This document shows positions 1 to 64,000 of a DNA stretch of 64,000 nucleotides, in pieces. Below the pieces are notes generated by a model. The model saw nothing but the letters and a program-made list of their open reading frames with translations, had not been told where the DNA came from and searched no databases. How positions within the stretch are numbered: the stretch's first letter is position 1; each line of letters opens with the position of its first letter. The translations under genes and the position numbers were made by a program. This DNA is from Rivularia sp. PCC 7116 (GTDB taxonomy: Bacteria > Cyanobacteriota > Cyanobacteriia > Cyanobacteriales > Nostocaceae), in assembly GCF_000316665.1 (NCBI RefSeq), contig NC_019678.1, positions 4,464,001-4,528,000 of the forward strand, written 5' to 3'.

Positions 1-168
1 TTAATCTGATTGTATCAACAACGGAATTAAATCTAAAAGATATTGAAAAATTATAGATTTAATCGAAATAAATAAAAAATATTATTTGCAGCAATGAAAG
101 TAGTGCGTTGCTGGAGTTATCTCCAGTTTTACTATTGTGGATTATCCCTAACCGTAGGATTACAATAA

Positions 169-2925
169 TTAATTGACTTTAACTTTAAATCTTATAAAAC
201 CATAAGAATTAGTTGGTTTGGTTTGCGTCTGGTCAACATTTGCGGTAGGTATAATATCTTGGTTGACATTGTCTTTATTGACTATATTCACAACAACAGC
301 ACCATTATTATTACTACTAGAACAAGCTATAGGTGGTGTTTCCCCAGCAGAGAAAAATTCTCCTCTGTCACTATCAGCTACATTCGTAATATAGGCAGTA
401 GGGTTCTTAGGATAATTCGTACTATCAAAAGCAATTGCTATACCTAAATTAGCCGTACTCAAACCGCCATCTGTAGGAGTTGAACCGTTGAAGGCTGTAG
501 GAATAAAAGTCGTATAAGTTGGTATTACATCGCATATTTTTAATTTACTGGCATCTTTCTCACCTATTGAAAGAAAGTAAATAGTGTATTCTAATTCATC
601 ACCAGGAACAACCAAACCGCCGTTAACTGCTCCACGTAGAAAATCATTGCTACTTGTATCTGAGGGGTCAGAATCTGGCCAGTTGCTATTGTTATCTTCG
701 ATACTATTAGGATCGTCAACAAATTGATCGAAATTAACCCCATTAATTGCCGTAATCCTCTTAACTAACAGCACCTTTGGAGAGCCAGTTACTACAGTTT
801 TTTCTACTGTAATAATAGTTGGTTCGTCATCTGCGGTGTTGGAGGGGTCATTTCCGGTATTTTGACTATCATCATCGATCTGTTTGAAAGGATTACCTTG
901 AGTTGGTGGATTATCTTGCGTTGCTCCCGCAGAATCAGCATCGGTTAAAGCGGTTCCGCTTGTTGCAGAGCTGTCGTTTGTATTGAAAGTTGCATTTGCT
1001 TGGTTGTTAATAGAATCACCATCATTATCGTTATTAATTGTGGCTGTAATTTTGATAATAATCTCATCATTGACTCTCAGAGTACCTGAATTAGACAATG
1101 CACCAGAACCGCTGTAGGAAGAATTTAAAATAATATTGTTGCCGTCAGTTTTCGAGACGATTTCAGAGTTGTTGTAAGTTAACTGAGGCGGTAAGGTATC
1201 TTGAATAATGAAATTTGTCGCATCTGTTTGAAAATCGGGAGATTGATTAGAGTAAGTAATAGTGTATTCAACTGTGTCTCCTACAGTTACCGTACCGCTA
1301 TTGTCTTTATCTTCTAGAAAGCGTACCGATTTTGTACCTCGTACATTTGCAGACTTATCGTCGGTAATAATCAGATTGGTTGATGTTGCTTCACTAGGGA
1401 AATAAGCCCAAGTATCGATTCCTTTAAAATCACCATAATTATTACTAAATTTGTGCGCTCCACCATTACTGTCTACTCCAATTGAGGCATTACGGGGATT
1501 ACTAGCACCGCTACCACTTAAATCTACATCTGTTCCATTGCTTGTTGTGTAGTTTTCATCGTTATAGTAAACCGTAAACCTGTTACCTACTGGAAATGCA
1601 GTAGGTGCATTAAGCATTTCAATTACAAACCCATTAGAATTACTCTCTACATCTAACATTGGAAAGTGATATTCTCCAGTTCTCAGTCTAATTCTCGCAT
1701 CATATGGGTCGTTATTGATGCGAGGAGGTAAGTTGTTACCTTGTCCATCTTGACCATCCCAACGCACTACATTACTACCTACAGTGACTATATTTTGGAG
1801 AACTGTATCTTTACTAGGGTCAAATATATTGTCTTTATCAGTATCAATAATAATTTCGTAGCTACCGGGACTTGTAGAATCAAAACTGAAATTCCCTCCA
1901 ACTCCAACAACAGTTTGATTTCCGCTTCCTCCATTACCACCAGTAAATTTAAAGTTGGTTGGTGTTATAGGTATTGCTGGTACAAGGGGAATATTTAGCT
2001 GATTTAAAGTTTCTGCATCCGGACGATTGAAAAATACTAAGTGAGTAATGTCTGTATTAGTATCTTCAACATCTGGACGCTGTACCTGAACGTTACCTAA
2101 AAAAGGGTCGAGACTAAAATTATTCTGACCTGCATTAGCAGAATGATATAAAGTGCTATTATCAGTTTGATCGATAAATCCCCGACTATTTGCGAAGAAG
2201 ATGAAACCGAATGGATCGATTCCATTCATCGAAGTTTTATATAAAAACCCGTCTTTAGTTTGGATGAAAAAATTAGAATTGAGAGACTTTTCAACTGTAC
2301 CCATGTTCATAGCTAAGTAGTTGGTAAATACTCGGCCATTCTTAGTATTACCATCTTCGTCTCGAACTGTAATATCCCAAGCGGCTACAGTCATTTGTTG
2401 CTGATTATCCGTGGGGAAATCCTCACTCGTAGATTTTGCTGGTGGATCTCCACCATCTGGATTTGGAGAATGAAATTCTACTTCGTATATCCCCGTACTA
2501 TCTACTGTAAATTGACAGGGTGTATAACCATCTGGATTCGGTAATGGTCCGGCTGTTTCTTTAGCTGTCTTATCTATTAAACCTTCACCACCTTGGTCCA
2601 ATCTCTTAACGTCACAAATTTGCTCCGTGGTAGAAGGAATGGGACCTCGAAAGACAATATCTCTACCATCAAAACTGTTATGGACGCTAGAACCAAGGTT
2701 GACAGTTTCTCCATTTTTAACAACTACTTTCAGTAGAGTTTTACGTGAAATCTTTGCTGTTTCTCTATTCGACCATTCTATATAAGGTCTATCTCCACCT
2801 TGAAAAACTAATTCTTTTGAACCTTCGGCTTGTGATGGTATCGCCCAAAAGTTCAAAAGAAATATTGTAGTAAATAAGCTACTAAAAAAGTTTATCTTAC
2901 CTTTTTTTTTTGCGTCAAAAATCAT
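169..2925 (-). CDS. Large exported DUF11-repeat surface protein
   Basis: Predicted secreted or surface protein of about 918 aa; no enzymatic domain is recognised. The reading frame is open to 2988, but the ATG at 2925 gives a clean signal peptide (basic KKKGK, hydrophobic segment, A-x-A-like cleavage before EGSKE), so I prefer it; neither start has a clear Shine-Dalgarno. The body is beta-rich, Asn/Asp/Gly/Ser/Thr-rich and almost Cys-free, with a DUF11-like segment in the middle (dkDNSGTVTVGDTVEYTIT followed by DTLPPQLTY). The last ~220 residues match the C-terminus of the 1199-aa protein encoded at 4390-7989 (LLVKRIT..., NGAVVVN, SYGFIRFKVKV). It is the last of seven co-oriented surface genes, separated from the previous one by 1.4 kb. 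Function as adhesin, sheath or S-layer component is inference. Confidence 0.85.
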   Translation of the reverse strand: MIFDAKKKGKINFFSSLFTTIFLLNFWAIPSQAEGSKELVFQGGDRPYIEWSNRETAKISRKTLLKVVVKNGETVNLGSSVHNSFDGRDIVFRGPIPSTTEQICDVKRLDQGGEGLIDKTAKETAGPLPNPDGYTPCQFTVDSTGIYEVEFHSPNPDGGDPPAKSTSEDFPTDNQQQMTVAAWDITVRDEDGNTKNGRVFTNYLAMNMGTVEKSLNSNFFIQTKDGFLYKTSMNGIDPFGFIFFANSRGFIDQTDNSTLYHSANAGQNNFSLDPFLGNVQVQRPDVEDTNTDITHLVFFNRPDAETLNQLNIPLVPAIPITPTNFKFTGGNGGSGNQTVVGVGGNFSFDSTSPGSYEIIIDTDKDNIFDPSKDTVLQNIVTVGSNVVRWDGQDGQGNNLPPRINNDPYDARIRLRTGEYHFPMLDVESNSNGFVIEMLNAPTAFPVGNRFTVYYNDENYTTSNGTDVDLSGSGASNPRNASIGVDSNGGAHKFSNNYGDFKGIDTWAYFPSEATSTNLIITDDKSANVRGTKSVRFLEDKDNSGTVTVGDTVEYTITYSNQSPDFQTDATNFIIQDTLPPQLTYNNSEIVSKTDGNNIILNSSYSGSGALSNSGTLRVNDEIIIKITATINNDNDGDSINNQANATFNTNDSSATSGTALTDADSAGATQDNPPTQGNPFKQIDDDSQNTGNDPSNTADDEPTIITVEKTVVTGSPKVLLVKRITAINGVNFDQFVDDPNSIEDNNSNWPDSDPSDTSSNDFLRGAVNGGLVVPGDELEYTIYFLSIGEKDASKLKICDVIPTYTTFIPTAFNGSTPTDGGLSTANLGIAIAFDSTNYPKNPTAYITNVADSDRGEFFSAGETPPIACSSSNNNGAVVVNIVNKDNVNQDIIPTANVDQTQTKPTNSYGFIRFKVKVN

Positions 2926-3003
2926 AGTATCGCTAAGATACAAACCCTGTAATATTAAATGCATTGATGTGCTAAAGCCGCGTGTCACAAATAGGGAACT
3001 TTA

Positions 3004-3093
3004 CTGAAATAACATGTGAATTTGTTATAAAACATATAGATATTTCGGCATAGAATACTATGCTGAAATATCTGAATTCACAATGTTATTCAG
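3004..3093. repeat. Long imperfect palindrome in the leader of the 939-aa surface gene
   Basis: Nested inverted repeat. Outer arms 3004-3022 and 3075-3093 pair with two single-base offsets; inner arms 3038-3053 and 3058-3073 pair with one mismatch around a 4-base centre (AATA). A 15-base bulge lies on the left. It sits about 80 bp upstream of the chosen start of the minus-strand surface gene, so it could be a leader hairpin or a palindromic mobile repeat. Confidence 0.75.
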
Positions 3094-3655
3094 CAAAATA
3101 GATATACTTCTTTGAGCTAAGAAGCTATCAAATCATCTTGAACTATAGGATAGGCAGGAAGCCCATTCCTCATTAAAAAGGGAACACTAAAAAATAAATC
3201 AAGTTTTCTTGTTATGAACTATAGTAAGTTTGTTGTTTTTGCTTTAAGATTGCATCTTCTAAGTTATTAAGTTAGAAGATAAACCTGCTTTTTCAAGCTG
3301 CAATAACGACAGCCTACATTAATTCAAGACAAGTTAACTGGTAGAAGACTTTTGTCTTATCTTATATATTGCCCAAAAAATTATCATTTGTATCTAGGTA
3401 ATATTATTGAAATTTGATTAAATAGCCGAAAATTTCCCGGATATTGCGTAGTATCCGGAAAAATACGGGTTTCAAAAAATAGAATTAAAAATTAGGGTTT
3501 GACTTTATATAGCAATCCAGTTTGATTTTTGAATGAAATTAAGCAGTTTTAGCGTTATGCCTTTAGCCTAACGCACCGAAACCTAGGTATTATAGTGTAG
3601 TGCTTTGTGCTACATCACAACACATCCGAAGTGTTTTTCAATAATCAAATAGTAA

Positions 3656-3776
3656 GGGAGCATCCCAAATGTGTAAATTTATTTTTTCGTAGTGCGAGCA
3701 TCTTGCTCGCTAGCAAGCACTAGGGAGCGAGACGCTCCCACTACAAATTTTATTTTTGCAAAATTGGGATGCTCCC
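3656..3776. mobile_element. MITE-like element with 13-bp terminal inverted repeats
   Basis: The block is bounded by a perfect inverted repeat: GGGAGCATCCCAA at 3656-3668 and TTGGGATGCTCCC at 3764-3776. The interior contains further hairpins (GCGAGCATCTTGCTCGC-like and GGGAGCGAGACGCTCCC). There is no coding capacity. It resembles the small palindromic repeats common between genes of filamentous cyanobacteria; mobility is inferred. Confidence 0.6.
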
Positions 3777-4389
3777 AATAGTAATCCTATAGATGCCAGA
3801 AATATGATTTTCAAATATTTGAAATATAGGATTGACACAGCAATTACAAAAATATGCTGTTTAGATGAGATTGATTCACTACCAACCAAGTAACTCCAGA
3901 AGATTTTCAACACATTTCTTCTAATGAGTTAATATCCATATCTTATGTCGGATTACTGATGATTAAATCTATGTCAATCCATAACTAAATGATAGGAAAT
4001 ACAAAAATATTCGGGAACGAGAAAAGATTAATAGGAAACGAAAAGCAAGAACTCGAATAGCCGTTGAGAAAAGGGAAATCCAATCATTCCTTGTCAAATA
4101 TATAGCTGATAGGATTACGAGCAAAAAACTTTAATAATTAGGAATAACCGCAATGTGTAGAACATTCTGATTTTGAATGGGGAATGGGATTCATTACTAT
4201 TAAAAGTAGAAAACTACTAAGTATAAATCAAAATCTTTCTACTTTATGACACGCAGCTTTAGCCCTAAAATTATTTAACTCTTCGCTAGTAAATATCAGT
4301 TAATTGTCAAGTTACTTTATCACTCTAAGTTTTATTTTTTATCAAAGCTACTGTATTTATACGTAACGAATAAAGTTTATTAAGAGAAA

Positions 4390-7300
4390 TTATTTCACCC
4401 TACCTCTAAACCTAACGAAACCGTAGGAAGTATTTGGCGTACCGGGAGCGGTAGCTAATGGTAAATTCCCCAGATTCACCACGACTGCACCGTTAGTATT
4501 TGTACCGTCACATTTTATTTTGGGATAAACGGTAGAAGGTTCAATTCCGGGGGGGAAATACTGCGCTACGTCACCGTCTTTGACGTTGGTTAAAGATTCT
4601 GTATTACCGTCTTTTAACCATTGAATACCTCTATCCGCGTTTTGCAATCCTCCTGTCGCTTGATTGGCTTCGCCGTTGAAGCTGTTGGTAACAAAAGTAA
4701 CGTTTTCGGGAACGCGATCGCAAAATAGTACGTTCTTTGCTTCGCTGTCACCTCCGGAAAGGTAGTAGATTGTGTATTCAATTTCGTCGTCGGGTTCAAC
4801 TTTTCCACCGTCGATTCCACCGATGAGGAAGGTACTGCTTGTGTCTGAAGTGGTACCAAGCCACTTATCAGTGTCCACTGGGTCGGGTGCGGGATTATCT
4901 AGTTTATTATCATCGTAGGGGTTTGAGTCTTCTTGATTGTAAATTGCGAGGTTATCACCATTGTTGGTAGTGATACCGTTGTTAATTTTGGTAATGCGTT
5001 TGATTAATAGAATGTTGGGGTTATTGGCAATTGCTTCGATTGCAATTTGATAATCTTCTACTTCTCCATCGCTAGCACCACCACCAGGGGTATTAGCATC
5101 AATACCAGCATCTGTTGTAAATCTAAAGCGTGCATAGGTATCACCTGCTGCACCAGCATTAATATTGCTCCAACTTAAATCATTTGCAGCAGTACCATTA
5201 GTCACTGCAACACTAGTATACTCACCCGGTTCAAAGGTACCATTCTTATCAAAGTCAAGCCAAGCATGGAGAGTTCCAGTACCCGTTGCCGTGATATTCT
5301 CGGCAGGGATTGTATAGCTAGTATCACCTTCATTCAATGTTGGTAAGTTAATTCCATCATCTTCGGCACCATCGCCGCTACCGTCGAGGGGAGTTGCTGC
5401 ATCTGTTTCACTATCTGGAGCAGTTCCTAGATGAATGCCACTTACAATCGCATGATTAGCACCATTGTTGGCACTGGTTGTACCGTAGCTATCTGGTGCG
5501 TCACCGTAATCTAATACAGGTACAACAGGGTTTGAGTTGGAATTATTGTATGAAACACACTCAAAATATAGTGAGTTAAGTCGCTGATTAGAAACATTTG
5601 AAGGCGGATTATTGCCGATGATAAGACCAGCTCGATAATTGAAAACTCCAACTTGATCGTATTTAACACTACCCATATTAGCAGTGTTTAGGTTGATGCC
5701 AGGATTTACGTCAGTTGATTGACTTTCAAGACGTATTGTTGTGCTATCGATCTGGGTAGCTGTAAGCTTAGACGGAGTTTCAATAGTATAGGAATTAGGA
5801 GCATTTCCGCTGAACTGTACGAATTCTCTAACAACAGTATTATCTCCATCAGTATCAACACTTGTGGCTAGCACGGTATTTAAGTTTATTGGTGTACTAG
5901 TGCCTGATTGAACAAACCTAATCTGAAAATCAACACTGTATTCACTTGGATTTGTAGAGTTAGACTGTACTTCTGGTTGGAAGGCGCTAACCAAACCAGT
6001 AGTGGTAACATCTAGCTGAGCAATAGTGGCATTATTTAAAGCAATTACTTCAACTAGAGCATCTGTATTTGCTGCAACATTAGGAAAGCGGTAGACTGCG
6101 CCAATTGAAAAGTCTCCGTTGGTAGTACCAGGTTCCGGGGTCGGGTTTTGGAAATTAAGTATGGTTTGCTCTGTTAACAGACTATTAGCCGGACAAGCTG
6201 TTAATGGGGGTGAGGCTGATGTTTTATCAAAGCCAAAGTTTTGATTTGTAATCGCACTACCAGAAACAGTCACAGCTAAATCATTAGGTGTTCCCAAAGT
6301 GTATCCATTGGGAATATCGCTGTCGTTGGTATCAACTTGGATTTTATAATTACCGTTGACAACGTCTGTGAAGGTGTAAGCACCATTTGCGTCAGTGGTG
6401 GTGGTTTTAATGACGCTATTGTTGTTATCGAGCAGATTTACAGTAATATCTGCTGGTAGTTTCGGTTCGCTTGCATCTAAGTCATCACCACCGTCGCTAT
6501 CTTCGTAGAGTGTACCCGAAATTGTTGTACTTGTTGGGGCTACAACTGTCAAAGAAACGCTGCTTTGATCGTCTTCTGATGCTTGATTGTTATTCGGTGT
6601 GGAATCAACATCAAATTCTCTTATAGAGGTAACTTGAGCCGAATTAGTAATTGAACCGCTACCAGTCACCCTGGCTCTAAATTGTAAAGTAGTATTATTC
6701 CCTTTTAAAACTTCGTTAACGTTCCACGTTACAGTGCGACTACCTATATCGTAAGTAGGTGTAGTTCCCGATGGAATAGTAACAAATGAATCGAATTCTA
6801 AGTTTGTAGGTAAAACATCTTCAACGACTAAGTTATTTACATCACTGTAAGCGTTATCACTGGCTGCTGCATCATTAGTGAGTGTCAGCGTAAAGGTGAC
6901 GATATCATTTACATTTGGGCTGTTATCGTTAACAGTTTTGTTCAGCGAAACATCAACTGGAGGTAACAGAAAACAACCAGAAGCTTCATAGTCACCACCA
7001 ATAGTTAACGGTCTCCGATTGCTTACTGCTGCCGTGTTTTTATCGACATCATAAAGACGATTCCTAGTAGAACCGCTAGAGCCAGTAGAAATATAAAGTT
7101 TACCGTTGAGATCGAAGGCAATATCCTCAACGTCGTCAATTGAGCTTCCATTCTCCTGGAGTTCACCAACTAAGCTAGTAGCCCCAGTGTTCTTGTTAAT
7201 GGTGACTAGATTCTGATTACCGCCAGTGCTACCCTCATTAGCAATACCATAAAGGGTTCCATCAGCTGGGTCAATTGCGATACCATCAATGTCATCGCGT

Positions 7301-7989
7301 CCATTCTGCGGTTGAATGACAACATAATCCACATTCGTACCAAAAGCATCAGGAATATGCCGTCCTGTTACCGGATCGACCTTAATCAAGATATCAGGAG
7401 GAGATCCTCCATCTCCGGTTCGGATAGAAGCATATAAAGTACCATCAGTTGGATCGAAAGCTAAACCGTCTGGATCTCTGAAGTTGATACTGCCTCTTTC
7501 GCCATTTCCTGTGCCCATTAAATTAGCCCGAGGCGTAAAAGCACCTGTAATTAGGTCAATTGTACCAAGTCGCCCACTAGATTCTTGATTGGCAGCAAAG
7601 AGAATATTGGTACCTGGTTGGGCTGCTGCTGCTTCAATGTTATTAGTACCGGTTCCGGAACTAATTTGGAAAAACTGTCCCGTATCTGTATTCATTTTGA
7701 CTAAAAAGTCATTTCCATTGGTACCACCTACATCAGAAATAAGGTAACAAACTTGATCGACTGCGGCTAAAGCAGGTGCTGTTGTTAAGAATGTCGGTGT
7801 CAAAACTACAGCAGAAAGCGGCACAAGTTTATAAATTGATGTACTCAACACTTTAGAATATTTGGCGATCGCACTCATAATACCTAAATTTGTGCCTGCT
7901 GCTAGTTTCTGGGAAAACTTTTTTTTTGATTTCTTATTGATTGATTTTAGCGAAGAGAAACACATTACATATTTGCATAATATTTTCAT
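4390..7989 (-). CDS. Multidomain surface protein: propeller-like, DUF11, SdrD-B, GEVED
   Basis: Exported 1199-aa protein. The long signal region ends near TTAPALA/AVDQ (about residue 75). Next comes a propeller-like repeat region of ~260 residues (repeated DGLAFDPTDGTLY and DGIAIDPADGTLY motifs), a DUF11 domain (~345-480, DVSLNKTV...TNDAA, VEDVLPTNLEF), an SdrD B-like domain (~495-590, GTLYEDSDGGDDLDASEP), an unassigned beta domain, and a GEVED domain (~840-970, DYGDAPDSYGT ... DGEVEDYQI). The final ~215 residues are homologous to the C-terminus of the 939-aa neighbour and end SYGFVRFRGRVK. Such domains are extracellular and often Ca2+-binding (DxDxDG loops); no catalytic residues are apparent. 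It probably works with the barrel and OmpA proteins encoded upstream. Confidence 0.9.
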   Translation of the reverse strand: MKILCKYVMCFSSLKSINKKSKKKFSQKLAAGTNLGIMSAIAKYSKVLSTSIYKLVPLSAVVLTPTFLTTAPALAAVDQVCYLISDVGGTNGNDFLVKMNTDTGQFFQISSGTGTNNIEAAAAQPGTNILFAANQESSGRLGTIDLITGAFTPRANLMGTGNGERGSINFRDPDGLAFDPTDGTLYASIRTGDGGSPPDILIKVDPVTGRHIPDAFGTNVDYVVIQPQNGRDDIDGIAIDPADGTLYGIANEGSTGGNQNLVTINKNTGATSLVGELQENGSSIDDVEDIAFDLNGKLYISTGSSGSTRNRLYDVDKNTAAVSNRRPLTIGGDYEASGCFLLPPVDVSLNKTVNDNSPNVNDIVTFTLTLTNDAAASDNAYSDVNNLVVEDVLPTNLEFDSFVTIPSGTTPTYDIGSRTVTWNVNEVLKGNNTTLQFRARVTGSGSITNSAQVTSIREFDVDSTPNNNQASEDDQSSVSLTVVAPTSTTISGTLYEDSDGGDDLDASEPKLPADITVNLLDNNNSVIKTTTTDANGAYTFTDVVNGNYKIQVDTNDSDIPNGYTLGTPNDLAVTVSGSAITNQNFGFDKTSASPPLTACPANSLLTEQTILNFQNPTPEPGTTNGDFSIGAVYRFPNVAANTDALVEVIALNNATIAQLDVTTTGLVSAFQPEVQSNSTNPSEYSVDFQIRFVQSGTSTPINLNTVLATSVDTDGDNTVVREFVQFSGNAPNSYTIETPSKLTATQIDSTTIRLESQSTDVNPGINLNTANMGSVKYDQVGVFNYRAGLIIGNNPPSNVSNQRLNSLYFECVSYNNSNSNPVVPVLDYGDAPDSYGTTSANNGANHAIVSGIHLGTAPDSETDAATPLDGSGDGAEDDGINLPTLNEGDTSYTIPAENITATGTGTLHAWLDFDKNGTFEPGEYTSVAVTNGTAANDLSWSNINAGAAGDTYARFRFTTDAGIDANTPGGGASDGEVEDYQIAIEAIANNPNILLIKRITKINNGITTNNGDNLAIYNQEDSNPYDDNKLDNPAPDPVDTDKWLGTTSDTSSTFLIGGIDGGKVEPDDEIEYTIYYLSGGDSEAKNVLFCDRVPENVTFVTNSFNGEANQATGGLQNADRGIQWLKDGNTESLTNVKDGDVAQYFPPGIEPSTVYPKIKCDGTNTNGAVVVNLGNLPLATAPGTPNTSYGFVRFRGRVK

Positions 7990-8544
7990 AGTAGAAAGTG
8001 ATGCATATCACACATAAAGCTGATATAATGATTTAAAGAGTTGCAAAAAACAATTAAATGCTTTATCGAAAAAATATCGAAAATAACTACCGTAAGTCAT
8101 TCGATTTTAATCAAGCTATACCAATATCTGGAATAGCTAATAATTAGTAGTTAGAAACTTCAAAATCAACTAACATTATTAATTCCAAACATTGTTAATA
8201 TTTGTTGCGGAAATAGAGTTACAATCCTATTTAATTTATTTTGGGCTAATACTAAGGAACAATAATAATAGAACTTAAACAGCAGCTAGTACCTTTATTT
8301 ATTAGGTACAGCAATTATTTGTAGAGCAAAGGAACGGAAAATTAGAAAAGGGAAACGGAGAACTGTTAACTGAAAATAACTGAAATCAAAAAATTGCCGA
8401 GGCACTATATGATATTCAAGTGCTTTTACCTAAATTATTAAAACTGTTATAAAGGTGTTTTGACTTCAGTGAAACTACTATTTTAATCAACCTTGATCGG
8501 TGAAATTAATTAGATATTTTAGGTTGTTTTCAAGTTTTATGTAG

Positions 8545-8565
8545 AGACGTTGCACTGCAACGTCT
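8545..8565. repeat. Interspersed palindrome, AGACGTTGCA type
   Basis: AGACGTTGCA, one central base, then TGCAACGTCT: perfect 10-bp arms. The same family recurs at 8781-8803 and, interrupted, at 17741-17776. Confidence 0.7.
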
Positions 8566-8780
8566 TCCCGAATATATGATTGTAGCTCGCATTTATAGAC
8601 TGGGGTCATATTCGGGATTTTTGGGTTCTTTGTGTATTTATTAATAATTTATTAATTGTTGCTCCCCGTTGCACTGCGCCCCGTCTCTACATTTATGGTT
8701 GTAATTATCATCTATCATCTGGGGTTGTTTGTTTTATGTTCGGGTTGCTGGGGGTTGTCTGTGTTGTGTTCAAATTACGG

Positions 8781-8803
8781 GAGACGTAGCACTGCTACGT
8801 CTC
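8781..8803. repeat. Perfect 23-bp palindrome downstream of the OmpA gene
   Basis: GAGACGTAGCA, a central C, then TGCTACGTCTC. It lies 14 bp beyond the stop of the minus-strand OmpA gene and could act as a terminator hairpin, though no T-run follows on that strand. Confidence 0.7.
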
Positions 8804-8816
8804 TACATTTATGAAA

Positions 8817-10979
8817 TTACTGTTCTATCTGTAAATCCTGTTCCTGATTTTCAAATTCGATATCAATTCCCCTAACGTCAAAGAACAATATTTCAACTCG
8901 ACGGTTGCGTGCGTAGTCAACAACATTGTTCTCTTGTGTTCTTAATTTTCTTTCACCGAAGGAACGAATTGTCATTCTTTCTGGTGCGATACCTTTTTTA
9001 ATTAAGTAATTTCTTGCATTTGTCGCTCGTCGTCTCGCCAAGTCTTGGTTATAAGCAACGCTGGCGCGGGAGTCGGTATGTCCCTGTAGTTCAATTACAA
9101 TGTTGGGATATTGTTCCATTACTTCCGCAATTTTATCTAGAACTTCTCCACTCTTCTGACTGATAAAGTCTTTATCGAGTGCAAAGTGGACGTTTCTAGG
9201 TACGCTTAAACGAATTGGTGTGGGTGGCTCTGGTATCGGTGGTTGGGGGATTGGCGGTTCGGGTATTGGTGTTGGTGCCACTGGGCGGCTTGTACAGTTG
9301 GGATTTTGGATTGGGGATTGAGGTTTTTGGAATGATTGAGAATTGTTGACGGATTTAACTATTGCATTGGCTGCTGGCTCTGAGGTTCCGTATTTACTTT
9401 GAGTTGCGATCGCGCTAATAATTTCTCCTGGTTGCAGGTTTGTGAAGGTGGCTTTGAATCTACCTTTTTCGTCTGCTTGGACTCTAGCAATTACTTCTCC
9501 TAATGCGGAATATGCCGGGTATAAATCTAATTGCTGTTTGCTGTTAGCATTGACTTTGTAAATATCAATTTCACTACCGGGTTCGGCTTTTCCATCGATG
9601 TTGACTTTACCGTCGATCGAGATAAATTCCGAACTGAGAAATTCTGGTGCGTTGATAGCTCCGTTAGCGCTATCTAAACGACGGTTGCCAGAGTTTCGGG
9701 GAGGGTTGGGGCCGTCTCCTCGTTGAAAATCCCTCACGCTGGCAGTATTTCTGTAGTTGAGGTCGATACTCAATCCTTCAATATTGGCAAAGTTGTTATC
9801 TCTGATAACGTTTCTTTTGCTATCGGGATAGGCTGTAATCGCGACTCCAGAACCTGGTTGATTGGTAATTTGGTTATTAGTTACTTCGTGATTGTTACCC
9901 ATCAAGTAAACCCCCGCACGTCGCAAGCGTCTACCATTATATTTAATGTTGTTTGACTGTATTTTTACGGAACCTTCTGGCTTAAACAAGTACACTCCAC
10001 TGCCATCGTTAGCACAAATTAAGTTGGAGGTAACTTGAGAATTATTAATCTTACCTTCGAGTCTAATCGCGTCGGGCATTCCCGCAATTCCGTTACCAAC
10101 GATAATATTTGATTGAATTTGAGTGTTTTCGGCTAATTTCCCGGTAATAATCGCGCTACCTTCATGGTTCGCAATCCGGTTACGGCTGATATTCGTACCT
10201 ATGGCGTTAAATACCGAAACCCCAAAAGCAGAAGTTTTTTCAGGAACTTGTTCTTCTGAGGTAATACCCAACCAATTGTCTTTGATAATCACATTTCGAG
10301 GAGGACTCCCCTTGTCTCCTTGTCTCCTTTTCTCCTTGTCCGTTATTAAAACAGAATTATAGGGTACAACAACAATATCCCCTGGAGGTAAGCTAGCAGT
10401 ATCCGTATGTTTAGAATTAAAACCGTATATGCTTAATCCCTCAACTGTAATATTATCCGCAGCTACAGTTAAACCGCGAAATACTTGTTCTCCGGGAGCA
10501 GAAGTTATTTCCACCACCGGAATAGGAATCTCAATTTCCGCTGTTGCTGATTTACTAGCGTCGTAACCTGGTTGAGAGGTTCCGTCAACTATTGTTCCTG
10601 GGTTTGTTAAAGGTGGAAGAACGCTTTCAAGAGTAATTTTGGTTTGTCCAGGAGGAAGATTGAATTTAATTTCAGCTTGATTACTCCCGGATGAAACTAA
10701 AGATTGTTCGGTAGAGCTAAGTCTCTCTAGAGATAGACTACCGTTAACAATTGCAATTGCTTCCCTTAAAGTTAGATTATTATCAGCCTCAACTTCTCCA
10801 TCTTGGTTGCTGTTAACCGTGACACTCAAGCTTATAGCTGTATTAGATTGAGCAACAGCAATATTTGGAGTAGTCAGTAATAAAACAGGTAAGCTGGCAA
10901 GTAAGCGCTTGATATTAACCGGAAATTTACTAGACTGCTTGAATTGGTAAAAGGGATTTTTGCTAATTTTCTTATACAT
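8817..10979 (-). CDS. Beta-helix protein with C-terminal OmpA peptidoglycan-binding domain
   Basis: 720 aa. Signal peptide (LLASLPVLLLTTPNIAVAQ), then a CSLREA-like segment (NNLTLREAIAIVNG), a right-handed parallel beta-helix of ~300 residues with repeated NxI/SxNxI turns (IQSNIIVGNGI, ITNQPGSGVAI), a short beta-sandwich-like section (~450-560), a Pro-rich linker (PIPEPPIPQPP) and an OmpA C-terminal domain (~610-705; LQGHTDSRASVAYN, RRATNARNYL, RNRRVEILF). OmpA domains bind peptidoglycan non-covalently, so this protein probably anchors the surface assembly to the wall. It starts 112 bp after the 1665-aa barrel gene in the same direction and is likely in one transcription unit with it. Confidence 0.92.
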   Translation of the reverse strand: MYKKISKNPFYQFKQSSKFPVNIKRLLASLPVLLLTTPNIAVAQSNTAISLSVTVNSNQDGEVEADNNLTLREAIAIVNGSLSLERLSSTEQSLVSSGSNQAEIKFNLPPGQTKITLESVLPPLTNPGTIVDGTSQPGYDASKSATAEIEIPIPVVEITSAPGEQVFRGLTVAADNITVEGLSIYGFNSKHTDTASLPPGDIVVVPYNSVLITDKEKRRQGDKGSPPRNVIIKDNWLGITSEEQVPEKTSAFGVSVFNAIGTNISRNRIANHEGSAIITGKLAENTQIQSNIIVGNGIAGMPDAIRLEGKINNSQVTSNLICANDGSGVYLFKPEGSVKIQSNNIKYNGRRLRRAGVYLMGNNHEVTNNQITNQPGSGVAITAYPDSKRNVIRDNNFANIEGLSIDLNYRNTASVRDFQRGDGPNPPRNSGNRRLDSANGAINAPEFLSSEFISIDGKVNIDGKAEPGSEIDIYKVNANSKQQLDLYPAYSALGEVIARVQADEKGRFKATFTNLQPGEIISAIATQSKYGTSEPAANAIVKSVNNSQSFQKPQSPIQNPNCTSRPVAPTPIPEPPIPQPPIPEPPTPIRLSVPRNVHFALDKDFISQKSGEVLDKIAEVMEQYPNIVIELQGHTDSRASVAYNQDLARRRATNARNYLIKKGIAPERMTIRSFGERKLRTQENNVVDYARNRRVEILFFDVRGIDIEFENQEQDLQIEQ

Positions 10980-11091
10980 TTGAATAGCCGTTTATTTACT
11001 GATGACAGTACAGTGATAAGCCTTTTCCCAGGGGAAATACGGGGAAAAGATTCTGTAAAGGAAATGTATATTTCGCTTCATATATCTTTCT

Positions 11092-14000
11092 TCATCTTCC
11101 TTGTCCTGTCATCAGTCTTTGCAACAGCGAATTTTTGATTTCTTGAGAATTATTTCCGGTTTTGACTTTTTCGACTAAGTTTTCTACAGGATTATTTTTA
11201 GCACTGGAGAGAGAATTTTTCATCACCTGTTCCCCGTTCCCCGTTCCCTTCTTAATTCTATTCAACAAGTTTTGTCGAGCTTCTATTTTTTTTCGGGGTA
11301 CTCTCTTCTGCAAACCGAAACCGCTAAACAGCTGATTCAGCTTCATTGTCACACCCAGATATGGTCCGCTAGCGGAACGACTACCGTCAAAATCGCGGTC
11401 GTCTATTTCCCCAAAAGCATAACCCCCAGCTATTCTTAAGTTTGGTGTGAGATAATAGCCAGCTTCCACAACAAAACCTGTTTCGGTATAGTCGGATTGA
11501 GTAATTACTCTTGCTTCTCCAACTAAATCCCAACTGTAACCCAAACGGTAAGTAGCGCGTAACTGTCCCAGATTTATGGTACTGCTAGATGAAAAATCGT
11601 TAGCTAAATAAGTAGTACTGTTGCGTAAAGCATATTTACCATAGAATTCCCATTGCCAATTTGGAGCGTAAATAGTTTCTATGGCAAAAGTATGGTCTTC
11701 TGCACCAGTACCGGTTCCAAATAAGATGGTATCGGGAATTGTTGAAGGATTCTTACGATATTCGTAACGCATTAAAGCGTTGAATTTATCGTTTTTAGGA
11801 TTGCGGTATGCTAAACCCACTCTTAAATTAGCGGTATCTCCAAGTGCAGCCAAACTTTGATTGCTCGAACCACTTTGTTGATAGCGTGCTAATGCAGTAA
11901 GAGATGATGAAATCTTACCAGTAGCACCTGCGGAAATTACTGTGTTATTACCGCTAGTTGAATTTCTCCGCTCAAATAAAGCGCTAGCCTTAAAGTTGGG
12001 ATTGTCAGTATATTCTAGACCAATGCTGTAGCTATCTCCAGAATTGAAACCTAGAGCAGCAGCGCTTTGACCTACAGCAAAGGGTTGTCTAAATTGTTGC
12101 CCGGTGGCATTATTACCAAAAAAGTCACCAAAAACGCGCTCGTAAGCTAGATTTAAACGCAATCCAGGAGCAATGGTTAAACCTTGCTTTAAGCCTAAAG
12201 CACCTTGAGTAGTAGGTCCGTTACTTCCACCCAATACAGAGAAGCGTCCGGTAACTGTGGTATCGGTACCAAACTTATGTTCTCCGTTGACATTCAAACT
12301 GGTAATAGAATTACCGTCAAATTGTCCTTGAGTGAAAAACTGTTGCGTTAGCGAAAGGTTAATACCCTTGATAGCTTCCCAGTTAATCCCAAAGACAGTT
12401 CTATCTGGATAAACTGCGTCTGTATTGTCGGATAATGTAGTTTCGTTTTGGGCTACAAAGGAAAGTTTTTTGGCAATAGGAACATTAAGACGAGAACGTA
12501 ATTGACTCGAATCTGTATTGAAAGTTTCGGGTGATATTCTATCTTCTCGTTGTCGATTAATCCAATCTACAGACAAATTCGCTTTACCAATCTTTTGTAC
12601 TACACCAGCAGAAATTGTGGTCAAGGAATTATCAACTGGATTTCCTGGAGTTGCGGTTAAACGTGGTGAAAACAACTCTTCAAAGGTGTCTAACGGTTGA
12701 GGAGCTACACCAAAATTGTCTTCATGGTCGTATTGGAAGCGTAAATTAGTTGTTTTAGTAACTCTTCCGTTAGCTTGAATACCGTAACGAGTTTGTCCGG
12801 GGACAAAACTAATAGTAGCGTTATTGGCAAATCCAGTATCAGCGAAACGGTAATAAGCACGAGTTCGTAAACCTTTGATAAGTTCAGCTTCAGCTTCCGC
12901 TCTCACAGCATCACCTTCCACCATTCCCATCTCGCTAGAATCGTTGCGAGAACGAGCGTATTCTGCGACAAATCTACCTAGCTTACCAAAAGAAATTTGA
13001 GCATCCGCACCATACAACTCAAAATCACGCGCTCCTTGGTTTTCCTGAAGATAAGTTGCTGCTAACCAACTATCTTTATTTTCACCGCGAGATAGATTAT
13101 ATTGCAAACGTCCTGCATAAATATCGGTATCGTCTCCTGCTTCTTCCCCTTCATACTGATAGGTGACAACAATACGTCTTACCAAGACATCACCAAATTC
13201 ATTCACATCAGTACGTAAAACGGGTTCCCGGAAGAAAACTGTTCCTCTATCGTAATCAATTTCGTAATCCGCACCTCTGTTCAAGCGTTCCCGTTGTAAT
13301 ACAGTACCGGGACGATTGAGTTCTTCTAATTCAATGAAAACAACTTCACTACCAGGTACGGTTAATCTCCGGGAGAGGAAATAAAGACCGCTAGTTCCAT
13401 CGGGAGCTATAGTATCTCGTTGAAAACCTTCTACATTATTTCCGTAGAAAGCCGTAGCTTGCAATTTACCTATGTTGTAATTCGCTTTAAAACCATGTAG
13501 CTGACGAGTTACAGAAGTAAACTGTTGTGAAGAGCGAGAGAATTCTTCAGTATTATAATCACCCCACATCGCATAATCTGGATTAGCACCAGGAACGCGA
13601 GAAGAGCGTTCAAATCTTAAATATACGCTGTCAGTAGACGGAGTAGTTTGATTTACTGTAGAACTATCACCGTAAACCGGATAATTATTTTCGCTAAATT
13701 GATAACTACCAAATAAACGATTATCGCAATTACAATCTTCATTCAGAGAACGACTGCTATCGTAAGCACCAGTCACCAACCATTCCCCAATAGCACCAGT
13801 TGCAAAAATAGCAGAACGGAATTTAACTTCGGTATCGTTATCTTCGTCTTCTGGAAGAAAATCTTTAAATCTACTGTAAAAATCCGTACCTCTAGCACCC
13901 AAGCGGAAATCGATAACACCACTCATCAAGCTTGGACGTAAAGCAGTTTGGAATTGTAATTGAGTATAGGCTTCTAATTTACCAGCTTTCGCCTTAATTC

Positions 14001-16089
14001 GTACAGTCTTAGCTTCCAAATCGGATTTTAGAGTTACCGTAAATTGTCCGTCTTTAGCTTGTACCTGAAATCCTGTTTGTCCGGGTTTGTAATCTGGCTC
14101 GAGGAATTTTCCTGCCGTAGATGCTAAAGTAACCACAGCATCACGCTTAGAAATATTACCGTTTTCGTCAATTAACGTACCTTTGAGGGTCGCAGTAGAT
14201 TTTCCATCCGCAGGAATACGAGATTCTACGGTATCGATTTTCATCTCCTGCGCTCCACCCCTCACCATTATTGTGACGGTAACGGGGGGTTCCTTTGAAC
14301 CAAGAACCTGAGCAGAAATAACGTTTTCCCCATTTTGTAGAGAAACACCATACCATGTCTGCGTAACCATATCGGTTTCGGAGTCAGTTTCGGTTCGTCC
14401 AATTAAGGAACGGTCGGATAATTCACCGTTAACCCGCAATTCTACCTCATTACCCACGGGGAATTGTACGATAATTGGAGTAGCAGCTACATCTACAACA
14501 GCTTGAGGAGTCGGTGAGAGGATGACTACTGTTGAAGAATTGTTCGTATTCTTGGGAAATTGGGAGATATATTGAGTGGAATTTGGTGTTAAGTTAGCGT
14601 TTAAATTATCGGGATTAGGTAAAGCAAAAGGAGATTTTGAATAAGCAGCTAAAAAGCTATTACTATTTAATCCTTGACTGCGATTATTCCCAGAATTAAA
14701 TGAGCTATACCCCGTAGCTAATCTCATCTCAGATGAATTTTGCTCGGAATTGTCTGTCAAATATGAAGGTCGAACTGCAACAAATGATGTAAATTTATAG
14801 CTTGTATCGTTGGGGTTTTCAGTGTTCCAATTCTTAGCAATTAAAGTTGGTGTAATTTCAGCTTGACGATTATTAGCAAGTGATTCAAATACATTAATTG
14901 CTAGTAGTTGAGAACCAAACTGAGAAACTATTTGCGTTACATCGTCTCTTGTTGCTGATGTATTCTGAGTTTGGAATTGTTGTAGTTTCTGCTGGTTTAG
15001 GAAAGGTTCTAAAGCAAGGAAATAATCACCATTAGAACTAATCGGAAATTCCTGTGGTTTTTGCTCGTTAATAAATGGCTCTAAAGCAAGAAGATAATTA
15101 CCATTAGAACTAATCGGAAATTTCTGTGGTTTCTGCTCGTTAAGAAAAGGTTCTAAAGCAAAAAGATAATTACCATTAGAACTAATCGGAAATTCCTGTG
15201 GTTTCTGCTCGTTAATAAAAGGTTCTAAAGCAAGAAGATAATTACCATTAGAACTAATCGGAAATTCCTGCGGTTTTTGCTCGTTAATAAAAGGTTCTAA
15301 AGCGATTAAATATTTCTTATTTGAATTATTTGAACTATTTAAACCTGTTTCTTGTAAGGAATTATCTAATTGCTTATTTATTTCTATTGGCAATATATTA
15401 TTTTGTATAGATGCAGAATATACGGCATCCTCAAGCTTTAATGTCCCAGGTTGAAGATTAGATGCAACCGCTGATAAATTTGTATTCTTATTCTCTTCTT
15501 TCGAGAGAGTAGTTTCAGATTGAGAATTTTCTAAAGCAAATAACTGTTGTTGAGAATTTGATATTTCCCTGCGCGGTGCTTTGAGCTTTTGAACTAAAGA
15601 TAATTTTTCATCATATTTTGTTGTAGACTTTAAAGCAATAAGCGTGCTTTCTGCTGTATTATTCCGTTCATCTACTAACTTCTGCAAACTAGCTGGTAGA
15701 TTGTTATTAACATTTTCAGGTGTTTTTAAAGCAGTTAATATGTATTCTGCTGCATAATTATGCTCATCTACTAATTGTTGTAAACTTGCAGGCAAATTTG
15801 TATTGGAATCTTCAGCTTTACTTAAAGCTATTATGTTAGGTTTTTTGGTTTTGTTTTTGGTTTGATTTTTATTCTTGCTATTTATCTCCAGAGCTTCAAC
15901 AAGTTGCTTTGAACGATTATATTTTTTAGCAGCTTTACTTGCTTTATTCTGCTTGTTTTGCTCGGATTCTGATTTATAAGTAGATTCAGCACCGGCTACG
16001 AATGGGTATAGCACCACACTCGCAGCACTTGCCATTGCTCCTATTAATTTAAAATTTAAAATATTTGCATGGCTTAATTGTCGTTTCAT
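11092..16089 (-). CDS. Giant outer-membrane beta-barrel protein with Ig-like domain and tandem repeats
   Basis: 1665 aa. Signal peptide (GAMASAASVVLYPFVAGA), then ~500 low-complexity residues with a recurring ALE/ALK motif and five near-identical 24-residue repeats (~260-380). Next is an invasin-like/Ig-like region (~530-715, SRIPADGKSTATLKGTL) and a long amphipathic barrel region (~720-1600) with the conserved stretches YPVYGDSS, GDYNTEEF, LEELNRPGTVLQRERL and DYEIDYDRGTVFF. That last block is found in large outer-membrane proteins accompanying DUF11/SdrD-B domains. Its ATG lies inside the stop of the upstream gene (ATGA, 4-bp overlap), preceded by GGAGG, implying translational coupling. It is likely the export or anchoring pore of the locus; specificity is unknown. 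Confidence 0.9.
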   Translation of the reverse strand: MKRQLSHANILNFKLIGAMASAASVVLYPFVAGAESTYKSESEQNKQNKASKAAKKYNRSKQLVEALEINSKNKNQTKNKTKKPNIIALSKAEDSNTNLPASLQQLVDEHNYAAEYILTALKTPENVNNNLPASLQKLVDERNNTAESTLIALKSTTKYDEKLSLVQKLKAPRREISNSQQQLFALENSQSETTLSKEENKNTNLSAVASNLQPGTLKLEDAVYSASIQNNILPIEINKQLDNSLQETGLNSSNNSNKKYLIALEPFINEQKPQEFPISSNGNYLLALEPFINEQKPQEFPISSNGNYLFALEPFLNEQKPQKFPISSNGNYLLALEPFINEQKPQEFPISSNGDYFLALEPFLNQQKLQQFQTQNTSATRDDVTQIVSQFGSQLLAINVFESLANNRQAEITPTLIAKNWNTENPNDTSYKFTSFVAVRPSYLTDNSEQNSSEMRLATGYSSFNSGNNRSQGLNSNSFLAAYSKSPFALPNPDNLNANLTPNSTQYISQFPKNTNNSSTVVILSPTPQAVVDVAATPIIVQFPVGNEVELRVNGELSDRSLIGRTETDSETDMVTQTWYGVSLQNGENVISAQVLGSKEPPVTVTIMVRGGAQEMKIDTVESRIPADGKSTATLKGTLIDENGNISKRDAVVTLASTAGKFLEPDYKPGQTGFQVQAKDGQFTVTLKSDLEAKTVRIKAKAGKLEAYTQLQFQTALRPSLMSGVIDFRLGARGTDFYSRFKDFLPEDEDNDTEVKFRSAIFATGAIGEWLVTGAYDSSRSLNEDCNCDNRLFGSYQFSENNYPVYGDSSTVNQTTPSTDSVYLRFERSSRVPGANPDYAMWGDYNTEEFSRSSQQFTSVTRQLHGFKANYNIGKLQATAFYGNNVEGFQRDTIAPDGTSGLYFLSRRLTVPGSEVVFIELEELNRPGTVLQRERLNRGADYEIDYDRGTVFFREPVLRTDVNEFGDVLVRRIVVTYQYEGEEAGDDTDIYAGRLQYNLSRGENKDSWLAATYLQENQGARDFELYGADAQISFGKLGRFVAEYARSRNDSSEMGMVEGDAVRAEAEAELIKGLRTRAYYRFADTGFANNATISFVPGQTRYGIQANGRVTKTTNLRFQYDHEDNFGVAPQPLDTFEELFSPRLTATPGNPVDNSLTTISAGVVQKIGKANLSVDWINRQREDRISPETFNTDSSQLRSRLNVPIAKKLSFVAQNETTLSDNTDAVYPDRTVFGINWEAIKGINLSLTQQFFTQGQFDGNSITSLNVNGEHKFGTDTTVTGRFSVLGGSNGPTTQGALGLKQGLTIAPGLRLNLAYERVFGDFFGNNATGQQFRQPFAVGQSAAALGFNSGDSYSIGLEYTDNPNFKASALFERRNSTSGNNTVISAGATGKISSSLTALARYQQSGSSNQSLAALGDTANLRVGLAYRNPKNDKFNALMRYEYRKNPSTIPDTILFGTGTGAEDHTFAIETIYAPNWQWEFYGKYALRNSTTYLANDFSSSSTINLGQLRATYRLGYSWDLVGEARVITQSDYTETGFVVEAGYYLTPNLRIAGGYAFGEIDDRDFDGSRSASGPYLGVTMKLNQLFSGFGLQKRVPRKKIEARQNLLNRIKKGTGNGEQVMKNSLSSAKNNPVENLVEKVKTGNNSQEIKNSLLQRLMTGQGR
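14979..15312 (-). repeat. 72-bp coding tandem repeat (24 aa, about five copies)
   Basis: Inside the barrel gene, five near-identical in-frame 72-bp units encode xYLLALEPFINEQKPQEF followed by PISSNG; the last is partial and diverged. Near-identity at DNA level implies recent expansion. The region precedes the Ig and barrel domains and is probably a flexible periplasmic or exposed spacer. Confidence 0.85.
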
Positions 16090-17660
16090 TTCTTTGTGTC
16101 CTCCCCAAAGTTCGGAGTGACTCCGAAGTTCATTCTCACCATTCCACCAGGTTCTAAATTTACTAGTCGTGATTGGCTGTTGCGTTCTTTAAATTTGACA
16201 TTGGGAGCCAAAGTATAATCGGGTATACTCTCTAAATCCAAAACACCTGTATGTTTACCAGGTAATGCATTTTTGACCGAATATAAACCGTCTGCATCAG
16301 TAGTTATGCGGTTGCCATTTTCTAAGAAAATTACAGCATTTGGAACTCCAGGTTCGCCTGCTTGTTGTTCTCCGTCAAAGTTTTTATCTACAAACACGCG
16401 ACCGATGATAGTACCGCAATCAGAAGTAATACCAGGTCTAATTTCTAATCTGTGAGTTGCAGGTCCATCTTTAACCGCAAAGTTATTATCAACTCTTTCC
16501 GCATTCACAGTCGCAGTGTTACGACCGGAACCTCTTACCGCATCAGGAGTTAAGGTTGCAGCATAAGCAATATTGAGAACCCCACCCACCGGGATAGTTG
16601 TATCAGTTCGGAAAGTAACAGTAGAACCATTCGTTTCAGTAGTTAGCGCAACTTCTTCATCCCCAATTTGACCGCGAACTGATTCCGGTATAAATTTAAA
16701 TCCGAGAGGGAATTGGTCGGTAACGACTATATCATTTAAACCAACATCACCCGTATTTCTTAACGACAGACGATAAACCGTAGTATCACCAGGTTCGGCA
16801 GTTGCTCTATCCCCAGTTTTAGTGATACGAATTTGGTCGGGAGAGCATAAATCTAAATTAAATTGTAGTGCTAAAGCTAAACCAATTCTTTCTGCATCAT
16901 CAATAACTACAGCTTGTTGGGAAATCTGAGTATCAGAGATTTGCACCGAATTTTCACCCGTAGCAGTGATTGGCTGACCATCTAAAGCAGTAGCAATATA
17001 GGTAAGGATATCCCCATCCAAGCTTTGAATTTCTAATCGGATTCGTCGCTCGGTGAAAGCAGAATTCTCAGGAGGATTAATAACTAAAATATAAGCACGA
17101 CCTACATCAGTTTGATTCTTGCTTTGGTCGAATAAGAAATTGTAAACTCCTCGTTTAGTTTCACCATTAGCAGTGGTCACAGGTTCATTGGTAACAGCAT
17201 AATTATTAGCATTAGTTATATTTGGTTGTATACCTTGAGGAGTAGTAGTATTGGGGTCATCATCAGTCGGGGTTAGGTCAACCACCGTTCCCGGTTCCGT
17301 TCCTGTTGGGTCGTTGGGGTCGGGGTTAAATAAAGTAACGGTAAAACCCGTGTAATCTTCTAATTCTTCTCCATTACAACCTAGAATTTGTCCGAAGGGG
17401 TCAATTAAGTCCGAAAGTGCTTGAGATGATTGAGGAACCGGAGTAATTTTTACTTGATTGGTAACTCCCCCTCTAAAAGTTTGATTATTTTTTTTATTGT
17501 TGTAATTAAATGTAGCTTGGTTGCTAATTGTTGGACGGGTAACCTCTTGAGCAAAGGTAGATATAGAGCTTTGAATAATACTTCCCGCTAAAACAGTAGC
17601 CGCTATCCGTTTAAACCAGCTACTACCATAAATTTGGTATCGCTTATTTTTGCGGCGCAC
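16086..17660 (-). CDS. DUF11 + SdrD-B exported protein coupled to the barrel gene
   Basis: 524 aa starting at GTG 17660, supported by AGGAGAAA six bases upstream. Signal peptide (AATVLAGSIIQSSISTFAQ), an N-terminal beta domain (ATFNYNN), a DUF11 domain (~275-400; ITKTGDRATAEPGDTTVYR, VVTDQFPLGFKF) and an SdrD B-like domain (~410-510; GRVFVDKNFDGEQQAGEPG, PGKHTGVLDL, PGGMVRMNFGV). In many bacteria this DUF11-SdrD-B module is fused directly ahead of the outer-membrane barrel; here it is a separate gene ending in a 4-bp overlap with the barrel gene, suggesting equimolar synthesis and a physical partnership. Confidence 0.9.
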   Translation of the reverse strand: MRRKNKRYQIYGSSWFKRIAATVLAGSIIQSSISTFAQEVTRPTISNQATFNYNNKKNNQTFRGGVTNQVKITPVPQSSQALSDLIDPFGQILGCNGEELEDYTGFTVTLFNPDPNDPTGTEPGTVVDLTPTDDDPNTTTPQGIQPNITNANNYAVTNEPVTTANGETKRGVYNFLFDQSKNQTDVGRAYILVINPPENSAFTERRIRLEIQSLDGDILTYIATALDGQPITATGENSVQISDTQISQQAVVIDDAERIGLALALQFNLDLCSPDQIRITKTGDRATAEPGDTTVYRLSLRNTGDVGLNDIVVTDQFPLGFKFIPESVRGQIGDEEVALTTETNGSTVTFRTDTTIPVGGVLNIAYAATLTPDAVRGSGRNTATVNAERVDNNFAVKDGPATHRLEIRPGITSDCGTIIGRVFVDKNFDGEQQAGEPGVPNAVIFLENGNRITTDADGLYSVKNALPGKHTGVLDLESIPDYTLAPNVKFKERNSQSRLVNLEPGGMVRMNFGVTPNFGEDTKK

Positions 17661-17740
17661 AAATTTCTCCTAATATAAATATTTAGATATTTTGAGTTTT
17701 TTATCTCTCAATCGTCATCGTCAAATTCTTAATAAAGAAA

Positions 17741-17776
17741 CGTAGCAATCCTATGATTTATTAATGCATTGCTACG
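17741..17776. repeat. Interrupted ACGTAGCAAT palindrome
   Basis: ACGTAGCAAT and ATTGCTACGT arms separated by about 16 bases, between the 189-aa and 524-aa surface genes. Same family as 8545-8565 and 8781-8803; possible intercistronic hairpin. Confidence 0.55.
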
Positions 17777-17804
17777 TCTCTACAATCTAAAATCCTAAAT
17801 TGTT

Positions 17805-18374
17805 TTATCGTACTCTTACCTGATATGTGCCGTTCACACTACCTTTTCCAGGGAGAGATTTACCAAAATTCCAACGCACATGGGTATAAGCAGTGTCGGG
17901 AGCGGGTCGAGTTTCTACCGTACCGTCAGCTAATTTAACTTCAATGGTGGGATTTTTGACATAGGTTTTACCACCGTTAATGCTGTAGGTAATTTGTGCC
18001 CCATCTTTTTCATTGACGGTTGCAGAATTAAGTACATAAGCCATTCCTCTTGGAATTGGTTGATTAATGGTGAGATTATTCACGGCTTTTTCACCATTAT
18101 TTGCACCAGATACGGAATAGCGGAGTACTTCTCCTTGCCCGACTTGAGCACCATTTGATAGCTCCTGCCAAGTTACTTTTCTATTACCTTGTGCATCTTT
18201 GGTAATAATTTTCTTCTCAGCTTTCAAACGCAACTGTACTTGTCCTTTCTTGGCATTTTGAGCAACAGCAGCCCCACCTTGAAATATGTTTGCAACTACA
18301 GGAATTTGACTGGTGAAGGTCATACCTGCAATTAATGCAACTGCGCTTAAACTTGCAATAGAAAAACGTTTCAT
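17805..18374 (-). CDS. Small single-domain DUF11-like secreted protein
   Basis: 189 aa. Signal peptide (ASLSAVALIAGMTFTSQIPVVA), followed by one DUF11-like beta domain (LRLKAEKKIITKD, GEVLRYSVSGANNGEKAVN, INQPIPRGMAYVLNSATV) ending in TYQVRVR. GAGGT sits upstream of the ATG. A short, single-domain, abundant-looking subunit beside a barrel pore and larger DUF11 proteins could be a polymerising surface subunit, but that is inference. It lies 144 bp before the 524-aa gene and 162 bp after the 881-aa gene, all on the minus strand. Confidence 0.88.
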   Translation of the reverse strand: MKRFSIASLSAVALIAGMTFTSQIPVVANIFQGGAAVAQNAKKGQVQLRLKAEKKIITKDAQGNRKVTWQELSNGAQVGQGEVLRYSVSGANNGEKAVNNLTINQPIPRGMAYVLNSATVNEKDGAQITYSINGGKTYVKNPTIEVKLADGTVETRPAPDTAYTHVRWNFGKSLPGKGSVNGTYQVRVR

Positions 18375-18429
18375 ATCAATTACCTCAAAAAGTATTGCTG
18401 AAAGTTACTGTTGAGAATTTAATTTTGAT

Positions 18430-18458
18430 AAACCCGGCTGTTTCAAGAAACCGGGTTT
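18430..18458 (-). terminator. Hairpin after the 881-aa surface gene
   Basis: AAACCCGG (18430-18437) pairs with CCGGGTTT (18451-18458), with inner TTTC/GAAA pairing. It lies 80 bp past the stop of the 881-aa gene. No strong T-run follows on the minus strand, so it may be an attenuating intercistronic hairpin or an interspersed repeat rather than a full terminator. Confidence 0.5.
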
Positions 18459-18536
18459 TAAACTCGTTCGGTTTCCCGTAAGTTGAAGTAAAGACGCTGC
18501 ATGATTCACGTCTTTATGGATAAGTTTATCTACTAA

Positions 18537-21182
18537 TTAGTTAGTTGGATTACCAGTTCCACCAGTTCCACCGGTACCACCTGTTGGATTATCACCAGTT
18601 TGTCCGGTTGCGTTAATCTTACGTTGGAAGGTAAAGGTTCTAGCTTCTTTAGGCTCAACATCATCGCTAACAACTACCACGTATGTGGTAACATCAGCAG
18701 CCTGTGTTGTACCGGACTGGTCGCCGTTAGGAGTAAACTCAACGTTTGCACCACCGGAATCGCTTGCAGAACCAACAACGTTACTGGTGTCAATTTCACC
18801 ATTATTATCGTTATCTACCGCCCAGTTGTTACCGAGAGTAGTATCAGTACCATCCTCAGTAATTCTGATATCGCTAGCATTCAAGATAATGTTGCCAGTA
18901 CCAGATTGAGGCTCGGAAATATTCTCGTAAGTGATGCGATATTCCAAGACGTTTCCAGGTGCGGGTGTCTTAGGATCTGTACTAAATGTTCCATCATTAT
19001 TTAGTACGTCTGGACCATCATCCTTAAGTACGCGGGTTTCTTTGACCATTTGTAAGTAACCAACATACACGCGGTCAATGGTGACGTTTTGAGCTTGTGT
19101 TTGAGTATTGGAGTCAGTAAACACAGTACCGTCTTCTGCGAGTGGCTGGTCAGTAGCATCAACAATGAAAGATTTCATCGGTACGGGATAGCCGCGCTCC
19201 ACATCAGTATCGGTAGAAAGTTTAGTATCTGGGGGTAGATTTACTTCCACACCATAGTTATCGGTAGCATTTGCCGCAACTTGAGGAATCTTAACTTGCG
19301 TTCCTGAACTGAGGGTGAAACCACCAGCATTAGCGTTAGCGGTTGGGTCGTATGTATAAGTTGCTAGCTGGCTCTGGTAAGTAACGGTAACAGTTGTACC
19401 ATTAGGTAAGTCAGTTGCAGTTGCAGGTGGAATAGGTTCTACAACAATATCAGCAGCAGCTTGTCCGGTATTCTGAACTGTATTGGTGAAGCTCACACCA
19501 TCTGGGTCAACTCCAGTACCAGGTACAGTTCCCGCAGGTACTAAGGAAGACTGGTTAGTGAAGTCCTTATTATTGTCGTTTTCTGCAACAGCATCCGGAT
19601 TATCTTTAGGACCATTTAACAGAGAAAAATCTCCTTGCTCGCTAATTGTAAAGACGTTTGGTTCGCCTTTTTCACCAGTACCACTGTTGTTATTTTGGGT
19701 GTCAATATCACCAGGATTGTTGGGGTCAACAGAACCATCTTCAACCACGGTATTTGGGAAGAATCCTCCACCATCGGGAGCATCGGGAATACGGTCGGGA
19801 GTACCATTTGGACCACCTGTAGTATCTGTATCAGTTAGAGGAGTTCCATCATCATTGTAGTTACTGGGGTTGTTGTCACCAGATTCGTCATACACTGGGA
19901 TATTATTGGGGCTTTTACCAAATAACTGAGCAACGTTAGCAACTGTTACAGAGGTGTCAGTTGTAGTGTTCAACTGAACAGTAACTTTAAATCCACCTAC
20001 TGTTTGTCCGGGAGCAATACTACCAGTACGGACAAAACCAATTCTGGTAACGTTAGCTGGAATAGTGTTGGGATCTGCTAAAATCTGCCAGGTCGCTTCA
20101 TAAGCTCTTGTAGCTAAACCATTGGTGGTAGTAACCGCTTGCCAACCCGGAGGAACTACAACACTACTGAGGCTAGTACCTTGTGGAATCGCATCAGAAA
20201 CTAAGATTTGGTCGCTAGTTGTACCACCAATATCAATGGGAGTACCTTCTAAAGGTGAAGGGCTAATTCCGTTACCAGTTGGGTCGGTATTTTCAACTTC
20301 TAAACTTAAATCATAGGTAACTGTATCTTCAGAAGGTCCATCTGCTCCAGCAACGGTATGGTCGCTACGAACTTTCAAGACTTTAGCCAAAGTGTAGGTC
20401 TTGAGGTCAGAATCTACAACTGCTTCTAAGGTTGCACTAGCTTCACGAACGCCGTTTGAAGGAGTACCAGCTACTTCACCAGGTGCGCCGTTATCATCAT
20501 TATCTACAGTAAATACGTCACCACCATCACTGCTTCTAGGAATGTTTTGCTCATCACCAGGAGTTTCACCCAACTTAACAGCGATTGTTTCTCCACTTTG
20601 GGCACCGGGCTGAACTTCCACAGCAACCCTTACTAAAACTGATTCATCAGGGTCTATTGAATTGGTAGTAGTACCACCGGTAGCTACAGTTTCCCAAGTA
20701 GTACCGCCGTCGTAACTAATTTCAACCGGACCGTCTGGATCGCCAGGATTGTCTGGAGCATTTACGGTGGTGAGAGTTGCAGGACCTGTTACAGTAGGTT
20801 GGTCGGGAATCCTAAACTTTGTTGGGTCGTTACCTACGTTCGTGACGGTATAGTTGTAGTAGACTTTGTCGCCAATGTTGATTTTACTATCTCCGTTTTG
20901 GTCTCCAGAGTCAGTAAACTCAGTATTCGCAGGAGTAACAGTGATACCAGCGACTTCAGCAATAGTTACTCGAACGGTGTTAGAAGTAGTATTAATTGTT
21001 TCCCCTGGATTATTGGGGTCTTCGTAAGTCGCTGTAGCAGTGTTATCGATAGTTTGACCGCCTGCTCCACCTTCAGCTAGTACGGGAGCAACCAATTGAA
21101 ATATACCATTAGCAACCAATGCAGTTGCAACCAAGGAACGATATATCTGTCCCTTTTTGACAAAGTTCTTTTTGTGTGACAT
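18537..21182 (-). CDS. Large DUF11-type surface protein, first gene of the locus
   Basis: 881 aa, acidic and rich in Asp/Asn/Gly/Thr. Signal peptide (LVATALVANGIFQLVAPVLA) followed by GGAGGQTIDNTATATYEDP, typical of DUF11-family exported proteins. Several DUF11-like segments follow (ITVTPANTEFTDSGDQNGD, KVYYNYTVTNVGNDP, DLSLEVENTDPTGNG, LEYRITYENISEP). The C-terminus is a flexible GGTGGTGGTGNPTN tail with no sorting signal I recognise. As first gene of the run it probably carries the operon promoter; its leader contains two tandem hairpins (21213-21261). No enzymatic motif is seen. Confidence 0.88.
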   Translation of the reverse strand: MSHKKNFVKKGQIYRSLVATALVANGIFQLVAPVLAEGGAGGQTIDNTATATYEDPNNPGETINTTSNTVRVTIAEVAGITVTPANTEFTDSGDQNGDSKINIGDKVYYNYTVTNVGNDPTKFRIPDQPTVTGPATLTTVNAPDNPGDPDGPVEISYDGGTTWETVATGGTTTNSIDPDESVLVRVAVEVQPGAQSGETIAVKLGETPGDEQNIPRSSDGGDVFTVDNDDNGAPGEVAGTPSNGVREASATLEAVVDSDLKTYTLAKVLKVRSDHTVAGADGPSEDTVTYDLSLEVENTDPTGNGISPSPLEGTPIDIGGTTSDQILVSDAIPQGTSLSSVVVPPGWQAVTTTNGLATRAYEATWQILADPNTIPANVTRIGFVRTGSIAPGQTVGGFKVTVQLNTTTDTSVTVANVAQLFGKSPNNIPVYDESGDNNPSNYNDDGTPLTDTDTTGGPNGTPDRIPDAPDGGGFFPNTVVEDGSVDPNNPGDIDTQNNNSGTGEKGEPNVFTISEQGDFSLLNGPKDNPDAVAENDNNKDFTNQSSLVPAGTVPGTGVDPDGVSFTNTVQNTGQAAADIVVEPIPPATATDLPNGTTVTVTYQSQLATYTYDPTANANAGGFTLSSGTQVKIPQVAANATDNYGVEVNLPPDTKLSTDTDVERGYPVPMKSFIVDATDQPLAEDGTVFTDSNTQTQAQNVTIDRVYVGYLQMVKETRVLKDDGPDVLNNDGTFSTDPKTPAPGNVLEYRITYENISEPQSGTGNIILNASDIRITEDGTDTTLGNNWAVDNDNNGEIDTSNVVGSASDSGGANVEFTPNGDQSGTTQAADVTTYVVVVSDDVEPKEARTFTFQRKINATGQTGDNPTGGTGGTGGTGNPTN

Positions 21183-21212
21183 TTTAGATTTAATAGCAAA
21201 TTATGACTTCTC

Positions 21213-21261
21213 TGCCTACGTCCTTTTACGTAGGCTTTTTTTGCAATTCTTTACAGAATTG
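21213..21261. promoter_or_regulatory. Tandem hairpins in the leader of the surface operon
   Basis: Read on the minus strand: GCAATTC-loop-GAATTGC, seven A residues, then GCCTACGT-AAAAGG-ACGTAGGC, 30-80 bases before the ATG at 21182. Read on the plus strand, the second stem is followed by T7 and would look like an intrinsic terminator, but no plus-strand gene ends here. A leader regulatory role is possible. Confidence 0.5.
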
Positions 21262-21941
21262 CTTACAACCTTCTCAATTTAAAAATTCAGCTCAAATCAT
21301 AAATCTACTAATTATTTTTGATATTTCGTTGTTTCTATGGTGGTTGATAAAATATTCCCTGATGTCTGGATGCTGATTTTTTCGCTTTATAAATTGAGTT
21401 TTTTAGGTGTTAATGCCCTTCCGAAATATCAAAAGTATTTTTAGTAACAGATAAATCTTAATTTCAAATGCTTACTATATCTTCAGTATATCTATTGAAA
21501 TCCTACTACATTAAGGAAATTTTCCGGATTGTTTATGGTGTTTTCAAAAGAACATCTATATCTGGAAGTTTTTACGCAGATTTGTCACATTTTTGCCACA
21601 ATTTTTGTCACAGCTTTGTTGGTGAGCATGTGTTAAACAAATCAGATCGTCAATAATACTAACTATCCGAATTATTGATATGGATAGATAGTTTAGCTCG
21701 ATAACGCACAAATATACATTGCTAGATTCGGTTAATTGAGTTAATTGGTATTGCTTACTCCTGCCTTATTAGAAGATTATCTATATTTAGAAAAGAAGAA
21801 AGGAAGTAATTGCAGCAGTGAAGTTGTGACTCCACATTATTCGAGGCAGGGCGCAGTGCCCCTATCTCTAAACAGGGTTCACGTTGAATACAAAATCTAG
21901 GTAAACACAATTAATCCTTTAATTGAGTGGCAGCAGAAAAT

Positions 21942-22084
21942 TGGCGTTGCTGATTAAAAGTATGATTTGCCCCCAGCCCCAATTTTGGGGGAGAAAGATA
22001 ATTTCAAGTCCCCCAGTTTTGGGGGATTTAGGGGGCATATTAGATATAGAAAAAATAAATTCATATCTCAATTCAGCAACACCA
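21942..22084. mobile_element. MITE-like element, copy 1
   Basis: Begins TGGCGTTGCTGATTA and ends AATTCAGCAACACCA, imperfect terminal inverted repeats. The interior has GCCCCCAG, TTTTGGGGG and TAGGGGGCATAT motifs shared with copy 2. Noncoding; movement in trans by a transposase is inferred. Confidence 0.7.
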
Positions 22085-22154
22085 GAAAATTTATATCATG
22101 TCTCATGTCTGCTTACTATTCATATTTAATAGACATCTGCAAGAAAACATTTAC

Positions 22155-22258
22155 GGCGTTGCTGATTAGAAGTATGATTTGCCCCCAGTTTTGGGGGGAT
22201 CTAGGGGGCATATATATTAGACATAAAAAGTAAATTCATACCCCAATTCAGCAACGCC
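22155..22258. mobile_element. MITE-like element, copy 2
   Basis: Begins GGCGTTGCTGATTAG and ends CAATTCAGCAACGCC. The interior is colinear with copy 1 but about 39 bp shorter. The two copies lie 70 bp apart in the same orientation. Confidence 0.7.
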
Positions 22259-22381
22259 ACATCTACTTCGTTGCATACCTAACCCCCCAACTCCCTTACC
22301 TTCATCTGTCAATTTCGGTTTGGTGAAGTACCAGGGCAAGTTGATTTTTTTAAGACGTTGTTACATCGCGACTTAACTTTT

Positions 22382-22407
22382 AATCCCGACAAAAATTATC
22401 GGGATTG
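22382..22407 (+). promoter_or_regulatory. Hairpin in thrC leader
   Basis: AATCCCGA and TCGGGATT arms with a 9-base loop, 85 bases before the thrC ATG, followed by a weak T-rich stretch. It may be a leader hairpin or attenuator; no leader peptide or known riboswitch was recognised. Confidence 0.4.
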
Positions 22408-22491
22408 TTTGACTCGGTATTTGAGCCGTGTTACTATCAGCCGACAGTTGACAGTTAATCGTTTAGGCGTTCAGACCGGGAGAAATACCAA

Positions 22492-23796
22492 ATGCAAGCA
22501 GCAACCAACATCCAAAACCAAACTCTTACTCATGCCTTTCATGCTTTGAAATGTAAGGAATGTGGTGCAGAGTACGAACTTGAAGCGAAAAATGTATGTG
22601 AGTTCTGCTTTGGTCCTTTGGAGGTAAGCTACGATTACAGCAAATTGCGTCAAACCGTAACTCGCCAAACTATTGAAGCGGGTCCTAATTCTATATGGCG
22701 CTATCGTCAATTTTTGCCTGTAACTAGCGAAAACCCCATTGATGTTGGTACTGGCATGACTCCTTTGGTACGCTCGCACCGTTTAGCGCGTCGTTTGGGT
22801 TTAAAGAAACTATATATAAAGAACGATGCGGTTAATATGCCCACCCTCAGCTTCAAAGATAGGGTGGTTTCCGTTGCCATGACTCGCGCTAAGGAATTGG
22901 GTTTCACCACCGTATCCTGCGCCAGCACCGGAAACTTGGCAAACTCGACTGCTGCGATCGCGGCTCATGCAGGTTTGGATTGCTGCGTGTTCATACCCGC
23001 CGATTTAGAAGCCGGTAAAATTTTAGGAAGTCTTATTTATAGCCCTACTTTAATGGCTGTTAAAGGCAACTACGACCAAGTGAACCGTTTATGTTCGGAA
23101 GTTGCCAACACCCACGGATGGGGATTTGTAAATATTAATTTACGTCCCTATTATTCCGAAGGTTCCAAAACATTAGGTTTTGAAGTTGCAGAACAGTTAG
23201 GTTGGGAATTACCAGATCATATTGTGGCTCCTTTGGCAAGCGGTTCGTTGTTTGGCAAAATTTATAAAGGATTCAACGAATTTAAAGAAGTTGGTTTAGT
23301 AAAAGATAAAAAGGTTCGATTCAGCGGCGCACAAGCCGAAGGATGTTCCCCCATAGCTAAAGCATTTAAAGAAGGACGCGATTTTATTCAGCCAGAAAAG
23401 CCCAATACCATCGCAAAATCCATTGCCATTGGAAACCCAGCAGATGGAATTTATGCAGTAGAAATTGCGAACAAAACCAACGGTAATATAGAATCAGTCA
23501 ACGATACAGAAATTATCGAAGGCATGAAGCTGCTTGCAGAAACCGAAGGTATATTTACAGAAACTGCTGGTGGTACAACAATCGCAGTATTAAAGAAACT
23601 GGTGGAAGCAGGAAAAATTGACCCAGAAGAAACCACAGTTGTTTACATTACCGGCAACGGCTTAAAAACCCAAGAAGCTATACAGGGTGCTATCGGCGAA
23701 CCTTTGACAATTGACGCAAAACTCGATAGTTTTGAATCAGCCCTAGAACGTTCTCGCACCCTAGAACGCTTAGAGTGGCAGCAAGTATTAGTTTAA
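22492..23796 (+). CDS. thrC: Threonine synthase
   Basis: 434 aa. PLP enzyme converting O-phosphohomoserine to threonine. The N-terminus carries a zinc-ribbon-like motif (CKECGAEYE ... CEFCFGPL), seen in many archaeal, actinobacterial and cyanobacterial ThrC proteins. The PLP lysine lies in LSFKDRVVSVA, and the phosphate-binding and C-terminal folds are present (CASTGNLANSTAAIAAHAG, VYITGNGLKT). Length is normal. A MoaD/ThiS-like gene follows in the same direction after about 175 bp; this raises the alternative or additional possibility of a sulfhydrylase reaction fed by a protein-bound thiocarboxylate, but the sequence alone supports threonine synthase. Confidence 0.95.
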   Translation: MQAATNIQNQTLTHAFHALKCKECGAEYELEAKNVCEFCFGPLEVSYDYSKLRQTVTRQTIEAGPNSIWRYRQFLPVTSENPIDVGTGMTPLVRSHRLARRLGLKKLYIKNDAVNMPTLSFKDRVVSVAMTRAKELGFTTVSCASTGNLANSTAAIAAHAGLDCCVFIPADLEAGKILGSLIYSPTLMAVKGNYDQVNRLCSEVANTHGWGFVNINLRPYYSEGSKTLGFEVAEQLGWELPDHIVAPLASGSLFGKIYKGFNEFKEVGLVKDKKVRFSGAQAEGCSPIAKAFKEGRDFIQPEKPNTIAKSIAIGNPADGIYAVEIANKTNGNIESVNDTEIIEGMKLLAETEGIFTETAGGTTIAVLKKLVEAGKIDPEETTVVYITGNGLKTQEAIQGAIGEPLTIDAKLDSFESALERSRTLERLEWQQVLV

Positions 23797-23972
23797 AAAA
23801 GAGTTAGTGGTGAGACAGCGCGGTCTTGGGGGTGGGGGTCTCCCCCATGAGCGACTGCGAACCCGAAGGGTTAGTTTTTAGTGGTTATGAATCAAAAACT
23901 TCTACCCACTCTACCCCCTCTTCCCCCTCTTCCCCCTCACATTTTCCATTTCTATTTCCAATTTTCAAAGAT

Positions 23973-24248
23973 ATGTCTGTAAAAGTTCTCGTTCCCACAG
24001 CACTTCAAAAATTTACTAATAATCAAGCAACTTTAGAGTGTAACGGTAGCACTATTACCGAACTCTTCGATTCTTTAGAAAAAGCTTGTCCTGGTATCAA
24101 AGCGCGTTTGTGCGATGAATCCGGAAAACCACGTCGTTTTTTAAATTTATATGTAAATAGCGAAGATATCCGCTTTTTAGATGGTGCAGCGACACCTTTA
24201 AAAGATGGCGACGAAGTTAGTATTGTTCCTGCTGTTGCTGGCGGTTAA
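23973..24248 (+). CDS. MoaD/ThiS-family ubiquitin-like sulfur carrier
   Basis: 91 aa, beta-grasp protein ending in the diagnostic Gly-Gly (VPAVAGG), which is adenylated and thiocarboxylated in this family. The frame is open from 23826, but residues before the ATG at 23973 are low-complexity translation of a repeat (PSSPSSPS); [14 protein letters not shown] is the natural start. Key family features are [30 protein letters not shown] and [16 protein letters not shown]. Located after thrC, probably cotranscribed. Partners could be molybdopterin synthase, or a CysO-like sulfur-donor role for amino-acid biosynthesis; no MoaE, MoeB or JAMM protease gene is in the window. Confidence 0.9.
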
Positions 24249-24413
24249 CAGCGAGCAGTTAACAGTGAGCAGTTAACAGTAACCAATTATTAATCATTGA
24301 TAGTTTTTGATACATTTTTTACGGGGTAGGCGTAAGCGTCTACTCTTTTTTTTGAATGGTAAATATAGCAAAATTACGTTGTTATATCATGTCCGGCAAA
24401 TCACACGTAATAT

Positions 24414-24501
24414 GTCATTGCGAGTGGAACAAAGTGAAACGAAGCATTCAGCGGAGCTGCGGCTCATCGCAACATCTTGGGATTGCTTCGCTCGCAATGA
24501 C
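24414..24501. repeat. Interspersed palindromic element, GTCATTGCGAG type
   Basis: Ends GTCATTGCGAG and CTCGCAATGAC with inner GAAGCA/TGCTTC pairing. Only the right half of the same element appears at 30887-30912, after acsF. This family is widespread in bacterial intergenic DNA. Confidence 0.7.
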
Positions 24502-24652
24502 GTTTAATTTAACTCCTAACTAACACATTTTCAAACCCTTATACAGTAAAGCTTTTAGCCAAAGTAAAAAAAGGGTTAGTTTCATTAGTTGTGAAGGATT
24601 TTAACACCTTTGACCTTCGACCTTTAACCTTTAATCTTCATCGGAGGCTCAC

Positions 24653-24822
24653 ATCTTGCACCATTGTCGTTAAGCCTTAATACCCGCCTCGGAATCAATT
24701 CCAAGGCTAATATACAAAGTACGTTAAAACGCACTGAAACCCTTACCTAGTCTGGTTTATCAGACTTCGTGTATAAGAAAGGAGAATTTATTCTAAGGCG
24801 GTTGGTGAGAATGATGCAAGAT
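24653..24822. mobile_element. 170-bp element with 16-bp inverted ends and internal stem-loops
   Basis: ATCTTGCACCATTGTC at 24653-24668 is an inverted copy (14 of 16) of GAGAATGATGCAAGAT at 24807-24822. Inside, GCCT-C-GGAAT/ATTCC-A-AGGC forms a hairpin at 24692-24714 and AGTCTG/CAGACT one at 24749-24766. Could be a MITE or a structured RNA lying upstream of the porin. Confidence 0.5.
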
Positions 24823-24973
24823 ATCAGATTTAACGGACATGATATTAAATATGTTTTTTTATTCCAATTTTATTGCCTCTGATTAAATATGTTCGATGAA
24901 ATAGAGCGATCGCTAAATTTCTATAAGCTCAAATAGGACAAATAAAAAGTAAATATCGAGGTTTAATAGATTC

Positions 24974-25084
24974 TTGGAATTAGTAAATCATTAAGCACCA
25001 ATAGAATCAGGAATTGCCGCAAGCGTCACACAACTCTGGTGGTGCGTGAATTGGAATTAGTAAATCATTCAGCCCCGATAGAAT
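24974..25084 (+). promoter_or_regulatory. Two 34-bp direct repeats upstream of porin
   Basis: Repeats at 24974-25007 and 25051-25084 (TTGGAATTAGTAAATCATT... through ATAGAAT) differ at three positions and start 77 bp apart; the second ends 35 bp before the porin ATG. Paired repeats of this spacing could be regulator sites; the bound protein is unknown. Confidence 0.5.
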
Positions 25085-25119
25085 ATTTAATCTTCTTTTT
25101 ACTGTTGTGAGGAGTTCAA

Positions 25120-27117
25120 ATGAAACAAAATCTACTAATTTCTGCTAGTGGGGTAAGTTTGCTGTGCTTACTCGCCGGTTTGTCGCCGTTAAAAGCATTA
25201 GCTGTGGAAAAAATCGGCAACAGGCAAGCAATAAATAGCAGTGAAAACTTACTAGCTAATAAAGTCTTATCCCAGGAAAGTTTTTCATCCACGAACGCAA
25301 TTATTAGCGAAAAAGTAAATAATCAATTTCGGTTTGATGTTGGCAGCCACTCCTTGGGGGAGTATGGCATTTTGACAACAAACGAAACAGCAGCCTCGGA
25401 GAAAAAAGAAAATGCGATTAGGGAAGCTAGACGCTTAAGGCGTATCCCTCAACTAAATAAACAACTAAATAAAAACGCAACTCTAATTGCCCAGGTTGCC
25501 CAAACACAACAAAAAACAAGTGCGGGGCAAGTTACATCGGTTTCCCAACTATCCGACGTACAGCCGACAGATTGGGCTTTTCAAGCATTGCAATCCCTCG
25601 TAGAACGGTATGGTTGTATTGCCGGATATCCCAATGGCACCTATGGGGGCAATCGGGCAATGACTAGGTATGAATTTGCGGCTGGTTTAAATGCTTGTTT
25701 AGAGCGCGTTAATGAGTTGATTGCCACAGCCACAACAAGTATTGTTGCCAAACAAGATTTAACAACTTTACAGCGTTTGCAATCAGAGTTTAGTGCCGAA
25801 TTAGCAACTTTGCGGGGAAGGGTAGATACCCTGGAAGCTCGCACTGCCCAAATAGAAGCTTCACAATTTTCCACTACCACCAAACTCCAAGGAGAAGCAA
25901 TTTTTGCTGCTATCGGTGCAACTGGTGGCGCTCCCGATAGTGATAACCCCAACATCATCCTGACGAATCGAGTACGGTTGAACTTGAATACCAGTTTTAC
26001 TGGTAAAGACTTGTTAATTACTGGTTTGCAAGCCCATAATTTCGGCGGTGATGCTGATGGTAGTGGTAGTCTGCAACAAGGATTGGGATTGACAGCACCG
26101 GGAGTAAACCTGGCTGCAAGTAGTGCCCGCACGGGTATTGAACCTCAATTTCCCGGATTTACTCCCAAAGATTTATCTTCTAAAGATGCTAATAGTGTGG
26201 AACTGTACAAACTTTTGTACATTTTCCCTGTAGCTAACAAATTAACTTTATTTGCTGGTACTGCTGCGGAAGTCTCCGATGCTTTCCCTACAATTACTCC
26301 TTTTGCAGGAGAAGGGCAAGAGGCAATTTCTCGCTTTGCTGGATTAAATCCCGTACTACGGGTTTCCGGCGGTACTTCCGGCTCTGGCTTAGCATCGGCA
26401 GCAGGTTTTATCTTTACTCCATCAAAAAGCTTCGATATTCGCGCTCTCTACGCTAGCGTCAATGCTAATATTCCCAGCAGTGAAGAGGATATTCTTCCCG
26501 GAGTTTCTGGTACACCTTTAGGTTCGGGTTTGTTTGGTGGTAGTACCGTAGCCGCAGCCCAACTCACATTTAAACCCAGCAACTCATTGGATATTGGTTT
26601 GAACTATGCCAACAGCTACCACGAAATCAATATTTTGGGTACGGGATTGGTGAGTACCGATACTAATGCTTTAGGCTTAGCAGATGGAAATTTAGGGATT
26701 CCAGTAAAACTCAATTCTGTGGGTGGTACGGTAAATTGGCGCTTTTCGCCAAATATTGCTCTATCAGGTTACGGAGCAGCAATTTTCGTCGATGATTCCT
26801 CCTCTCAGGTGGATGCTTCCACTACCTTCACCAGTTGGATGGTGGGCTTACACTTCCAAGATCTGATTAAAAAAGGCAATACCGCCGGGATACTTTTCGG
26901 TCAACCTTTATACCGTACAGAAGCGGATGGTGATGCTAATTTAGCTACTGATGGTGTCGAACGCCAGACTCCCTACCATTTGGAAGCTTATTACAAATTT
27001 AAAGTCAACGACAATCTCAGTATTACACCTGGCGCATTTGTGTTATTTAATCCAGAGGGAGATGACCGCAATGACACGACGACAGTAGGTTTATTGCGTA
27101 CAACTTTTACTTTTTAG
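25120..27117 (+). CDS. SLH-domain outer-membrane porin (iron-uptake porin family)
   Basis: 665 aa. Cyanobacterial OprB/Som-type porin: signal peptide (LLISASGVSLLCLLAGLSPLKALA), a ~100-residue variable segment, one SLH domain (~140-200; SDVQPTDWAFQALQSLVERY, YPNGTYGGNRAMTRYEFAAGL), a coiled coil (~210-245; LQSEFSAELATLRGRVDTLE) and a C-terminal beta-barrel ending in aromatic FTF. The SLH domain binds the secondary wall polymer on peptidoglycan while the barrel passes ions and small solutes; several members import inorganic iron. It stands alone, with duplicated 34-bp repeats in its upstream region. Confidence 0.93.
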   Translation: MKQNLLISASGVSLLCLLAGLSPLKALAVEKIGNRQAINSSENLLANKVLSQESFSSTNAIISEKVNNQFRFDVGSHSLGEYGILTTNETAASEKKENAIREARRLRRIPQLNKQLNKNATLIAQVAQTQQKTSAGQVTSVSQLSDVQPTDWAFQALQSLVERYGCIAGYPNGTYGGNRAMTRYEFAAGLNACLERVNELIATATTSIVAKQDLTTLQRLQSEFSAELATLRGRVDTLEARTAQIEASQFSTTTKLQGEAIFAAIGATGGAPDSDNPNIILTNRVRLNLNTSFTGKDLLITGLQAHNFGGDADGSGSLQQGLGLTAPGVNLAASSARTGIEPQFPGFTPKDLSSKDANSVELYKLLYIFPVANKLTLFAGTAAEVSDAFPTITPFAGEGQEAISRFAGLNPVLRVSGGTSGSGLASAAGFIFTPSKSFDIRALYASVNANIPSSEEDILPGVSGTPLGSGLFGGSTVAAAQLTFKPSNSLDIGLNYANSYHEINILGTGLVSTDTNALGLADGNLGIPVKLNSVGGTVNWRFSPNIALSGYGAAIFVDDSSSQVDASTTFTSWMVGLHFQDLIKKGNTAGILFGQPLYRTEADGDANLATDGVERQTPYHLEAYYKFKVNDNLSITPGAFVLFNPEGDDRNDTTTVGLLRTTFTF

Positions 27118-27196
27118 TTGTTAGTTGTTATTTGGGAGGCGCGGAGGCTCGGAGTTTATAAAAATTTTCCTATGCCCGATGCCCCATGCCCATTCC

Positions 27197-27544
27197 CTAT
27201 TTCTGATTAAGTCTTTGTTGCCAAAATTCGTTATTCTCAACTGTCATAACAATTCTTTTATAGTTTTCATTTTGCAACTCTATAGTTAAATAATTGTTTT
27301 TCCGATAATTTACTAACCAGAATTCTTTTCCTCTTTGACTGTAATAAGTTCCGGCTCTAACTAATCCTGGAAGGGCAGTACCGGGCGAACGTAATTCTTT
27401 CCAAGTTGTTTGAGGTGCAGTTGTTGTAACTTGTTCAATATGAGATAAAGGAATTTCCCATATTTTTTTAAACCGTACAGCTAAGAACTGTTCTTTTAAC
27501 GTAAATTCGATTTGTAAACTTTGTTCTACTATATTTAAATTCAT
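27197..27544 (-). CDS. Conserved hypothetical, PH-like fold
   Basis: 115 aa. No signal peptide or membrane segment. Alternating beta-strand pattern (SLQIEFTLKEQFLAVRF, WEIPLSHIEQVTT, FWLVNYRKNNYLTIEL) with a C-terminal helix (NNEFWQQRL) resembles bacterial PH-like domains. The G-T-Y-Y-S-Q-R-G-K-E-FW motif suggests a conserved surface loop. It lies tail-to-tail with the porin gene; no function is assignable. Confidence 0.75.
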   Translation of the reverse strand: MNLNIVEQSLQIEFTLKEQFLAVRFKKIWEIPLSHIEQVTTTAPQTTWKELRSPGTALPGLVRAGTYYSQRGKEFWLVNYRKNNYLTIELQNENYKRIVMTVENNEFWQQRLNQK

Positions 27545-27721
27545 ATTTTTATATCAGCCAATAGTAACCAATAACCAGTTAGGAGTTAGAAATTGAGTAG
27601 CGAGTAGAAAGTCGCAAGTCGCAAGTAAAACGTTTTTGATGCTTCTTGTCACACTTATTGGTAAATAAACTCGCTACTCGCTATTTGTTACTTTTAGAAT
27701 CTTCCCCCTTTACCCTATCTA

Positions 27722-27770
27722 CAATTCCCAATTACCAATTCCCAATTACCAATTCCCGATTCTCAATTCC
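27722..27770. repeat. AATTCCC/AATTACC heptamer tandem repeat
   Basis: About seven degenerate copies of a 7-bp unit (AATTCCC/AATTACC) just upstream of the DUF2996 gene; short tandemly repeated heptamers are typical of heterocystous cyanobacteria. Confidence 0.7.
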
Positions 27771-27821
27771 GCATCATATGTAAAATGAAGATGATTCAAA
27801 GCAGAAGGATTAACCCGAGCA

Positions 27822-28316
27822 ATGGCAGAAGAAACCAATAAAAACGAAGCAGCATCGGAAGATAAGCCCAAAGCTGCTGCTAAACCCCCAGCAAAAGCAG
27901 CAGGTGATAAGAAGCCCGCAGCCAAGAAAAAAGAAAAACCCCCAGCAGTTGAAGATAAACCGTTTGAGGAGTTTATGCGACAGCATTATGTACCTGCCCT
28001 TACAAAGGCGATCGCTGATGAAGGGGTGGAAGATTTGCATTTGGATTTCACTAAGCAGAAACTTCCGATTCCTGGATATGAAACAGCCGGGGAGTGCTGG
28101 CAAGTTTTAGGTAGCTTCGGCAATGGTACGCGCCAATTTAACGTATATTTCCCAGATGAAGATATTAAAGGGAAAAAAGCGTTTTCTTGTAATGAAGGCA
28201 AAAGCCCCAGCACTCTAGAATCATTTTTAATTGACGAACGTAGAATTACTCTAGATTTAATGGTATTTGGAGTAATAATGCGTTTGAACGGTCAAAAGTG
28301 GTTGGGAAGAAACTAA
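27822..28316 (+). CDS. DUF2996-family protein
   Basis: 164 aa. The N-terminal ~50 residues are a Lys/Ala/Pro/Glu-rich disordered tail (KPKAAAKPPAKAAGDKK). The ~110-residue domain (FEEFMRQHYVPALTKAIADEG, DLHLDFTKQKLPIPG, ECWQVLGSF, RQFNVYFPDEDIKGKKAFSC) matches the cyanobacterial and plastid DUF2996 family as I recall it. Soluble, function unknown. Its stop overlaps the stop of the opposite TM2 gene by 4 bp. Confidence 0.85.
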   Translation: MAEETNKNEAASEDKPKAAAKPPAKAAGDKKPAAKKKEKPPAVEDKPFEEFMRQHYVPALTKAIADEGVEDLHLDFTKQKLPIPGYETAGECWQVLGSFGNGTRQFNVYFPDEDIKGKKAFSCNEGKSPSTLESFLIDERRITLDLMVFGVIMRLNGQKWLGRN

Positions 28317-28828
28317 GTAAGTTCGTGAAAAATATAGGTAACGGCTCCATTTTCGGGGTTGTTACCTATACCAACATAACCAGACTTGTGCATCTCTTGT
28401 AAAGTAGCTTCTACTTGTGAAAATTTTGCGCCCGTATCAAGAACTCCTTGAGTAACGCTAAGTTTACCACCACGATTTTCGGCAGCTTTGAGCAACTCTA
28501 CCATCAAGGTTTCTTGAGGCGATTGATAAATTTCCGATGCTATCGCTTGAGGATTTTGTGCAACACCGAAAGGTGATAAACCAGCTTTCAGTCTTAATTT
28601 TATTTCCCTTTCTTCTACCATATTAGGAATGAGAAATAAATCCACAAATTGCCCTAAACCAAATAAGCCGAGGGTAAACATCCATAGTAAACCCGTAGCT
28701 ACCTTACCGTTATACAAACGATGCAATCCGCCAGTAAATCCTAAAAAACCCAAAACGTTGAGCATATAGGATATTTTCATACGCTCTTTTTCTTTGTCGT
28801 AATGCTTGTCTTTTGCTTCAACCTTCAT
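28313..28828 (-). CDS. TM2-domain membrane protein
   Basis: 171 aa. The TM2 domain spans ~17-75 with two hydrophobic helices and the characteristic GGLHRLYNGK turn (LGFLGFTGGLHRLYNGKVAT) and DLFLIPNMVEE. The C-terminal half is soluble and winged-helix-like (MVELLKAAENRGGKLSVTQG, FSQVEATLQEMHKSGYV). Cyanobacteria often pair TM2 with such a tail. Role unknown; inner or thylakoid membrane. Confidence 0.85.
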   Translation of the reverse strand: MKVEAKDKHYDKEKERMKISYMLNVLGFLGFTGGLHRLYNGKVATGLLWMFTLGLFGLGQFVDLFLIPNMVEEREIKLRLKAGLSPFGVAQNPQAIASEIYQSPQETLMVELLKAAENRGGKLSVTQGVLDTGAKFSQVEATLQEMHKSGYVGIGNNPENGAVTYIFHELT

Positions 28829-29566
28829 ATGATTTCAACTCCACCGAACACTTAAGGCAACTGAAATTTTTGTGAATTAATAATTGTCTATACTAACAAT
28901 TAAATTTTAATGTAATCTTTTTATATCTTGCTAGGTTTTTATTTAATTAATAATGCGGTTATAATGAAATATTTATCTATGATGACATTCACTAAATAAA
29001 AGTCATCTCAAGGTCGCAAATATCTTTATTGTTGATTTCTGATTTACTATCGTAACGATTGCTGCGTGAATAAATGTGTATTATTGAGTTCCTCATAGAT
29101 AAATCGCCCTCGTAAATAAAACTAAGTTTTGAATTATCTACCTCTAGGTTTTACACTCACGAACATCACAAATCCGGCTGATTCTGGATTTTAAGTTAAG
29201 AGTTAGGAGTTATAAGTTAGAAGCTTAAATATCATATCTCCTTGTCTCCCCTCTCTTCCCACTCTCCCCACTCTCCCTATTGTTGCAACTCTTAACGTTT
29301 TACTTAGTAATTACTACCAAACTCCTTGGTAAACTGATATTTATACTCAAATGCAATATTTTTGTATCTCAATTTTAAACGTGGCAATGTGTCCCGTTTA
29401 GACATCAAAACAGTGTCTACGTAGTTCTAATTAGAGGACTTGCAGCCGTAGGGCATACGGTCAAGATGCTTAGTGAGGGTAAATTCGTTTTCTACCCGGT
29501 GAACTAGGAATCCCTTTTTTTAAACATGGGGAATGTCAAAAACCCGACATTTATAAGAATCAGGAC
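28829..29566. other. Intergenic region upstream of acsF
   Basis: No gene. An inverted repeat GATGAC...GTCATC lies near 28980-29006. The last ~110 bp before acsF look like the right end of an IS200/IS605 element. Confidence 0.55.
29434..29539 (+). mobile_element. IS200/IS605 (tnpB-type) right-end relic
   Basis: GAGGACTTGCAGCCGTAGGG followed by GTGAGGGTAAATTCG, CTACCCGGTGAACTAGGAA, TCCC, a loop, then GGGGAATGTCAA. This resembles from memory the 3' end/omegaRNA scaffold and right terminus of cyanobacterial tnpB elements (…CCCGGTGAAGCAGGAATCCC…GGGGAGTGTCAA). No tnpA or tnpB remnant is visible upstream, so it is a solo end. It stops 27 bp before the acsF ATG. Confidence 0.5.
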
Positions 29567-30643
29567 ATGGTAGATTCCCTACAAAAACCAGGCTTTGAAG
29601 AAATACGTCCGGGTGTTAAAGCCCCAGCGAAGGAAACTCTGCTGACACCCCGGTTTTACACCACTGACTTTGATGAGATGGCTAAAATGGACATCTCCGT
29701 TAATGAAGACGAGTTAGAAGCCATCATCGAAGAGTTTCGTGCTGACTACAACCGCCATCATTTTGTTCGGGATGAAGAGTTTGAGCAATCCTGGGAACAT
29801 ATTGATGGGGAAACTCGCCAATTATTTGTTGAGTTTTTAGAACGTTCCTGTACGGCTGAATTCTCTGGCTTTTTACTGTATAAAGAATTAGGTCGTCGTC
29901 TCAAAGGTAAAAACCCAGTTCTAGCTGAAGGCTTTAACTTGATGTCGCGAGATGAAGCGCGTCATGCTGGTTTCCTAAACAAAGCAATGTCAGATTTTAA
30001 TCTGTCGCTAGACTTAGGATTTTTAACCAAGAGCCGTAGCTACACTTTCTTTAAGCCGAAATTTATCTTTTACGCTACATATCTTTCCGAAAAGATTGGT
30101 TATTGGCGCTATATCACTATTTACCGTCATTTAGAAAAGCATCCCGAAGATAGAATTTATCCAATTTTCCGATTCTTTGAAAACTGGTGTCAGGATGAAA
30201 ATCGTCACGGTGACTTCTTTGATGCCGTGATGAGAGCGCAACCTCAAACCTTAAACGATTGGAAAGCGCGTTTATGGTGTCGCTTCTTCTTGCTGTCAGT
30301 ATTTGCAACAATGTATTTAAACGACATCCAGCGTCACGGTTTCTATGGTGCAATTGGTTTAGATGCAAGGGAATACGATAAAGAAGTAATTGAAAAAACC
30401 AACGATACTGCCGGAAGAGTATTTCCAGTCATGTTGGATGTTAAAAATCCAGAATTTTACGAGCGCTTGGAAATTTGCGTTAACAATAACGAAAAGCTTA
30501 GAGAAATCGTAAATTCCACAAAACCAAAATTTGTACAAATCTTCCAAAAGCTGCCTTACTATATTTCCAACGGTTGGCAAGCTGTTAAGTTGTACTTCAT
30601 CAAACCGATTGATGCTGCTGCAATGGAAGGTAGCGTTAAATAA
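29567..30643 (+). CDS. acsF: Mg-protoporphyrin IX monomethyl ester (oxidative) cyclase
   Basis: 358 aa, normal length. Aerobic cyclase that forms the isocyclic fifth ring of chlorophyll (Mg-protoporphyrin monomethyl ester to divinyl-protochlorophyllide), using O2 and a non-haem diiron centre in the thylakoid membrane. Diiron-ligand motifs include DEARHAGFL and DENRHGDFF, with E-rich helices upstream ([26 protein letters not shown]). The ATG at 29567 begins [12 protein letters not shown], typical for cyanobacterial AcsF. The Shine-Dalgarno is poorly placed (AGGA two bases before ATG). It is followed by an intrinsic terminator and appears monocistronic. Confidence 0.96.
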
Positions 30644-30689
30644 ATTTTAGCGTTAGTTGGTTTTGGTAAATATTTATAAATCTCAATTG

Positions 30690-30722
30690 TAAGATGGGCT
30701 ATTAACGCTCATCTTATTTTTT
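30690..30722 (+). terminator. Intrinsic terminator of acsF
   Basis: TAAGATGGGC...GCTCATCTTA hairpin followed by six T, 46 bp after the acsF stop. Confidence 0.85.
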
Positions 30723-30886
30723 ACGGTTCGTAATTTGGTTTAGATTGTATTAGTAAATAAGTAGGTGAACAAAAATATTTACCGTCATTATTCGCTGTGC
30801 GTTCACCTTTATGTGTTCCCGAAGGGTAGTAATCCTAACCCTTACGATAATCCTTTCTCTGAGACGCACCTAGCGATGAACGCGCT

Positions 30887-30912
30887 CATGCTTCGTTTCA
30901 CTCGCAATGACA
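30887..30912. repeat. Half copy of GTCATTGCGAG-type palindrome
   Basis: GCTTCGTTTCACTCGCAATGAC matches the right arm of the element at 24414-24501; no left arm is nearby. Confidence 0.5.
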
Positions 30913-31020
30913 ATGTGTAATTAATTTTGTTTAATTACTTAAATAAAATTAATTACCAGCGAATCAATAACAAATGGTGAGTTAGATCAATTTTGAAGTT
31001 ACTGTTAAAAACTATATATA

Positions 31021-31121
31021 GTCGTAGGTCTAACACAACGACACGGCAATAATGGGGAAAACCTACACCCCATGTTGCCTTAATATAGCGGGAGGAATAT
31101 CCGCACTGGTTTTTGCCTCCC
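31021..31121 (+). ncRNA. Candidate structured RNA with two hairpins and loop-loop complementarity
   Basis: Stem 1 GTCGT/ACGAC (31021-31025 with 31038-31042); stem 2 GGCAATAATGGGG (31045-31057) with CCCCATGTTGCC (31068-31079); the loop of stem 2 holds ACCTAC, complementary to GTAGGT at 31024-31029 (kissing/pseudoknot). A third GGGAGG/CCTCCC stem (31090-31095 with 31116-31121) competes with GCGG/CCGC (31088-31104). TATATA at 31013-31018 could be a -10. No U-run follows. Strand and boundaries uncertain. Confidence 0.45.
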
Positions 31122-31170
31122 CTAAAAGAATTTATATTTAATTAAGAAGTTATTTAACCGATAGCTGATA

Positions 31171-31217
31171 ACTGTTCACTGTTCACTGTTCACTGTTCAC
31201 TGGTCACTGGTCACTGA
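31171..31217. repeat. ACTGTTC heptamer tandem repeat
   Basis: Four ACTGTTC units, then two ACTGGTC units: a 7-bp short tandem repeat just upstream of the secreted-protein gene. Confidence 0.85.
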
Positions 31218-31268
31218 TAAGCTTAATCTGAAGAGTTTTCTATAATTAAAATTTTTACGGTGTATATT

Positions 31269-31703
31269 ATGCTGTTACGTTCGCTGATGACTATCTTTAT
31301 TTCCTGCGTTATTGGAATATTTTCTTGGGTTTATGCTCCTGCCGCTTTAGCAACAACGCCGATTCCTTTATCAAATATTTCTTATCAAGAGTGTCCGCCG
31401 GAGTTAGCCGAAGGTAATGTTACTAGCGGCGGTGCTAGCAGGGCTGCAAATTGTTTTATAGTTACCGGTGTTGCCAAAAACATGACTAGCAAAACGGTAT
31501 ATGATGCGGATATTTTTGGACGTATTTACGATGCTAATAATAATTCTGTGATGCAAAATCGGACTCGACTCGGTTCTATCAGCGAAGTGCCACCGGGAGA
31601 AACTAATTTTGAAATGAGAATTACCGTTCCAGCAAATCAGCCTACACCTTTAAAATTGAAACAATTCAAAGCATCGGGATTTACTTCTAAAGTTCGTTAC
31701 TAA
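31269..31703 (+). CDS. Small secreted hypothetical, FxLYD-like
   Basis: 144 aa from ATG 31269 (a GTG at 31260 is an alternative). Signal peptide (LLRSLMTIFISCVIGIFSWVYAPAALA). The mature part is one beta-sandwich-like domain (CFIVTGVAKNMTSKTVYDADIFGRIYDA, VPPGETNFEMRITV) with two Cys (in YQECPPE and NCFIV) that may pair. It resembles FxLYD-type domains that carry 'X of Y without long-range' transition patterns; assignment is tentative. Periplasmic or lipid-free exported, function unknown. Confidence 0.78.
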   Translation: MLLRSLMTIFISCVIGIFSWVYAPAALATTPIPLSNISYQECPPELAEGNVTSGGASRAANCFIVTGVAKNMTSKTVYDADIFGRIYDANNNSVMQNRTRLGSISEVPPGETNFEMRITVPANQPTPLKLKQFKASGFTSKVRY

Positions 31704-31767
31704 AGATTGAACAAGAATCAATTGTGAAGTTGAAAAATAATACCGATTGTTTACTAGTTGAATAATT

Positions 31768-31814
31768 CATCAGTTATCGTGGTTAACAAATATTTGCATT
31801 TTAGATAACTGATG
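31768..31814. terminator. Inverted repeat between convergent genes
   Basis: CATCAGTTATC and GATAACTGATG, perfect 11-bp arms with a 25-base spacer, between convergent genes ending at 31703 and 31883. Possible bidirectional terminator, though no T-run adjoins. Confidence 0.45.
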
Positions 31815-31882
31815 ATTCACTAGACTAAATAAAAGAAATTCAGATTTCAAATTTCATACTTCATGCTTCCGGTTCTCAATAT

Positions 31883-32158
31883 TTAGAAGCTTGAAGCCAT
31901 AGGGCCAGCCAAATTTGCCAACAGTCCGCTGATTATGTTGAGCGCCAGAAAAGCCAGAATTGGAGATAAATCAATTCCTCCCAAGGGGGGAATTATGTTA
32001 CGGAAAAGATTAAGATAAGGGTCAGTTACCTGGCTTAGCGCTGCAAATGGTTGATTGTACCAGTCAATCTGTGGGAACCAAGTTAGCAAAACCCGACCAA
32101 TTAGCAAGAAGCTGTAAATCTGGGTAAATGTGAGTAGTGTCTGAATCAGCAAATTCAT
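31883..32158 (-). CDS. YggT-family membrane protein
   Basis: 91 aa with two hydrophobic segments and the YggT motif (RVLLTWFPQIDWYNQPFAAL, DPYLNLFRNIIPPLGGIDLSPILAFLAL). In cyanobacteria and plastids, YggT/YCF19-type proteins are membrane proteins implicated in cell or organelle division and thylakoid nucleoid organisation; which role applies here is unknown. Monocistronic-looking. Confidence 0.9.
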   Translation of the reverse strand: MNLLIQTLLTFTQIYSFLLIGRVLLTWFPQIDWYNQPFAALSQVTDPYLNLFRNIIPPLGGIDLSPILAFLALNIISGLLANLAGPMASSF

Positions 32159-32364
32159 AGATATTTGGTGTTTTTTGAGTTTTGGTGAAAAGCCGTCTTA
32201 TTATCGATTTTAATTTAGCTGGTAGCAAGATGCCGAGACAATAGTTTCGGTATTCATCTTTTTTTAGTTTTGTGCATTACTTTGTGCATTAAGTAACATT
32301 GAGTTTTTTGAGCGGCTATAAAACAATTTATCGCTTTACTTCCGCTCAAATTATCAATGTTTCA

Positions 32365-32727
32365 TTAAGATTGTAATTCCTCGTTACGGGAGGAAAATTC
32401 GTTGATTCCGCTAGAATTTTGGTTTACATTACCCAATTGATCGCGTACTTCATCTATTGTGGCGTTTAACTGGGCAATTTTGTCTTCTAACGAACGTCGG
32501 GCTATTTCCATTTCTACTCCCGAAGATGCCGAGCCTTGCATCTGCCGTCGTTTAGATTTGTTCGAGTTTGAATTACCCTTACCCGATGCTTGCTGTTCTC
32601 TTTCATCTTCAGTCAATTCTTCGGCATCACGTCTCTGAGCTACAAGCGTGCCTATAACACCACCAACAACGCTGCCGAAAATCGCTCCAGCAAAAAAACC
32701 GCTTGCAAAACCATCCCGTTGACTCAT
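32365..32727 (-). CDS. YtxH-like small membrane-anchored protein
   Basis: 120 aa. An N-terminal glycine-rich hydrophobic segment (GFFAGAIFGSVVGGVIGTLVA) is followed by basic and charged residues, a Ser/Asn/Lys-rich stretch, and a C-terminal coiled coil (ARRSLEDKIAQLNATIDEVRDQL). Matches the architecture of cyanobacterial YtxH-domain proteins. It lies 91 bp downstream of upp on the same strand. Function unknown. Confidence 0.78.
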   Translation of the reverse strand: MSQRDGFASGFFAGAIFGSVVGGVIGTLVAQRRDAEELTEDEREQQASGKGNSNSNKSKRRQMQGSASSGVEMEIARRSLEDKIAQLNATIDEVRDQLGNVNQNSSGINEFSSRNEELQS

Positions 32728-32818
32728 ATGTTTACTACCTTTACTTCTCGCTACTTCCTACTTTAATCATCACAGCGAATCTCCGCTTCCTAACTGCCTC
32801 TTTTTCTATTACCTTTAC

Positions 32819-33469
32819 TTAAGTACCAAAAATGCGATCGCCTGCATCTCCCAATCCCGGCACTATAAATCCTTGCTCGTTAAGTTTTTCGTCAATCGTT
32901 GCAGCGTAGATATTTAAACTCGGATAAGCTGCACTCAATTGTTGCAGGGCAGGAGGTGATGCTACTACACAGACAATGCGCGTTAAAGCGGGATCGACAC
33001 CTCGCTGAGTTAATTCTGACATAGCAGCCATTATAGAACCTCCTGTAGCCAGCATGGGATCGGTTATTAACACTCTGGTTTGGGGATTAATTTTTTCTGG
33101 TAGCTTATTGAGATAGCATTCTGGCTGCAAAGTTTCTTCGTTTCTAACTAAACCTAAATGATAAATAGATGCTAAAGGAAGCAAAGTTTGCGCTCCTTCC
33201 AACAATCCTAAACCAGCTCGCAAAATTGGCACCACTGCGACAGGAACTTCAGGATTAATTAATGTTGCAGGACATACTTCTAATGGTGTTTGAACAGTTG
33301 TTTCCAGAGTTGGCAACCATTCTCTAGCAGCTTCATAAGTTAACCAACGCCCCAATTCTGTCATTGCCGAACGGAACAATACAGAAGGTGTACCAGCATC
33401 GCGAGCAACCGCTAGCCAGTGCTTGATTAAGGGATGAGGTGGAACATAAACGCGTAGTTGTAGCGTCAT
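32819..33469 (-). CDS. upp: Uracil phosphoribosyltransferase
   Basis: 216 aa. Salvage enzyme: uracil + PRPP to UMP + PPi. PRPP-binding loop LITDPMLATGGSIMAAM and C-terminal uracil-binding GLGDAGDRIFGT are intact; PILRAGLGLLEG is also conserved. Full length. The first in-frame methionine (MTLQLRVYVPPHP) is a sensible start. Confidence 0.95.
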   Translation of the reverse strand: MTLQLRVYVPPHPLIKHWLAVARDAGTPSVLFRSAMTELGRWLTYEAAREWLPTLETTVQTPLEVCPATLINPEVPVAVVPILRAGLGLLEGAQTLLPLASIYHLGLVRNEETLQPECYLNKLPEKINPQTRVLITDPMLATGGSIMAAMSELTQRGVDPALTRIVCVVASPPALQQLSAAYPSLNIYAATIDEKLNEQGFIVPGLGDAGDRIFGT

Positions 33470-33628
33470 AATATGTATACTATCGCTTCAATATATAAGG
33501 TATAACAACTGAAATATCATAATACTCTTTCAACCTGGTGACTAACGACTAAGTTGACATCCTCGTCAGCCATCTAAAATGCTGCAAAACATCGTTAAAA
33601 AATTATTGACAATATTTTTTATTAGTAG

Positions 33629-33658
33629 TTGACATTTATTCTCAATCAACGCTATATT
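33629..33658 (+). promoter_or_regulatory. Sigma-70-type promoter of the sRNA candidate
   Basis: TTGACA at 33629-33634, 18-base spacer, TATATT at 33653-33658. Predicted start near 33665. A second TTGACA lies at 33606. Confidence 0.7.
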
Positions 33659-33665
33659 AATTTTC

Positions 33666-33735
33666 AGTGTTCTCCTCTCTTTAAGGAACGGCAGGCGGGA
33701 TTGGTCAGCAGTTGCGGACTTGTCCCTCTTTTTTT
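33666..33735 (+). ncRNA. Candidate trans-acting small RNA (~70 nt)
   Basis: Starts just downstream of a near-consensus promoter. First hairpin: GTTC (33669-33672) with GAAC (33686-33689), presenting a C/U-rich loop TCCTCTCTTTAAG. Terminator: GGGATTGGTC (33697-33706) pairs with GACTTGTCCC (33717-33726), then a run of T to 33735. A CU-rich loop is complementary to GGAG-type ribosome-binding sites, the usual mode of cyanobacterial regulatory RNAs. It contains no ORF. I cannot assign it to Yfr1, Yfr2, PsrR1 or NsiR4 from memory. Confidence 0.7.
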
Positions 33736-33812
33736 GTTTTGGGAATAGGGAATTGGGTATGGGGCATTGGTAAAGAATAGTTAGCAGTTAAGAGTTAGGA
33801 ATTATAGTTTTT

Positions 33813-33853
33813 TAACCTTTGACCTTTGACCTTTGACCTCTAACCTTTAACCT
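33813..33853. repeat. ACCTTTG heptamer tandem repeat
   Basis: About six copies of ACCTTTG/ACCTCTA/ACCTTTA immediately upstream of crtH. A shorter relative lies at 24600-24640. Confidence 0.8.
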
Positions 33854-33884
33854 AGATATAAAAATCTAGAATTTATTACAAATT

Positions 33885-35372
33885 ATGCATGACGTGATTG
33901 TAATTGGGTCTGGTATTGGTGGTTTAGTAACTGCGACTCAATTGGTTGCTAAGGGTGCGAAGGTACTAGTTTTAGAAGGATATACTATTCCGGGCGGTAG
34001 CTCTGGTTATTTTGAAAGGCAGGGCTATCGCTTTGATGTTGGGGCTTCGATGATTTTTGGGTTTGGGGATAAAGGAACGACTAATTTACTCACTCGTGCC
34101 CTACAAGCTGTAGATGTTAGCTTGGAAACTATTCCCGACAACGTACAAATTCACTATCATTTACCTAATTCGTTGGATTTAAAAGTCGAACGAAATTATG
34201 AAGATTTTTTACAAAATTTAATTACATCTTTTCCTCACGAAAGTAAAGGAATTCGCCGCTTTTATGATGAGTGTTGGCAGGTTTTTAACTGCTTAAATCA
34301 AATGGAATTACTGTCTTTAGAAGAACCCCGTTATTTAATGCGGGCGTTTTTTGGGCATCCATTGGCTTGCTTGGGTTTGGCGAAATACCTACCGCAAAAT
34401 GTAGGAGATATTGCGCGAAGATATATTAAAGACCCAGAATTACTAAAGTTTATTGATATAGAGTGTTATTGCTGGTCGGTAGTACCTGCCGATATGACAC
34501 CAATGATTAATGCTGGTATGGTGTTTTCTGACAGGCATTATGGTGGAGTTAATTATCCTAAAGGTGGAGTAGGACAAATTGCTCAAAAGCTGGTAGAAGG
34601 TTTAATTAAAAAAGGCGGAGAAATTAGATATCAAGCCAGAGTTACGCAAATAATTAAAGAAAAAGGTAAAGCTGTAGGCGTAAAACTAGCGAATAATCAA
34701 CATTACAGGGCTAAACGTATCGTTTCTAATGCAACTCGCTGGAATACATTCGAGAAACTACTTCGGGCAGTAGAAATACCAGCTAATGAGAAAAAATGGC
34801 AGCTGCGATACAAAAAGTCGCCCAGTTTTTTCAGCTTGCATATGGGAGTAAAAGCAGAATTATTATCTCCGGAAACCGAGTGTCATCATATTTTAGTTTC
34901 GGAGTGGGAAAAGATGATGGATTCAGAAGGTACGATTTTTGTTTCGATTCCGACGCTACTCGATCCAGAATTAGCTCCCCAGGGATATCATATCATTCAT
35001 GCGTTCGTTACAAACTGGATTGATGAATGGGAAGGATTATCTCAGAAAGAATATGAAGCTAAGAAAGAAGCTACAGCTAATCGTATTTTAGATAAATTAG
35101 AAAAAATATTTCCGGGAATAAATGCCAACTTAGATTATTTAGAAGCGGGAACTCCAAAAACTCATCGTAGATTTTTAGGAAGAGTTGATGGTACATATGG
35201 CCCAATTCCCAGAAAGAAGTTGTGGGGATTGTTGGGAATGCCATTTAATCGCACGGCAATTGAAGGATTATATGTTGTGGGTGATAGTACTTTTCCGGGA
35301 CAAGGTTTGAATGCGGTAGCCTTTTCCGGGTTTGCTTGCGCTCATCGGGTGGGGGTGGATTTGGGGTTGTAG
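33885..35372 (+). CDS. crtH: Carotenoid (prolycopene) isomerase
   Basis: 495 aa. FAD-dependent cis-trans isomerase converting poly-cis lycopene to all-trans lycopene. N-terminal Rossmann FAD motif ([21 protein letters not shown]), then [21 protein letters not shown]-terminal [22 protein letters not shown], the flavin-closing motif of CrtI/CrtISO. Length and the N-terminal HDVIVIGSG fit CrtH rather than the phytoene desaturases CrtP/CrtQ. Membrane-associated, needed for carotenoid synthesis in dark-grown cells. Confidence 0.93.
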
Positions 35373-35476
35373 AAAAATTATGGTGTTCACAGCACCTACA
35401 AATGCCGTTTCATAGCAAAAGTTTTTTAAATACAGTTGAGTAAAATTTTAAGTTGAATGATATGAATTTTGCTATT

Positions 35477-36043
35477 TTACCTGCCACTCATGTTTAACCA
35501 CCCAAAAACTTGATTCGGAGTGAGTATTAATTCAATTTCTGGTAGTACAGGTAAAACATCCTTTCCCTGAAATAGTACGGGTTGTTTTCCCGGTTCAAAT
35601 ACTAAAATACTTGAATCATCAGCATCAAGAAACCACCCCAAACGAGTACCATATTTCAAGCAATGAAGAATATTACCAATTACTTTATTTGGCTTTTGCT
35701 CCGGTGAAAGAATCTCGATTGTCCAATCTGGTGAACTTTCAAAGTTATCGGGAACATCACCATCAACGGTAAAAGCAATATTATCCCATTTAAATACCGC
35801 TATATCCGGTATTATAGAACGTCCTCCAAAAGTACAGCGCAACTCTGGGAATGCATAAGCAATTTTCTTATCTTCAACTTCTTGGTTAATTGCAGTGCAG
35901 AGCTTTCCTTGTAAACGGCTGTGTCTTCCTTTTGGCATTGGTTTTTGAATAATTTGCCCGTTGATGTATTCGCTTCCTGGTTTAGTCTCTGGGAGTTTGA
36001 GAAATTCTTTTAGGGTTAACGGTTGGGTGGTTGTGACAGTCAT
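35477..36043 (-). CDS. Uma2-family putative PD-(D/E)XK endonuclease
   Basis: 188 aa. Contains the Uma2 fold motifs: TLKEFLKLPETKPGSEYINGQI, IPDIAVFKWDNI (metal Asp), and PDWTIEILSPEQKPNKVI with E-x-L-S-P. This large cyanobacterial family is multi-copy and of uncertain biological role. It stands alone, tail-to-tail with crtH. Confidence 0.9.
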   Translation of the reverse strand: MTVTTTQPLTLKEFLKLPETKPGSEYINGQIIQKPMPKGRHSRLQGKLCTAINQEVEDKKIAYAFPELRCTFGGRSIIPDIAVFKWDNIAFTVDGDVPDNFESSPDWTIEILSPEQKPNKVIGNILHCLKYGTRLGWFLDADDSSILVFEPGKQPVLFQGKDVLPVLPEIELILTPNQVFGWLNMSGR

Positions 36044-36264
36044 AGCTCTTACTGAAGAGGGGGTGTTGATAGTTTAGCTTTTTTGATGTATGGAGATGTT
36101 GGGAATTTTATATATTATTTATATCGATGCGGATGTTGGATTATAAAATAATTTATATAAATTGGTGATTTTATATTGGCTTTCATTTAGCTATACTCTA
36201 CATACAAACTGTTTTTTAAAATTATAATTTTTAATAATTGAATAATTAAAGTAACGTATGATCT

Positions 36265-36819
36265 ATGTTTATAAATCCAATACATCATTGGCAAATAATG
36301 CTAATGATACTTACTGCACAATCTTTAGCTGTTTTGATTTTTGGGTGGATTACAAGAATAATTATTAGACTTAAATATAATACTCCTACATCTGATTGTC
36401 AGTTATTTGATTGCGGTAATTATAATTTACGCCCTGATTTTAATAACTCTAAGTTTCCTAAAAATTCTTTGGTGCTTGTTAGATTCAATACCGATAGAAC
36501 AATTAAAAGCGAACATTTCTATACTAATACAGGAGACTGGATTTATGTTGAGTATGAAAACGGAAAACGGATTCAATATGCAAGTAATCCTTTCTCTCAG
36601 TTAGTTATGGCTTCATTCTGTGTACCTGGGTTTTTGATAATAACAGCTTTAAATATACTTAATACAATTGATTGGTTTTTCTACATAGATTCAGCTTCTT
36701 TACCTAAGTTTTTAAATTCTGATGTAGCTAGACTCTCTTTAGCTATTCCTTGGTGGTGTATGATAATCCAATTATTCTTTAGTCCCTTATTAAACTATCA
36801 AAAGTTTGATGATGTTTGA
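36265..36819 (+). CDS. Hypothetical membrane protein (DUF3592-like layout)
   Basis: 184 aa. One N-terminal transmembrane helix (MLMILTAQSLAVLIFGWI), a ~70-residue extracytoplasmic or cytosolic beta domain (NSLVLVRFNTDRTIKSEHFYT, GDWIYVEYENGKRIQYAS), then two C-terminal hydrophobic helices (MASFCVPGFLIITALNIL, LSLAIPWWCMIIQLFF). The TM-beta-TM-TM layout resembles DUF3592. No function is assignable. The neighbourhood is AT-rich. Confidence 0.7.
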   Translation: MFINPIHHWQIMLMILTAQSLAVLIFGWITRIIIRLKYNTPTSDCQLFDCGNYNLRPDFNNSKFPKNSLVLVRFNTDRTIKSEHFYTNTGDWIYVEYENGKRIQYASNPFSQLVMASFCVPGFLIITALNILNTIDWFFYIDSASLPKFLNSDVARLSLAIPWWCMIIQLFFSPLLNYQKFDDV

Positions 36820-36899
36820 AAAGTAATAGTAATCTAATAACCCAGGTATCTAACAATTACACAATTCGGTGCGTTACGCTCCGCGATAACACACCCTAC

Positions 36900-36931
36900 A
36901 AAAAAAAAGACGCTGCAATCAATGCAACGTC
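36900..36931 (-). terminator. Intrinsic terminator of the GH57/DUF3536 gene
   Basis: On the minus strand GACGTTGCA-TTGA-TTGCAGCGTC is followed by at least eight T. It lies 47 bp past the stop at 36978. Confidence 0.88.
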
Positions 36932-36977
36932 ATAATCAACATAATCTATTCAAAAAATACCGTTGTCTACAGATTTT

Positions 36978-39644
36978 CTAACCCAACTGACTCAACCAAT
37001 TGCTAACGTCTACTTTTAACTTTTTTCCCAATTTCAAAAGTTGGCGCAATTGATTTTTATCGGTATCGTTCAAAAGTTGAGCAACAGTTTTTGGCAGTAT
37101 TCGAGCTTGCAAACAGTTGAAATACAATTCTTGGGAACGCTCTAGAGAAATACCCAAGTTTAAATATTGTTCTACTTCAATTAATCTTTCCAAGCGCTGT
37201 ATCTGAAATTCAAAGCTACCGTTGGCATCGTATAATAATTGCCATAATAAACGCAAACTCAATAGCTCTAACAACTGCTTTCCTTCGGGAAGATTGAAAT
37301 TACAGCGTAGATGTTTCGCTTCGTTAGCGATCGCCTCTAATTCTACCAGATGATTCCAGCTTAATTGTGGTTCGTCAATATCTTGCTCTAAAGCACGCAA
37401 TGTGTTCATACACCTATATTCTAAGGCAATTTCTGCGGCTGCCTGTAATTCTTTAGGTGCTTGTAATCCATCTCTGTGGAATGCCATCAGCACTCCGTAA
37501 TTATCCCTATAAGTCTGGGTATAAAGTTGGTCTACTCTTGCTAAGGTTTCTTGAGTCAATAACCCCATTAATCTATGACGTTCTTCGGCAAAGAGATTTT
37601 GTAAGTTGAAGGATTCTTCACCAAATAATTGGGTCATTACCAAAATGGTATGAGCTGCACTACCCTGCTGTAAGGCATTTAATAGTTTGTCTTTGAGTTG
37701 GGTGTAGCTGCGTTTTCCTTCAAATGGTTGGATGCAGCAGTGGAAATCCCAGCCACCTAAGTGCAATACAGCAAAGGTCATTTGCTGACTTTCCCAGGTA
37801 ACTTCGGATACTAATTTCAAATGACCTACCGCTAAAGTTATCGAACCCAAACGCTGTAACTGATGGTCTAATTCATCTGCTGTATAGCAATAAATCTGTT
37901 TGTGCTGGAGTATTGAATCTTGAAGATTATTTTTTTCCGCCAGCCCAGACCATTTTTCTAATGGTCGGTGTCCGTTAAATAAGGAAGTAATTGCGTAGTG
38001 AGCAGCCACCTGCTTGAAGCTAATTTGAGATGGCAGAACTAATTGGCGATAAACTTCAGCACCAGTTCTAAAACTATCGATATTACTGGGGGCAAGTTCA
38101 AGTAACTCTAGAAAACCTTTTTCTAATTGTACCCCTGCAACTTCTGCTGCTAATTCCATCGCACGGGCTGCGTAGCGAAGAATTTGAGTTCCTTCGGGAC
38201 GGGAAAGTTCTTCAAAAAACCATCCGCAACTTGTAAACATCAATAACGAATGACGCTGCATTTCTAATAAACGTAAAGCGTCTACCTGTTCCGATGCTTG
38301 TAATTTATGCTTTTGATGACGATTTAGGAAGCCCGAAATATTGCTAGGACTCCGATCTAATACTACTTCGATATATTCATCCCGCGCTTTCCAAGCATCG
38401 CGAAAGTATTTACTACCTTGCTCCTGATAAACTTCTACCAATTGATCGCGCAGCCAATTGAGAGAATCGCGCAGCGGTCTGCGCCATTTTAAATGCCAAC
38501 CTGGAGCACCACCGCAACCACAATCGTCTTGCCATCTATCAACACCGTGGGCGCAACTCCAAGCCGTGACGGGTTTTAATTCAACTTCCCATGTGGGAGT
38601 ATTTAAGCTGAGATAGTGGGCAAAATTAGTTACCGTCCAACCCCAGTTCGGAAATTCTTGAGTAAAAGCATAAGCCAGAGTTTTCTCGGTACCTTTTTTA
38701 TGATGTCCGAAGGTTTCTCCATCTGTCGCAACTGAAATTACTTGAGACTGACGGCGATCGCCACGAACTGCTGCACCGACACGTCCGGCAAAATGACTGG
38801 AATTATAAACTACATCGCTAAAACCCATATCTCGCGAAATGGGGCCGTCGTAGAAAAATATGTCAATATATCGACGTTCGGAATTACTGTTTCCTGAATT
38901 TTCTGATAGGTAACAGCGATAAGGGCGAGTGGGATCAATTTGATTCCCCCCTACTTCATGCCATTCTGATTCGGGATCGTCAGGAGTCGGAATCAAACGA
39001 CAACGTTCGGCTTGGGAAGGTGCAAGAATAATGAAGCGGATACCTTCTGAAACCAGAGCTTCTAAAGTTGCATAATCGACAGCAGCTTCAGCCAACCACA
39101 TACCCTCGGGATCGCGACCGAAACGGGAACGGAAATCTGCTTTGCCCCAGCGAATCTGGCTGAGCTTATCGCGCTCGCTCGCCAACGGCATAATAATGTG
39201 GTTGTATACTTGCGCGATCGCATTGCCATGACCGTTTAAACGCTGGCTACTTTTCTTATCTGCCTCGATAATTCGCTGATATACGTCAATATCGTAATTT
39301 TGCAACCATGACATCAATGTAGGTCCGATATTGAAGCTCATATACTCGAAGTTATTCTCGATCCCCACTACTTCCCCATGCTCGTTTAAGATTCTGGCAA
39401 AAGCATTGGGACGATAGCATTCGTGATGAATTCGCTCGTTCCAATCGTGAAATGGTGCCGCTCCCGGCTGACGCTCAATCGCGTTTAAATAAGGATTTTC
39501 TCGTGGTGGCTGATAGAAATGACCATGTACCGTAACATAGACTCCCGCAGCCGTTTTTACTGGATCTAAATTGCGGGGATCGGTTTTTTCATTATCAATC
39601 AAATTTGCACCAACAGAAGTTGGTAACTCGTGCCGAGAAGTCAT
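36978..39644 (-). CDS. GH57-like DUF3536 family protein
   Basis: 888 aa. The N-terminal half is a glycoside hydrolase 57-type barrel (VTVHGHFYQPPRENPYLN, WNERIHHECYRPNAFARIL, GIENNFEYMSFNIGPTLMSWL, WLAEAAVDYATLEAL), followed by the large helical DUF3536 region (ATDGETFGHHKKGTEKTLAYAF, ...). GH57 includes alpha-amylases and branching enzymes; in this subfamily substrate is not established, though glycogen or another alpha-glucan is likely. Cytoplasmic, no signal peptide. It has its own terminator. Confidence 0.9.
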   Translation of the reverse strand: MTSRHELPTSVGANLIDNEKTDPRNLDPVKTAAGVYVTVHGHFYQPPRENPYLNAIERQPGAAPFHDWNERIHHECYRPNAFARILNEHGEVVGIENNFEYMSFNIGPTLMSWLQNYDIDVYQRIIEADKKSSQRLNGHGNAIAQVYNHIIMPLASERDKLSQIRWGKADFRSRFGRDPEGMWLAEAAVDYATLEALVSEGIRFIILAPSQAERCRLIPTPDDPESEWHEVGGNQIDPTRPYRCYLSENSGNSNSERRYIDIFFYDGPISRDMGFSDVVYNSSHFAGRVGAAVRGDRRQSQVISVATDGETFGHHKKGTEKTLAYAFTQEFPNWGWTVTNFAHYLSLNTPTWEVELKPVTAWSCAHGVDRWQDDCGCGGAPGWHLKWRRPLRDSLNWLRDQLVEVYQEQGSKYFRDAWKARDEYIEVVLDRSPSNISGFLNRHQKHKLQASEQVDALRLLEMQRHSLLMFTSCGWFFEELSRPEGTQILRYAARAMELAAEVAGVQLEKGFLELLELAPSNIDSFRTGAEVYRQLVLPSQISFKQVAAHYAITSLFNGHRPLEKWSGLAEKNNLQDSILQHKQIYCYTADELDHQLQRLGSITLAVGHLKLVSEVTWESQQMTFAVLHLGGWDFHCCIQPFEGKRSYTQLKDKLLNALQQGSAAHTILVMTQLFGEESFNLQNLFAEERHRLMGLLTQETLARVDQLYTQTYRDNYGVLMAFHRDGLQAPKELQAAAEIALEYRCMNTLRALEQDIDEPQLSWNHLVELEAIANEAKHLRCNFNLPEGKQLLELLSLRLLWQLLYDANGSFEFQIQRLERLIEVEQYLNLGISLERSQELYFNCLQARILPKTVAQLLNDTDKNQLRQLLKLGKKLKVDVSNWLSQLG

Positions 39645-40313
39645 GTAGAGTTATTCCTTTAAGAGGTAAACTTGCAATTGCACCGAACAAAACCTAAATG
39701 TTTTCTTGCGTAACGGTATTTTCAGAAATTAGTGATGAAAACTTTACAAAAATAATTAAATTTCGAGGTTGTTTGGGCGCGATTGGGAAAGGCAGATACA
39801 TCAAAATTTATACTAAATGCCTGTCATCTAATTTTCAAGGAGTCATGCAGACAAACTATAACAAAGAATTAGCTGTTATATTGTTAACTGAATATCACGA
39901 GCAAAATTTTCCTGTAAAAATAGGTGGGAAAATATTAACCCTCTTTTAATACATTAAAGCTCCTAAATCAGTATAGGATACATTCTGCATTTTTGATTTA
40001 TGCAAAAAAAGATTGCCTACACTACGTAAAACGTAATCTTATTTTATATATCCGGAGAAAAAATCAAAACAGTAAAATCTCGGAACCACTTAACTATGGG
40101 GTTTGGAGTATCTTGGAGTGAGGTCGTAAAGTCTTAATATATTCAATTAGTACAAGGGATTGATGCTTGAATAAAAAAGCGAAGGAATAGTCTTGTAATG
40201 CTGAGCGTAAATGTGAGCAAAATAGATAACTACTTCTTTGGATACGAGACAACGCTATGCTGCTTATTATATAAGACTTGCGCTGAATAACTCACGTCAA
40301 CTTCAGGTGACAA
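39645..40313. other. Intergenic region between GH57 and cax
   Basis: Mostly AT-rich with no recognised motif. An 83-codon open frame at 39698-39949 has no homology I recognise. Divergent promoters for the two flanking genes are expected. Confidence 0.5.
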
Positions 40314-41405
40314 ATGTCTGGAAAAAAGATTTTATTTTTGGTTCTGCTGGCTTTTATTCCCGTTTCTCTGGGAGCAAAGTATCTTGAATGGGGAGATTTA
40401 GTTATATTTATAACGGCTGGATTGGCGATTATACCTCTAGCGGCTTGGATGGGTACGGCTACAGAAGAAATTGCTGTAGTAGTAGGACCTTCTCTGGGGG
40501 GCTTATTAAATGCTACCTTTGGTAATGCAACAGAATTAATCATTGCTTTAATTGCTCTCAAGGCTGGTTATGTAAGCGTAGTGAAAGCAAGTATCACGGG
40601 TTCGATTATTGGTAACTTGCTTTTGGTAATGGGATTTTCGATGCTTTTGGGGGGAATTCGCTACAAAGAACAAACGTTTCAATCGTTAATAGCGCGAATG
40701 AATGCAGCCGCTATGAATTTGGCAGTAATTGCTATTTTGGTACCAACGGCAGTTAACTATACTTCAGAGGGAATTAGCGAAACTACTTTGCAAAATCTTT
40801 CTCTTGCTGTTGCTGTAGTTTTAATAATTGTTTATTTATTGACTTTGTTATTTTCAATGAAAACTCACTCCTACTTATTTGATGTAGGTGTGGCAGAAAC
40901 AGAAGCAATGGAAACCCTTCACAATCCTCCAAATCTATGGTTATGGGTTGGAGTCTTACTTGCATGTACTTTGTGCGTAGCCTTTGAGTCAGAATTGTTA
41001 GTGGATTCTTTAGAAGTTGCAACGTCAAAACTCGGTTTAACAGCACTATTTACTGGAGTTGTTATAGTACCCATTATTGGTAATGCCGCAGAACATGCGA
41101 CAGCAGTTACCGTAGCGATGAAAAATAAAATGGATTTGTCGCTTTCTGTGGCAGTTGGTTCTACGATGCAGATAGCTTTGTTCGTTGCTCCCATTTTAGT
41201 GATAATTGGGAAGTTTATGGGGCAACCAATGGACTTAGATTTCCATCCGTTTGAATTAGTCGCCGTTGCTGCGTCAGTATTAATTGCAAACAGTATTAGT
41301 TCTGATGGCAAATCGAACTGGTTGGAAGGAACTTTACTTTTGGCAACATACGCTGTTTTAGGATTCGCTTTCTTCTTCCATCCTGTAATTGAAGGAATCG
41401 GGTAA
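40314..41405 (+). CDS. cax: Ca2+/H+ antiporter (CaCA family)
   Basis: 363 aa, about 11 predicted membrane helices. Two inverted signature repeats: GGLLNATFGNATELIIALIAL and GNAAEHATAVTVAMKN, with the Glu residues that coordinate cation exchange. Exports Ca2+ in exchange for protons, at the plasma or thylakoid membrane; cyanobacterial homologues support salt and alkaline tolerance. Starts MSGKKILFLVLLAFIPV. Stands alone. Confidence 0.93.
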   Translation: MSGKKILFLVLLAFIPVSLGAKYLEWGDLVIFITAGLAIIPLAAWMGTATEEIAVVVGPSLGGLLNATFGNATELIIALIALKAGYVSVVKASITGSIIGNLLLVMGFSMLLGGIRYKEQTFQSLIARMNAAAMNLAVIAILVPTAVNYTSEGISETTLQNLSLAVAVVLIIVYLLTLLFSMKTHSYLFDVGVAETEAMETLHNPPNLWLWVGVLLACTLCVAFESELLVDSLEVATSKLGLTALFTGVVIVPIIGNAAEHATAVTVAMKNKMDLSLSVAVGSTMQIALFVAPILVIIGKFMGQPMDLDFHPFELVAVAASVLIANSISSDGKSNWLEGTLLLATYAVLGFAFFFHPVIEGIG

Positions 41406-41925
41406 GCAGTTATTAGTTACCAGTACTCCACCACATTAATTTTGCTGGGTGTATTGCAAAAACAAGAAGGCTTTTTCTAGCCCTTCTCCCCCCAATACTA
41501 ATCGGCTAAGCAAATTAAACTCGTTTTCAGATCCCCCAACTCCCTCAAAAAAGGGGTCTTGTTTCCCTCCTTTCTAAGGAGGGCTAGGGAGGATCTCGTC
41601 TTAACTGACAAGTATTGCGTCTCCCCCTTCCCTAAACTCACCCGTTAATTTTTATGGAACTAAAGTGGAGCATCTTACTTCCTAGCTCCCAATCTCCCCC
41701 TAACGGGTACTGCGAACAGTTATTACTCCTTATTAAGCTGTAAATATGTCTTATTAGTTCATGGAGGTGTGAACTTTAACCACAGATAAACTTTTTATCT
41801 GTGGTTTTTTCTGAAATTAGATCGCATCAACTCATTATTGGTGTAAATTTAATTAACTTGAAAAGCTATTCGCACACAGAGGCAATTGCTCGATTGTCTA
41901 GATAAGGTGTAATTAAGAATTTGCT
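41406..41925. other. Intergenic region with sRNA-like hairpins
   Basis: C-rich degenerate repeats (CCCCC/GGGGT) at 41480-41700, then the double-hairpin candidate at 41756-41810. No gene seen before 41926. Confidence 0.5.
41756..41810 (+). ncRNA. Candidate small RNA: hairpin with GGAGG loop plus terminator
   Basis: AGTTCA/TGAACT stem (41756-41775) displays the loop TGGAGGTG. It is followed by CCACAGATAAA (41780-41790) pairing with TTTATCTGTGG (41794-41804) and six T. The second stem is a textbook intrinsic terminator 375 bp after cax, too far for a simple 3' end. The presented GGAGG could pair with C/U-rich sequence such as the loop at 33673-33685. Promoter not clear. Confidence 0.5.
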
Positions 41926-42186
41926 ATGGAAGAAAATACCAGTCAAAAACTACCAATGATATTAGAAGCAACTGCTGTGAATAGATTACCTACTTTGCGT
42001 TTTGGGGATAGAGGAAATTCAGTAAGGATTTTGCAGCGACTTTTAGTTGCTAAACGCTACCCTATTAGTGTTGATGGTGATTTTGGGGTTTTAACGGAAA
42101 CTGCTGTTAAAGCTTTTCAAAGCCGTCGTGGTTTAAGAGTGGATGGTATTGTAGGTCCTAGAACTTGGCGAGCTTTATCTGCTTAA
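41926..42186 (+). CDS. Small peptidoglycan-binding (PGBD) protein
   Basis: 86 aa. A single PG_binding_1 domain with the hallmark LRFGDRGNSVRILQRLL, DGDFGVLTETAVKAFQSRRGL and DGIVGPRTWRAL. No signal peptide or catalytic domain. Such stand-alone three-helix domains bind the peptidoglycan stem or are remnants of larger hydrolases. Start supported by the N-terminal MEENTSQKLP; function otherwise unknown. Confidence 0.9.
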   Translation: MEENTSQKLPMILEATAVNRLPTLRFGDRGNSVRILQRLLVAKRYPISVDGDFGVLTETAVKAFQSRRGLRVDGIVGPRTWRALSA

Positions 42187-42327
42187 AATAAAATACGAGG
42201 GAGAATAATTAAAATTATTTATTGCCTTTATTTTGTTTCTCAAGCTCTAATTATACCTAATGCACTAAGAAGGAGAAATTCCTGGAAATCAAAGTGATGT
42301 AGATGTATACGATCTCATTAGTTTGAA

Positions 42328-44772
42328 TCAATTAATCACTACGCATTTTTCCTGGCATTTTTTTTTGATTGATTGCGATTCAGTAGATTTAACAAGAGGT
42401 AATTTAACAGTAAATGTAGAGCCTTCTCCAACTCCCGGACTTTCTACGCAAACGCTGCCACCATGTAATTCAACTATATGACGTACAATTGATAATCCCA
42501 GTCCAAGTCCATTGTGCGCCCTGGTGCTGGAACTATCACCTTGACAAAAACGGTCAAAAACATAGGGAATAAACTCGGAATTTATACCCATTCCCGTATC
42601 GCTGACTTGAATTACGGCATAAGATAATTCATCATCGTTTGTTTTTTCTTCTAACAAATGTACTTCTACACAACCACCACAAGAGGTAAACTTAATCGCA
42701 TTGGAAAGTAAATTCCACATGACTTGTCTTAAACGCTGACTATCACCAGCAACTAAGAAATCACTGTTTTTCAGTATCGCTTCATGGGGAACAGGAATTG
42801 TATTAAGAGATGCAATATGTTTTAAGGAATCAAAAGTATCTGCAAATTCTGCATTCTCTATATGTTCATTCATGTCTAAACTTTTGTGAATTGATAATTT
42901 GACCTCTAATTTCTTAGCAAGACTTGCCGAACGCAAATTTTCAATGGCTGTAACAATTATCGAAGCTAAATTACAATCTTGGATTGTAAGTTGCATTTTA
43001 CCTTGAATTGTTCGCGATATATCAAATAATTCTTCAATTACATTATTGAGTTCTCTAGAATTACGCTCAATAGATTCTAATGCTCTTGATGTGGTGATTT
43101 CGTCTAGCTTGCGGACTTGTAAATACTGCGCCCATCCTAAAATACTATTCAACGGCGATCGCAATTCGTGAGATAAAATAGCCAGGAATTCATCTTTGAT
43201 GCGATTTGCTTTTTGCAACGAATTGAGCAAGTTAGCCCGCTCAATAGCAATGGCTATTTGGTTGCAAACTGCCTGCATCAAAATTACTTCATCATCAATA
43301 AATGCCGAACGAGTACGACTAGCAAAGCTGATAGTACCTAAAAGCTTTTCTTGAACTATTAATGGACAAGAGTAATAAGCTAAAATACCTAAATTACGAA
43401 TTGATTGCGTATCTAAATCTTCCGATTGGGGCGCATTTTCTATATTTATAGGGCTGCGCTTCTGAGCTGCGGTACCGCTAACTCCTTCGCCAAATTTGTA
43501 TTGTTGAAAATCTTTTGCTTCAGAGAAAGTGATTCCACTATAAGAAGTTAATTTTATTCCCTGACAGTTTTTATCAACTAAATAATATAAATAGCAGTCT
43601 AAATCTAATTGCTCTGCAATTTCATGGTAAAGTTCTTCGATTAATTCTTCTGGTTGTTCCGAAGCAGTTAAATCTTTTGTTGTCTCAAATACTAATTTAA
43701 GTCTTTCGTTTTCTAAATCCAATGATTCTTCTAGCTGCTTTAGCTTGCCAATATCCTCAAATAAAGCAATACAGGTAGATGGATAACCAGGCATGGGGGG
43801 CAATGTATCTGCAAATACCTTTACTGGATAAACCTTATCTCTTTCATGCCAATTAATCTCAAGTCCTTCAAGTTTTTCACCTAAAGCAACTCTTATGGTT
43901 GGTGAAAGTTCGCTAGGAATAAGTTTTCCTTCAGTATCGGTAAAACGGTACAATTTACTATAATCTTCCCGAGACTGTGCTAAAGGAAATTGACCACCAG
44001 CCATTTCATTAGCAGCTTGATTGGCAAAGGTAACTTTAGCTGTTCCCGGTTCAACTAATAGCAGGGGCACCGGCATGATATCAAATAAGCTCTTTAACCA
44101 AAGCTGCCCAAAAATAGAATTTTCTTCGGTGTGGTTACATTCGCTCACATAAAAGATATACTTATGCGGCTTACCTTGTGTTTCTAAATGATTCCGGCTA
44201 AGTTTCACTTTAATTTGCCTACCATCAGCACAAATTAAATATTTAATATATGTCTTGCAATTTTCTACAGATTGAAATTGATAACAATCATTATTATCTA
44301 TATCCTTAAGCTCTGATGGAGCAATATCAAACCAATTTAATTTACCTGCTTGCAAGCAGGTAAAATTATATCCTGTAATTCTCAGAAATTCATCGTTTGC
44401 AACATTAATACTACCATCGATATTTACTTCTGCAATACCTACAAGGCTGGCATCGACTAAACTTTTAAACTTAGCTTCATTTTCCCTTAATGCATCTACT
44501 GCTTTATCGCGTTGAGTGCAGGCAGCTTCAATTATCTTTGTAGCTCTCCCAACCAATATTACAAGAACAGCTATTGCTATCAAAGCTTCAGCTAGAATTA
44601 CAAAAGCCGAATCAGATACCAAAATTTCTTTATCCCGAGTAAATAACCACCCTGTTCCACAAAAAATTGCAACAACGATAAGCGATACTAATATACGCGC
44701 AATTTTCACAAATTGTGAATGCACCATATCTTGACCCGAATTAGTTTGGCGTAAGTGGTTAATGTAAGACAT
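42328..44772 (-). CDS. Membrane PAS-PAS-GAF sensor histidine kinase
   Basis: 814 aa. Two N-terminal transmembrane helices (~25-44, ~56-76), PAS domains (~100-215 and ~235-345), a GAF domain (~365-515), HisKA with the phospho-accepting His535 (FLAILSHELRSPLNSILGW), and a HATPase_c domain (WNLLSNAIKFT, SDTGMGINSEFIPYVFDRF, GLGLGLSIV). Autophosphorylates and passes phosphate to a response regulator; no regulator gene is adjacent, so it is an orphan. The signal is unknown; GAF domains in this phylum can bind bilins or cyclic nucleotides, but I do not see the usual chromophore Cys motif. Confidence 0.93.
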   Translation of the reverse strand: MSYINHLRQTNSGQDMVHSQFVKIARILVSLIVVAIFCGTGWLFTRDKEILVSDSAFVILAEALIAIAVLVILVGRATKIIEAACTQRDKAVDALRENEAKFKSLVDASLVGIAEVNIDGSINVANDEFLRITGYNFTCLQAGKLNWFDIAPSELKDIDNNDCYQFQSVENCKTYIKYLICADGRQIKVKLSRNHLETQGKPHKYIFYVSECNHTEENSIFGQLWLKSLFDIMPVPLLLVEPGTAKVTFANQAANEMAGGQFPLAQSREDYSKLYRFTDTEGKLIPSELSPTIRVALGEKLEGLEINWHERDKVYPVKVFADTLPPMPGYPSTCIALFEDIGKLKQLEESLDLENERLKLVFETTKDLTASEQPEELIEELYHEIAEQLDLDCYLYYLVDKNCQGIKLTSYSGITFSEAKDFQQYKFGEGVSGTAAQKRSPINIENAPQSEDLDTQSIRNLGILAYYSCPLIVQEKLLGTISFASRTRSAFIDDEVILMQAVCNQIAIAIERANLLNSLQKANRIKDEFLAILSHELRSPLNSILGWAQYLQVRKLDEITTSRALESIERNSRELNNVIEELFDISRTIQGKMQLTIQDCNLASIIVTAIENLRSASLAKKLEVKLSIHKSLDMNEHIENAEFADTFDSLKHIASLNTIPVPHEAILKNSDFLVAGDSQRLRQVMWNLLSNAIKFTSCGGCVEVHLLEEKTNDDELSYAVIQVSDTGMGINSEFIPYVFDRFCQGDSSSTRAHNGLGLGLSIVRHIVELHGGSVCVESPGVGEGSTFTVKLPLVKSTESQSIKKKCQEKCVVIN

Positions 44773-45224
44773 TGATTATTTCATCACCGCATCTATCCCA
44801 AGCGATAAGTTTTGGTAATTCTAATGAATGGAGTATATATTTTCAATAGTATGATATGTTACTCCTGGGTAGGGATTGCATCTACCTTTGTACAGATTTT
44901 ATTGTTTTAAGTAAAAAGTCAAAAAATGTATAAATATTAATTAAATTTATTTCACTATTTGCTGTCTATCTAACTGTAAGATGCCTGTATTTATGCTTAA
45001 TCTAGATACAGCGGATATTTTAGCGGTAATTAACTTTATAGGTCTAATTGTAGATTGACAAGATTAAAATTTAGTTGAGCATTATATAAGACTAATATTA
45101 CACATAAATATTTCACACATGTGTCAATTAAAGTTAGAGTTAAACCAAATTTAAAAAAAAGTGTCAAATAGAAAACAATTATGGTTATTTAGTACTTGAT
45201 ATGCCATAAAAATAATCGTTTTAA

Positions 45225-45252
45225 GGCAGTAGGCAGTCGGCAGTCGGCAGTA
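45225..45252. repeat. GGCAGTA heptamer tandem repeat
   Basis: Four consecutive copies of GGCAGTA/GGCAGTC (28 bp). Confidence 0.85.
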
Positions 45253-45539
45253 GGGGAAGAAGTAAGGCATTAACTTATAATGTTAACTAAAAAAATATTA
45301 AACGACTGACGGGACGAGCATTTAGAGTATTTAAATTTTGAATTTAGCATACTAGCAACTGAAGAGCCGCAATTATAGGTATTATCCAAATACAAAATAA
45401 TTAAAAAGTATTTATTAAATATTGACATTTGAAGCGAACACAAGTAAAAAGCTATATTTTAATACTCGTAATTTACCAAAGAGATAAATAGCAAGACTAA
45501 TAGAGGTCGAGGGACAAGTATTGACAGGAAGCTAGGATT

Positions 45540-45701
45540 TTGAATGCTCGTCTCAAGCGCGACATAAATTATCTTCTCAGAAATCATTTACACGAAATGC
45601 AGCAAGTGTTAGTTAAAACCCATAAAAATTTTGAGATAGTAGACTACATCGATAAAATCAGACATTTTAGGGAACAGTTTTTTGTTTGTCTTGCGTCATG
45701 A
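45540..45701 (+). CDS. Possible 53-aa helical small protein
   Basis: TTG start at 45540 preceded by AGGAAGCTAGG. The translation is protein-like and strongly charged and amphipathic (NARLKRDINYLLRNHLHEM, then VLVKTHKNFEIVDYIDKIRH, FREQFFVCLAS). No family recognised. The frame is bounded by a TGA at 45522-45524. It may be a real small gene in an otherwise empty 1.2-kb region; chance cannot be excluded. Confidence 0.35.
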   Translation: MNARLKRDINYLLRNHLHEMQQVLVKTHKNFEIVDYIDKIRHFREQFFVCLAS

Positions 45702-45854
45702 GGGGAAAGAGAATCGTTCGTTATACCCGGTTTGCAAACTTCCGAAATAATTCGTAGTTATCAATTGCTAACTGGTGATTACTTATTTTAGCGATAATCA
45801 CCAAAAGCTAATTGAAAATTGCAATATTTCAGCCTACCTATACTGTAAATGTTA

Positions 45855-45881
45855 AGATATTTTTCAATATCTGGGCTTTTT
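45855..45881 (+). terminator. Terminator-like hairpin before the 82-aa gene
   Basis: AGATATT-TTTC-AATATCT stem followed by GGGCTTTTT. It would end a transcript coming from the small ORF or an RNA upstream of 45949. Confidence 0.45.
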
Positions 45882-45948
45882 CCCCTTTTCATTCAGGCAA
45901 TAGGTGGGTTAACAATGTGGTGTATGTGTTTCAAATAATTCAAACGTT

Positions 45949-46197
45949 ATGCCTAGAAGTGCAAGTGAATACGCAGTATACCTATTAATGGAAAGTGGAC
46001 ACCGGGAAGAAGTGCGTTTTCCGACAATTCAAGAGTTTCAGAAGTGGTACAGTGGCGAACTTATGCCCAAGGCTGCTTCTGATGACTTTATAAACGTACC
46101 AATAAAGAATATAAGCGGCGAATACATGGTACTTCGTCCTTCTAAGGTTGTTGCGATTCGAGTCGAGCCGATATTTAGTTCTAGTATTGAAAGATAG
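45949..46197 (+). CDS. Conserved hypothetical upstream of mltA
   Basis: 82 aa. Small soluble alpha/beta protein (EYAVYLLMESGHREEVRFPTI, EFQKWYSGELMPKAASDDF, INVPIKNISGEYMVLRPSKV). I recognise it only as a conserved cyanobacterial type of hypothetical; function unknown. It ends 10 bp before the lytic transglycosylase start, so the two are probably cotranscribed. Confidence 0.8.
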   Translation: MPRSASEYAVYLLMESGHREEVRFPTIQEFQKWYSGELMPKAASDDFINVPIKNISGEYMVLRPSKVVAIRVEPIFSSSIER

Positions 46198-46207
46198 ATT
46201 TACATAA

Positions 46208-47542
46208 ATGATGAGAAAAACCCTTGCTTTGTTTTCCTTGAGCCTGGGAATTGCTTTAGTTAGCCCGCTACGTTCGGTTGTAGCTCAGGTGCCTATTATG
46301 ACACCGCCGCCGCTGCCAAGTTCTCCTAGAAGAACAGTTCCGCAACCACCGCGACCTGTCATAATACCTACTATTCCGCCGAGAGTACCGCAACCGCAGC
46401 GACCATTAGAGTTAAGTCCAGTAACTCCGGTACCTCCACTAAAACCAATTGGCTTATCCGACAACTGTACGCCTAGATACGCTTGTTTGGGTTGGGATGA
46501 GCAACTTTTTTGGGGTGGAAAAGGCAAAGGTAAAGCTGGCGATCGCTGGGCATTGATTCAATCAATTAACAATAGTTTGGGTTACTTGGAAAAACCCAGC
46601 GCGGCCAAAAAATATCAAAATTATCCCGTCAAGGAAATTACGTTAGATCGAGTGCGGCGTAGTTTATTACGTTTTCGCGAATTGGTGCGTAAATCGAAAT
46701 CCGCAGCAGAATTGCAAAATGCAGTTAGACGCGAGTTTCAGTTTTACAAATCAACCGGTAACGACGGCAAGGGTACGGTTAAATTTACCGCATATTATAA
46801 GCCGGTTTACGAAGCAAGTCGCGTTCGTACCGAAGAGTTTAAGTACCCCCTTTATCGAATACCTCCTGACTTTAAAGAATGGCAAAAACCACACCCTACA
46901 AGATTAGAACTTGAAGGAAAAGATGGTTTGTTAGGTGAAGATAGCCGTTTAAACGGGTTGGAGTTATTTTGGTTTAAAAACCGCTTTGATGCATACTTAG
47001 TTCATATCCAAGGTTCCGCAAAACTTAAGTTAACCGATGGTACCGTTACAGGTGTCGGTTACGCTGGTGCAACCGATTATCCTTGGACGAGCATTGGTAG
47101 AGCATTACTCAATGACGGAAAAATAACCCGCAAACAGACCACAATGCCCGGTATTATTAACTTTTTCCAGCGAAATCCCCGCGCTATGGACGATTATTTG
47201 CCGGTTTGGGAGCGTTTTGTTTTCTTTAGAGATAAAGGTAATATACCTGCTATCGGTAGTATCAACCTACCACTTACTCCAGAGCGTTCCATCGCTACAG
47301 ACAAATCTTTAATGCCTCCCGGTGCGTTAGCATTAGTCAACACTAGATTTCCTTATGTTGGATATGGTGGAAGATTAATCTATCGCAAAGTTAGTAGATT
47401 CGTACTAGACCAAGATACAGGTAGCGCTATCAAGACACCTGGAAGAGTTGATTACTTCATGGGCACCGGGAAAGTTGCGGGCGATCGCGCTGGAGTTACA
47501 GGTGGTAACGGAACGTTATACTATTTGCTGCTAAAGAAATAA
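46208..47542 (+). CDS. mltA: MltA-type membrane-bound lytic murein transglycosylase A
   Basis: 444 aa. Signal peptide (LALFSLSLGIALVSPLRSVVAQ), a Pro-rich periplasmic linker (~35-85), the MltA domain (~150-330; GKGTVKFTAYYKPVYEASR, FWFKNRFDAYLVHIQGSAKLKL) and a C-terminal 3D domain (DQDTGSAIKTPGRVDYFMG) with catalytic Asp. Cleaves glycan strands between MurNAc and GlcNAc to form 1,6-anhydroMurNAc, remodelling peptidoglycan. No lipobox is evident, so it is probably periplasmic rather than a lipoprotein. The N-terminal linker is long for the family. Confidence 0.93.
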   Translation: MMRKTLALFSLSLGIALVSPLRSVVAQVPIMTPPPLPSSPRRTVPQPPRPVIIPTIPPRVPQPQRPLELSPVTPVPPLKPIGLSDNCTPRYACLGWDEQLFWGGKGKGKAGDRWALIQSINNSLGYLEKPSAAKKYQNYPVKEITLDRVRRSLLRFRELVRKSKSAAELQNAVRREFQFYKSTGNDGKGTVKFTAYYKPVYEASRVRTEEFKYPLYRIPPDFKEWQKPHPTRLELEGKDGLLGEDSRLNGLELFWFKNRFDAYLVHIQGSAKLKLTDGTVTGVGYAGATDYPWTSIGRALLNDGKITRKQTTMPGIINFFQRNPRAMDDYLPVWERFVFFRDKGNIPAIGSINLPLTPERSIATDKSLMPPGALALVNTRFPYVGYGGRLIYRKVSRFVLDQDTGSAIKTPGRVDYFMGTGKVAGDRAGVTGGNGTLYYLLLKK

Positions 47543-47550
47543 GAATGAGT

Positions 47551-47573
47551 ATAGGGCATAGGGCATAGGGCAT
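47551..47573. repeat. ATAGGGC heptamer tandem repeat
   Basis: Three units of ATAGGGC directly after mltA; the 47690-47790 stretch is a related CCCATTCCCAAT-type degenerate repeat in the 314-bp gap before lpxD, which holds no gene. Confidence 0.75.
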
Positions 47574-47856
47574 AAATAAACCTTTGTTAAAGCCTTCCAA
47601 TACGAAAACCTATCAATATTCCTTCGTAGTGAGGAGTTACTGAAAATTTGTGACTCTTCACTCCTTATTTTTATAGATGATTTATGCAATACTTTTCGAT
47701 GTGCAATTAAAAATAATTAGTAAATTTTCTCTTCCCAGTTCCCCATTCCCATTCCCAATGCCCAATACCCCATTCCCAATTATTTGACGAACAAACTTTC
47801 TACTAAAAACGACAAATAAAACAGCCTTGTAAATAGTTCTTACTCGAATTACAAAA

Positions 47857-48900
47857 ATGAAATTCAGCGAAATAGTCCAAAAACTGGGTGAAACTGCCAT
47901 TAATTCTAGTATATGTAGCTTACCGCATCTCGATCCAGACATTACTACACTCGCCGCCATTGATGAAGCCACAACTGGCACTATTAGTTATATAGAAGGC
48001 GCAAAATTTGCTGGTGCCTTAGATAATACATCTGCTAATGCCTTAATTTTACCTGCCGATGAAACATTACAGTCAAAAGCACAGGAAAAAGGAATTGCTT
48101 GGATAGCGGCGAAAGAACCGCGATTGTTGTTTGCTAAAACAATCAACATATTTTATCAACCTTGGCAGCCCGCTCCAGGAATTCATCCCAGCGCCGTAAT
48201 TCACGAAAATGCAAAAATTGGTAAAGATGTTTATATTGGTGCCCATGTCGTAATTGAGCAAAATGTAGAAATTGGTAACAACGTCTGCATTCATGCCAAT
48301 GTGGTGATTTATCCAGATGTAAAAATTGGCGATCGCACTGTTTTACACGCTAACTGTACCGTTCAGGAACGTTCTCGCATTGGTGCCGATTGCACGATCA
48401 ATAGCGGTACGGTTATCGGTGCTGAAGGCTTCGGTTTTGTTCCCACAAAAGAAGGCTGGTTCAAGATGGAGCAGTCTGGCTATACAGTTTTAGAAGATAA
48501 AGTCGAAATTGGCTCTAATAGTGCGGTAGATCGTCCCGCCGTGGGAGAAACTCGTATTGGTCGCAATACGGTTATTGATAATTTAGTACAAATAGGACAC
48601 GGTACAAAAGTTGGTTTTGGCTGTGCGATCGCCGGACAAACAGCAACAGCCGGAGGAGTCCGAATAGGTAATCGCGTGATTATTGCAGGACAATCGGGAA
48701 TCGCCAATCAAGTCAAAATCGGCGATGGTGCGATTGTATCCGCAAAAGCCGGAGTTCATAGCAACGTCCCACCAGGAGAAATTGTCTCAGGAAACCCAGC
48801 GATACCTTACAAAATATATTTAAAATCCAATGCGATTATTCAAAAATTGCCAGAAATTTATCAGTACATCAGAAAATTGCAGCGCAAGTTTAAGGAATAG
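47857..48900 (+). CDS. lpxD: UDP-3-O-acylglucosamine N-acyltransferase
   Basis: 347 aa. Third step of lipid A synthesis: transfers an R-3-hydroxyacyl chain from ACP to UDP-3-O-acyl-glucosamine. N-terminal uridine-binding domain (residues 1-100), then a left-handed beta-helix of hexapeptide repeats (IHENAKIGKDVYIGAHVVIE, VKIGDRTVLHANCTVQERS) with the catalytic-type His in LVQIGHGTKVG, and a C-terminal helix (AIIQKLPEIYQYIRKLQRKF). Many cyanobacteria keep LpxD even where lipid A is simplified. Full length. Confidence 0.95.
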   Translation: MKFSEIVQKLGETAINSSICSLPHLDPDITTLAAIDEATTGTISYIEGAKFAGALDNTSANALILPADETLQSKAQEKGIAWIAAKEPRLLFAKTINIFYQPWQPAPGIHPSAVIHENAKIGKDVYIGAHVVIEQNVEIGNNVCIHANVVIYPDVKIGDRTVLHANCTVQERSRIGADCTINSGTVIGAEGFGFVPTKEGWFKMEQSGYTVLEDKVEIGSNSAVDRPAVGETRIGRNTVIDNLVQIGHGTKVGFGCAIAGQTATAGGVRIGNRVIIAGQSGIANQVKIGDGAIVSAKAGVHSNVPPGEIVSGNPAIPYKIYLKSNAIIQKLPEIYQYIRKLQRKFKE

Positions 48901-49109
48901 GCTAACTTAAGGAAAGGAGGCTCTGCCTCCAGTTATTAATAAATATGCCAGATATTAAACACCCGATTTTTTATAAATAATGCTTTTTCCACCCACCAAC
49001 TCTAATAAGATTCTGGATGTTCCGAGGAAAGAAGCTTGATGTGAATTAATTTGATTTATAGATTAGCCAAAAATTTGTAGACTTAGTGATATCACGTCTC
49101 TCCAATCCT

Positions 49110-50009
49110 CTAAGAATACCGAATTTGTAGAATCAATCGATTGCTATTTTTGGGTAATTTTAATCTATGAATACAAGATGGATCTTGGAAAAAACCAAAT
49201 CCAGCATTGCCTGTAATTGTAAGCTGCTCCGAACGGTTGTAATAACGCCATACATCTGCTTCTTTTTGAATATTTGAGCGAAAAAGCATTTTTAAAGGTT
49301 TGCGGTTATGCGATTTCTTTATCATAATGTGAGGACCTGTATTTTCTTCGACATCGGTAATAAAGAAACTAACAGTTACGAAGTTTAATCCAGCAACGTC
49401 GTAATGAAAATTTGTCGGTGGATATAATTTCTGAGTTTCAGCTTCATCTAAATCGGAAGCAAAACTCCAAGTTAAGTGGCGGGTGATTAAAGTCGGATAA
49501 TAACCGAGATATTTTCTGGCGATTTCAATTAACATGCCATCGCGGACAATTTTATCTATAGTCGCGCATTTATCTAGATTGCTGACAAGCCCGCGCATAA
49601 CCTGTCTTCCTTTACCTTGCAAACACCCGTTTTTGATATCCGAAGCCAAGAAAAAGCCATCATGCTTGGGTTCGGTACAGGGATTTAAATGAGCGAACGA
49701 ACGAATTTTTTCAACAGCATTTGAATTTAGCTGCAATCCTAGATGTACTCCAGTTTCTTGAATATTATCTACGCATTCATCAAGTTGAGGGGGAGAAATT
49801 ACTGAAGTATTGCTGATGTTTAATTTTTGTTGATAAAAATGAGGATTAGAGCGCTGTAAATGATTTTGAACAATGCTGTATCCACGACGAATTGTTTTGA
49901 ATCTTCCTAAAGATTGCCAGCGCTTGCTGCTACCGATTCTTTTAGCAAAATCATTACTTTCATCAAGTTGACTTTTTTGCTTTTTTAATTGAATCAATGT
50001 ACCAGTCAT
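49110..50009 (-). CDS. Phytanoyl-CoA dioxygenase (PhyH)-like protein
   Basis: 299 aa. C-terminal ~190 residues form an Fe(II)/2-oxoglutarate dioxygenase-type double-stranded helix: HxD motif in TNFHYDVAGLNFV, distal His in SCIHRLKLPKNSNRL, with a downstream Arg typical of 2-oxoglutarate binding; FITDVEENTGPHIMIKKSH is the conserved core. The N-terminus (~80 residues) is basic and variable. Substrate unknown. It stands alone. Confidence 0.85.
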   Translation of the reverse strand: MTGTLIQLKKQKSQLDESNDFAKRIGSSKRWQSLGRFKTIRRGYSIVQNHLQRSNPHFYQQKLNISNTSVISPPQLDECVDNIQETGVHLGLQLNSNAVEKIRSFAHLNPCTEPKHDGFFLASDIKNGCLQGKGRQVMRGLVSNLDKCATIDKIVRDGMLIEIARKYLGYYPTLITRHLTWSFASDLDEAETQKLYPPTNFHYDVAGLNFVTVSFFITDVEENTGPHIMIKKSHNRKPLKMLFRSNIQKEADVWRYYNRSEQLTITGNAGFGFFQDPSCIHRLKLPKNSNRLILQIRYS

Positions 50010-50426
50010 AATTTTTTCTTCTCAAAAGAAGTGGGTTTTCAACTGCATTAAATATGCAGCTACCCAGCGACCAAAAACAGAAGTTATTAGTAGAAATTCT
50101 GATAAATTAATGGTGTCTGAGTAATTTCTACAGTGCCATATTTTTTTATATTTTGACAATTGTTGAATATGCTTATGTTTTTTATAAATCTTTAATGAAA
50201 ACTAAATACGATTAATTATTGTTTTTATATTTTTATAGATTTAATGAATCTGAATTCATATTATTTTAATCAAAGATACTCAATATAATGCCGATTATAT
50301 TCCTGATAGTTAATAACGTTGATATCGGAAAAATAAACACAAATGTTAATACTGAAAAATATATAATTTTTTGCAAAAAAATAAGGATGCTCCCGACGCA
50401 ACTATCATATTGTTCGCGTAGGGTGT

Positions 50427-50461
50427 GTGACGCTAGGAAATGAAAAGGTTTATAGCGTCAC
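50427..50461. repeat. GTGACGCTA inverted repeat
   Basis: Perfect 9-bp arms with a 17-base loop; flanking GTAGG/CCTAC extends the pairing with a bulge. Confidence 0.6.
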
Positions 50462-50664
50462 CTACTAAGCAGTAATTATGACAAAATCCTAGATTAAAAT
50501 ACAGTTATATCAATTCTCGATTTTTTGAATATTTATAGATGAAATTTTAGATAGCTAAACAATGAATACTATAATTATTTTGGGAATATTTTTATTTGCG
50601 ATTCCACTACTATTAATAGAATGATTAGATACCGATACCGTAGATCAGAATTTAATTACGAAAT

Positions 50665-50686
50665 GAGACGCGATATACCGCGTCTC
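50665..50686 (-). terminator. Hairpin after the HdrB-like gene
   Basis: GAGACGCG-GTATA-TCGCGTCTC on the minus strand begins 7 bp beyond the stop at 50693. No long T-run follows; moderate terminator candidate. Confidence 0.5.
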
Positions 50687-50692
50687 TCCATA

Positions 50693-51583
50693 CTAAAATC
50701 CTAATTTTTCTAAGATTGGTTTAGTAGAGACAATATGTCTTTGTAAACCAAGTTCTTTTGGACTAACTCCCAAAGCTAAAGCAACTAACTGCGGTAAATG
50801 CAATACTGGTAAACCTAAATTACGTCCGATAACTTTTTCTACCTCTGGCTGACGAGAATCTAAATTAAGGTGGCATAAAGGACAAGGTGTAACCAAACAA
50901 TCCGCACCTGCTTCTATGGCTTCTGAGATATGCTTTCCTGCCATCTGAAAAGACTGAGTCGTAGCATAACTCGAAAGCGGCCACCCACAGCATTTAGTAC
51001 GCCCTTGATAATAAATAGGCTCCGCCCCTACCATACGAAACACATTTTCCATCGCTTCTGGTTTAAAAGGATCGTCGTAGGTTGTATTTTGAGCGCGGAG
51101 TAAATAGCAGCCGTAAAAAGCCGCGCATTTCAGATTGCTTAATTTTTTGGTGACTCGCTTTTCTATTTCTTCTAAACCATAATCGTTTACCAAAGCGTAA
51201 AGCAGATGCCTGACTTCGGTACTTCCTTGATAAGGAGAACAGCTTTCTTTTTGCAACAAACTGTTAACTTTATTTAAGTAATCGGGATTATTTTGCTTGG
51301 AAGCTTTAAGTCGTTCATCTACATGACCGATAACACCTTGACAAGTGCTGCAATGAGTCAGTAAAGGCAGATTTAATTCCTCAGCTAAAGAAATATTTCT
51401 AGCATTGACTGTATCTTCTAATAGTTGTGAATCTTCCTTGAAAGTTCCAGAGCCACAGCAAGCAGCTTTCTTTAATTCAATTAGTTCAATGTTTAAAGCT
51501 TTAGAAAGAGCAACGGTAGAAGAATGTAGCTCTCGACAAGCTCCTTGAGCAACACAACCTGGAAAATAAGCGTATTTAAGCAT
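50693..51583 (-). CDS. HdrB-like protein with two CCG domains
   Basis: 296 aa. Two cysteine-rich CCG domains: CVAQ...[11 protein letters not shown]...[10 protein letters not shown] (~10-100) and [11 protein letters not shown]...[11 protein letters not shown]...[10 protein letters not shown] (~155-240). Annotated in cyanobacteria as heterodisulfide-reductase subunit B-like or SdhC type-E-like. Such domains bind noncubane [4Fe-4S] clusters and move electrons to disulfides or quinones; partner and reaction are unknown here. No HdrA, HdrC or Sdh gene is adjacent. Confidence 0.9.
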
Positions 51584-52107
51584 TTGGAATAGAATACAAT
51601 TTGAACAAGAAGGAAAAGTGAAAATTTAATCAGTCCGCTCTGGGGTTGCCGAATCGGAAGGGGAAGAAAGGTAATCTTGCCACTGGCGCGAGCTTTACCG
51701 AACCGACCGAATCGAGAAGTAGTTTGTCTCCCCATGCAGAGAAAAACTGACATGTATGGGAAATGTTTCCCCGAGAGTTACTTCCATGGAAGCAGCTTTA
51801 AGTAGGTCGTAAGAAGTTAAATTTACTCTATGGAGTTGAGTGCTTGTGTGGTATCAAGTGCTTTATTCTTTATGATTGGTGATGGTCGTCCATCTAAAAT
51901 CAGTTTTATCATTGTCGTTCTCTTTTTAGTAGCTTTGAGTGTATATACCAATAATTAGTAACATTCAAGAAAAAAAAGCATAAAAATTGCCACGATAGAA
52001 ACATATACATCGTGTATGAGAACGCGCTTTCCGATAAGATGTATATGCTCAAAACGGTGACAGCCATCAAGAGCGAATTCAAGCAACATAGCCGAGGTAT
52101 TTAATCT
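51584..52107. other. Leader region between HdrB-like gene and acpP
   Basis: Contains the GC-rich folded block at 51621-51824, then ~280 bp of AT-rich acpP leader with no recognised element. Confidence 0.55.
51621..51824. ncRNA. GC-rich structured block, possible RNA gene or mobile-element end
   Basis: Closing pairing AAATTTAA (51622-51629) with TTAAATTT (51817-51824); CTCTGGGG (51638-51645) with CCCC...CAGAG (51730-51741); GGTAA/TTACC inner hairpin; GGGAAATGTTTCCC (51758-51771); CTTCCATGGAAG palindrome (51781-51792). Clearly GC-richer than its flanks and without a credible ORF. It is leader-positioned for HdrB-like (minus) and upstream of acpP (plus), so strand is undecided. Confidence 0.4.
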
Positions 52108-52359
52108 ATGAGCCAAGCGGAAATTTTTGACAAAGTAAAGAAAATTGTTGCGGAACAATTAGGTGTTGAAGATGAGAAAATCACCCCAAATGCCAATTTC
52201 GCCAATGATTTAGGGGCTGATTCTTTGGATACGGTCGAACTAGTAATGGCTTTGGAAGAAGAATTTGATATTGAAATTCCTGACGAAGCCGCGGAAAAAA
52301 TTACTACAGTTCAAGAAGCAGTTGACTACATTAATGAAAAAGTCGCCGCATCCGCCTAG
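52108..52359 (+). CDS. acpP: Acyl carrier protein
   Basis: 83 aa, acidic. Ser in [20 protein letters not shown] receives the 4'-phosphopantetheine arm. Carries growing acyl chains in type II fatty acid synthesis and donates hydroxyacyl groups to LpxD. Followed 200 bp later by fabF in the usual order, likely one transcription unit. Confidence 0.97.
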
Positions 52360-52561
52360 CATCAGGAATGAGTAATAGATAATTGGGGATTGGGGAACGG
52401 AAACGGTTGATGCGTTAGTAGAAAAAAGTTGGTAGAAAATCTAATTCAAACTTTTATGTCTCGCTAACTATTACAATTTTCTTATCCCTAGTTCCTAATT
52501 TCTAATTACAGGTTCCTATGTGTTGTTCTGCAACGTAGGTCGAGCCACCATAACTATCATC

Positions 52562-53812
52562 ATGACAGAATTTAAACGTAAGCGCGTTGTTGTAACTGGT
52601 GTTGGCGCGATTACACCGATTGGTAACACACCAGAAGAATATTGGGAAGGATTAGCCAGCGGTCGTAATGGCATCGGTAAAATTACTTTCTTTGATGCTT
52701 CAAATCATGATTGCCATATTGCTGGTGAAGTGAAGAATTTCGATCCTCATAATTACATGGATCGCAAAGAAGCTAAGCGGATGGACCGATTTGCCCAGCT
52801 AGGGGTTTCGGCAGCAAAACAAGCTGTTAAAGACGCAAATTTGACCATCAATGATTTGAATGCAGAACAAATCGGAGTCATACTTGGCTCCGGGGTGGGT
52901 GGCATCAAGGTTATGGAAGATCAGCAAACGATTTATCTTGACCGGGGTCCCAACCGCTGTAGCCCTTTCATGATACCGATGATGATTGCCAATATGGCTG
53001 CGGGGTTAACGGCAATTCATACTGGAGCTAAAGGACCTAATGCCTGCCCGGTTACAGCTTGTGCTAGTGGTTCCAATGCTATCGGTGATGCTTTTCGCAT
53101 TATTCAAGACGGATATGCTCAAGCCATGATTTGTGGCGGCACTGAAGCTGCAATTACACCTTTATCTATTGCTGGTTTTGCTGCTGCTAGAACGCTTTCT
53201 ACACGTAACTCGGAACCCGAAAAAGCCAGCCGTCCGTTTGACAAAGACCGCAATGGCTTTGTTATGGGTGAAGGTGCAGGTATTTTGATTCTTGAAGAAC
53301 TCGAACATGCTTTAAGTCGTGGTGCCAAAATTTATGCCGAAATGGTTGGCTATGGCATGACATGTGATGCTTACCATATGACTTCACCCGTACCAGGTGG
53401 AAAAGGTGCTGCAAGAGCTATACGTTTAGCACTCAAAGACGGCGGACTTACACCAGAAATGGTTACATACATCAACGCCCACGGTACCAGCACCCCCGTA
53501 AATGACCCCACCGAAACTGCTGCCATGAAAGAAGTTTTGGGAGAACATGCTTATAAAATAGCAGTTAGTTCTACCAAGTCTATGACCGGCCATCTTCTGG
53601 GCGGTTCTGGAGGCATCGAAGGAGTAGCAACAGTATTAGCGATCGCCAATAATCGAGTTCCTCCAACAATTAATTTGGATAATCCAGACCCCGAATGCGA
53701 TTTAGATTATGTTCCAAATGAAAGTCGCGCTCTGGATATTAAAGTAGCTCTATCCAATTCCTTTGGTTTTGGCGGTCACAATGTCACGCTGGCTTTTAAG
53801 AAGTACGCTTAA
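52562..53812 (+). CDS. fabF: 3-oxoacyl-ACP synthase II
   Basis: 416 aa from ATG 52562 (MTEFKRKRVVVTGVGAITPI), the family start; the frame extends to 52520 but the extra 14 residues are not conserved-looking. Condenses malonyl-ACP with acyl-ACP in fatty acid elongation. Catalytic triad: Cys in PVTACASGSNAIG, His in INAHGTSTPVNDPTE, His in STKSMTGHLLGGSGG. Length normal. Downstream of acpP. A hairpin of repeated TTCATCC (53820-53870) follows and may terminate it. Confidence 0.96.
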   Translation: MTEFKRKRVVVTGVGAITPIGNTPEEYWEGLASGRNGIGKITFFDASNHDCHIAGEVKNFDPHNYMDRKEAKRMDRFAQLGVSAAKQAVKDANLTINDLNAEQIGVILGSGVGGIKVMEDQQTIYLDRGPNRCSPFMIPMMIANMAAGLTAIHTGAKGPNACPVTACASGSNAIGDAFRIIQDGYAQAMICGGTEAAITPLSIAGFAAARTLSTRNSEPEKASRPFDKDRNGFVMGEGAGILILEELEHALSRGAKIYAEMVGYGMTCDAYHMTSPVPGGKGAARAIRLALKDGGLTPEMVTYINAHGTSTPVNDPTETAAMKEVLGEHAYKIAVSSTKSMTGHLLGGSGGIEGVATVLAIANNRVPPTINLDNPDPECDLDYVPNESRALDIKVALSNSFGFGGHNVTLAFKKYA

Positions 53813-54137
53813 TGAAGCAAGGATGAAGTATGAAACACCGTTTTCAAATTCATCCTTCATCCTTCATGTTTAATACTCGCTTATGGCGGCTTCAGTAAGG
53901 TGCATCTGCGCCTTGCTGAGCAAATTAGTTTAATTAAAAACGGAATAACTGTAGCAATCCTCTATACAATTAATCCCAAGTCCCTTCATAAAAATCTTGC
54001 GATGGTACCTCTTGTCCGTCAACAAGCAGCAATGGGATGATAATTATATAGCTATGCTGGGAAAATCAAAATAACCCCCGTGGCGAGCTACATAAAGCTA
54101 CTAAATGAACGCTAACGTCGTTAAAAACAATCGTATT

Positions 54138-56156
54138 ATGGCTGTTGCAACCCAAACCCAAACCCTCGAACAACTTTGTATCAACTCAATTCGCTTTTTA
54201 GCAGTTGATGCTGTAGAAAAAGCAAAGTCCGGACACCCCGGACTACCTATGGGCGCAGCGCCAATGGCGTTCGTGCTTTGGGATAAATTCATGCGGTTTA
54301 ACCCCAAAAACCCCAAATGGTTCAATCGCGACCGCTTTGTTCTGTCTGCCGGTCATGGTTCTATGTTGCAGTATGCTCTGCTTTATTTAGCGGGGTTTGA
54401 TAGCGTCAGCATAGAAGATATCAAGAACTTCCGTCAGTGGGAATCAAGCACTCCCGGACACCCCGAAAACTTCATGACATTAGGGGTAGAAATTACTACC
54501 GGACCTCTGGGTCAGGGAATTGCTAATGCAGTAGGTTTGGCAATGGCAGAAGCACATCTTGCTGCCATGTACAACAAACCCGATGCTAAAATAGTTGACC
54601 ATTACACCTACTGTATTCTAGGTGACGGTTGCAACATGGAAGGTATTTCTGGTGAAGCTTGCTCTTTTGCAGGACACCAAGGTTTAGGCAAATTAATTGC
54701 CCTGTACGACGACAACCACATTTCTATCGATGGTTCCACCGACGTAGCATTTACCGAAGATGTTTCCAAGCGTTTTGAAGCTTACGGCTGGCACGTTCTT
54801 CACGTTAAAGATGGTAATAACGATTTAGACGCAATTGCTAAAGCTATCGAGGAAGCTAAGTCTGTCACTGACAAGCCCACCATGATTAAGGTGACAACCA
54901 CTATCGGTTACGGTGCGCCCAACAAACAAGACACAGCAGGTATTCACGGTGCTGCTCTCGGTGCTGATGAAATCAAACTTACCCGCGAAAACTTAGGTTG
55001 GAAGCACGAGCCTTTTGTAGTACCAGAAGATGCTTTAAACCACATGCGTAAAGCAGTAGAACGCGGTGCTGGTTATGAAGAAGACTGGAATAAGACTTTT
55101 GCTGACTACAAATCCAAATATGCTAAAGAAGCAGCAGAATTTGAGCGTTATTTAACTGGCAAGCTTCCCGATGGTTGGGACAAAGTATTACCTACATACA
55201 CCCCCGAAGATAAAGGATTAGCAACCCGTAAATACTCTCAAGATTGCCTCAACAAACTGGCATCAGTTTTACCAGAACTAATCGGTGGTTCGGCTGACTT
55301 AACTCACTCCAACCTAACCGAAATCAAGGAATCGGGAGAGTTCCAGAAAGGTCAACATCAAAACCGTAACGTCCACTTCGGCGTGCGCGAACACGGTATG
55401 GGCGGTATTTGTAACGGTATGGCTTTGCACGATTCGGGATTAGTTCCTTATGGTGCAACTTTCTTAATCTTTACAGACTACATGCGTGCTGCTATCCGTT
55501 TATCGGCACTATCGCATACTGGAACGCTCTGGGTTATGACTCACGATTCCATCGGACAAGGTGAAGATGGTCCTACCCACCAGCCAATTGAAACTTTAGC
55601 TTCTTTGAGAGCTATTCCTAACCTCAACGTAATTCGTCCAGCAGACGGAAACGAAGTTTCTGGGGCTTATAAATGCGCTATCGAAAGAGCTAAGAAAAAA
55701 GACCCCACTTTATTAGCGTTCACTCGTCAAGGTGTACCTAACTTAAAAGGTACTTCTATCGATAACGTGGCTAAAGGTGCTTATACCTTAGTTGATTGCG
55801 ACGGAACTCCAGATATCATTTTGATTGGTACTGGTTCTGAAGTACAGCTTTGTGTGGGTGCTGCCGAAAAACTTTCCGGTGAAGGTAAGAAAGTCCGCGT
55901 AGTTTCTATGCCATCTTGGGAATTATTTGAAGATCAAGATGATTCTTACAAGGAATCCGTTTTCCCATCATCTGTTACCAAGCGGGTATCCGTAGAAGCT
56001 GCTGCTAGCTTCGGCTGGCACAAGTACATTGGTACTGAAGGCGCAGCTGTAAGTATCGACAGATTCGGTGCTTCGGCTCCTGGTGCAACTGTTATGGAAA
56101 AATTCGGCTTCACTGTTGATAATGTCGTAGCAACTGCTAAGAAAGTTTTGGGTTAA
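54138..56156 (+). CDS. tkt: Transketolase
   Basis: 672 aa from ATG 54138 ([20 protein letters not shown]); an ATG at 54105 is an alternative, neither has a clear Shine-Dalgarno. ThDP- and Mg2+-dependent transfer of two-carbon ketol units in the Calvin cycle and pentose phosphate pathway. ThDP motif [20 protein letters not shown] through DDNHISIDG; also [17 protein letters not shown], and [19 protein letters not shown] with the catalytic Glu. Full length. Gene has its own terminator. Confidence 0.96.
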
Positions 56157-56501
56157 TTTTTAGGTTAATTGGATAATTCAATAATTGAATAACTGTGTTT
56201 AAGGTGGGTTTAGTAGCCCGCCTTTTTTGTATTCAATTAGAATGTCAGCATCGATTAAAGTTAAAATATAATTGCTCAAATCGCGTATTTTAATCTTATA
56301 CTTTTCCCTAAGATTAATTAAAAATAGATTCAAGTATTCTCGTTTTCTTTCATTAATTAATCCGTAAATATTTGATATCGTAAAACCTATTAGCCTGATG
56401 ATAATATTGATTTTTATAAGGGTCTTTTTCACTAATTAAAGTAACTTGATGATGATAATACTGCAAACCTTTTAATGCGATTAAATCACTGTTATATTGT
56501 T
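56157..56501. other. Gap between tkt and the DUF928-like fragment
   Basis: Holds the tkt terminator. A minus-strand 77-codon frame at 56199-56432 runs through it and has no family resemblance. Conserved continuation of the DUF928 domain was looked for and not seen. Confidence 0.5.
56201..56228 (+). terminator. Intrinsic terminator of tkt
   Basis: AAGGTGGG, loop, CCCGCCTTTTTT: GC-rich stem with U tail, about 45 bp past the stop. Confidence 0.85.
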
Positions 56502-56729
56502 TTATCGACTGCTACCTCCTCGACGACGACCTTCATCCGGCGAACCTAAATTTTGAGGAACTCTTTGAGCAACTACAGTGGGAATACTATTATTTTCAGC
56601 ATCTGATGCTTGTATTAATTGGGTTGAATAAGCGCTTGCTTTTAGTGGGTTGCCAATAATAATGATGGGTATTAAAGAAATCAAGCAAGCTAATTTAGAA
56701 TATCTTTTAGTTGAGTTTAGGAAAGTCAT
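56502..56729 (-). pseudogene. Truncated DUF928-like secreted protein
   Basis: 75 aa from ATG 56729 (an ATG at 56771 is also in frame). Signal peptide (LACLISLIPIIIIGNPLKASA), then 40 residues ending QNLGSPDEGRRRGGSSR and stop. In cyanobacterial DUF928 proteins a P-x-G-x-P-x-x-R-R-x-G-G-(G/A)-S/T-R motif opens a ~180-residue domain; here translation stops right after it. Lies 91 bp downstream of a CHASE2-domain gene, the usual companion of DUF928. Likely a degraded gene; a genuine short secreted peptide cannot be excluded. Confidence 0.6.
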
Positions 56730-56862
56730 TGTTTTAAAATTTAGGAATCTGTATTTGCTACGCATCAGCACTTTTAATAACTTGGTGCGGATTCTAGCAA
56801 TTATTCATTTCTATATTTTTGTAGTGATTCCTAAATCTGATTTATGCAAATTGAAATTGCTT

Positions 56863-59376
56863 TTACTGCTTTCCCGATTTTATTGTTACGGAATTTACAA
56901 AAATCGATAACCACTTATTCTTGACTACAACAGCACAAATAATTAAAGCTAAGGCATTGGGAACCAGGGGTATCCAACCTGCCTGAGTAAATATGCTACC
57001 GCAAAGTACAAAAAGTGTTATGAGTGAAACTGCGATCGCGATTCCTAAATAAACATTTCGACGTACGAACCAAGCGAGACTTGCTCCTAAAACAGACCAA
57101 GCAAAAACCCATAAAGCTTCTAGCCATTGGGGCAACCACCAAATCAAAGGTCTTTTATTTTCAACAGCACCGAGTATCTGGCTTATCATCTGCGCTTGTA
57201 CGTATACCCCCGGAACTTGCCTTTGATTGTTTGACGATGATTTGCTATAGGGAGTTTTCCAATAATCGGCACTAGATGAAGCTGTAACTCCAATTAAGAT
57301 AATTCGATTTTTAATCGATTCAATTGCTGAAGGTTCAATTTCATCTTCCAGAATCTTTTTGAGTGCAATTATAGGAGCAATTTTTTTGACTGAAGCTAAA
57401 GAACGATAATTAAGCAGTATTTGATAACCTTGTGCATCTATCTGCTGGTAGCCACCGCTATGGGATTTTAATCGCTTAAATACAACGTCGTTGATTACTA
57501 ATTGATTTTCTTGATTAAATTTTGGCTCGTAACCTTTATCCTGTAAATATTTTTTTGCTAACAGATAAGTGAAAGCATATTCTGAATTACAAGGAGAATT
57601 GAGGGGGGGATTCAAAAATAAAAGTTGACGGCGGGGAATATCATCATCATCTGCGATAACATCACCAAAGCCGACTTGTTGCCTGGGAATCTCATTCGAG
57701 ACAGAAACACCATCTCTACCGTCGTCGCTAACTGAAACTTTGCAAACTGCAAAAATACGATTGTCTTCTTGCAAACGTTTAACTAAATTGGGAAAATTAT
57801 TATCGGTAGAAAAATCGCGATAAATATCTATACCAATCGCTTTTGGTTCGTATTTATCAAGTTTTACTAAAAGTTTAGCCAGCGCTTCATCTGACAGCGA
57901 CCACCGCAGGTTCATTTTCTTCTCGTTTTGGTATTTAATATCGGCTTCGTCAATAGTAATTATTAACAAGCGTGGATCTGCTCTTTCTACAATTGGACGC
58001 AACCGCATTAAATGGTCGTAAGCTTTTAATTCCAGAGGTTGAAGAATTCCGAAATAACGCACTCCCATAATGCTAGCTGTTACAAGCAGGCTGGTTAAAA
58101 TGATTAGTAAAATATTTTTGCGGGAATAAGCAGGTTCTTTTGCTCTAGTATTACTGTTGCTAAGATATTCCCCTCCACTATTTTCTTGTGTTTGAATTAT
58201 TCCAGAACTTATCGGATTATTGTAGATAGGTTGATTGATTAAATTTTCGCTAATCAGACCTTTTTGCGTCCAAATTATTGGAGCTTCGGTAGGATTTTGA
58301 CAGATTACTGGTAGCCAAGTAGCGCAGGGATAATTTGTTTCCAACACCTGCAATCTTTCTCTAGCAAAACGTACCGCAGTATATAAAGATTTTCCTTGAG
58401 AAAATTCAGCCAGAAAATATTTGAGAAAATCTTGAGCAACCAAATCTGGTACTGGTTCGCGCATTACAATTACTTGGGGAATCTGCAAATCCTGTAATTG
58501 CTGCGCTAGAGCCAAACTATCGCAGGAATTGAAAATTGCCAGCTTTAAACCACGTCCGATAGCTTGTTTGAGAGCGTACTTTATCTGCTCAATGGTAATT
58601 GTATCCGTTTGATTGATATATACCAAACCGTTATTTTTACCAGAAGTATGACCTGCAAAAAATAAAATATCCCAACCTTCTTGCCAAAGCTGCTCGTTTA
58701 AATCCGACAATAAAGGCTCTACTAAAAATTTAATTTCTGCTTGATGCGATAAATTTTCTAAAAAATTGCGGTCTTTATCAATATCAATTCCCGTGCTTTC
58801 ACCAAATATTGCTAATATTTTGACTGTATTTCTTGGTCTATTAAAATCAAATCTATTTGGTTGTTTATGTTCGTAAGTACTTAAAGCGACTTCTGTTAAA
58901 AAATAATCTTCAAAAAAATTCCACAAATGCCAAGGTAACCGCCGAACAGAAATATCATTGCGACCGTTATTTTCGATGATGAAGCGTATTTCTTGGTTTG
59001 GCTTTAGCTGCGTGCGTAATTGACGCTCTATATTGCTAAACTCCGGCGAACTTAACCATGCATTAATTAAAGCTGATAGTTGATGACTTAAATCGGTTAA
59101 ATCCAACGATGAAAAATTAGTAATATTCCCTTCTTCAATTTCTAATTCATCATCAATATCAATTTCTCGACTATTACCCAAACACATACTTTGGTAATAA
59201 GCAGCATATAGCGATCGCCAACCCTGGTAAATTCGAGCAATTTCCGGTGCAGGTGGCAAACTACCCCCTACTTTCATTTTATAAAACTTACCAGTCTCCC
59301 CTACTTGTACCGTAATTGCAGGGAAGCCTTCAAATAAATTACCTTGCCCCAAGCTTAAAATAACTAAGGTACTCAT
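56863..59376 (-). CDS. CHAT-CHASE2 membrane sensor protein
   Basis: 837 aa. The N-terminal half holds a caspase-like CHAT domain with the dyad His243 (FFAGHTSGKNNG) and Cys285 (IFNSCDSLAL). After a low-complexity linker comes a transmembrane helix (~425-446), an extracytoplasmic CHASE2 domain (~447-720; RLLIITIDEADIKY, AIGIDIYRD, ILIGVTASSSADYWKTPYS) and three C-terminal transmembrane helices. CHASE2 is a periplasmic sensing domain; CHAT is a predicted cysteine protease. So signal sensing across the membrane is probably coupled to proteolysis; substrate unknown. In cyanobacteria the unit is often found with DUF928 and DUF1822 genes. Confidence 0.9.
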   Translation of the reverse strand: MSTLVILSLGQGNLFEGFPAITVQVGETGKFYKMKVGGSLPPAPEIARIYQGWRSLYAAYYQSMCLGNSREIDIDDELEIEEGNITNFSSLDLTDLSHQLSALINAWLSSPEFSNIERQLRTQLKPNQEIRFIIENNGRNDISVRRLPWHLWNFFEDYFLTEVALSTYEHKQPNRFDFNRPRNTVKILAIFGESTGIDIDKDRNFLENLSHQAEIKFLVEPLLSDLNEQLWQEGWDILFFAGHTSGKNNGLVYINQTDTITIEQIKYALKQAIGRGLKLAIFNSCDSLALAQQLQDLQIPQVIVMREPVPDLVAQDFLKYFLAEFSQGKSLYTAVRFARERLQVLETNYPCATWLPVICQNPTEAPIIWTQKGLISENLINQPIYNNPISSGIIQTQENSGGEYLSNSNTRAKEPAYSRKNILLIILTSLLVTASIMGVRYFGILQPLELKAYDHLMRLRPIVERADPRLLIITIDEADIKYQNEKKMNLRWSLSDEALAKLLVKLDKYEPKAIGIDIYRDFSTDNNFPNLVKRLQEDNRIFAVCKVSVSDDGRDGVSVSNEIPRQQVGFGDVIADDDDIPRRQLLFLNPPLNSPCNSEYAFTYLLAKKYLQDKGYEPKFNQENQLVINDVVFKRLKSHSGGYQQIDAQGYQILLNYRSLASVKKIAPIIALKKILEDEIEPSAIESIKNRIILIGVTASSSADYWKTPYSKSSSNNQRQVPGVYVQAQMISQILGAVENKRPLIWWLPQWLEALWVFAWSVLGASLAWFVRRNVYLGIAIAVSLITLFVLCGSIFTQAGWIPLVPNALALIICAVVVKNKWLSIFVNSVTIKSGKQ

Positions 59377-59582
59377 AAACTATCTACACGCATATTTAAA
59401 TATCTTAGAAGACGGGATATACAGGAGGTATATTTATTTGTTTAGTTAATGTTAATAAGCTTATCATAAAAGTATATTGGCAGTTATGCTCATCAATAAG
59501 TTAATCGAAAAGCTACCGTAAAATATAACTGCGTTAATATTGACAAAGAAGTACTATACAAAAGCGAAAAAAAGAGTTGATT

Positions 59583-59876
59583 ATGCAAGAAGTAAAAAAA
59601 GAAAATCCAGAGCTTATTAATCGAATTAAACCGATAGTAGAAAAATTAATAACAGGAAATAGCCTATATCAAGTAAAATTGAATAAAGATGAAATGGTGA
59701 AAATGTTAGTAGATTTATTTGCTAGCTTTTCCGAAGAAGAATTTAAAGCAATTCCAGAGAATGAACTTATTCGTAGAATTAAGAAAATATTAACTTTGGA
59801 AGCTGTTTCAGGTACTTTAAATGATTTGACACCAGAGCAAATTGCAATTTTTGATGAAGCCGTGGAAGGTAGATAA
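59583..59876 (+). CDS. Antitoxin of VapBC-type pair
   Basis: 97 aa from ATG 59583 (TTG 59577 is possible). Small charged, mostly helical protein (ELINRIKPIVEKLITGNSLY, NKDEMVKMLVDLFASFSEEEF), ending LTPEQIAIFDEAVEGR. No DNA-binding domain is obvious. It lies 5 bp ahead of a PIN-domain toxin gene, the standard antitoxin position. Assignment rests on that context; it neutralises the toxin and may autoregulate. Confidence 0.75.
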   Translation: MQEVKKENPELINRIKPIVEKLITGNSLYQVKLNKDEMVKMLVDLFASFSEEEFKAIPENELIRRIKKILTLEAVSGTLNDLTPEQIAIFDEAVEGR

Positions 59877-59881
59877 ATCGG

Positions 59882-60286
59882 GTGGGTTATTTATTAGATA
59901 CAAATATTGTGACTTACATACTGAAGAAAAATCTTACTCTAAATAATAAGTTACGACAAGTAACTCGTTATGGAGAAGAAGTATTTATCAGTTGTATAAC
60001 TTACTATGAAGTTAAAAGAGGTCTTTTAGCTTTAAATGCTACAAGGCAATTAGCTGACTTTCATCAGTTCTGTATTGATTATGATGTTTTATATTTAGAT
60101 GATTTAGAAATAATAGAAACCGCTTGTAGAATTCATGCTGATTTGAAGAAAAAAGGTAGACCAATTCAAGATGCTGATGTTTTAATTGCTGCTACTGCTA
60201 TTACACGCGGGTTGATTTTGGTTTCTAATGATTCGGATATGGGAAGAGTTGAGGAGATTGAGTTGGAGAATTGGGTGGAAATATAA
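59882..60286 (+). CDS. vapC: VapC-family PIN-domain toxin
   Basis: 134 aa, GTG start. Four acidic positions of the PIN RNase core are present: LLDTNIVTYIL, YYEVKRGLL, IQDADVLIAATA and VSNDSDMGRV. Mg2+-dependent endoribonuclease that typically cleaves tRNA or rRNA when free of its antitoxin. GTG start may lower its yield relative to the antitoxin. Complete, with no visible damage. Confidence 0.9.
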   Translation: MGYLLDTNIVTYILKKNLTLNNKLRQVTRYGEEVFISCITYYEVKRGLLALNATRQLADFHQFCIDYDVLYLDDLEIIETACRIHADLKKKGRPIQDADVLIAATAITRGLILVSNDSDMGRVEEIELENWVEI

Positions 60287-60504
60287 AGTTAATAATTAAA
60301 ATCAGCATTGTTAAAATAAGTTTGATAATAAAATTATATAAATTTTATGGATAGGGAAGAATTAAAAGTTTGTAGGTTGGGTAGAACGAAGTGTACGCGA
60401 AGCGTTCTCGCAGAGTAACCCAACATCATAACTTAGAGAAAACTAAATAATTTAATTCCAAAAAATATTTAATATTACACTGAATACTATGATAATTTCA
60501 TATC

Positions 60505-60580
60505 AAATGTTGGGTTACGCCGCATAACAACTATTCGTTAACTATCAAAAATATTAGTGCGCCGCGAGCCCAACTTACGA
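60505..60580. repeat. Interspersed ~76-bp repeat, copy 1
   Basis: AAATGTTGGGTTACGCCGCA ... GTTAACTATCAAAA ... TTAGTGCG ... CCCAACTTACGA. Its ends (TTGGGTT / GCCCAA) are inverted. Paired with the copy at 60656-60730. Confidence 0.75.
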
Positions 60581-60655
60581 ATCTATTTCCTCATGATTTT
60601 GGTGCGCTCGCGGCTGAAGCTATAACACACCCTACTCTTTAAGATATAAACAATC

Positions 60656-60730
60656 AAATGTTGGGTTACGACGCATAGCAGGTTTTAGTTAACTATCAAA
60701 ATTACTAGTGCGTCTAACCCAACCTACAAG
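60656..60730. repeat. Interspersed ~75-bp repeat, copy 2
   Basis: Same order of motifs as copy 1 (AAATGTTGGGTTACGACGCA, GTTAACTATCAAAATTAC, CTAGTGCG, AACCCAACCTACA), 151 bp away in direct orientation. Confidence 0.75.
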
Positions 60731-60758
60731 TTAATACAAACTAACTTTAAGTTACTAA

Positions 60759-61595
60759 TTACTCATTAACTGGCATCACTACTTTCTTAGCCAATCCCAA
60801 ACTTTGCAATACTTTAATAGCCCACCAAGTCATATCTATTTCCCACCAACGCAATCCAGCTTTTGCTACATTCGGATGAGCGTGGTGATTATTGTGCCAA
60901 CCTTCACCATAAGTTAAAATCGCTGCCCACCAAAGATTGCGGGAATTATCTTCTGAGTCAAAAGTGCGATAACCTCTGATGTGAGTCGCAGAATTAATCA
61001 ACCAAGTGGAATGCCAAAGTAATACTGCTCTAAGAACTACACCATAGATTACAAAAGACCATCCGCCTAAAGCATACAGTAAAGCAACCAAGGGTATTTG
61101 CAGCAATATAAAGTAGCGATTTAACCAACGATAGAATGGTTGGCGAACTAAATCGGGAGCATATTTTTTGTACTGTTCGTAGTCAAAAAATTCCTCAACA
61201 GGATAGATCATCCACAGCATATGACTCCACCAGAAACCACGCTTGGCAGAATAAGGATCTTTATCTTCATCCTCTGTGTGAGCATGGTGTAATCTATGTC
61301 CGGCTACCCAAAAAATTGGACCTCCCTGAATTGCCATCGCTCCGATAATGGCAATGATATATTCCAGCCATTTCGGTACTTGTAAGCTGCGATGGCTTAA
61401 AATTCTGTGATAACCCAAACAAATACCAATACTGCCGAATAGCCAATGTAAAAATATCATTACTCCCAAAGCAGACCAAGAAAAAAACCAGGGAGCTAAC
61501 AAAGCTAAAACATGAATCGAACCTATAAATAACGTAAAAGTCCAACTCAAAGCAAGCGGTTGCTTACCCTCAGTAACAGCCGAGCGTGTAGTCAT
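60759..61595 (-). CDS. desC: Acyl-lipid delta-9 fatty acid desaturase
   Basis: 278 aa. Three His boxes of the membrane desaturases: HRILSHR (63-69), HRLHH (100-104) and HNNHH (234-238), plus four hydrophobic segments. Length and box spacing match cyanobacterial DesC, which introduces the first double bond at delta-9 into lipid-bound 18:0 or 16:0, a step needed for cold acclimation. Divergent from a TetR-type regulator gene, with two copies of a palindrome between them. Confidence 0.94.
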   Translation of the reverse strand: MTTRSAVTEGKQPLALSWTFTLFIGSIHVLALLAPWFFSWSALGVMIFLHWLFGSIGICLGYHRILSHRSLQVPKWLEYIIAIIGAMAIQGGPIFWVAGHRLHHAHTEDEDKDPYSAKRGFWWSHMLWMIYPVEEFFDYEQYKKYAPDLVRQPFYRWLNRYFILLQIPLVALLYALGGWSFVIYGVVLRAVLLWHSTWLINSATHIRGYRTFDSEDNSRNLWWAAILTYGEGWHNNHHAHPNVAKAGLRWWEIDMTWWAIKVLQSLGLAKKVVMPVNE

Positions 61596-61711
61596 AATTA
61601 TTTCCTTAGACTGTGAGTATTATTAATAAAACTAATTAGATGTATTCCGTTTCCCCAAAACAACCTACCTAAAACCAAAACCAGGTAAGATGCGTAATCG
61701 TAGACAAGTAC

Positions 61712-61730
61712 ATGCAAGCGTCACTTACAT
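61712..61730. promoter_or_regulatory. Candidate operator, 19-bp palindrome, site 1
   Basis: ATGCAAGCGTCACTTACAT: imperfect inverted repeat, related to site 2 at 61758-61776, 46 bp away, in the divergent desC/TetR intergenic region. Confidence 0.65.
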
Positions 61731-61757
61731 TCTTACGTTAACAAAGATAAAATTAAA

Positions 61758-61776
61758 ATGCAAGTACTACTTGCAT
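61758..61776. promoter_or_regulatory. Candidate operator, perfect 19-bp palindrome, site 2
   Basis: ATGCAAGTACTACTTGCAT: perfect 9-bp arms around one base. TetR-family dimers typically bind such 15-20-bp palindromes next to their own gene. It is the best predicted binding site of the adjacent TetR-type protein. Confidence 0.75.
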
Positions 61777-61875
61777 GACATTTGTCACGTTTGTAGAGTG
61801 ATGAAATTTCAGCAAATCATTCATACGAGAATACGAATCCAAATATATCTACCTACCTCGCAGTGAAAACTTATA

Positions 61876-63087
61876 ATGTCCAATTCCCAAATAAGCTCAA
61901 CTCGACAGCGAATAATTAATGCAGCAATAGAATTATTTGCTGCTCAAGGAGTTACCGAAACTACCACCAAAGCAGTTGCAAAGTCGGCGAAAGTGAATGA
62001 AGTTACATTATTTAGACATTTTGGAAACAAACACGGGTTGCTTTTAGCAATAATTTCCGAATCACCTGTATTTCAAGAGCTTAGCGAATATTTAAAAAAT
62101 CAAGCTACTGAAAGTAAGAGCGTTCGCCAAGCCTTGAAAAACTATTGTGAGGATCGCTTGCAGGCTTTAGAGCGATCGCCGAATTTAGTTCGCTCGGTGG
62201 TAGGAGAGGCTGGTAATTATCCTTTAGAAAATCGTCAAGCATTAGGACGAAGTTTGAAAGAAGCAAACCATTATGTTGCTGAATTTTTAGCCATAGTGAT
62301 GGAGAGGGAGCAATTGCAGGCACATTTAGCACCTCAAAAACTAGCGAGCTTGCTGAATATTATGCTGTTAGGGTATGCCGTGATGGAATTTACGAGTGAA
62401 TTTCATGAACTTTGGCATGATAAAGATGATTTTTTAGAGGATTTGGTAAGTTTATTTTTGATGGGGGCTACTAATTCTAAGAGTTTAGTTACGTCGGAGT
62501 TAGTACATGTAGAAAAAGTAGTCGATTTACCAGCAAATACAGTTCAGTTGATTTTGCAACGTGCTAAAAAATCTGGATTACGAGATTACGCTTTAATATA
62601 TATTTTATTTGGAACAGGTTTATCAACCGCAGAAATTACTAATTTAGAGCGAAATCATCAAATTTGCGACACAAATCAACACTTATTGCAAATAGTTAAA
62701 GGTGAATTTCGCCAAGTTCCGATTAATCAATGGATTATGGGTAAACGCTATGGTTCCTATACTAACAACCCATTAACTAGATATTTGAAAATTCGCAAAG
62801 ACAAGCATTCGGCATTATTACTTAATAATGATGCAATGCCAATTTCAGTAACAGAAATACAAGAATATTGGCAGAAAATAGTTGAGGGATTATCAACGCC
62901 AGAAGGACAACAACCAGCCATCGAACAAGCTCAACATACTTGGTGTGTAGAAATGCTTATGAAAGGAATAAGCTTAGAAAATATGAGTTTAATTACGGGT
63001 TGGGATTTGCAAGAATTAGAACCATATGAACATAGAGCTAAAGAAAAATTAGCTTTAGAACAAGCGATAAAATTAGATAAAAATTAG
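61876..63087 (+). CDS. TetR-type regulator with C-terminal degenerate tyrosine-recombinase domain
   Basis: 403 aa, twice the length of an ordinary TetR protein. N-terminal TetR HTH (~10-57; RQRIINAAIELFAAQGVTET, VNEVTLFRHFGNKHGLLLAI) and a TetR ligand-binding/dimer region (~60-205). Residues ~220-400 resemble a tyrosine recombinase catalytic fold (YALIYILFGTGLSTAEITNL; LLQIVKGEFRQVPI; AQHTWCVEMLMKGISLENM; LITGWDLQEL; EPYEHRAKEK). Catalytic Arg1 is Ser and the HxxR pair is lost, so it is probably a non-catalytic DNA- or protein-binding module. Divergent from desC and flanking two palindromes; likely autoregulated and controlling desC. Confidence 0.88.
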   Translation: MSNSQISSTRQRIINAAIELFAAQGVTETTTKAVAKSAKVNEVTLFRHFGNKHGLLLAIISESPVFQELSEYLKNQATESKSVRQALKNYCEDRLQALERSPNLVRSVVGEAGNYPLENRQALGRSLKEANHYVAEFLAIVMEREQLQAHLAPQKLASLLNIMLLGYAVMEFTSEFHELWHDKDDFLEDLVSLFLMGATNSKSLVTSELVHVEKVVDLPANTVQLILQRAKKSGLRDYALIYILFGTGLSTAEITNLERNHQICDTNQHLLQIVKGEFRQVPINQWIMGKRYGSYTNNPLTRYLKIRKDKHSALLLNNDAMPISVTEIQEYWQKIVEGLSTPEGQQPAIEQAQHTWCVEMLMKGISLENMSLITGWDLQELEPYEHRAKEKLALEQAIKLDKN

Positions 63088-63477
63088 ATAAAAACTAGAT
63101 AAAAATTTTTGACTTCCAACCTAATAATTTACAGTTGCTTGAATTTTACTTTCTTCAACTAATAATAGTTTCTATTAAGTATAAATTACTATAGTACAGA
63201 TGCTTGTATTTAAATTGTGAGTGTTTTATTATCGAGACTCTATAGATAGTCAAAGATTCTTAAATGGTTACGGCAGCATTTTAAGAAAACTTTGTAGTAA
63301 AGTAAATTTAAGTTGCTGAAGAAAGATTGTAGAAGATATAATTTCAATACAGTTTAATTGTAATTTATGATTTCAAATATTTGCTTAACTTAAGTTAAGA
63401 CTTTGACACAAAAGTATAACTGTATTGATGATATTTTTCTATAAAATCAAATTTAAGCTTATTTTAGGAGAAAGAGT
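63088..63477. other. Gap between the regulator gene and a small ORF
   Basis: AT-rich, no gene or repeat recognised. A good Shine-Dalgarno (AGGAG) at its end precedes the 81-aa ORF. Confidence 0.5.
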
Positions 63478-63723
63478 ATGGCGAATAATATTACTAGAAG
63501 TAGTTTAGCTAGATATATTTTTAGACCTTTTTCTATCGCACGCTCAAAGTTATTTGCTCTAAATCAATCAAAACCGAATCAAAGTTATAAGGAATTAGAA
63601 GATTCTCAATCAGAAGAATATCAAATAGATACAAATTTACAACAAAATTTGCATCCTTATTTAGAGGATAGAGTAGAACCATCAGTTCAGCATATTATAT
63701 TCTCTTCGTATATTAAGTATTGA
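63478..63723 (+). CDS. Small hypothetical protein
   Basis: 81 aa with AGGAGAAAGAGT immediately before the ATG. Basic N-terminus (ITRSSLARYIFRPFSIARSK) and acidic, Gln-rich centre (KELEDSQSEEYQIDTNLQQN). No domain recognised. The ribosome-binding site is the main support. Confidence 0.5.
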   Translation: MANNITRSSLARYIFRPFSIARSKLFALNQSKPNQSYKELEDSQSEEYQIDTNLQQNLHPYLEDRVEPSVQHIIFSSYIKY

Positions 63724-63848
63724 AATAATTCTTTATGATGTCGGTTTGGAGCAATTTGTCCAAAGTATTATCATTTTAGATTATTTTGCTTCAAAACCAG
63801 ACTTATAGACATAAATAAAATTTTGTTTATTGTCTTTGTAGATAATAT

Positions 63849-64000
63849 TCAATCCAAATTCAACCTTTTATCTATCCATTGCTTTGATTTCTGGATAGCT
63901 TCAGTCGGAGTCACAGCGTAAGGTACTGCAATAGCACAGCCTCTATCGTAATTTACCCAAGCAGCATAAATATTTTGTTTGTTAAATGTATCGCGTTCAA
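63849..64000 (-). CDS. Partial gene, C-terminal part only
   Basis: Minus-strand frame entering from the right edge, ending at TGA 63851-63849. The last 49 residues are protein-like (NIYAAWVNYDRGCAIAVPYA, TPTEAIQKSKQWIDKRLNLD). Family not identified; the rest lies beyond the window. Confidence 0.7.
   Translation of the reverse strand, partial: ERDTFNKQNIYAAWVNYDRGCAIAVPYAVTPTEAIQKSKQWIDKRLNLD

Follow-up and report, generated by a model that had tools for sequence, protein, structure and literature searches.

A conserved and apparently unstudied set of seven genes was identified in the window, i.e. the whole stretch of 64,000 nucleotides of Rivularia sp. PCC 7116 analysed here. Two of its products, A939 and B1199, have a common C-terminal domain (CTD), which is a new observation of this analysis. 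We rate the chances as about even that the locus is an uncharacterised outer-membrane display or assembly system, in which E524 and D1665 would form the platform and the CTD proteins would be exchangeable cargo. How cyanobacteria export proteins and build their sheaths, S-layers and adhesive surfaces is poorly understood. The earlier note on this DNA had recognised no characterised system of this composition, and the gene set was likewise not described in the papers that we searched, a search of limited coverage. The shared CTD, the E-D core, the relatives outside cyanobacteria and the two paralogous loci elsewhere in the Rivularia genome go beyond that note.

As listed in Table 1, all seven ORFs lie on the minus strand, and the earlier note was right about their common orientation and their positions. 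The intergenic distances are short between G and F (162 bp), F and E (144 bp) and D and C (112 bp), while wider gaps separate C from B (827 bp) and B from A (1401 bp). Thus, five genes (G, F, E, D and C) are tightly packed, two of them coupled by a 4-bp overlap, just as had been described. When residues 1-90 of each protein were scanned for hydropathy by a simple method, a signal-peptide-like stretch was found in 7/7 proteins. Because this stretch starts at residue 38 in A939 and residue 56 in B1199, the true starts of these two proteins may be further in. Scans for promoters (39 against a shuffle mean of 54.5) and terminators (13 against 13.9) gave counts not above those of shuffled sequence.

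Table 1. Positions of the genes and domains of the locus within the window
Feature	Position	Strand	Description
A939	169-2988	-	939 aa; CTD protein with DUF11 (Pfam)
CTD of A939	172..813	-	215.4 bits against profile A3, of which it is itself a row
B1199	4390-7989	-	1199 aa; CTD protein with DUF11, SdrD_B and GEVED (Pfam)
CTD of B1199	4393..5055	-	216.5 bits against profile A3, of which it is itself a row
C720	8817-10979	-	720 aa; OmpA ~8901-9185 (PF00691, 69.6 bits); beta-helix ~9738-10037 (PF13229, 38.9 bits); optional gene
D1665	11092-16089	-	1665 aa; predicted giant outer-membrane barrel protein; Ig-like part ~13951-14589, barrel ~11275-13944 (AlphaFold2 model)
E/D overlap	16086-16089	-	4 bp; E stop and D start
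E524	16086-17660	-	524 aa; DUF11 ~16485-16832, SdrD_B ~16248-16400 (Pfam); partner of D
F189	17805-18374	-	189 aa; predicted small secreted DUF11-like protein (TIGR01451, 31.7 bits)
G881	18537-21182	-	881 aa; predicted secreted protein; DUF7925 ~19857-20390 (PF25546, 192 bits)

The earlier note had proposed a search for the same neighbourhood in other cyanobacteria, and conservation was indeed found; the lack of conservation that it had named as a refutation was thus not observed. The order G-F-E-D occurs in 71/71 of the named loci whose upstream sequence exceeds 6 kb, the named loci being the best 80 of 455 barrel stretches, which lean to close relatives and mostly to Nostocales. The script recognised 69 of the 71, and the other two (L119 and L120), where the mechanical D start lies more than 60 bp inside E, were recognised by reading. 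Barrel relatives are present in 39 of 116 genomes of a class sample, with which the named loci overlap (L140, L139 and L154 are G107, G087 and G017). Of 28 type I loci, 26 have G-F-E-D; L062 would be the 27th if its F match counts, and L060 contains neither G nor F. Moreover, the F, G, E and D proteins are alike between all or nearly all locus pairs. With these conservation counts, chance is excluded as an explanation of the gene set. The distribution is patchy: in the window's own family, the barrel occurs in two of the listed genera and is absent from four. The Rivularia genome itself holds two further paralogous loci, three barrel loci in all.

A939 and B1199 differ in their N-terminal parts, and the CTD that they have in common ends exactly at the C-terminus. 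Among 78 CTD proteins, a number that includes doubles from the overlap of the named loci with the class sample, the N-terminal parts are alike in 968 of 3003 pairs and the CTDs in 3001 of 3003. The end motif [RK]F has its F 5-6 residues from the end in 78/78 of these proteins. A lysine (K) and an aspartate (D) are kept in 30/30 CTD rows and an asparagine (N) in 27/30. The Rivularia genome encodes four clear CTD proteins, located in the three barrel loci. No Pfam or NCBIfam model above cut-off covers the CTD or the barrel. The CTD profile found only six proteinases among the PDB sequences (E 0.22-0.34), and the CTD model had no PDB match at E<=0.001, its top match being the pilus 2b backbone 4uzg (E 4.6e-3, TM 0.29).

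DUF11 scored above the Pfam cut-off in A939, B1199 and E524, with one or two stretches each, and SdrD_B did so in B1199 and E524. A939 also exceeds the cut-off of the isopeptide-forming pilin type TIGR04226 (39.7 against 30). The SdrD_B domains that had been noticed in the locus are thus confirmed; of the four large proteins taken for DUF11-type, these three stood and G881 did not, being a DUF7925 protein with a TIGR01451 score of only 15.7 bits (cut-off 24). F189 keeps its description as a small DUF11-like protein by NCBIfam TIGR01451 (cut-off 24), although it falls below the cut-off of PF01345 (21.4 against 24.6). The F profile matched one chain among the PDB sequences (E 0.021), and the F protein of Thermus matched none.

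CTD and barrel largely occur together. A CTD match was found in 38 of the 39 barrel genomes as against 9 of the 77 others in the class sample, a comparison for which the Fisher test ignores kinship. The single exception among the barrel genomes (G108) has a locus that also lacks F and G. As for the 68 strong CTD matches, 51 lie no farther than 10.3 kb from a barrel, 12 are in barrel genomes but on other contigs, and 5 are in barrel-less genomes. The latter five genomes contain a clear CTD-like domain (87-107 bits), so the CTD may act without D; the weak matches in four further barrel-less genomes may be plain DUF11. CTD genes are present in 55/64 of the named loci whose downstream sequence exceeds 7 kb. 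Where a barrel genome had no downstream CTD gene in the fetched stretch, one was found elsewhere in 9/9 cases, and in 7 of these the CTD gene is solitary, the 16-19 kb fetched containing neither a barrel nor E or F; in another of the nine (L148), the CTD genes are on a different contig from the F-like match. The barrel tree and the CTD tree, both built from the 32 of 40 loci having both D and CTD, show an identical type I/II split, with L073, labelled type II in the list, grouping with type I in both. Block inheritance of the locus could largely explain this co-segregation.

E524 and D1665 appear to be the core of the locus. The E gene lies directly upstream of D, and their 4-bp overlap is kept in 61/72 named loci where the script placed E before D. 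In addition, E and D are a single protein in two proteobacterial plasmids (Acinetobacter and Pacificitalea). The AlphaFold2 model of D1665 contains a barrel at middling confidence (pLDDT 69.8, pTM 0.53), and the barrel part is very long (~890 residues). Its Pfam matches (Invasin_D3, Big_1 and DUF2490) are all sub-threshold, with no barrel family among them. The giant barrel claimed earlier is hence supported by the model and not by a family match. Against PDB structures, the model reached a TM of ~0.2, the best matches including the Deinococcus SlpA/S-layer complex (8ae1, 8agd and 7zgx); the type IX translocon entries 6h3j, 8gl6 and 8gl8 were also among the matches (TM 0.16-0.17). Against PDB sequences at E<=1, the D profile A1 found five glycoside hydrolases, through Ig-like parts only, and no SprA chain.

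The two most upstream genes occur almost exclusively in genomes that have a barrel. Relatives of G881 occur in 28/116 class genomes, 27 of them with a barrel, and those of F189 in 30/116, all 30 with a barrel and each with a single F match. The role of repetitive subunit that the earlier note had suggested for the 189-aa protein thus found no evidence for or against it and is not adopted. Both are confined to type I loci, F189 among the cyanobacteria sampled, and in one family (f29) G is shorter and without DUF7925. Outside cyanobacteria, F relatives were also found at Thermus, Deinococcus, Acinetobacter and Pacificitalea loci. Barrel relatives adjoin E-like genes in nine plasmid records, eight of them non-cyanobacterial. 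Two Thermus plasmids and one Deinococcus plasmid carry consecutive genes that resemble F, G, E and D, and according to the annotation E is directly upstream of D in these three and in one Sinorhizobium plasmid. A related locus is carried by pTT27 of Thermus thermophilus, a species amenable to laboratory work. Plasmids of Devosia, Sinorhizobium and Vibrio encode a very long protein with the E-like part as its terminal segment. The downstream DUF11 proteins of the non-cyanobacterial loci match the CTD profile partly or not at all.

The OmpA component is more variable. The OmpA and beta-helix domains attributed to C720 were both recovered by Pfam (Table 1), but a separate OmpA gene is not a constant member of the locus, being present in 16/64 of those named loci that have over 7 kb of downstream sequence. 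By gene content this gene is optional, and its role as an essential member is ruled out. Instead, the barrel itself carries an OmpA-like domain in seven of the loci fetched, scoring over the Pfam cut-off in 2/4 scanned proteins.

A putative scheme can be drawn from these features. The locus products would be exported by Sec, and D would form a giant barrel inserted in the outer membrane, with the Ig-like domains located N-terminally. E would probably be made in step with D via the overlapping start, and both may form one platform, as suggested by the single-chain E-D proteins. The E-like end of the very long Devosia, Sinorhizobium and Vibrio proteins would then look like a root from which a stalk extends. 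The secreted proteins F and G may be accessory or structural parts. A939 and B1199 would use the conserved C-terminal Ig-like domain to dock on the D/E platform or to be passed through it, and would be displayed on the cell as adhesins or sheath proteins. OmpA, whether as the separate protein C or as a D-linked domain, would tie the assembly to peptidoglycan. The gene set with its order, overlap and fusions, the co-occurrence of CTD and barrel, the end position of the CTD and its co-segregation with barrel type are observed; we infer the localisation, the coupling of E with D, the docking and the function in adhesion or in the sheath. Surface assembly on a barrel platform, as the earlier note had suggested, remains the best reading, with a weakened part for the separate OmpA gene.

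Other explanations were weighed against this one. D might be a structural outer-membrane protein like SlpA in Deinococcus, on which E, F, G, A and B lie as independently exported sheath or S-layer parts, the CTD being a lattice contact instead of a docking or sorting tag. We regard such a static surface coat as rather unlikely. The SlpA entries among the best matches of the barrel model are in its favour, as are the likeness of F, G, E and D between locus pairs, expected of structural parts, and the CTD-like domains in barrel-less genomes; however, Pfam gave no SLH match in D, and a tag better suits the fixed place of the CTD at the very end, the variety of its partners and the retention of lone CTD genes in barrel genomes.

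It is more doubtful, and in our view quite unlikely, that D is an outer-membrane conduit for the CTD proteins with the CTD as export signal, by analogy with SprA and the type IX C-terminal domains. The length of the barrel part, the translocon entries among the structural matches and the logic of a C-terminal tag would fit, but the D profile retrieved no SprA chain, A939 and B1199 gave no match to a T9SS sorting domain in Pfam or NCBIfam up to E 0.1, and the SprA family TIGR04189 was not found in the Rivularia genome in a search that had no positive control. We consider it very improbable that the channel, wall anchor and adhesins have separate jobs and that their genes stay together only as an old block. 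The OmpA and CTD genes do come and go, and B1199 and A939 sit 0.8 and 1.4 kb from their neighbours; against this stand the E-D fusions and overlap, the D-OmpA joins and the unlinked CTD genes retained in 9/9 tested genomes.

The display platform may also be put in a more far-reaching form, which we advance only tentatively: an undescribed diderm export and display system, unrelated to type IX by sequence tests, in which D and coupled E would recognise a portable C-terminal Ig-like domain and put varied adhesive proteins on the surface, type I and type II barrels each having their own CTD type in the same genome. If the CTD is a tag, surface display would have a new route, and many unnamed DUF11 proteins would gain a role. 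The gene set is defined, and its candidate end tag would also make the cargo predictable from sequence alone.

Several known systems share features with the locus. Type IX secretion combines a giant outer-membrane barrel with surface proteins that have a common C-terminal domain. The locus resembles it in both respects, SprA and the C-terminal sorting domains being the counterparts (PMC5053529). Membership is nevertheless rejected, since D has no SprA match (PDB, E<=1) and A939 and B1199 gave no T9SS sorting-domain match up to E 0.1. Chaperone-usher pili consist of an outer-membrane platform, a small Ig-like protein and adhesins with a variable N-terminus and a conserved C-terminal Ig-like domain, all of which have a likeness here. 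This membership was also discarded, as the usher family PF00577 had no match in D (Pfam) and 0 matches in the Rivularia genome, with a positive E. coli control.

Inverse autotransporters (intimin/invasin) likewise join Ig-like domains of the Big_1/Invasin_D3 type, sub-threshold in D, to a barrel. In the D model, however, the Ig-like part precedes the barrel, whereas the known family has an N-terminal barrel and then the passenger; together with the missing match to their barrel family (Pfam), this domain order rules them out. Some distant barrels are recorded as TonB-dependent receptors. That identity was rejected because no TonB plug or receptor domain was found in D up to E 0.1 or in five distant barrels up to E 0.01. 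The Deinococcus SlpA/S-layer deinoxanthin-binding complex is also a large outer-membrane barrel at the cell surface and a weak structural match, but the profile search at E<=1 did not retrieve it. A likeness to Gram-positive pilins with isopeptide bonds (RrgB, GBS pilus 2b), for which a K, an N and an acidic residue have to be in place, may lie in TIGR04226 in A939, in 4uzg as the top CTD match and in the K, D and N kept in the CTD; the CTD model has no PDB match at E<=0.001.

Finally, the grappling-hook proteins GhpA of Aureispira and GhlA of Litorilinea also bear DUF11 domains of Ig-like fold in surface filaments, and GhlA is one chain of 6596 aa with 49 DUF11 domains and no signal peptide (PMC13319060). 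In the locus, by contrast, the DUF11 matches are spread over several Sec-type proteins, one or two per protein, and there is a barrel as well; by Pfam, a giant chain with tens of DUF11 domains is absent from it. Nearer to the grappling-hook form are the long E-like proteins encoded on plasmids of Sinorhizobium and Devosia.

All seven co-oriented genes claimed by the earlier note were recovered in place on the minus strand by an ORF check, the digits in each name giving the protein length in residues. G881, F189, E524, D1665 and C720 (hereafter G, F, E, D and C) are tightly packed, with spacings of 162, 144, -4 and 112 bp, the negative value being the 4-bp overlap of E and D that had also been reported. 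B1199 lies 827 bp beyond the packed five and A939 another 1401 bp on. Pfam and NCBIfam supported the description of DUF11-type proteins for A939, B1199 and E, and corrected it for G, which is a DUF7925 protein, not DUF11. According to the same libraries, SdrD_B is present in B1199 and E, C carries the OmpA domain and beta-helix of the proposed wall anchor, and D has no barrel family match.

Further features of the window and related loci are collected in the table. In the window scan, terminator-like sites overall were not above chance. The 24-aa repeat of D sits before residue 480, a part beyond the reach of most D matches in the class sample. The PALP-family enzyme/small-ORF flank is a fixed chromosomal address of the locus, ORFs of roughly 434 and 91 aa lying on that side in many named Nostocales loci; the enzyme is presumably threonine-synthase-like.

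Coordinates of features in and around the barrel loci
Sequence	Position	Strand	Feature	Remark
Window	14981-15303		72-bp unit x4.5 (91% matches)	24-aa repeat in N-terminal part of D
Window	21214-21235	+	8-pair hairpin and seven T	just upstream of first gene of locus
Window	22492-24248		PALP-family enzyme and small ORF	divergent; flank locus
Window	25120-27117		OprB porin with S-layer homology domain	4 kb away; ordinary kind of cyanobacterial outer-membrane protein
Own genome (8.73 Mb, 3 contigs)	5.83-5.85 Mb and 8.62-8.64 Mb		L039 and L040	paralogous; one with 2538-aa CTD protein
L088	15817-18612		CTD protein	N-terminal match to G881 profile

Relatives of D were present in 39 of the 116 genomes sampled from the class and in 67 of 148 from the order. 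Within the family of Rivularia the barrel occurs in two listed genera and in none of four others, indicating that gain or loss is common. F was found in 30 class genomes, every one with a barrel; 28 of the 30 matches lay within 3.1 kb of a barrel, and the other two on a different contig of a barrel genome. DUF7925 occurred in 28 class genomes, 27 of them with barrel. When neighbourhoods in the class sample were compared, two kinds of locus emerged. Type I reads G-F-E-D-(C)-CTD protein, where CTD denotes the C-terminal domain common to A939 and B1199, and 26 of the 28 loci, as called, kept the G-F-E-D order. Type II has a short E' (312-352 aa, the DUF11 and SdrD_B half) directly before D in 11/11, often followed by C and a CTD protein. 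The Rivularia genome itself contains the type I locus of the window and two type II loci, L039 and L040.

The same neighbourhood, which the earlier note had proposed to look for in other cyanobacteria, was also found among the named loci (the best 80 of 455 barrel stretches). The closest of these were Rivularia sp. MS3, with 91% identity in the best segment, and then an uncultured Calothrix and Calothrix parasitica NIES-267, both with 85%. Every one of the 71 named loci reaching further than 6 kb upstream of D has G, F, E and D in order (69 by script, L119 and L120 by reading). The 4-bp E/D overlap was seen in 61 of the 72 loci measurable by script; in the other 11 the spacing, taken from mechanical starts, ran from -56 to 612 bp. 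Among the 64 named loci whose downstream stretch exceeds 7 kb, 16 have a separate C and 55 a CTD protein.

Relatives extend beyond cyanobacteria. A tblastn search of D against 72,556 plasmids, a biased sample, gave 39 records, including Thermus, Deinococcus, Acinetobacter, Vibrio and Alphaproteobacteria, of which nine (one cyanobacterial) were examined. The plasmids of Thermus thermophilus HB8, T. brockianus and Deinococcus ficus carry F-, G-, E- and D-like genes in a row (F-like match E 3e-16, 1e-18 and 3e-17, respectively), with the 4-bp E/D overlap by annotation in all three. In Acinetobacter haemolyticus an F-like gene accompanies a 2008-aa E-D fusion (D 1.3e-78, E 3.6e-37) and genes for OmpA and a large DUF11 protein; Pacificitalea also has an F-like gene, together with a 2032-aa protein in which E-like, DUF7925 and D parts are fused. 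Devosia, Sinorhizobium and Vibrio campbellii each have D preceded by a long protein with an E-like part, of 2684 aa, 3362 aa (by coordinates) and at least 2992 aa, respectively; in V. campbellii an OmpA-like gene comes next after D. All three stretches begin inside or just before the long gene, so that the place of any F gene falls outside them. On the Picosynechococcus NIES-970 plasmid a CTD protein accompanies G, F, E and D. Distant, non-cyanobacterial DUF11 proteins gave partial or no matches to the CTD profile.

The AlphaFold2 model of D residues 515-1610 (pLDDT 69.8, pTM 0.53) begins with Ig-like strands; long strands follow, and the stretch of model residues 547-1069 contains 27 of these. 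The PDB matches included many Ig-like domains and, at TM 0.16-0.21, the Mtr complex, Deinococcus SlpA and the type IX translocon. D is thus modelled as a large barrel, and its PDB matches point to no identified family. In seven other fetched loci (L052, L056-L060, L073) D carries an OmpA-like domain at its end, so the C-terminal end of the barrel would lie in the periplasm. When four D proteins were scanned with Pfam, OmpA came out over the cut-off in L052 and L056, and below it or unlisted in L059 and NIES-970.

The CTD, of about 210 aa, starts near residue 726 in A939 and 979 in B1199 and also ends large DUF11 proteins of other loci. Invariant in its 30-row alignment are a CD pair, an RF near the end and, in the first strand, K, R and T; a second cysteine is kept in 29 rows. 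The ending resembles GF[VI]RFRx[KR]V[NKD], and in each of the 78 proteins of the type I set the F of [RK]F is found 5 or 6 residues before the C-terminus. Among these 78, the CTDs were alike in 3001 of 3003 pairs and the preceding parts in 968 of 3003; the share of locus pairs with a match rounds to 1.0 for each of F, E, G and D. In Pfam, nine CTD proteins gave GEVED, lamin-tail, SdrD_B, DUF11, sub-threshold FlgD_ig, or nothing. Variable N-terminal parts before a constant CTD are, at sequence level, the pattern of putatively exchangeable cargo with a fixed end tag. Some CTD proteins (in L088, L095, L152, L200 and L208) match the G881 profile N-terminally, which suggests that this domain is portable too.

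In scans of A939 and B1199, DUF11-type repeat matching was the only over-cut-off library model reaching the CTD region, with partial cover; one whole-genome DUF11 match there fell below the cut-off (23.3 vs 24.6). In its structural model (pLDDT 79.7; from residue 91 onwards, ten-residue means of 81-97) the CTD is a domain rich in beta strands, the last of them formed by the end motif. Against the PDB nothing reached E 0.001, the first match being the GBS pilus 2b backbone (E 4.6e-3, TM 0.29). Second-ranked was Thermus TTHA1873 (7wrk and related entries, E about 0.01), solved and of unknown function. The K, D and N needed by isopeptide-forming domains are kept in 30, 30 and 27 of the 30 rows, and such a bond in the CTD is a guess.

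CTD matches (E<=0.001) occurred in 47 of 116 genomes: 38 of 39 with barrel, G108 being the sole exception, and 9 of 77 without (Fisher p 8e-21, a test that ignores kinship). The 68 strong matches divided into 51 no more than 10.3 kb from a barrel, 12 on a different contig of a barrel genome and five in barrel-less genomes of a single family, where scores were lower (87-107 bits). In barrel-less genomes of one family, L189, L190, L191 and L193 show C-terminal CTD-like domains, some behind proline-threonine linkers. D and CTD trees built from one set of 32 loci showed matching splits: the 11 type II barrels formed one clade (100/100), as did all 20 type I CTDs with L073 (96/100), whose barrel likewise groups with type I. 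Four genomes (G015, G025, G054, G084) hold both types, each CTD adjoining a barrel of its own type. Inheritance as a block would explain this co-segregation as well. In a linkage-independent test, nine named loci with more than 7 kb and no CTD gene downstream had one elsewhere in 9/9 genomes. Seven of them (Nostoc or Desmonostoc) showed a lone CTD gene, the 16-19 kb fetched around it containing neither a barrel nor E nor F; Symploca (L151) had four CTD genes, one on the barrel's contig, and Aliterella (L148) was also among the nine.

Judging from the genomes, there is about an even chance that the locus is a display/assembly system. E and D would form an outer-membrane platform, the CTD proteins would be its varied cargo displayed at the surface, and OmpA would tie the platform to the wall. 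The same proteins could instead make up a static surface coat, a possibility we consider rather unlikely. It is improbable that D is the export channel proper, and still more so that the genes do unrelated jobs.

The earlier note recognised no characterised cyanobacterial system of such composition, and literature searches likewise found no description of the gene set. Type IX secretion, ushers, inverse autotransporters and TonB receptors were considered, and sequence tests placed neither D nor the CTD there. We would call the locus new as a system, its putative function being read from genomes. Several surface-assembly systems are alike in logic, but as far as tested they share with the locus only widespread domains, namely DUF11, SdrD_B, OmpA and Ig.
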